Source: Paludibacteraceae bacterium (GTDB lineage Bacteria > Bacteroidota > Bacteroidia > Bacteroidales > Paludibacteraceae). From it: a DNA stretch of 22,538 nt. Under the pieces are notes generated by a model. That model made no database searches. It was not told where the DNA came from and saw only the letters and a list, made by a program, of their open reading frames with translations. Positions 1-22,538 of the stretch are shown piece after piece. Numbering within the stretch: position 1 is the stretch's first letter; every line of letters begins with the position of its first letter. The stretch is from assembly GCA_017542915.1 (NCBI GenBank), contig JAFXWI010000011.1:1-22538 (forward strand), in the 5' to 3' direction. The translations under genes and the position numbers were made by a program.

Positions 1-227
1 AATTCGCTGTCCTTAAAGAACGGTGGATTAAGATTTTCCCATGGGGCATTAAAATCAAACTCCAACTTCTCGTTAAGAGGTGCTATCTCTGCTGTCCACG
101 GATCATTATGTCTCCAACGCAAATAGATGCATTTTATATTCCCTTCTTTATCCTTGAAGTAATAATAGCATTGACTCGGGCACCAAATCAATCTATCATC
201 CCATTGATATAAATGAATTTCTCTCAT
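1..227 (-). CDS. Hypothetical protein, C-terminus cut by window edge
   Basis: An ATG at 227-225 opens a frame that stays open for 75 codons to the window edge, so the C-terminus is missing. The product begins MREIHLYQWDDRLIWCPSQC and is rich in aromatic residues (five Trp, many Tyr). No signal peptide or membrane segment is visible. The DNA is clearly more AT-rich than the operons to the right. It follows the next gene upstream (276-1055) on the same strand after a 48-nt gap, so the two are probably co-transcribed. I do not recognise the family. The Trp/Tyr-rich, soluble, small-protein character fits phage or mobile-element cargo, but that is inference. That it is coding rests on the long open frame and on its match in strand and style to its neighbour. 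Confidence 0.6.
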   Translation of the reverse strand, partial: MREIHLYQWDDRLIWCPSQCYYYFKDKEGNIKCIYLRWRHNDPWTAEIAPLNEKLEFDFNAPWENLNPPFFKDSE

Positions 228-275
228 AATAATTTAGTTTGTAAAAAATTGCCAATAATATCCCCGAAACTATAC

Positions 276-1055
276 TTAATCATACCAGCCTTCTATTCCA
301 GAGCCGTCCCACACTTCCATATATACTTTGTGGTTCAACTCAGCCTTGGACATAGATTGCTTTTCTTCTTCCGGCATCATTGCAATGCGGCGTTCCATTT
401 CCTTTTCAATATCTTCTTTACTCTGCCCGATTATTAAATCAAAAATCTTCTGATAATGCAACTTACGTTCCTTGGCTATCTCTTCAAATAACTTATGCAA
501 TTCATCTTCGTAACCTTCACTGTCATGGTGAAAGCAGACAGAGCCGTCAGCATATTTTGTTACACGTCCACTATTTCGCCGGTCAAATTTCATTCGTTCA
601 CGAACTTCTTCGTCATAGTCTCTATCAATTTCGGCAATTAAAGCTTTCATCGCTCCAATACGTTTTTCTGCATCTTCAGCAAGCTCGTTACCATAATACT
701 CTTTGGCTTTAATAAGTTGCTCAATACCAAACTTAAACAAATCCACCTGATAATGGTAATCAAAAGAACGCCATGTTTTAAGAACCGGTTGGAATATTCT
801 AAGGTTATGGAAATACCATTTAGTGTTTATCCACCACTCCCGTGTTCGCCAGCCTATACGGTACACAAAGAAATCTTTAATCTTTGTTGACCATTTCGCA
901 TGACGATCTTCCAATTCCTCATACCATTCATCCCAGTACTCCTGTTCCGTTGTCCATTCTTTAACAACTTCTTTACTTAAGGGGTTTTCGTCTGATTTTT
1001 TGTCAAGCCCCATTTTCTTGATAGCTTTTTCGCTTAATGCATGACTTCTGTTCAT
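276..1055 (-). CDS. Hypothetical Trp-rich, charged protein, possibly phage-derived
   Basis: A 259-residue protein starting MNRSHALSEK. The frame remains open upstream to a TTG at 1175, but the ATG at 1055 is the first ATG and is preferred. The middle is strongly aromatic (motif WRTREWWINTKWYFHNLRIF) and is followed by highly charged, probably helical segments rich in Glu, Lys and Arg. About eleven Trp residues are present, far above a normal content. No signal peptide or transmembrane segment is seen. The base composition is low in GC (one sampled 60-nt line gives 23/60 G+C, against 34/60 for a line inside thrS). I do not recognise the family; the pattern of aromatic residues around a Trp-Arg-Ser-Phe-Asp-Tyr-His-Tyr stretch recalls proteins seen in phage genomes, a weak impression only. 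Expression probably comes from the promoter at 1262-1292, with an untranslated leader of about 200 nt. Confidence 0.72.
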   Translation of the reverse strand: MNRSHALSEKAIKKMGLDKKSDENPLSKEVVKEWTTEQEYWDEWYEELEDRHAKWSTKIKDFFVYRIGWRTREWWINTKWYFHNLRIFQPVLKTWRSFDYHYQVDLFKFGIEQLIKAKEYYGNELAEDAEKRIGAMKALIAEIDRDYDEEVRERMKFDRRNSGRVTKYADGSVCFHHDSEGYEDELHKLFEEIAKERKLHYQKIFDLIIGQSKEDIEKEMERRIAMMPEEEKQSMSKAELNHKVYMEVWDGSGIEGWYD

Positions 1056-1151
1056 AATAATGCTATTTAAAAGTGACACACTATCCCGCATATATACAAA
1101 AAGCGGGACTGAAATCTTGCTGTTTCGTTTTTCGAGGCTCTGGTATGCCCT

Positions 1152-1219
1152 GGTATCCAAACAACAATACAACAATCCACGCCATATTGTTCATACAGTG
1201 TTTCAATGTTTTGGATACC
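1152..1219. repeat. Inverted repeat in leader of the 276-1055 gene
   Basis: GGTATCCAAA at 1152-1161 is the exact reverse complement of TTTGGATACC at 1210-1219, with 48 nt between. It lies in the roughly 200-nt leader between the minus-strand promoter and the start at 1055, so it could fold in the mRNA. A smaller hairpin (1084-1108) lies nearer the start codon. Function is unknown. Confidence 0.45.
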
Positions 1220-1261
1220 ATGAATTTACCAGATTCCGAAAAACCAAAACATTTTCGGGTG

Positions 1262-1292
1262 CAAAGATACAAAAAGTTTTTCATATACGCAA
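1262..1292 (-). promoter_or_regulatory. Bacteroidota-type promoter, extended -33
   Basis: On the minus strand TTGC at 1292-1289 begins a -33 element reading TTGCGTATATGA, and TATCTTTG at 1269-1262 is the -7 element (TAnnTTTG). Exactly 20 bases lie between the TTG and the TA. It drives the AT-rich genes at 1055-1. The -33 element shares its TTGCGTAT start with the DUF4301 promoter at 19633-19663. Confidence 0.72.
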
Positions 1293-1578
1293 GCGCGAGG
1301 GGGCGAAGATGCGAATAATCTACATAATGTGTCAATTTTTACACATACGAGAGAGGGAGTTCAGGATGAGAAATTGAAATTGAGATAACACGATAATACC
1401 GAGAAAAGTACGCTAAAAGTACTCTTAAGGTACTCGAAAAGGCTCATTAGATAGCACTTGCATAGTCATCGCTCACGCTCCGATCCCTACTTGCCCCCTG
1501 CAAGAGGGCTGCTTTTCGCACAAATTAGGCACTAAAAATAAAAAAAAGCAATAAATATGCAATAAAAATACAAAACAT

Positions 1579-1609
1579 TTGCACATGTCAAAAAAAAGTC
1601 GTAAATTTG
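1579..1609 (+). promoter_or_regulatory. Bacteroidota-type promoter, extended -33
   Basis: TTG at 1579-1581 begins TTGCACATGTCA, and TAAATTTG at 1602-1609 is the -7 element, with 20 bases between. The start codon at 1636 lies about 20 nt past the expected start of transcription. Because the -33 and -7 elements fall between a TTG at 1579 and the ATG at 1636, the longer reading frame from 1579 cannot be the translated one, which supports the ATG at 1636. Confidence 0.75.
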
Positions 1610-1635
1610 CAAAACTTTTGAAAACAGGGATTGAA

Positions 1636-2634
1636 ATGAAACAATTGTTTACGGTTTTGATGATCTTGTGGGCGGCAGGAATGCAGGCACAAGTAACTAT
1701 ACTTCCACCGGCACAGACTGTTTCGGGAACGAGTTATTCGTTTGAGCAAGACGGTATTACGGTCAGTTGTACCAAGGGTGCTATCTATCCGGCTACGGCG
1801 GAATGGAATACCAGCAAGGTGGATTACTTCGGATGTCACGCGAACGAGACGATCACGTTCACTGCCGATAGTCCGATCAAGGGTCTGGTAATCAACGGGT
1901 TTGTGAAGAGACTCTTCTCCGCGAGTACCAATAACGGTACGATCAGTTATCTCTCGCCCGAAGAGGATGATCAGGCAGCCGATCCGGTCATTGTCATCAC
2001 CGACATTGATGCCAACAGCGTAAGTATCACCTGTACCAAACAGCTGCGGTGCTTCAATGCGGTCGTATATTTTGACAAGAACCCGACCGACACCATCGGC
2101 GGCGTTACTCCTCCGGCTGAGGGAGAGGTGTTCTTCTTTACCTACAACACGTCCAATGTGGCTTATGACTCGACCTATCATATAGCGTCCCGTCCGTACA
2201 ACTACTATCTCTATCTTTGGGATTCGGCACAGGAAGAACTATATATCGGTTTGGAAATCTACACGGCAGAGAAAGACCGTTTTGAGGGTCTGTATTCCTT
2301 GGACGACGGTACGATGACCGCATACTCGTTCTATCAGTTTGGAGAGAACTATGAGGACTACACCTCGGCAGTGGAAGGCATGATGGTCATTAACCCCGTG
2401 GAGGGTAAAGAAGGCGACTATAGTATCTCAGGCTATATCACCTGCGATAATGGCAACACCTACAACTTCAGTTTTGAGGGACATGTGTATCTCGAAGGCG
2501 AAGAGATGGAACAAGGTGTGGAGCGCGTAGAGGAAAGCAAAAACAATGAGGCAAGTCATAAGATCCTGCGAAACGGTGTGGTGCTGATCGAGAAAGAAGG
2601 CAAGCACTTTACGTTAACAGGAGAAAAACTGTGA
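1636..2634 (+). CDS. Secreted protein of unknown function with C-terminal tail motif
   Basis: A 332-residue protein with an N-terminal signal peptide (hydrophobic residues 4-16, likely cleavage after MQA at 16-18). The body is acidic, rich in Thr, Ser and Tyr and probably all-beta, in two parts: residues about 19-150 and, after a TPPAEGEV linker, about 158-300. The last 24 residues (KILRNGVVLIEKEGKHFTLT then GEKL) match the pattern of C-terminal tails on many secreted Bacteroidales proteins (Asn-Gly, short hydrophobic strand, charged turn, second strand). This suggests surface sorting, perhaps by a type IX-like route; that is inference. The ATG at 1636 is chosen because the promoter lies just upstream of it. 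It is a single-gene unit followed by a 310-nt spacer. I do not recognise the main domain. Confidence 0.8.
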   Translation: MKQLFTVLMILWAAGMQAQVTILPPAQTVSGTSYSFEQDGITVSCTKGAIYPATAEWNTSKVDYFGCHANETITFTADSPIKGLVINGFVKRLFSASTNNGTISYLSPEEDDQAADPVIVITDIDANSVSITCTKQLRCFNAVVYFDKNPTDTIGGVTPPAEGEVFFFTYNTSNVAYDSTYHIASRPYNYYLYLWDSAQEELYIGLEIYTAEKDRFEGLYSLDDGTMTAYSFYQFGENYEDYTSAVEGMMVINPVEGKEGDYSISGYITCDNGNTYNFSFEGHVYLEGEEMEQGVERVEESKNNEASHKILRNGVVLIEKEGKHFTLTGEKL

Positions 2635-2746
2635 CTTTAATTTAAGAAAAAAACATATAAAACACTTTTGTAGGCTTTTGCGCTTCGCGCTATACGTACT
2701 TTGCTGCTAAAAACTCCTCGCAAGCAAGCTTTCGGATAGTTTTTAA

Positions 2747-2867
2747 CACCAAACTCCGCAACTCTGACGAGTCAAAGCCTCCAAAAGCAATAAACATAAA
2801 AAAAATTCGCAGTATAAACGAAAGCCCATTTATTATCACTAAACTCCGTACTCTATGAGTAAAAAGC
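2747..2867 (+). repeat. Two diverged direct repeats, each with a hairpin
   Basis: Copy one (2747-2778) and copy two (2837-2867) share the order CAC(C/T)AAACTCCG, then ACTC, a 3-4 nt loop, GAGT, then an A-rich run ending in GC. Copy one has ACTC-TGAC-GAGT; copy two has TACTC-TAT-GAGTA. The loops differ but the pairing arms are kept, which suggests that the hairpin shape matters or that a small element was duplicated. Confidence 0.5.
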
Positions 2868-2882
2868 ACAAAATGAAATAAA

Positions 2883-2896
2883 CATAGTACACTATG
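2883..2896. promoter_or_regulatory. Palindrome, possible operator for rubrerythrin
   Basis: CATAGT at 2883-2888 and ACTATG at 2891-2896 are perfect inverted arms separated by AC. The site sits in an AT-rich stretch about 50 nt upstream of the rubrerythrin start, a place where an oxidative-stress regulator could bind. No regulator family is identified. Confidence 0.35.
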
Positions 2897-2944
2897 ATTA
2901 TATATAAAAAACTCTTTTAATAACCTTTTAAAAACAACACAATC

Positions 2945-3493
2945 ATGACAAAGAAATTTATCTGCCCGATCTGTGGTTATGTACACGAGGGCACAGAGGC
3001 TCCGGAGAGATGTCCGCAATGCAAACAGGTGGTTGAATGGAAAGTAGCTGAAGAAGGCAAACTGAACTTCGCTTGCGAGCACATAGTAGGCGTAGCAAAA
3101 GACGTAACGGATCCTATCATCCACGACGGTTTGCGCGCACACTTCATGGGCGAATGTACGGAAGTAGGTCAATACCTCGCGATGGCTCGTCAGGCAGACC
3201 GTGAGGGCTATCCTGAGATCGCTGCCGCTTTCCGCAAATACGCTTACGAAGAGGCAGATCACGCTTCGCTCTTCGCTGAGTTGTTAGGCGAGGTAGTATG
3301 GGATACCAAGACGAACCTCGAGAAACGCATGATGGCTGAAGCCGGTGCTTGCGAGGACAAACTGAACATCGCTAAGCGCGCTAAACAGCTCGACCTCGAT
3401 CCGATCCACGATGCAGTACACGAGATGGCACGCGACGAAGCTCGTCACGGCAAAGGATTCGAAGGACTGTATAAGCGTTATTTTGGGAAATAA
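2945..3493 (+). CDS. rbr: Reverse rubrerythrin (rubredoxin domain at N-terminus)
   Basis: A 182-residue protein in which the rubredoxin-like iron site comes first: Cys7-Pro-Ile-Cys10 and Cys23-Pro-Gln-Cys26. A ferritin-like four-helix diiron domain follows from about residue 55, with Glu70 and Glu73, Glu103-x-x-His106, and Glu165-x-x-His168. This domain order is that of reverse rubrerythrins. Known members reduce hydrogen peroxide, and in some cases oxygen, to water using NADH-derived electrons in the cytoplasm of anaerobes, which fits an anaerobic Bacteroidales. The ATG at 2945 places the first Cys pair at the usual position near the N-terminus. It is a single-gene unit, convergent with mnmA, and the palindrome at 2883-2896 may control it. 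Confidence 0.93.
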
Positions 3494-3618
3494 CGCTCAA
3501 TGTACGAAGGACAAATGTACGATGTACGAAGGATTTACGAAGGAATAAAAAGTACGAAGGAAAATCGTCCTTAATTAAATCGTACATAAATCGTACATGG
3601 TAAATCGTAAATCGTCCT
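3494..3618. repeat. Irregular repeat cluster between convergent genes
   Basis: The 125 nt between the rubrerythrin stop and the mnmA stop are built almost wholly from variants of two words. TACGAAGGA occurs four times in the left half, and AAATCGT with its extensions to TAC or CC occurs several times in the right half. Spacings between AAATCGT copies are 11, 14 and 7 nt. The two halves are partly inverse to each other (GTACGA against TCGTAC, AAGGA against TCCTT), so the region could fold into a long imperfect hairpin and may serve both converging transcripts as a terminator. Confidence 0.6.
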
Positions 3619-4719
3619 TTAGAGAATGATTCCTCCGCCGACGACGAGGTCATTTTGATAGATGACAACGGACTGTCCGGGGGTGATTCCCCAAACGGGT
3701 GACGCGAAGTACAGCGTACAGATCCCATCTAAGCCCTCCCCTTCAGGGAGGGTTTTTATTTGAGTTACTTCGACCGATGCGCTGCGGTAACGGACTTTGG
3801 CGGTAATGGGTGAGGACGCTTCGCTACAGGACGCTAACGCTATAGGACGACCTACAGGTCTATAGGTTAACTGCGTAGCGTAGAGGTCGTCGTTGGAGCC
3901 AAGGGTCACTTGGTTCTTCTCAGCGTCAATATGGGTGACGTATGCCGGATGCCCGAGGGCGATACCTAAGCCTTTGCGCTGACCGATGGTGTAGTTGACA
4001 AATCCTTCGTGTTTGCCGAGAACATGCCCCTCGGCATCGATGTACTCGCCCGCGTGTACGCGTTCCTTATAATCGGGCACGTTCGCGCGCAGGAAAGCAC
4101 GGTAGTCATTGTCCGTGACGAAACAGATCTCCTGACTCTCCCGTTTTTGAGCCAGTTTCTCATAACCATGCTTACGGGCGATCTCGCGCACCTCGTCTTT
4201 GGTAAGTCTGCCAAGAGGAAAGATCGTTCGGCGGAGCTGCTCCTCGGTCAGCATCCAGAGGAAATAGGTCTGATCTTTCTTGGTATCAACGGCAGAGGCA
4301 AGAAAGACATGCCCGTCTTGTTCGCGTATCTGCGCATAGTGCCCTGTAGCGATATAATCGCATCCGTACTCATCGGCCACGCGCATGAGTTCGCCCCATT
4401 TGATATGACTGTTGCACAGGACACAGGGGTTCGGCGTACGACCGGACATGTATTCGTCGATGAAGTTCCGGATGACGCAGCGCTTGAAGGTATCCCGAAA
4501 ATCGACTATATGATGCTCAAATCCCATCTTCTCGGCGTTATGCTTCGCTTCCATGATGGACTCGATGGAGCAGCAGCCTTTCTCTTTGGCGAGACAGGAC
4601 TCCTTGATGCTGTCAAACGTGCGGAAAGTGACTCCCACGACCTCGTAGCCCTGCTCCAAAAGAAGCATAGCGCTGACGGTGGAGTCAATGCCACCGGACA
4701 TGCCAAGCAAAACACGCAT
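3619..4719 (-). CDS. mnmA: tRNA 2-thiouridylase MnmA
   Basis: A 366-residue cytoplasmic enzyme that adds sulfur to uridine-34 of tRNAs for Lys, Glu or Gln, using ATP and a persulfide relay. The PP-loop motif SGGIDS (8-13) binds ATP. Catalytic Cys99 lies in NPCVLCN (97-103), and the second catalytic Cys199 in ESQEICF (194-200). ATGHYA (124-129) and YTIGQRKGLGI (243-253) are family motifs; the C-terminal beta-barrel ends near ITPGQSVV. Extra cysteines (Cys42, Cys49, Cys50) form a Cys-x6-Cys-Cys cluster after the PP-loop. Two stretches in the C-terminal domain (about 294-304 and 323-332) look like in-frame insertions made of repeat DNA. Bacteroidota often carry more than one MnmA paralogue, so the exact tRNA target is open. 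It is the last gene of the long minus operon; the ATG at 4719 puts the PP-loop at the normal distance from the N-terminus. Confidence 0.93.
   Translation of the reverse strand: MRVLLGMSGGIDSTVSAMLLLEQGYEVVGVTFRTFDSIKESCLAKEKGCCSIESIMEAKHNAEKMGFEHHIVDFRDTFKRCVIRNFIDEYMSGRTPNPCVLCNSHIKWGELMRVADEYGCDYIATGHYAQIREQDGHVFLASAVDTKKDQTYFLWMLTEEQLRRTIFPLGRLTKDEVREIARKHGYEKLAQKRESQEICFVTDNDYRAFLRANVPDYKERVHAGEYIDAEGHVLGKHEGFVNYTIGQRKGLGIALGHPAYVTHIDAEKNQVTLGSNDDLYATQLTYRPVGRPIALASCSEASSPITAKVRYRSASVEVTQIKTLPEGEGLDGICTLYFASPVWGITPGQSVVIYQNDLVVGGGIIL
3734..3757. repeat. Perfect palindrome with T-run inside mnmA
   Basis: CCCTCCC (3734-3740) and GGGAGGG (3746-3752) form a perfect 7-bp stem with loop CTTCA, followed on the plus strand by TTTTT. 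It lies inside the mnmA coding region and is translated on the minus strand as residues 323-329 (TLPEGEG). The stem with its T-run looks like a rightward intrinsic terminator or a mobile palindromic element placed in-frame. It lies about 240 nt past the rubrerythrin stop. Confidence 0.7.
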
Positions 4720-4727
4720 ATGAAATA

Positions 4728-4783
4728 AAAAATTAAAAATTAAGAATTAAAAATTCAATATTCAAAAGTCAAAATTCAAAATT
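4728..4783. repeat. Tandem heptamer repeat, eight units, mnmA/exporter junction
   Basis: Eight consecutive 7-nt units fit the consensus (A/C)AAAATT with one or two changes each, and they fill almost the whole spacer between the exporter stop and the mnmA start. The exporter stop codon (4784-4782) overlaps the last unit. Confidence 0.85.
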
Positions 4784-6638
4784 ATTGTTGCATATCGACG
4801 AGTTTGGTGTAATAGCCACCGAGGGCGTAGAGATCATCGTGGGAACCGCGCTCGACGATGCGTCCCTCGTGCATGACACAGATGAGATCGGCATGTTTGA
4901 TCGTTGAGAGACGGTGCGCAACGACGAGCGTTGTACGCTCTTTCATCAGGTGCTCCAACGCCTCCTGCACGAGTCGTTCAGACTCGGAGTCGAGCGCCGA
5001 AGTAGCCTCGTCCAAGATGAGGATAGGCGGGTTCTTAAGGATCGCTCGTGCGATTGAGAGACGCTGCCGCTGACCTCCCGAGAGACGACTTCCGCGGTCA
5101 CCGATGACGGTCTCGTAGCCTTCCGGCATGTCGGAGATGAACTGATGGGCATTGGCGATCTTCGCTGCCTGCTCTACTGCCTGCTGCCAAGTCATGCCGT
5201 TAGGCGCAGGGAGCGAGGTGTCCACACCGAAAGTGATGTTGTTATAGACGGTATCGTTGAAGAGGATCGGTTCTTGGCAGACGATACCCATCAGGGCACG
5301 CAGGTCGTATGTACGATGGTCACGGATATCGGTGCCATCGATGGTGATGGTACCTTGATCGGGGTCGTAGAAACGAGGCACGAGATCGGTCATGGTCGTC
5401 TTACCGCTACCCGACTGTCCGACCAACGCCACGGTCTTACCTTTGGGCACTTCGAGACAGATATCCGTCAGCACTTCGCGATCCGCCTGATAAGAGAAAT
5501 GCACATGGTTGAAAGTGATGGCATCATTGAAGACGACCGGTTTGGGCTTCTTCGGATCCACTATATTCGACTCCGTCGTGAGGATAGCGTCTATACGCTC
5601 CAAGGAAGCAACACCTCGGCGGATGCCGTAAGAGGCTTTACTGAGGTCTTTGGCAGGATTGATGATGGAATAGAAGATGACGAGGTAATAGATAAACGTC
5701 GCCGCATCGATGGTAGCATGATCGCTGAGGATGAGCAGTCCACCGAACCAGAGGATGATAGCGATAAGCGCCGTTCCGAGGAACTCGGAGAGCGGATGTG
5801 CCAAGTAATAACGGCGGTTGATGCGGTTGAAGGTAGCACGTGTGGCATTGATGAGCGCCGTGAAACGCGTGCGGAGCTTATGCTGCGCATTGAATCCCTT
5901 TACTACGCGCAAACCCAAGAGGGTCTCGTCGATGGAGGAGAGGATCTCGGCGTTCTGCTCCTGACCGCGGGTAGAGGCTTTCTTGAGGCTTCGGCCTATA
6001 CGTCCGATGAAGAAGACCGCAATGGGCATCAACAGCAGCACGAAGATCGTCAGCTGCCAAGAGATCACCAACAGGGTGAAGAGATAGACAAGGATCATCA
6101 CCGGATCCTTGAAGAGGATGTCCAAAGCGGACATGATCGAAGCTTCCACCTCGCCCACATCATTCGTCATACGAGAGATGACATCTCCGCGTCGTGCTTC
6201 GGTGAAATAGCCCATAGGCAGGGAGAGCACTTTCTCGTACAACTGCTGACGCAGATCGCGGAGCACACCTGTCCGGATAGGTACCATGTAGTAGTTCGCT
6301 AACCACGCTGTGAGACACTTGGCACCCGTCATGATGACGAGGAAGACGCCTAAAAGAAACAGCACGTACCCCGCGCCGTGCAAGGCTATCTGCTCGTTGA
6401 GCAGGCAGTACATGTTCGTTCGCAGCGCAGCCATCATTTCCTGCAAGCCGTGTACGGAGGACATGCTGACGCGTGTCGCCTCCTCGGTACTCAGACCAAA
6501 GAGGATTCGCAGGACCGGAATGATGGCAGCGAACGAGAAAAGGGACAAGATCGTGGACAGCAGGTTGAAGAGGATATTCAACGCCATCTGGGTCTTATAC
6601 GGAGGTACAAACCGTTTTATCAAATGAAAGAAATTCAT
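4782..6638 (-). CDS. msbA: MsbA-type ABC exporter, fused permease and ATPase
   Basis: A 618-residue half-transporter expected to act as a homodimer in the inner membrane. The N-terminal part (about 1-335) holds the six-helix exporter domain, with clear hydrophobic segments near 18-46, 90-115, 180-212 and 286-325. The ATPase domain follows: Walker A GQSGSGKTT (407-415), Q-loop CQEP (454-457), signature LSGGQ (519-523), Walker B ILILDEATSALD (539-550) and H-loop His575. It lies directly after lpxK with one base between stop and start (TAA-T-ATG), so translation is coupled. In Escherichia coli msbA and lpxK also form an operon, in the reverse order, so flipping of lipid A or its precursor is the likely job. 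The family also includes drug and peptide exporters, so the substrate is inferred from context. Confidence 0.88.
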   Translation of the reverse strand: MNFFHLIKRFVPPYKTQMALNILFNLLSTILSLFSFAAIIPVLRILFGLSTEEATRVSMSSVHGLQEMMAALRTNMYCLLNEQIALHGAGYVLFLLGVFLVIMTGAKCLTAWLANYYMVPIRTGVLRDLRQQLYEKVLSLPMGYFTEARRGDVISRMTNDVGEVEASIMSALDILFKDPVMILVYLFTLLVISWQLTIFVLLLMPIAVFFIGRIGRSLKKASTRGQEQNAEILSSIDETLLGLRVVKGFNAQHKLRTRFTALINATRATFNRINRRYYLAHPLSEFLGTALIAIILWFGGLLILSDHATIDAATFIYYLVIFYSIINPAKDLSKASYGIRRGVASLERIDAILTTESNIVDPKKPKPVVFNDAITFNHVHFSYQADREVLTDICLEVPKGKTVALVGQSGSGKTTMTDLVPRFYDPDQGTITIDGTDIRDHRTYDLRALMGIVCQEPILFNDTVYNNITFGVDTSLPAPNGMTWQQAVEQAAKIANAHQFISDMPEGYETVIGDRGSRLSGGQRQRLSIARAILKNPPILILDEATSALDSESERLVQEALEHLMKERTTLVVAHRLSTIKHADLICVMHEGRIVERGSHDDLYALGGYYTKLVDMQQ

Positions 6639-6639
6639 A

Positions 6640-7656
6640 TTATTTGCGACAATTTTCGTGTACGTAGTTCAGTATATGCCGGTCAAACGCCTCTTTGGGC
6701 GTACAGAAACACATACGTATAGGCAGGGCGATGAGTTTTTTGCCCTGTTCGAGCAGACGGGCTTCCAAATCCGTTGTTTGGAGGCGCTGCATATCTTTCT
6801 CGGTAGTAAGCACAAAATCAAAGGGTTTTGTGCGTTGGATGATCTCCTCTATCTCTTTCTTGGAGAAGACATGATGATCGGGGAACGCCATGAGTTGCGC
6901 ATGAGGATAGAGGGTCTGCACGTGCTCCAAGAGATATTGGGGTTGCGCTATACCGCAGAGTACGAGAGGCGTACCCTCCTGCTCTATGGGCGCATAGTCG
7001 ATGCCCGCGAAATGGAGATGCTGATAGGAGGGCAGATGGAGTCGGTTATCGACCACCCTCATGTCAATAGGCCGGATGGTGTCGGGACACTTGGTGACGA
7101 CGATAGCATCTGCTTTGAGTGCTCGTGAGGGCAGGTCACGCAACCTGCCCCACGGCAACATATGGTCATCTATATAGAGACGGTCATAGGGGGTGAGAAG
7201 AACGGTGTAGCCGCAGCGGATGGAGCGATGCTGCATCGCGTCGTCGAGCACTACTACGTCCAGCGTCTTCAACTGCCGTTGGAGCTGCTTGACACCTCTT
7301 ACGCGATGCTCGCAGACCGCCATGGGCACCTCGGGGAACTTACGATGCAGCTGCATCGCCTCGTCCCCTATGGTAGCCGCAGAAGCGTTGGCGTCCGCCA
7401 ATACAAATCCGTGTGTCTTGCGTTTATAGCCTCTGGAAAGAACAGCAGGATGATAGCCGTTCTCCAAAAGCAGGCGTAACAGGTACTCCACCATGGGCGT
7501 CTTGCCGGTTCCTCCCACGGCGAGGTTGCCCACACAGATGGTGGGAACCGTCACCGAATGCGACAAGAACAGATGCTTGTCGTACAGGAAATGCCGTATA
7601 GCTACGCCCAAAGCGTACAAGCCACTTAACGGAACTGTAAAAATCTGCTTCAACAT
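6640..7656 (-). CDS. lpxK: Tetraacyldisaccharide 4'-kinase LpxK
   Basis: A 338-residue enzyme that phosphorylates the 4' position of the lipid A disaccharide precursor at the inner face of the cytoplasmic membrane. The P-loop GNLAVGGTGKTP (43-54) is the characteristic LpxK form, preceded by a hydrophobic, membrane-associating N-terminus. GDEA (97-100) and VVLDDAMQHR (135-144) match the catalytic and Walker B-like segments of the family; the usual DDxxQHR pattern is intact. TTEKDMQR near the C-terminus is also typical. The length is normal. It follows sppA in the operon and is coupled to the MsbA-like exporter, its pathway partner. Confidence 0.94.
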   Translation of the reverse strand: MLKQIFTVPLSGLYALGVAIRHFLYDKHLFLSHSVTVPTICVGNLAVGGTGKTPMVEYLLRLLLENGYHPAVLSRGYKRKTHGFVLADANASAATIGDEAMQLHRKFPEVPMAVCEHRVRGVKQLQRQLKTLDVVVLDDAMQHRSIRCGYTVLLTPYDRLYIDDHMLPWGRLRDLPSRALKADAIVVTKCPDTIRPIDMRVVDNRLHLPSYQHLHFAGIDYAPIEQEGTPLVLCGIAQPQYLLEHVQTLYPHAQLMAFPDHHVFSKKEIEEIIQRTKPFDFVLTTEKDMQRLQTTDLEARLLEQGKKLIALPIRMCFCTPKEAFDRHILNYVHENCRK

Positions 7657-7670
7657 TCGTCTTTTATCAT

Positions 7671-7718
7671 TAGTCCATTAGCATTCATCCTCTCATCCTC
7701 TAATCCACTAATCCATTA
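7671..7718. repeat. Tandem octamer repeat, six units, lpxK/sppA junction
   Basis: Six 8-nt units run through this spacer. The four nearest sppA are variants of ATCC(T/A)(C/T)T(C/A), namely ATCCTCTC, ATCCTCTA, ATCCACTA and ATCCATTA; the two at the lpxK side (TAGTCCAT, TAGCATTC) are more diverged. The sppA stop codon lies inside the last unit. Confidence 0.75.
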
Positions 7719-9500
7719 TTTAATCTCTACTTCGGGCATGAGCGCCATGATACGAGGTTTGGATGCAAACTCACGCACTTTCATGATCAGACGCTCCTCT
7801 TCAGTCGTGTTATCGAGCAGTTTGAGCAGTTCCTCATACGGATCTGTCTTAGCCGGATAATACGTCAGTTGGTACGATTCCAAGCCTGCCAACTCTACTG
7901 CTTTATTGATAGCGTCATCGATGTTACCGAGTTCGTCTACGATACCGATCTCTTTGCCCTTGGCACCAAGCCAAACACGTCCTTCGCCGATTGACTTGAT
8001 GTAGCTCTGCTCTACATGACGACCCTCTGCACAACGGCTGGTAAAGAGGTCATAGCCGCGCTCGATCATCTCCTGCATGAGAGCACGCTCGGAGTCATTG
8101 AGACCATTGTAGAGCATGTTGCCCTCCATTGCGGAGTGTTTGTTGGTAGAAACGCCGTCGATGTCGAGACCTATCTTATTGCGCAGTTTAGCCACCGAAG
8201 GAATGGTACCGAAGATACCGATTGAGCCGGTGAGAGTAGTCGGTTCGGCATAGATATAATCCGCGCCGCAGGAGATATAGTATCCACCGGAAGCGGCGTA
8301 GTCACCCATCGAGACAACTACCGGGATATTTTTCGATTTGATATTCTGGATAGCATGCCAGATCTGCTCGCTGGCATCCGCCGAACCACCCGGGCTGTTG
8401 ACACGAAGAACCAAGGCTTTGATATCTTCGTCCTTGCCGATCTTCTTGATGGTCTTGACCACTTTCTTACCCACGATACCGTCACCGGAATCATCGGTGA
8501 TCTCTCCTTCGAGGTAGAGAACCGCCACTTTCTCTTTGGCTTTGGATTTCGGACGCTCTACCTGAGCCAGCTTAGGAGTAGTCAGCATGTGGTAGTCCTT
8601 CGTACCGGTATAAACACGCAGCAGCGAATCTATATCCTGACAATAGACGATGGTGTCCACGAGACCGGCTTCGAGGTTCGCTTTTGCGGACTGCACGCCC
8701 ATGAAACGATCTGCCAAAGCGTCGAGTTGCGCTACGTCCATATGACGGGAAGCAGCTACCGCTGTTTTGTACTCATCCCAGATGCCGCCAATGTACTGCA
8801 TCGTCTGCATTCTGTCAGCGTCAGACATAGATGTGCGGAAGAAAGGCTCTACCGCCGATTTGAAGGTACCGACTTTGAGGATCTGCATCTCTACGCCGAT
8901 TTTCTCCAATACGCGCGTGTAGTACATCTTCTGTGCCGCAAGACCTTTCCAATCCACCGAACCGGTCGGATCAAGACAGATGCGGTCAGCGACGGAAGCT
9001 ACGTAGTAGTTGGTCTGACCATAGTTCTTAGCCGAAGCGAGAATCCATTTGCCGCTTTGCTTGAAGTCCAAGAGTGCGTCACGGATCGCTTTGGCGTTCG
9101 CAGGAGCCATACTGAGCTCTGCTCCATCGAGCCAGATACCCAAGATCTTGTCATCATTCTTCGCCAGACGGATGTTCGAGAGAACCTGATCGAGACCGAC
9201 CGTCTCCCCGTTGTTATTACGTCCGAAGGGTACTTCGGGCATTGCGCCCATGAGTTCAGCAAAGGGGCTTGCCTCTTGTGCCTGCTCGACCAGTTCACCC
9301 TTCATCTGAAGACGATAGATGGTCTTGTCCTCCAGTTTGACGGTGGAGGAAGAGAACATGTCTCCCATCAACCAGCCTAAAAGGGCACTGCACAGGAAAT
9401 ACACTGCGAAGAAAATAAGGCAGCCACCGAGGCAACCGATTCTGCGACGAGGACGAGCCTGTCCGCCCTCTGTCTGTACATTTTGACGAATAAAAATCAT
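7716..9500 (-). CDS. sppA: Signal peptide peptidase SppA, 67K type
   Basis: A 594-residue inner-membrane serine protease of family S49 that degrades cleaved signal peptides and other membrane fragments. A short basic cytoplasmic N-terminus (RPRRR at 16-20) is followed by one transmembrane segment (about 22-46), then two tandem S49 domains on the periplasmic side. The catalytic Lys is Lys214 in GTFKSAVEPF (211-220) and the nucleophile is Ser404 in MGDYAASGGYY (398-408), in keeping with the Lys/Ser dyad split between the two halves in the long form of the family. TLTGSIGIFG (422-431) is also conserved. It lies between rnhB and lpxK in the minus operon, with repeat-filled spacers on both sides. 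Confidence 0.95.
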   Translation of the reverse strand: MIFIRQNVQTEGGQARPRRRIGCLGGCLIFFAVYFLCSALLGWLMGDMFSSSTVKLEDKTIYRLQMKGELVEQAQEASPFAELMGAMPEVPFGRNNNGETVGLDQVLSNIRLAKNDDKILGIWLDGAELSMAPANAKAIRDALLDFKQSGKWILASAKNYGQTNYYVASVADRICLDPTGSVDWKGLAAQKMYYTRVLEKIGVEMQILKVGTFKSAVEPFFRTSMSDADRMQTMQYIGGIWDEYKTAVAASRHMDVAQLDALADRFMGVQSAKANLEAGLVDTIVYCQDIDSLLRVYTGTKDYHMLTTPKLAQVERPKSKAKEKVAVLYLEGEITDDSGDGIVGKKVVKTIKKIGKDEDIKALVLRVNSPGGSADASEQIWHAIQNIKSKNIPVVVSMGDYAASGGYYISCGADYIYAEPTTLTGSIGIFGTIPSVAKLRNKIGLDIDGVSTNKHSAMEGNMLYNGLNDSERALMQEMIERGYDLFTSRCAEGRHVEQSYIKSIGEGRVWLGAKGKEIGIVDELGNIDDAINKAVELAGLESYQLTYYPAKTDPYEELLKLLDNTTEEERLIMKVREFASKPRIMALMPEVEIK

Positions 9501-9502
9501 AA

Positions 9503-9550
9503 CATTTACTATTTAAACATTTATTGGTTCATTTGGTCATTGGGTCATTT
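9503..9550. repeat. Tandem octamer repeat, sppA/rnhB junction
   Basis: Six 8-nt units occupy the spacer and run into the end of rnhB. GTTCATTT, GGTCATTG and GGTCATTT are the clearest; those toward sppA (ATTTATTG, ATTTAAAC, CATTTACT) are more diverged. The rnhB stop codon (9531-9529) and its last few codons (NDPMTK) are written in the repeat. Confidence 0.75.
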
Positions 9551-10158
9551 AGTTTCAAGTTAAAGGTCAGGCGGTGATAAGGGGTGACGCCGTATTTCTT
9601 CAATGCTGCATAGTGTTCGGCGGTGGGATAGCCTTTGTTGTTCGACCACCCGTATTGGGGGAACTGCTCATGAAGACGGAGCATGTACTCATCCCGATAG
9701 GTCTTCGCCAAGACACTTGCTGCCGCTATGGACATATAGGTGGCATCGCCGTGTACGACTGTGTCTGCGGGTATCTCCAGCAGTTCGCCTTCCGGCACGT
9801 ACGGTTTCCATTTATTGCCGTCCACGAGGATATGTTGCGGTCTGATACTCAGTTTGTCCAAGGCTCGCTGCATTCCCAAGATGGAGCATTGGAGGATGTT
9901 TCGTTCGTCAATCTCCTGCGCCGTCACTTCGACCACTGCCCAAGAGAGGGCTTCTCGCTCGATGACCGGACGCAAGGCTTCGCGTTGTTTCCCGGTCAGC
10001 TGCTTGGAGTCGTTGAGCCACGCGAACTCCGGGATCTGCTCCACCCTCTTCGGATCAAGGATCACCGCTGCGCAGAACACGCTGCCCGCTAACGGTCCTC
10101 TTCCCGCCTCGTCACATCCGGCTTCGATCAGCCATGATATCATCTGGGTTTTCAGCAT
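9529..10158 (-). CDS. rnhB: Ribonuclease HII
   Basis: A 209-residue cytoplasmic nuclease that cuts the RNA strand of RNA-DNA hybrids and removes single ribonucleotides from DNA. The metal-binding acids are visible: Asp16 and Glu17 in GCDEAGRGPLAG (14-25), Asp113 in ILVDGNKW (110-117) and Asp138 in GDATYMSIAAASVLAKTYRD (137-156). The C-terminal NNKGYPTAEHYAAL block (173-186) is also typical. Start choice is between Met1 and Met6; both fit, because the first catalytic segment follows within 10-15 residues. The last residues (NDPMTK) are encoded by an octamer repeat, so the tail is probably not conserved. Confidence 0.95.
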   Translation of the reverse strand: MLKTQMISWLIEAGCDEAGRGPLAGSVFCAAVILDPKRVEQIPEFAWLNDSKQLTGKQREALRPVIEREALSWAVVEVTAQEIDERNILQCSILGMQRALDKLSIRPQHILVDGNKWKPYVPEGELLEIPADTVVHGDATYMSIAAASVLAKTYRDEYMLRLHEQFPQYGWSNNKGYPTAEHYAALKKYGVTPYHRLTFNLKLNDPMTK

Positions 10159-10164
10159 TGTCTA

Positions 10165-10204
10165 ATTATCATAGGTATTCATAGGTAGACCTAGGTCTTC
10201 CTAG
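10165..10204. repeat. Tandem decamer repeat, four units, rnhB/tamL junction
   Basis: Four 10-nt units (ATTATCATAG, GTATTCATAG, GTAGACCTAG, GTCTTCCTAG) fill the 42-nt spacer. The tamL stop codon (10203-10201) lies in the last unit. Each unit ends in ATAG or CTAG. Confidence 0.78.
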
Positions 10205-12375
10205 AAGGGGTACCCAATCGCGAAATGGAAGGTCATATCGTCCTTCCAGCCAAGACCGTTCTTGGCAGTACGCCACTGTTTGCCTTCGTCTATACGTCCC
10301 GGGTCATGGAGCTTCACACCAAAATCCACACGGAAGATGAAGATCGACAGGTCAAAACGCAGACCGACACCGTAGCTCCATCCTATCTCCTTGTAAAACT
10401 CCTTCGCCATGAACGCACCTCCGGGCTGCGAGGCGTACGAGTCGATCGTCCATATGTTTCCCGCATCGGTGAAGGCTGCCAATTCGAGGAAGCGAAGCAC
10501 CTTAAAGCGGTATTCGAGGTTCATATCCATGCGAATATCTCCTGCTTGGAGGTCATAGACAAGCGAACTGCCGTTTCCACGGAAGGTACCGGGGCCAAGG
10601 GTTCGAGCCTGCCAACCTCGTACGCCGTTAGCGCCTCCTGCGAAATACCGCTTGGAGAAAGGAACGGCATTGGCGTTGAGGTAAGGTACTATGATACCTG
10701 CGCCCAGATGGAAGAGGAGATGATGTTTGGGAGTGACGACCCCATGGAACGTGAAGTTAAAGTCCCCTTTTGCATACTGGGCAAAGGGTATTTTGCCGAG
10801 CAGGTATTCGCCTTGGTCATTCTTGGGGAAACGCGCTACTTTGGAGAGCGCATAGAGGGCATTGCCCGCCGTCTCCACGGTGAGGGCAAACTGCACGTAC
10901 GAGCGATCCGGACGACGGGAATTGAACGAAGAGTACATACACGTATAACTCCAATCCACGATGAACTGGTCCTCATAACTGGATTTGAGCACCGAAGAAC
11001 GGTCGATGAAATCATGCTTGAAGCGCTCGGACATCCACGGCAAGTAGATATAGTTGATGTCGATGAGGTTGAACTTATGCGTCCAACGGCTCCCCGGGGT
11101 ACGGGGAATGATATAAGACAGACCGGCGTTCGCGATGGTACGAGTGTACTCGTCCGGACGCTGCTGGTAGTTATAGGCGATGTTGACTTTTACATTGGAG
11201 GGGAAGAGCAATCCGGCTTCGGCTTTGCCTTCCAAAGCTCGTCCGCCGTTGGCTCTCCATTCGTACGAGACCCTTCCGCCGAGGGTGAGCAGTTCGGCAC
11301 CGCGGAAGATATTCTTGTTGCTATAATTGAGACCGGCAGCTATACCCCAGTCTCCTGCGCTGTACGTGCCTTCCAGTTCGGCAGAGATCGAGTTGAGTCG
11401 TCCTCGCGAGACACTGATGTTACAGTCGAGGAGGCTGTCTCCGACCGGTGTGAAAGCGATGTCCACATATTTGACAGGCGGGAGAGCGTTCATGCGCGCG
11501 TACGTACGCTCTTCGCGCCACGCTGCGTAACGCGCACCGGCACGAATGCGGCTGGTACGACGGAGTGTACTTTTGCGAAGGAAATTATGGTCTTGGGTAA
11601 AATTGACTTCCCTGATATAATAGATGGTACGCAGTTTCTTGAGCGTAGCACTATCCAGATCGTTCAAGAAAGGCGCCATGTGAATACGGACATCTACCTC
11701 GTGGGTAGCGAGGGAGCTATCTGCCGTGAACTCCAACATCGATTTCTCGAAGTAGAAATACCCGCGATTTCGGATAGCGGTGGCTATACGGTCGCGTTCC
11801 TCGTCCAAGACAGCGGTGTTGAACTGCTCCCCTTCGCGCACTTTGCAGCGCTGTTTATCCATCGCTACTTTGCGGACGTCTTCTATCGGGATGTCCACTT
11901 CGTAATGACGGATCTTATAGGGCTGATGGGCGGTGACGAGATAAGTGAGTTTGACCTTGCGTTTCTTGATTACTTTCTGGGTGTCCACCTCGGCATGGAA
12001 ATAGCCCATGTTATTCATCTGCTGGCGGAGCTGCTGCATGCTGATGCGGGTCAGGTCTTCGTCATAGATAACCGGTGCCTCGCCCATCTTATGGGCATTG
12101 CGTGCGAGCCGTTTGTTGGACTTGGTAGTCGTGTCCCGAGGCGCAGTGTTATAGACCTGAAGCTGCAACTTCCAGAAACCGAGGATCTCCGTGTTCTGCT
12201 TTTGACGGAGATAATTGCGGAGGGAAGTGGTAGAGACTTTTTTGTCATCTGTACATTTGACATAGGCTTTGTTCAAGAGATACTGACCCTCCGGCACGAA
12301 TTTGGTCGTGCTGCAGGAGGCTATCAGCATGACAGCCAAGCACAAAAAGACATATGTACCGATGCGTTGTTTCAT
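10201..12375 (-). CDS. tamL: TamL, lipoprotein TamA-like outer-membrane assembly protein
   Basis: A 724-residue Omp85-family protein. Its signal peptide ends in a lipobox (LIAS-Cys21), the mark of the Bacteroidota TamL form of TamA. Residues about 25-320 are probably POTRA domains; from about 325 to 724 runs a beta-barrel of alternating aromatic strands that ends in a terminal Phe (AIGYPF), as outer-membrane barrels do. VRGW (585-588) is the conserved Omp85 loop-6 motif. Family members help insert outer-membrane proteins together with TamB. No tamB is in the window. The gene's ATG overlaps the stop of the trmH-family gene by four bases (ATGA), so the two are translationally coupled. Confidence 0.9.
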   Translation of the reverse strand: MKQRIGTYVFLCLAVMLIASCSTTKFVPEGQYLLNKAYVKCTDDKKVSTTSLRNYLRQKQNTEILGFWKLQLQVYNTAPRDTTTKSNKRLARNAHKMGEAPVIYDEDLTRISMQQLRQQMNNMGYFHAEVDTQKVIKKRKVKLTYLVTAHQPYKIRHYEVDIPIEDVRKVAMDKQRCKVREGEQFNTAVLDEERDRIATAIRNRGYFYFEKSMLEFTADSSLATHEVDVRIHMAPFLNDLDSATLKKLRTIYYIREVNFTQDHNFLRKSTLRRTSRIRAGARYAAWREERTYARMNALPPVKYVDIAFTPVGDSLLDCNISVSRGRLNSISAELEGTYSAGDWGIAAGLNYSNKNIFRGAELLTLGGRVSYEWRANGGRALEGKAEAGLLFPSNVKVNIAYNYQQRPDEYTRTIANAGLSYIIPRTPGSRWTHKFNLIDINYIYLPWMSERFKHDFIDRSSVLKSSYEDQFIVDWSYTCMYSSFNSRRPDRSYVQFALTVETAGNALYALSKVARFPKNDQGEYLLGKIPFAQYAKGDFNFTFHGVVTPKHHLLFHLGAGIIVPYLNANAVPFSKRYFAGGANGVRGWQARTLGPGTFRGNGSSLVYDLQAGDIRMDMNLEYRFKVLRFLELAAFTDAGNIWTIDSYASQPGGAFMAKEFYKEIGWSYGVGLRFDLSIFIFRVDFGVKLHDPGRIDEGKQWRTAKNGLGWKDDMTFHFAIGYPF

Positions 12376-13118
12376 GATTCCAGCCTTCTAAATTCCGCAA
12401 GAACAATCGCGGTAGCAATCGAGACATTCAAGCTCTCCGAAGTCTCCGCGTCTTTGGGATAAGAGGGAATACGAATAGCGTGAGTGATGAGTTTGCGGAC
12501 AGGCGCGCTGATGCCGTTTCCTTCATTGCCCATGACGATTATCCTCAATCCCCCCTTAGAGGTGGGAAGAAGGGATTCGCTTGAGAGGGTCTCATAGAGA
12601 TCTTTGCCGTCCAGCAGCGTACCGTAGATCCGAAGATCTGAATGCTGCAATCTGAATGCTGAGATCTCTTTGACCAAATCCACGTAATGTACGCGCACGC
12701 GTGCAAGCGCCCCCATAGTAGCCTGTACGACCTTGGGGTTATAGCAGTCCGCAGTGTCCCGAGAGCAGAAGATATCATGCACGCCAAACCAATCGCATGT
12801 GCGAATGATCGTTCCTAAATTTCCCGGATCCTGAATACCGTCGAGCGCCAAGACAAGTCCGTCCGTAGAAGGCAAGAAGGTATCCTCCGGACGTTTCCGG
12901 AAGATACCTATCGTGCCTTGCGGCGTACGCAACCCGCTCATCTGCTCGATGGAGGTGCGATCTGCATTCTCACCTTCTCGATACAGATTGACGAGTTCAA
13001 ACGCTTTCTGCAACTCTTCCACACATTTATCACCCTCGGCTACAAAAAGCCCGAGTTCATCGCGGAATTTTTTCTGTTGCAGGGAGCGCACTTGTTTTAT
13101 TTGCGCTTTGCTAACCAT
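12372..13118 (-). CDS. TrmH-family (SPOUT) RNA 2'-O-methyltransferase
   Basis: A 248-residue cytoplasmic enzyme that methylates a ribose 2'-hydroxyl in rRNA or tRNA with S-adenosylmethionine. SpoU motif 1 is ALDGIQDPGNLGTIIRTCDW (91-110) with Asn100 and Arg106, motif 2 is IVMGNEGNG (194-202), and motif 3 is ESLNVSIATAI (228-238); together these form the trefoil knot. The N-terminal part resembles the substrate-binding domain of RlmB-like members, but the RNA target cannot be told. Two stretches, about 153-160 and 181-190, are encoded by repeat-like DNA (a 14-nt tandem repeat and an imperfect palindrome) and look inserted into loops before motif 2. It starts 11 nt after the thrS stop and overlaps tamL. 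Confidence 0.9.
   Translation of the reverse strand: MVSKAQIKQVRSLQQKKFRDELGLFVAEGDKCVEELQKAFELVNLYREGENADRTSIEQMSGLRTPQGTIGIFRKRPEDTFLPSTDGLVLALDGIQDPGNLGTIIRTCDWFGVHDIFCSRDTADCYNPKVVQATMGALARVRVHYVDLVKEISAFRLQHSDLRIYGTLLDGKDLYETLSSESLLPTSKGGLRIIVMGNEGNGISAPVRKLITHAIRIPSYPKDAETSESLNVSIATAIVLAEFRRLES
12549..12567. repeat. Imperfect palindrome inside the trmH-family gene
   Basis: T+CCCCCC (12549-12555) pairs with GGTGGG+A (12561-12567) with one mismatch and a TTAGA loop. It is translated on the minus strand as part of LLPTSKGG, just before SpoU motif 2. Placement in a protein loop is like that of the palindrome in mnmA. Confidence 0.5.
12636..12667. repeat. 14-nt tandem repeat inside the trmH-family gene
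   Basis: ATCTGAATGCTGCA (12636-12649) is repeated as ATCTGAATGCTGAG (12650-12663) and followed by ATCT. The unit is twice seven nucleotides. It encodes part of the stretch SAFRLQHSDL near residues 153-162. Confidence 0.7.
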
Positions 13119-13129
13119 GTACTGAACAC

Positions 13130-15073
13130 TTAGTAAGCGGACATTTGCTCCTTAACGGTGTTGTTGATGAAATCAGCGAACTCTTGGATCGTCATCTGAC
13201 CCTTCTCTTCTGCGCCTTGCTGGCGAACAGAGACAAGTCCTTGTTCCGCTTCTTTCTCACCGACAATAAGCATGTACGGAATACGTTTCAATTCGTTATC
13301 ACGGATCTTACGACCAAGTTTCTCGTTACGGTCATCTACGATGACGCGTACATCCTGCTGCTCGAGAATCTCTTTTACCTTCCATGCGTACTCGTTGGAT
13401 TTCTCGGAGATCGGCAGTACAACCGCCTGATCCGGTGTGAGCCACAAGGGGAACTTACCGGCAGTATGCTCGATGAGGACGGCTACGAAACGCTCCATGG
13501 AGCCGAACGGCGCACGGTGAATCATGACCGGACGGTGTTTCTGGTTATCCTCACCGGTATATTCGAGTTCGAAACGCTCGGGCAGGTTGTAGTCCACTTG
13601 GATCGTACCGAGTTGCCAGCGACGACCGAGTGCATCTTTGACCATGAAGTCGAGTTTCGGACCATAGAAAGCAGCCTCGCCGGTCTCTTCGCGTGCCGGC
13701 AGGTTCATCTCCTTGCAAGCCTCGCGGATGGCGTTCTCTGCGTGCTCCCAGATCTCGTCAGAACCGACGTATTTCTCGTGGTTGTTCGGGTCACGAAGCG
13801 AGATCTGCGCTTCGTAGTTCTCGAAATTGAGGGCTTTGAAGATGATGTTGATGATCTCCATGACGCGGATAAACTCCTGTTTGACTTGATCTTGGCGGCA
13901 GAAGATGTGTGCGTCATCCTGCGTGAACGAACGTACACGCGTCAGTCCGTGGAGCTCGCCGCTCTGCTCGTAGCGATAGACCGTACCAAACTCCGCGCAG
14001 CGGAAAGGCAGATCCTTGTAGCTCTTGGGGCTGTTCTTGTAGATCGCACAGTGGTGAGGGCAGTTCATCGGTTTGAGCATATAGACCTCGCCTTCCTCCG
14101 GCGTCGTGATCGGCTGGAAAGAGTCCTTGCCGTAGTGGTCCCAGTGGCCCGAAGTCATATACAGCTGCTTGCTTCCGATATGCGGCGTGATGACCTGCTG
14201 GTAACCGTAGCGTTTCTGGATCTTCTTCAGGAAATCCTCCAGACGCAGACGAAGCGCTGTTCCTTTTGGCAGCCAGATAGGCAGACCTTTACCGACCATG
14301 TCGGAGAACATAAAGAGTTCGAGCTCTTTGCCGATCTTACGGTGGTCACGTTTCTTCGCCTCCTCCAAGAGCGCGAGATACTCGTCAAGCATTGCTTTTT
14401 TGGGGAAAGAGATACCATAGATACGGGTCATCATCGGCCTTTTCTCATCGCCTCGCCAATACGCAGCGGAGCAAGAGAGCACCTTGACGGCTTTGATGGG
14501 CTCGGTACTCAACAAGTGCGGACCTTTACAGAGGTCGGTGAAATTACCTTGGGTATATGTGCTGATCTTGCCATCCTCCAACTCGCTGATTAACTCGCAT
14601 TTATACGTCTGACCCTTGTCGCCGAAGGCTTTGAGGGCATCGGCTTTAGAGATGGCGTTCTTGACTACTGCTTCTTTCTTTGCGCGGAGTTCGAGCATCT
14701 TGTTCTCGATAGCAGCAAAACAGGTGTCGTTGATAACCACACCCTCGGGCGGCATTACGTCATAGTAGAAACCATTCTCGATAGCAGGACCGATACCGAA
14801 CTGGATACCCGGGTACAACTCCTGCAGGGCTTCCGCCATGAGGTGTGAGGATGTATGCCAGAAAGCATGTTTGGCTTCCTCATCTTCCCACTTGTGGAGA
14901 CGGATAGAACTGTCCGCGTTAATGGGATAGTTCAGTTCGACGATTTGATCATTGATAGATGCGCACAAGATGTCTTGCGCTAAACGACTGCTGATGGACT
15001 CAGCGATTTGCAACGGCGTCACGCCGTTTTCATACTCACGGACTGAATTGTCCGGAAAAGTGATTTTAATCAT
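13130..15073 (-). CDS. thrS: Threonyl-tRNA synthetase
   Basis: A 647-residue class II synthetase that charges tRNA-Thr. Domains in order: TGS (about 1-61); editing domain with HTSSH (73-77) and the Cys182 / His186 pair in LCKGPH; a catalytic core with [10 protein letters not shown] (334-342 region, Zn ligand Cys338), motif 2 around [13 protein letters not shown] (357-369) and DDAHIFC (Zn ligand His389); then motif 3 with [13 protein letters not shown]; and a C-terminal anticodon-binding domain (about 540-640). It is the first gene of the long minus operon and is read from the promoter at 15146-15177, with a leader of about 65 nt. I see no T-box or leader peptide. Confidence 0.97.
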
Positions 15074-15145
15074 AAATATAAAAAATAAACCTACAAATGT
15101 TTACGGCCAAGGGGCTCACAACCGCTCCTTCGCACAAATCGGGTA

Positions 15146-15177
15146 CAAAGGTACAACAATTTTGGGACATATGCAAA
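15146..15177 (-). promoter_or_regulatory. Promoter of the thrS operon, extended -33
   Basis: On the minus strand TTTG at 15177-15174 starts the -33 element TTTGCATATGTC, and TACCTTTG at 15153-15146 is the -7 element, with 20 bases between. It is the only convincing promoter found upstream of the eight-gene minus operon. Confidence 0.78.
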
Positions 15178-15205
15178 TAAAAACGAATAAAAATTTGCAT
15201 ATGTC
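15166..15205. repeat. 13-bp inverted repeat formed by two divergent -33 elements
   Basis: GACATATGCAAAT (15166-15178) is the exact reverse complement of ATTTGCATATGTC (15193-15205), with an A-rich 14-nt spacer. Each arm contains the -33 element of one of the two divergent promoters. The symmetry could be only the result of two identical -33 elements, or it could be a binding site shared by both operons. Confidence 0.8.
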
Positions 15206-15225
15206 AGGAAAAAGCAGTACTTTTG
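15195..15225 (+). promoter_or_regulatory. Promoter of the nuclease operon, extended -33
   Basis: TTG at 15195-15197 begins TTGCATATGTCA, and TACTTTTG at 15218-15225 is the -7 element, with 20 bases between. The start codon of the nuclease gene is at 15243, about 11 nt past the expected transcription start, so the leader is very short. Confidence 0.78.
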
Positions 15226-15242
15226 CAAACAATTTTAAATGA

Positions 15243-16055
15243 ATGAATATCATGAGACGAACCATTTCTCTATTTTTAGTGGGTCTGATGCTGTGTGCAG
15301 TTGTACAACCGGCATTTAGCTGGGGTCAAAAAGGACATCGGATTATTGCCAAGATCGCGTACGACAACTTACATCGCAAAGCCCGCAAGGCGGTGGACAA
15401 GATCTTAGGTCCGCAAGGGATGATCTACAATGCCAATTGGGCGGATGAGATCAAGAGTGACAACATCTATCCGCAGAGTATCAAGGACGGCTGGCATTTT
15501 CAGGATTTCGAAGGCGGTTTGAGTGATTCCATCGTAGCCGACGCGTTGACACACTATCCGTCAGAAGGCGGCAGTCTGTTTAGGGTGTTGGATTCGCTGG
15601 AGTTGGAGATGATCACCGAGAAATACTCGGAGAGCAATGCGGATCATATTCTGCGATTTTTGGTTCACCTGAACAGCGACCGTTATTGCCCGATGCACAT
15701 AGCGCACATGAGCGACCGCGGGGGCAATGACGTGAAGATGAAATGGTTCGGACGCGAGACTCGGCTTCACACGGTTTGGGACACAGATCTCATAGAATCA
15801 CAGGGTTACAGCTACACCGAGTACGCGCAGATGCTGCAAAACACGTTCAGAGATTCCAAAAAACGAATAGAGCAGATGAGCGATGAACAGCTGTTGGTGG
15901 ATTGCTATCACATGACCGATGCGATCTATAAATATCAGGAGATTTGGGACGGTAACACGTATCATTATATATACACGTGGCGCGAACCGATGGAGGAGCA
16001 GCTGTATATTGCAGGTATTCGTTTGGCGAAACTGCTGAATGAGATATATAAGTAG
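15243..16055 (+). CDS. Secreted S1/P1-family nuclease
   Basis: A 270-residue zinc nuclease, predicted to be exported, that cuts single-stranded DNA and RNA and may release 3'-phosphate. The signal peptide is residues 1-26 (cleavage AFS-W), which makes Trp27 the new N-terminus, as the family needs because that Trp is itself a zinc ligand. All nine zinc ligands of P1 nuclease can be matched by position and order: Trp27, His32, Asp68, His85, His142, Asp146, His152, His176 and Asp180. The length is near normal. ATG 15243 is chosen; Met4 (15252) would also leave a workable signal peptide. It is the first gene of a plus-strand operon with a DUF5020 protein and an NhaC-family antiporter. Confidence 0.93.
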   Translation: MNIMRRTISLFLVGLMLCAVVQPAFSWGQKGHRIIAKIAYDNLHRKARKAVDKILGPQGMIYNANWADEIKSDNIYPQSIKDGWHFQDFEGGLSDSIVADALTHYPSEGGSLFRVLDSLELEMITEKYSESNADHILRFLVHLNSDRYCPMHIAHMSDRGGNDVKMKWFGRETRLHTVWDTDLIESQGYSYTEYAQMLQNTFRDSKKRIEQMSDEQLLVDCYHMTDAIYKYQEIWDGNTYHYIYTWREPMEEQLYIAGIRLAKLLNEIYK

Positions 16056-16092
16056 TTGAAAGTTGAAGGTTGAGAGTTGAGAGTTGAAGGTT
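16054..16092. repeat. Tandem heptamer repeat, five units, nuclease/DUF5020 junction
   Basis: Five 7-nt units AGTTGAA, AGTTGAA, GGTTGAG, AGTTGAG, AGTTGAA and a partial GGTT run from inside the nuclease stop codon to the base before the next ATG. The repeat thus makes up the whole spacer and the whole ribosome-entry region of the DUF5020 gene. Confidence 0.87.
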
Positions 16093-16863
16093 ATGAAGAA
16101 GATATGTTTAGTTATCGGGTTTGTACTGTGTGCGTTGGGGTCATGGGCAGGAACGAACATCCAGTTGTATTACGACTTCGGCAATCTGAACACGGCTTGT
16201 AAGAACGAGCGTTCAAACCGCGTGACGACCACCGTGGAGTTGTTCTACACCGACCCGTGGGGATCGACTTTTGCGTTCATCGACATGGATTACGCGATTC
16301 ATCCGAACGACCCGAAGAACACGGTCTTTTTGGCGTACGGAGAGATTGCAAGATGCCTGAATTTCTGGCATCAGAGTCCGGCAAAAGATCTGAGCGTGCA
16401 GGTGGAATACAACGGCGGTTTGGGTTTAGGCAGAGCCGACACAGGCGGCATGATCGGTTATGGTATCAACCACGCCGGTTTGGTGGGTCTGAACTACTGT
16501 CTGCACACTGCTGATTACAAGAACATCTTCAATCTCGAGCTGCTCTACAAATATATCGCAGGCAGCAACAACGGTTTCAAGAACAAAGCGCCGTTGCAGT
16601 TCACGTTCGTTTGGGGCTGCGATGATTTCTGTCTTGCTCCGGGTTTGCGGTTCAGCGGATTTTTGGATATATGGGGTGAGCGGGATTTTCAGGACAAACA
16701 GAGCTGGGTGTTGCTCACCGAGCCGCAGCTTTGGTACAACGTCGGACGATGGTTCAAATGCCCGAACCTGAATATCGGAACGGAGATCGAGTTGAGTTAT
16801 AACTTCACCGGTTCGGGATTCATGTGCAACCCGTGTTTAGGTATCAAATGGACGTTTGATTAA
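16093..16863 (+). CDS. DUF5020-family outer-membrane protein
   Basis: A 256-residue protein with a signal peptide (about 1-18, ending SWA) and a pattern of alternating hydrophobic residues that fits a small beta-barrel. NIQLYYDFGN near the mature N-terminus and TTTVELFYTDPWGSTFAFID (about 45-64) are the parts I match to DUF5020; the C-terminus is GIKWTFD. The family resembles the Tsx type of nucleoside channel, though I recall that from family knowledge and cannot test it here. Its place between a secreted nuclease and an inner-membrane transporter fits uptake of nucleic-acid breakdown products (inference). The ATG at 16093 is preferred; a TTG three codons upstream lies inside the heptamer repeat. 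Confidence 0.82.
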   Translation: MKKICLVIGFVLCALGSWAGTNIQLYYDFGNLNTACKNERSNRVTTTVELFYTDPWGSTFAFIDMDYAIHPNDPKNTVFLAYGEIARCLNFWHQSPAKDLSVQVEYNGGLGLGRADTGGMIGYGINHAGLVGLNYCLHTADYKNIFNLELLYKYIAGSNNGFKNKAPLQFTFVWGCDDFCLAPGLRFSGFLDIWGERDFQDKQSWVLLTEPQLWYNVGRWFKCPNLNIGTEIELSYNFTGSGFMCNPCLGIKWTFD

Positions 16864-16895
16864 GTTTTTAGACAAAAGGTAAAATAGGTATTAGT

Positions 16896-18164
16896 ATGAA
16901 AAAAGGGTTATTGGCACTTAGCCCCATTGCAGCGATGATTGTGCTGCTGATTGTGCTCTCCGCGTATTACGGAGGCGTGAGCAATGCGCCGCTGCTGTTT
17001 ATTTTTGTGATTACGGCGATGATTGCCGTGGGTTTGACACGCGGTATTCCGTTGGGAGAGCGGATCTCGATCTTCTCACAAGGCGCAGGCAGTCCGAAGC
17101 TACTGCTGATGGTTTGGATCTTCATGTTAGCCGGAGCTTTTGCTGCGACAGCGAAAGAGATGGGCGCTGCCGGAGCGATGGTGGATCTGACGCTTCGCAT
17201 CCTGCCGACTAATTTTGCATTGGCGGGTCTGTTCATTGCCGCGTGTCTGACTTCGATCTGTATGGGTACGAGTGTCGGAACGATCGTAGCGCTGATGCCT
17301 ATTGCAACCGGTTTGGCGGAAGCGACGACGATGACGCTGCCGGTGGTGGCGGCGGCAGTAGTGGGAGGCGCTTTCTTCGGCGACAATCTGTCCGTCATCA
17401 GCGACACCACCATCGTCGCTACACAGTCTCAAGGATGCCGGATGAGCGATAAGTTCCGTTTTAACATCCGTATGGTCACCCCCGCAGCGATCCTTGTTAC
17501 CGTGCTGTACATCTTCTTGGGTTGGAGCACCAAGGGCATCGCCCCCGAAGGAGAGATCCTCTGGTGGAAAGTGATGCCTTATATCGTTGTTTTTGTGTGC
17601 GCTATATGCCGGATAAACGTATTAGTGGTGTTGGCTTTGGGCTGCATGCTCACTTGTGCGACCGGTATTATTGACGGTAGTTATGACCTCATAAGTTGGG
17701 AAGTAGCGGCTTTGCACGGCGTCATGGGCATGAGCGAACTGATCTTGATCTCGCTGTTGGCGGGAGGTATCTTTGCGCTGATCCGTTATAACGGCGGATT
17801 TGACTTTATGATCTCCCGTATGACGCGTCACTTGAAGAGTTCCGCAGGGGCAGAATGGAGTATTTGCGGGCTCGTGGCTTTTGCGAATATCTGCACGGCA
17901 AACAACACCATCGCTATTCTCTCGGTGGGCGACATCGCGCGTCATGTGGCGGAGAAGTTTGATATTGACCCTCGGCGTAGCGCGAGTTTGTTAGACACCA
18001 CGAGCTGTTGTGTACAGGGACTGCTGCCATATGGCGCACAGCTACTGATGGCGTCCGGCATAGCAGGCATCAGCGCCATGAGTATTGTGCCGTGGTTGTT
18101 CTATCCTTTCTTCCTCGGCCTCACGGTGATCGCAACCATCGTGTGCCGAAAGCGGCAGGAATAA
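16896..18164 (+). CDS. NhaC-family Na+/H+ antiporter
   Basis: A 422-residue inner-membrane protein with about 10-12 hydrophobic segments. MGTSVGT (123-129) and GGAFFGDNLSVISDTT (157-172) are hallmarks of the NhaC family; a second conserved part is TANNTIAILSVGDIARH, followed by LDTTSCCVQGLLPYGAQLL. Members swap protons for sodium, and some relatives carry organic acids or amino acids, so the substrate is open. It is the third gene of the nuclease operon, 32 nt after the DUF5020 gene, and the operon ends at the hairpin 18176-18215. Either it supplies sodium balance or it carries a product of nuclease action; the sequence does not decide. Confidence 0.88.
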   Translation: MKKGLLALSPIAAMIVLLIVLSAYYGGVSNAPLLFIFVITAMIAVGLTRGIPLGERISIFSQGAGSPKLLLMVWIFMLAGAFAATAKEMGAAGAMVDLTLRILPTNFALAGLFIAACLTSICMGTSVGTIVALMPIATGLAEATTMTLPVVAAAVVGGAFFGDNLSVISDTTIVATQSQGCRMSDKFRFNIRMVTPAAILVTVLYIFLGWSTKGIAPEGEILWWKVMPYIVVFVCAICRINVLVVLALGCMLTCATGIIDGSYDLISWEVAALHGVMGMSELILISLLAGGIFALIRYNGGFDFMISRMTRHLKSSAGAEWSICGLVAFANICTANNTIAILSVGDIARHVAEKFDIDPRRSASLLDTTSCCVQGLLPYGAQLLMASGIAGISAMSIVPWLFYPFFLGLTVIATIVCRKRQE

Positions 18165-18175
18165 GCATGAAAAAC

Positions 18176-18215
18176 AAATATAGGGTGTGCCGATTGACAC
18201 GCCCTATATTTTTTT
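18176..18215. terminator. Bidirectional intrinsic terminator
   Basis: The 14-nt arms at 18176-18189 and 18198-18211 pair fully apart from one G-T pair, with an 8-nt loop. A T-run follows on the plus strand and an A-rich run precedes, so it can end both the antiporter operon (plus) and the DUF4301 gene (minus). It begins 11 nt after the antiporter stop. Confidence 0.93.
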
Positions 18216-18230
18216 GGTACTTGGTACGTA

Positions 18231-19592
18231 TTACTGATGTTGCTCGCGGAGGAGATCGTTAACGGTCTTCACGGGGTTGAAGGTCGAAACGGGCACCTCC
18301 ACAAAGATAGTGTTCCATTTAGCCATCGCACCGTTCCAGAGACCCGGTAACTCCAAAGCCAACAGTTCTTTACCGTCCTTGGACTTGCTGGAGATGAAGC
18401 CCGTCTTCGGATCCACATAATCCGGCAGGTTGAACGGTTTGCCTTCGTAGTCGCGGATAGCACAAACGAGATCAACCGGATTGAAGTGAGTCGATTGCGC
18501 CATGAGTGCCGGATCGCTGATCTGGGTCGATTCGAGAATCTGGCAAGAGATAGAACCATCTTCATCGCGCACAAGGAACGGACCACCACCGGGTTCTCCG
18601 GTGTTCTTCACTACGCCGCAGACACGGATAGGACGATTCAGTTTCGCACGCTCTTCGTCACTCAGGTCGGGGTTCTTGAGTGCCTCGAAGACGCGTTTCT
18701 GCTCCGTTACCAGCACTCCGGCAAGGATCTGTTTGTAACGAATCGTATCTTTCTTGAGACGGTCAGGCACCACATTATCAATGTTCTTGATGAAAACAAT
18801 ATCGGCATCCTGCTGGTTGAGGTTCTCAATGAGCGCACCATGACCACCCGGACGGAAGAGCAACTTACCGTCTTTCGTACGGAACGGCGTGCCATCGGGA
18901 TTAGCAGCGATGGTATCGGTGGACGGTAACTGCTCGCTGAAAGTGACGTCATACTTAACACCGTATTTCTGTTCAAACTTCGCCAAGTTGTCGGCTATAT
19001 GCTGACGGAAAAGGGGCAGATGGTCATGACTAACCGTAAAATGCAGATACACAACGGGTTTCTCACCATCTTTAGCCGGAGCTACGCAGTACTGCGCGCC
19101 CTCCACGAGGTGCTCCAAAGCCGGTGTACGCGCACCATCACGGTACTTATGGAAGAGCAACAAACCTTTCGGCAGTTCGCCATAATGCATGTCGTTCAAG
19201 AGGTAACGAACGGCTTCCTGACCTTCCTTACCCGCGAGCTGCGGACCGAAAGCGAAACAATCTTTGTGTGCCAAGAAATCCTGAATGAAAGGCGTCTCGA
19301 TACCGTCCTCCAAGTACTGGAAGAGGTTCTTGAACATACGGCTTGCAGCACCCGAAGCCGGGACGAACTTGAGGATCTTGTGTCCCTCCTCCAAATACTT
19401 CTGCCAAGCGTTGATGTACTCCTCCTGCTCGGCACGCTTAGGAGCCAAGATACCCTTTTTCGTCGAAGCCGGAGCTACGATATCCAACTCAGGAAAACCC
19501 GTTCGGAAGCATTCTAACTGCGCTTCCGCTTTCTCTACGGAGATGCCACGAGCCTGTAACTGCTCGAGGTCTTGTGCGGTGAAATTGTTCAT
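18231..19592 (-). CDS. DUF4301-family protein
   Basis: A 453-residue soluble protein without signal peptide. FVPASGAASRMFK (76-88) and LLFRPGGHGALIENL (244-258), followed by IKNIDNVVPD (268-277), are the recognisable blocks. Their look, a Gly-rich loop and a Pro-Gly-Gly-His-Gly turn followed by an Asn-Asp pair, recalls UDP-sugar pyrophosphorylases and other nucleotidyltransferases; this is an inference from motif shape only. The biological role is unknown. It is a single-gene unit with its own promoter (19633-19663) and terminator (18176-18215), lying where the rest of the division cluster is often found downstream of murG. Confidence 0.88.
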   Translation of the reverse strand: MNNFTAQDLEQLQARGISVEKAEAQLECFRTGFPELDIVAPASTKKGILAPKRAEQEEYINAWQKYLEEGHKILKFVPASGAASRMFKNLFQYLEDGIETPFIQDFLAHKDCFAFGPQLAGKEGQEAVRYLLNDMHYGELPKGLLLFHKYRDGARTPALEHLVEGAQYCVAPAKDGEKPVVYLHFTVSHDHLPLFRQHIADNLAKFEQKYGVKYDVTFSEQLPSTDTIAANPDGTPFRTKDGKLLFRPGGHGALIENLNQQDADIVFIKNIDNVVPDRLKKDTIRYKQILAGVLVTEQKRVFEALKNPDLSDEERAKLNRPIRVCGVVKNTGEPGGGPFLVRDEDGSISCQILESTQISDPALMAQSTHFNPVDLVCAIRDYEGKPFNLPDYVDPKTGFISSKSKDGKELLALELPGLWNGAMAKWNTIFVEVPVSTFNPVKTVNDLLREQHQ

Positions 19593-19632
19593 GGATGTAT
19601 ATGGTTATTTGTGTTTGTTCGCCTTTGCGGTG

Positions 19633-19663
19633 CAAAGTTACAACAAAAAAATGACATACGCAA
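19633..19663 (-). promoter_or_regulatory. Promoter of the DUF4301 gene, extended -33
   Basis: On the minus strand TTGC at 19663-19660 begins TTGCGTATGTCA and TAACTTTG at 19640-19633 is the -7 element, with 20 bases between. The leader to the ATG at 19592 is about 35 nt. Confidence 0.8.
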
Positions 19664-19680
19664 GAACGCACGTCATTTTT
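19647..19680 (-). terminator. Probable murG-operon terminator overlapping a promoter
   Basis: AAAAATGAC (19647-19655) and GTCATTTTT (19672-19680) are perfect 9-bp arms around a 16-nt loop. Read on the minus strand the hairpin is followed by a T-run, 20 nt after the murG stop. The GC content of the stem is low, so strength is uncertain. The -33 element of the DUF4301 promoter lies in the loop and one arm. Confidence 0.6.
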
Positions 19681-19700
19681 CTGTCTTTTTATTTAAAAAT

Positions 19701-20780
19701 TCACTCTTTTTGCCTCTTTGCCAGCTTCATCACCTCTTCCGCAATGCGTTTGGCGGAGTCTTTCTGCGCCAACTGGAGGATGTTTTCGTGAAGTGTCTGA
19801 AGGCGTTTCTCGTCCTTGATCAATTCCAAAGCCGTCGGGATGAGTTGTTCCGCAGCCTCGACATCCTTCACCAGCACCGCCGCTTCTTTGTTCACCAACG
19901 CCATGGCATTATGGGTCTGATGATCCTCCGCCACGTTCGGTGAGGGCACCAAGATAGCCGGTTTGCCCAACAGACAGAGTTCGCTGATGGAGGAGGCCCC
20001 GGCACGCGAAATCACCAAATCCGCATTCGCATAACGATCCGGCATGTCGCTCAGGAAATCGAGACACTCGATATTGCCCGGACTACCGGCAGCTGTCCAT
20101 GCCTCTTTGCATTTCTCGAAATACACTTTTCCGGTCTGCCAAACGAGGTGAATATCGCTCTTAGCCAAAAGCGGAAGCGCCGCTTTCACTGCCTCATTGA
20201 TCGTTCGTGCACCCAAAGAGCCGCCGATGATCAGGAGGTTCTTTTCTCCTTTCACCTTTGATTTTTCCCCTTTCAGCAAGTTCTGACGCACAGGGTTGCC
20301 GGTGAGGATAATCTTGTCCGCCGGGAAGAAACGCTCCATGCCTTCGTACGCCACACAGATCTTCGAGGCTTTGTTTTTGAGGATCTTATTGGTCACACCC
20401 GCAAAGCCGTTCTGCTCTTGGAGCAAGATAGGAATACCCATCTTCGCAGCCTGCCACATAGCGGCACCCGAAGCGTATCCGCCGACTCCAACTCCCACAT
20501 CCGGCCTAAAATCGCGGATGATCTTCTTCACCTGCCGCAGCGATTTGAACAGATCCATCAGTACGGACACGTTCTTCCACGGCTGTGAACGGTTGAAGCC
20601 CCGTACGGGCAGACCCACGATCTTATACCCGGCTTGCGGTACACGCTCCATCTCCATACGACCGAGCGCACCCACAAACAAAATCTCCGCCTCCGGATCC
20701 AGTTCCTTCAGCGCGTTCGCTATACTCACTGCGGGGAAAATATGTCCTCCGGTTCCCCCTCCGGATATTAGGTATCGCAT
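19701..20780 (-). CDS. murG: MurG, lipid II synthase
   Basis: A 359-residue peripheral membrane glycosyltransferase (GT28) that adds GlcNAc to lipid I to make lipid II on the cytoplasmic face. ISGGGTGGHIFPAVSIANAL (5-24) is the N-terminal Gly-rich motif; VGVGGYASGAA (97-107) and the QEQNGFAG turn (121-128) follow. The C-terminal nucleotide-sugar domain holds IIGGSLGARTIN (184-195), SRAGASSISEL and the ILVPSPNVAEDHQTHNA block. Between the domains, residues 170-180 (KGEKSKVKGEK) are encoded by a heptamer repeat where family members usually have a different linker. It is the last gene of the murD-ftsW-murG run; murC, the usual next gene, is not there. Confidence 0.95.
   Translation of the reverse strand: MRYLISGGGTGGHIFPAVSIANALKELDPEAEILFVGALGRMEMERVPQAGYKIVGLPVRGFNRSQPWKNVSVLMDLFKSLRQVKKIIRDFRPDVGVGVGGYASGAAMWQAAKMGIPILLQEQNGFAGVTNKILKNKASKICVAYEGMERFFPADKIILTGNPVRQNLLKGEKSKVKGEKNLLIIGGSLGARTINEAVKAALPLLAKSDIHLVWQTGKVYFEKCKEAWTAAGSPGNIECLDFLSDMPDRYANADLVISRAGASSISELCLLGKPAILVPSPNVAEDHQTHNAMALVNKEAAVLVKDVEAAEQLIPTALELIKDEKRLQTLHENILQLAQKDSAKRIAEEVMKLAKRQKE
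20241..20275. repeat. Heptamer repeat inside murG
   Basis: Five 7-nt units on the plus strand (CTTTTCT, CCTTTCA, CCTTTGA, TTTTTCC, CCTTTCA) lie in-frame in murG and encode the Lys/Gly/Glu-rich linker near residues 169-180. Confidence 0.65.
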
Positions 20781-20784
20781 ATCT

Positions 20785-20808
20785 AATGTTAATTAGTTAA
20801 AACGTTAA
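20785..20808. repeat. Tandem octamer repeat, three units, murG/ftsW junction
   Basis: AATGTTAA, TTAGTTAA and AACGTTAA fill most of the 32-nt spacer between the ftsW stop and the murG start. Each ends in GTTAA. Confidence 0.65.
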
Positions 20809-20812
20809 GGGC

Positions 20813-22060
20813 CTATTCCAGCGTAACAATAGGTGCATCTTCAAGACTCTCAGCGGTGGTCTCGTGTACGCGTTCGCGTAACTCTTTCTGCTCACGGCTC
20901 ACACCCATCATGATGCCAAAATAGATCGACGTGATCAAGACCGATGTACCTCCTCGGCTGATGAGGGGCAAAGGTTGTCCGGTCACGGGTCCCAAACCCA
21001 CCGCCACAAGCATGGAGATAAGCGCCTGACAGGTGATCATCAATGCCAGACCCATCGTCATCAGCATTGCCGGCATGTCCGAATAGCGGCTCGACACATT
21101 GCACGCCCTGAAAAGAATAGCCAAATACAGGAAAATCAAAAACGCTGCACCTATCACACCCGACTCCTCCACAATGATCGCAAAAATATAATCCGCAAAA
21201 GCCAAAGGCAGATAATCGCGTTCCTTGCTGTTTCCGGGCAGCACGCCCACCGGCGAAGCCCCCCCACGGGCTATCGCTACAGCGGAATATACCTCTTGGA
21301 TATTATCGTCCGTCAGCACATATTTAGAGCCTCCCTCATCCGTGAAATGCCGGTCTATACGGCTGACCCACGTAGTAGCGCGTTTGAAAGGTCCGCTCAT
21401 CTGTCTGCCCGGTCGGACAAAGCCAAACTCCACTATCGCGTAGCCCAACACCAACGCGACCACCGCAATGCCCGCCACCGAAAGGGTGTATTGCCATGGG
21501 ATGCGGGCAAGTATCCATAAACAGAAGATAATCAATCCAATGAGCACTGCAGTCGAGAGGTTCGAAGCCATGATAGGCAACATCACCACCCCTGCAATGA
21601 TCAGTGTTCGGAAGAAATATTTCTTCTTATCCTCCTCGGTGCGGATACGTGCCAATTGGTCGGCTACGACGATGATCAGACTCAGCTTAGCCAACTCGGA
21701 AGGCTGGAATGTGATGCCGGCAATACGTACCCAACGCGCCGCACCGTTGATCGTCACCACTAACGGATTGCCCGGAATCATCGTCGAGAAAACCAACAGC
21801 GTACTGATTGCCAACAAAGCGTATCCGCCAAAACGCACCCAATAGGACGGGATATATTGTATTACGAACGCCGCAAGGACGCCTAAGACGATGAAAAACA
21901 TCTGTTGTCCGATAGGTCCCAACGCTGAATGATGCATATACACCAAAGTGCTCGACGCCGAGAAAAGCGCGATGATAGCCACGATGATGAGCGCTATGAA
22001 CAGCCCCCAGAACGTGCGGTCAATATATTTAAGATTGATGTTGGGCACGATGAGATTCAA
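20813..22060 (-). CDS. ftsW: FtsW, septal SEDS glycosyltransferase
   Basis: A 415-residue inner-membrane protein with about ten transmembrane segments that polymerises lipid II at the septum with a partner class b penicillin-binding protein. NGAARWVRIAGITFQPSELA (105-124) is the family motif. GNSKERDYLPLAFADYIFAI (276-295) holds the likely catalytic Asp290, followed by Glu298 and Glu299; GLGPVTGQPLPLISRGGTS is the conserved C-terminal motif. No ATG is found at the N-terminus: the choices are TTG at 22060, given here, or GTG at 22048, and an in-frame stop lies just above, inside the heptamer repeat. Position between murD and murG supports FtsW over the related RodA. Confidence 0.93.
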   Translation of the reverse strand: MNLIVPNINLKYIDRTFWGLFIALIIVAIIALFSASSTLVYMHHSALGPIGQQMFFIVLGVLAAFVIQYIPSYWVRFGGYALLAISTLLVFSTMIPGNPLVVTINGAARWVRIAGITFQPSELAKLSLIIVVADQLARIRTEEDKKKYFFRTLIIAGVVMLPIMASNLSTAVLIGLIIFCLWILARIPWQYTLSVAGIAVVALVLGYAIVEFGFVRPGRQMSGPFKRATTWVSRIDRHFTDEGGSKYVLTDDNIQEVYSAVAIARGGASPVGVLPGNSKERDYLPLAFADYIFAIIVEESGVIGAAFLIFLYLAILFRACNVSSRYSDMPAMLMTMGLALMITCQALISMLVAVGLGPVTGQPLPLISRGGTSVLITSIYFGIMMGVSREQKELRERVHETTAESLEDAPIVTLE

Positions 22061-22082
22061 AATTTAAAATTCAAAATTATAG
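22055..22082. repeat. Tandem heptamer repeat at the ftsW/murD junction
   Basis: Units ATTCAAA, ATTTAAA, ATTCAAA and a diverged ATTATAG run from the first codons of ftsW into the end of murD. The murD stop (22079-22077) is in the last unit and the TTG start of ftsW is in the first. Confidence 0.7.
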
Positions 22083-22538
22083 TGCTCGTACGGCAGCCAT
22101 GAACTGCTCTCCCCTATCCTCGTAACTCTTGAAGAGATCGAAGCTTGCGCAGCAAGGACTCAACAAAACGGTATCCCCTTCATGCGCCGCGTTATATGCC
22201 GCCATGACCGCATCATGCAGGTTGTCCGTGTCGATGATCTGAATGGGGCTTTCGACTTTTGACTTTTGACTTTCGACTTTCGACTTTTGACTTTCGACTA
22301 ATTTCCCAAAATGTTCTCTTAGCTTCTCATTATGCAAGCCCATGAACACTAAGGTGTGACATTTCTCTTTCACCAACTCATCGATCTCGCTGTAGTCGTT
22401 GCCTTTGTCCTTGCCGCCTAAGATCAGCACGGTCGGCGTCGTCATGGACTCCAAGGCGTACCAACAGCTGTTGACGTTCGTTGCCTTGCTGTCATTGATC
22501 CACCTGACACCTCGCACGGTCGCTACGTATTGCAGACG
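22077..22538 (-). CDS. murD: MurD, C-terminal part only
   Basis: The last 153 residues of UDP-N-acetylmuramoylalanine-D-glutamate ligase, the cytoplasmic enzyme that adds D-Glu to the peptidoglycan precursor. The N-terminus lies beyond the window. VRGVRWINDSKATNVNS at the left end of the fragment is the conserved segment of the third domain; ILGGKDKGNDYSEI and LLSPCCASFDLFKSYEDRGE are also family motifs. Between them a stretch VESQKSKVESQKSKVES is encoded by seven tandem heptamers and has no counterpart that I know of in the family. The reading frame is not broken. ftsW follows on the same strand. Confidence 0.93.
   Translation of the reverse strand, partial: RLQYVATVRGVRWINDSKATNVNSCWYALESMTTPTVLILGGKDKGNDYSEIDELVKEKCHTLVFMGLHNEKLREHFGKLVESQKSKVESQKSKVESPIQIIDTDNLHDAVMAAYNAAHEGDTVLLSPCCASFDLFKSYEDRGEQFMAAVRAL
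22250..22298. repeat. Seven tandem heptamers inside murD
   Basis: Seven exact 7-nt units, each TTTCGAC or TTTTGAC, follow one another without a gap (49 nt). Read on the minus strand the unit is GTC(G/A)AAA. Because three units make 21 nt, the array encodes a seven-residue protein repeat of Ser, Gln, Lys, Ser, Lys, Val, Glu. Confidence 0.95.

What the first reader, a model, noticed from the sequence alone, without database searches (positions are those of the whole stretch)
4728..22082. Junction-specific tandem repeats of period 7, 8 or 10 in operon spacers
Six intra-operon junctions longer than about 15 nt carry a short degenerate tandem array with a strict period: 7 nt (4728-4783, 16054-16092, 22055-22082), 8 nt (7671-7718, 9503-9550, 20785-20808) and 10 nt (10165-10204), counting the exporter/mnmA spacer with the first group. 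The unit sequence is different at each site, so these are not copies of one mobile element. Arrays begin or end at stop codons and start codons. Gene pairs with overlapping or near-abutting ends (trmH/tamL, lpxK/msbA, thrS/trmH) have none; the 32-nt spacer before the antiporter has only a weak hint. This suggests a local process, such as slippage or repair-linked duplication, that acts on non-coding junctions in this lineage.
Basis: seen in the sequence. Interest (0 to 1): 0.72.

Follow-up and report, generated by a model that had tools for sequence, protein, structure and literature searches.

The report
Fast-swapping 7-nt repeat arrays between genes
In a group of uncultured rumen bacteria, short repeats of mostly 7 or 8 letters keep overwriting gaps between genes and loose loops inside proteins, and near-identical strains carry quite different repeats at the same spot, which makes it possible to study how such repeats are born and spread.

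Summary
The arrays are real: of the seven listed, six beat 2000 shuffles (0-5 reach the score); 20785-20808 does not. The phenomenon is genome-wide: in 415 kb of the nearest genome, 154 intergenic arrays against 4.2 expected, periods 7>>8>11/14, none at 4-6. Units are not site-specific: species have their own vocabularies, one heptamer pattern matching 131 times in one genome and not at all in 21 of 25 genomes of its genus. Arrays are not confined to junctions: some sit, in frame, in protein loops (MurD, MnmA, TrmH). Some are replaced wholesale: three strains 96-97% alike carry three unrelated repeat patches at sppA|lpxK, the flanks being at background divergence beyond 15 nt upstream and up to 60 nt downstream. 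Best model: 7/8/11-nt duplication makes and lengthens arrays, copies spread to other loci by short-patch ectopic replacement, and selection leaves them where frame and function permit. The kind is known (long simple sequence repeats; cyanobacterial and Xanthomonas heptamers; TAACTGA repeats). Species-specific vocabularies that overwrite both junctions and loops are a new variant. The copying step is inferred, not shown.

The parts
4723..4784 (.). period-7 array filling the ABC exporter|mnmA spacer, beginning at the exporter stop codon (coding strand TAATTTTGAATTTTGAC...)
   Evidence: TRF; 0 of 2000 shuffles; other arrays plus a composite insertion in L070 (G001), same unit type but shorter in L113
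7671..7718 (.). period-8 array in the sppA|lpxK spacer, beginning at the sppA stop codon (TAATGGATTAGTGGAT...)
   Evidence: 0 of 2000 shuffles; L113 has a CTGAACT-type array and L070 a patch with two ATGTACGAAGG copies there; the L070 patch is below my array score
9503..9550 (.). period-8 array across the rnhB 3' end and the rnhB|sppA spacer; contains the rnhB stop codon
   Evidence: 2 of 2000 shuffles; unit changed in part and 20 nt longer in G001
10165..10204 (.). period-10 array with a 12-nt palindrome (AGACCTAGGTCT) in the bamA-like|rnhB spacer
   Evidence: 1 of 2000 shuffles; stop-to-start stretch 48/48 identical in L100 with flanks 75-77%; replaced in L070 by a period-14 array
16054..16092 (.). 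period-7 array in the S1/P1 nuclease|DUF5020 spacer, beginning at the stop codon (TAGTTGAAAGTTGAAGG...)
   Evidence: 0 of 2000 shuffles; same unit and same length (37 nt) in L070
22055..22082 (.). period-7 array in the murD|ftsW spacer, beginning at the murD stop codon
   Evidence: 5 of 2000 shuffles; G001 has a longer period-7 array there (71 against 54 nt for the differing stretch)
20785..20808 (.). claimed period-8 array in the ftsW|murG spacer: not above chance
   Evidence: 218 of 2000 shuffles reach the score; the spacer edge 20809-20831 differs in G001 (23 against 51 nt)
3515..3615 (.). period-7 and period-11 arrays filling much of the convergent rbr|mnmA gap
   Evidence: TRF; 1 of 500 shuffles for 3587-3615
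22249..22299 (.). period-7 array inside murD (CTTTCGACTTTTGA); G001 has a CCCTCTCC...GGAGAGGG patch at the same place, still in frame
   Evidence: TRF; alignment; differing stretch 103 against 76 nt, a difference of a multiple of 3
12634..12667 (.). period-14 array inside trmH, of the same unit type (ATCTGAATGCTGAA) as the G001 array in the bamA-like|rnhB spacer
   Evidence: TRF; blastn match window 12628-12667 to L070 7719-7757, 90%; G001 trmH has it too
3805..3895 (.). variable loop of MnmA carrying a period-16 stretch (AGGACGCTAACGCTAC type); G001 has a period-8 array there, in frame (91 against 79 nt)
   Evidence: TRF (3813-3849)
20243..20275 (.). weak period-7 stretch in murG; no structural difference from G001 there
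   Evidence: TRF (score 31)

Best explanation
The arrays belong to species-specific families of degenerate 7-, 8- and 11-nt tandem repeats that occur throughout the genomes of this Paludibacteraceae-type rumen lineage. (1) Tandem duplication in steps of one unit makes and lengthens arrays, in part seeded by the stop or start codon region itself. (2) Array stretches are copied to other loci as short patches (about 20-200 nt) that replace what lay there and leave the flanking genes intact beyond some 15-60 nt, as in short-patch ectopic (illegitimate) recombination or template switching. (3) Purifying selection removes patches that break a frame, so survivors lie between a stop and the next start codon, or in frame in tolerant protein loops. 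The first in-frame stop and a start codon inside the patch become the new gene ends, which puts the stop codon in the repeat register. Shown: genome-wide excess, species-specific vocabularies, whole replacement with intact flanks, 7-nt steps, in-frame loops. Inferred: patch copying as the route, and near-neutrality. Unknown: why 7, 8 and 11.
For: Excess and period spectrum: 154 intergenic arrays against 4.2 in shuffles, 7:64, 8:29, 11:15, 14:15, none at 4-6. Lineage: 2.77 arrays per 10 kb in 54 loci against 0.54 in stretches of 20 other Bacteroidota genomes, with one period-7 array in 388 kb, and one array (period 18) in 50 kb of E. coli. Dispersal: one heptamer pattern has 131 matches in G001, 34 in G024, 3 in two others, 0 in the remaining 37 of 41 genomes; exact 18-mers shared with a locus at least 1 kb away in the same genome sample in 37/97, 16/55, 9/43 and 39/83 arrays, against 2/97 to 11/55 between genomes and 1-6 of 300 random 32-mers; period-15 units alike in 20 of 55 pairs and period-16 in 10 of 91, null 0; the boundary between two heptamers recurs 13 times in G001 and is absent from 24 of 41 genomes. 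Replacement: window, L070 and L113 (96-97% in sppA) have three unrelated patches at sppA|lpxK; upstream-gene divergence at swapped junctions is raised only in the last 15 nt (14.9% against 6.2% at unswapped ones). Steps: sppA|lpxK spacers of 0, 6, 13 and 20 nt before ATGCTGAA (L077, L072, L103, L071). Frame: periods that are multiples of 3 are relatively commoner in genes (odds ratio 3.6, p 0.0015). MutS kept in 20 of 21 genomes, which fits the lack of short periods.
Against: No donor-recipient event is dated or proven; the trmH-to-rnhB case in L070 could be separate seeding, since rnhB itself begins ATGCTGAAA. Repeat register continues into the downstream gene start more than expected (215 of 495 bases against 168.6), which also fits local seeding without copying. 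In one search the reversed control pattern also had 16 matches in five genomes of the genus (0 in G001), so other heptamers of like make-up abound. Units of periods 10 and 18 are not shared (0 of 10 and 0 of 21 pairs) and those of periods 9 and 11 barely (1 of 36, 3 of 120). RecJ, whose loss is recalled to raise short-patch recombination, is present in 38 of 41 genomes, array-rich ones included. Some arrays are old: the AAATCTC array at abc|mnmA is shared by many species, and the window's period-10 spacer is 48/48 identical in L100 although flanks are 75-77% alike. 'Swapped' means spacer identity of 75% or less, so it includes pure length changes. Microhomology at patch edges was not tested.
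Confidence: 0.58

Rival explanations
1. Purely local slippage or repair-linked duplication at junctions: each array is expanded from sequence at its own stop or start codon, and turnover is birth and death in place.
For: 7-nt steps between L071 and L103 and the spacer series 0/6/13/20 nt; units matching the adjoining gene start (CTGAATA before ATGCTGAA) and gene end (ATTGTAA after ...ATTGTAA in L098, nearly so in L097); register continues into stop codon and gene start.
Against: Species-specific units at many unlinked loci and absent from sisters; shared period-15 and period-16 units; patches in protein loops; S1P1|DUF5020 keeps its length between window and L070 while other junctions are wholly replaced.
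Confidence: 0.17
2. Allelic homologous recombination between co-resident strains swaps whole spacers, so that the diversity is old and merely reshuffled.
For: L103 and L071 carry at rnhB|sppA alleles that resemble those of other lineages, last codons of rnhB included; L070 and L111 share a composite spacer that their close relatives window, L113 and L084 lack.
Against: In close pairs the divergence is at background beyond 15 nt upstream of swapped junctions and beyond 15-60 nt downstream (rows), so tracts would have to be extraordinarily short; does not explain units shared between non-orthologous loci.
Confidence: 0.1
3. The arrays are functional elements (translation coupling, several stop codons in different frames, protein or RNA binding), kept by selection for period rather than sequence.
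For: Periods 7, 8, 10 and 11 are not multiples of 3, so copies can place stop codons in several frames; some arrays abut start codons; MacGregor 2015 proposed translational regulation for TAACTGA repeats (abstract read); the period-10 spacer is strongly conserved between distant relatives.
Against: Short junctions are common (129 of 264 core junctions are under 16 nt); unit, length and period change between near-identical strains; arrays also in protein loops.
Confidence: 0.08
4. An unrecognised copying enzyme, for example a reverse transcriptase with a repeat template or a mobile element, writes the arrays.
For: Preferred unit lengths, species-specific vocabularies, bursts of one unit in one genome, a composite core with arrays at both ends whose core pattern occurs 10 times in G076, 6 in G092, 2 in G001 and 0 in 78 of 81.
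Against: Tens of different units in one genome (39 heptamer consensus units in the G001 sample, some one letter apart) would need as many templates; no inverted ends or target duplications were noticed in the spacers printed, though none were searched for; no candidate gene was searched for.
Confidence: 0.07

Closest known systems
Long simple sequence repeats (LSSR) of 5-11 nt in prokaryotes (Mrazek et al. 2007, not seen itself; as described in the introduction of PMC4679880, read)
   Same: Tandem units of 5-11 nt longer than chance, heptamers the most abundant, units that are multiples of 3 favoured in genes, scattered phylogenetic distribution; polymerase contact length offered as the cause of 7.
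   Different: Here arrays are degenerate, 101 of 191 tandem spacers over 15 nt of the G001 sample hold one, units form species-specific vocabularies shared across loci, and whole patches are replaced between near-identical strains.
Heptamer repeats of cyanobacteria and Xanthomonas (STRR, name recalled; GGGGA(C/T)T in Nostoc, GGGAATC in Xanthomonas; passages of PMC4692102 seen)
   Same: Heptamer arrays at many intergenic loci; mostly the same gene pairs but different length and sequence in two related Xanthomonas; a G001 heptamer array resembles one on a plasmid of the cyanobacterium Gloeothece verrucosa (81.5% over 54 nt, E 2e-5), at the end of an oxidase gene. The only other plasmid hit was a 33-nt match in a Streptomyces (E 2e-3), so chance resemblance is possible.
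   Different: Those reports follow one to three units per genome; here 39 heptamer consensus units in 415 kb of one genome, plus 8-, 11-, 15- and 16-mers, and also in protein loops.
TAACTGA direct repeats of Beggiatoaceae, cyanobacteria and a few Bacteroidetes (MacGregor 2015, PMC4679880; abstract, introduction and section 10 read)
   Same: Intergenic heptamer arrays near start codons; two sets in Paludibacter propionicigenes; mostly 7-nt-step indels between two close Cyanothece.
   Different: The TAACTGA unit is not among the 39 heptamer units of the G001 sample; arrays here are not confined to the neighbourhood of start codons.
Rickettsia palindromic elements (recalled; only a search listing seen)
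   Same: Repeats that insert in frame into protein genes.
   Different: The arrays here are direct repeats; a hairpin-like patch does occupy the MurD site in G001.
Short-patch double illegitimate recombination (recalled; no paper on it in the listings)
   Same: Works like it: short stretches replaced by ectopic DNA, flanks intact.
   Different: Not demonstrated here; RecJ is present; microhomology not tested.

Membership tests
Long simple sequence repeats (LSSR, 5-11 nt) | tandem repeats of 5-11 nt longer than expected by chance | tested here: met
   154 intergenic arrays (periods 3-20) against 4.2 in shuffles; 6 of 7 listed arrays beat 2000 shuffles
Long simple sequence repeats (LSSR, 5-11 nt) | heptamers the most abundant class | tested here: met
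   64 of 154 intergenic arrays in G001; 164 of 289 in 54 loci
Long simple sequence repeats (LSSR, 5-11 nt) | units of length 3n favoured inside genes | tested here: met
   18 of 61 coding against 16 of 152 intergenic arrays, odds ratio 3.6, p 0.0015
Cyanobacterial STRR heptamers | same heptamer dispersed at many loci of a genome | tested here: met
   131 pattern matches in G001 on many contigs, overlapping matches within one array included
Cyanobacterial STRR heptamers | common descent with the cyanobacterial arrays | not testable with these tools
   one similar array on a Gloeothece plasmid; a 7-nt unit can arise twice
TAACTGA repeats | unit TAACTGA | tested here: not met
   not among the 39 heptamer units of the G001 sample; the window was not searched for the unit separately
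Slipped-strand microsatellites | copy number changes by whole units between close strains | tested here: met
   L071/L103 at sppA|lpxK (20 against 13 nt) and abc|mnmA (75 against 68); L070/L111 composite differs by 2 and 3 units as I read the printed sequences
Slipped-strand microsatellites | orthologous arrays of near-identical strains keep their unit | tested here: not met
   sppA|lpxK and bamA-like|rnhB in strains 96-97% alike; kept at S1P1|DUF5020
MITE or transposon | terminal inverted repeats and target duplications | not tested
   none noticed in the spacers printed; no systematic search
Short-patch double illegitimate recombination | ectopic donor in the same genome | tested here: inconclusive
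   an exact 18-mer elsewhere for 37 of 97 arrays, which does not show direction or event
Short-patch double illegitimate recombination | microhomology at both patch edges | not tested
   no edge analysis was run
Rickettsia palindromic elements | palindromic element inserted in frame | tested here: not met
   in-frame patches yes, but the arrays are direct repeats

The most novel reading that the evidence does not exclude
A dedicated or at least lineage-specific copying process, not classical slippage or homologous recombination, continually overwrites tolerant sites of these genomes (operon junctions, gene ends, protein loops) with patches from a species-specific repertoire of 7/8/11-nt arrays, fast enough to replace about half of the patches (5 of the 10 sites compared between window and G001, by my reading) while the genes diverge by 3-4%.
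Probability: 0.25. Interest if true: 0.85.

Novelty: new variant of a known kind. Interest (0 to 1): 0.62.

Why it matters
Heptamer arrays have been noticed in scattered bacteria without an agreed origin; the polymerase-contact idea explains the length at best, not the spread. Here sister strains with near-identical flanks and different arrays give before-and-after pairs, and species with their own vocabularies give possible donors and recipients, so slippage, ectopic copying and templated addition can be told apart. If patches really spread this way, spacer lengths, leader sequences and protein loop lengths in these rumen Bacteroidales are shaped to a large extent by a mutational process, and automated calling of start codons and loops in such genomes is affected.

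Tried and rejected
Rejected: arrays as chance in AT-rich spacers. Rejected: arrays as copies of one mobile element (many units). Judged unlikely: several stop codons as a selected function; the pattern also follows from stop codons lying inside a patch. Rejected as cause: loss of MutS (present in 20 of 21; the miss is a 68% complete genome) and loss of RecJ (present in 38 of 41, 37 over the cut-off). Weakened: allelic recombination tracts. Unit orientation relative to genes gave small counts and no rule. The period-10 spacer is not dispersed in the genomes sampled (1 of 81 within 2 mismatches), so its conservation is unexplained. Literature searches: (all ten allowed); their listings (10-25 titles each, fewer where fewer matched) showed no report of these arrays in this lineage, but only held open-licence papers are searched and lists are capped.

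Limits: gene calls in G001 are from my own hexamer script, start codons uncertain there and in the junction collection; period and score cut-offs are mine and differ between calls (10 to 14); unit names are majority consensus. The close-pair test used 13 of the 20 pairs found above 87% identity; seven pairs were left out. One search pooled only the upstream side; the downstream side was read row by row and in some rows is raised to 60 nt (window/L070 at sppA|lpxK: 40, 36, 17% in 0-15, 15-30, 30-60 nt). In one search the 8 differences at 1-3.6 kb were set aside, since that end of the window is less alike; one of them (1348-1475) bears an array. Most loci are metagenome-assembled genomes; read-level support was not available.
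Full report
What the window is. Pfam places conserved genes along the window: rubrerythrin, mnmA, an ABC exporter, lpxK, an S49 peptidase (sppA), rnhB, a BamA-like Omp85/POTRA gene, a SpoU methylase (trmH), thrS, an S1/P1 nuclease, DUF5020, a Na+/H+ antiporter, DUF4301, murG, ftsW and murD (short gene names are mine). The window's own assembly is not held. The nearest genome, G001, matches at 96-97% over most of the searched region and has a contig of the same length as that of locus L070, 'uncultured Bacteroidales bacterium RUG715'; I take them as the same genome. The other close loci are titled Paludibacteraceae or uncultured Bacteroidales, many with ruminant gut sources in their titles.

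The observation. Six of the seven listed arrays are above chance and one, 20785-20808, is not. Two of the listed sites share one unit type, and the arrays at 4722-4762 and 7685-7718 match other places in G001, so the statement that every site has its own unit fails.

It is genome-wide and lineage-specific. In 415 kb of G001 (four contig stretches; gene calls by script) I found 154 intergenic arrays against 4.2 in Markov shuffles and 66 in genes against 1.0. Intergenic periods: 7 in 64, 8 in 29, 11 in 15, 14 in 15, one at 3 and none at 4, 5 or 6. Arrays lie in 101 of 191 tandem, 11 of 21 convergent and 11 of 24 divergent spacers above 15 nt. At score 14 or more the density is 2.77 per 10 kb in 54 loci of the lineage (L070-L123) and 1.34 in 24 loci titled mostly Prevotella, Prevotellaceae or Muribaculaceae (L126-L149), with 0.26 in 8 stretches from other families of the order (4 arrays, none of period 7 or 8) and 0.54 in 20 stretches from the rest of the phylum (388 kb: one period-7 and one period-8 array, both in L230). 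A larger sample of one genome of another family has 0.50 at score 13, with 2 of 11 arrays of period 7. A 50-kb stretch of E. coli has one array, period 18.

Orthologous junctions. Ten gene pairs were collected from the window and the 80 loci. Among the window and L070-L123, 129 of 264 junctions are under 16 nt, and 85 of the 135 longer ones carry an array that at most 1% of shuffles reach, where 1.4 would be expected. In the three pairs printed, species without an array often have 0-4 nt or overlapping genes, though not always: to a large extent the arrays are the spacers.

Turnover. The window, L070 and L113 are 96-97% identical in sppA. At sppA|lpxK they carry a period-8 TGGATTAG array, a patch with two ATGTACGAAGG copies (below my array score) and a CTGAACT-type array after the same end of sppA. 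At abc|mnmA the window and L113 have TTTTGAA-type arrays of different length, while L070 keeps an AAATCTC array plus a composite insertion. At bamA|rnhB the window has the period-10 spacer and L070 an ATCTGAATGCTGAA array. S1P1|DUF5020 is unchanged in length. Between window and G001 in 3.6-22.5 kb, 14 structural differences were found. Ten change length: 2 are indels of 1-2 nt, and 8 lie at junctions or loops named above, 7 of these with a scored array in at least one strain. The other 4 are equal-length stretches rich in substitutions. At swapped junctions of 13 close pairs the upstream gene is more diverged in its last 15 nt (14.9% against 6.2% at unswapped junctions) and at background beyond (7-9%); on the downstream side the rows show raised divergence for 15-60 nt. 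Patches are therefore short. Stepwise change also exists: L071 and L103 differ by 7 nt, one unit, at sppA|lpxK and by 7 nt at abc|mnmA, and before ATGCTGAA the sppA|lpxK spacer is 0, 6, 13 or 20 nt in L077, L072, L103 and L071.

Dispersal. If arrays only grew in place, units would be private to loci. Instead the pattern TTRGTCRTTRGTCRTTRGTC has 131 matches in G001 (overlapping matches within one array included) on many contigs, 34 in G024, 3 in two others and none in the remaining 37 of 41 genomes, 21 of which are of the same genus; the reversed control pattern had 0 in G001 and 16 in five other genomes. Two period-7 arrays share their unit with probability 0.043-0.063 within a genome and 0.005-0.032 between the four genomes of the genus compared. 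An exact 18-mer elsewhere in the same genome sample exists for 37/97, 16/55, 9/43 and 39/83 arrays, less often between genomes (2 of 97 to 11 of 55), for 0 of 9 in a genome of another family, and for 1-6 of 300 random 32-mers. Period-15 and period-16 units are alike in 20 of 55 and 10 of 91 pairs of arrays with a null of zero; period 8 in 71 of 666 against 9.2; periods 9, 10, 11 and 18 hardly or not (1 of 36, 0 of 10, 3 of 120, 0 of 21). The boundary between two heptamers recurs 13 times in G001, 11 in G051, 10 in G030, and is absent from 24 of 41 genomes. A composite core occurs 10 times in G076, 6 in G092, 2 in G001 and not in 78 of 81.

Inside genes. The murD site 22249-22299 holds a heptamer array in the window and a hairpin-like patch in G001. 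The MnmA loop holds different patches in window and G001; both length differences are multiples of 3. A TrmH loop is hypervariable between conserved blocks, and some species encode peptides of period 7 there, such as SPITNNQSPITNHQ (L086) and KSKIENQKSKIEN (L097). Periods that are multiples of 3 are relatively commoner in genes. Selection on frame would thus explain why arrays concentrate at junctions, without a junction-specific process.

Why arrays start at stop codons. The stop codon fits the repeat register (127 of 207 bases against 111.3 expected from the same junctions of other species, 0 of 500 draws reach it) and the register continues into the start of the next gene (215 of 495 against 168.6, 0 of 500). 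Either the patch supplies the new stop and start codons or the array was seeded there. Local seeding is convincing in some cases, for instance ATTGTAA copies after a gene that ends ...ATTGTAA (L098).

Mechanism. I favour unit-step duplication plus short-patch ectopic replacement plus selection. The lack of periods 4-6 together with retained MutS (20 of 21 genomes) fits slippage loops too large for mismatch repair; that larger loops escape MutS is recalled knowledge. Short-patch double illegitimate recombination is the best-matching known process but is recalled, not found in the library, and loss of RecJ, recalled to aggravate it, is not the cause here.

Relation to what is known. Mrazek et al. 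2007, as summarised in the introduction of PMC4679880, found heptamers the commonest long simple repeats in most genomes. Rehm et al. 2015 (PMC4692102, passages seen) described dispersed heptamers in Xanthomonas and Nostoc, mostly between the same genes but with different lengths and sequences in two Xanthomonas. MacGregor 2015 (abstract, introduction and section 10 read) described TAACTGA repeats, two sets of them in Paludibacter. A G001 heptamer array resembles one on a plasmid of Gloeothece verrucosa. The present case is a new variant of that kind: many units at once, species-specific vocabularies, and replacement at both junctions and protein loops within 3-4% divergence.

Open. The window's period-10 spacer is 48/48 identical in L100 with flanks only 75-77% alike, was found in 1 of 81 sampled genomes within 2 mismatches, and contains a 12-nt palindrome; it may be a conserved element or a recent transfer. 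Whether any array has a function is not shown.

Noticed in passing
window 10158-10204: Period-10 spacer with the palindrome AGACCTAGGTCT, 48/48 identical (stop to start codon) in L100 although flanking genes are 75-77% alike; also near-identical in L081; lost in the much closer L070.
   Followed up: partly
L084, abc|mnmA junction (also L070, L111): The AAATCTC heptamer array reads through in frame from an ATG next to the exporter stop codon and could encode an N-terminal extension of MnmA (MSNLKSQIS...); read by eye, true start unknown.
   Followed up: no
window 15131-15266 and 19622-19710: Upstream regions with 25 and 12 matches elsewhere in G001 in the listing; probably a recurrent promoter-type sequence of the lineage.
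   Followed up: no
window 1253-1304: A 52-nt stretch with second copies in L070 and L113 at 92-96% identity.
   Followed up: no
L070 and L111, abc|mnmA spacer: Composite element: core with CTTACGGAGTTTGGT flanked by heptamer arrays that differ by whole units; the core pattern occurs 10 times in G076 and 6 in G092.
   Followed up: partly
G001 C37:104092, C37:107997, C50:54183, C50:111407 and others; window 3813-3849 looks related: Period-16 family AGCGGTCTTACAGCG(AAG), mostly inside genes in the sample; 9 exact matches in G001, 6 in G004, 3 in G027, 1 each in G003 and G033, none in the other 36 of 41 genomes.
   Followed up: partly
L126-L149 (Prevotella, Prevotellaceae and Muribaculaceae loci): Arrays also present at about half the density (47 in 352 kb, 23 of them period 7), so a second array-rich lineage may exist.
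   Followed up: no
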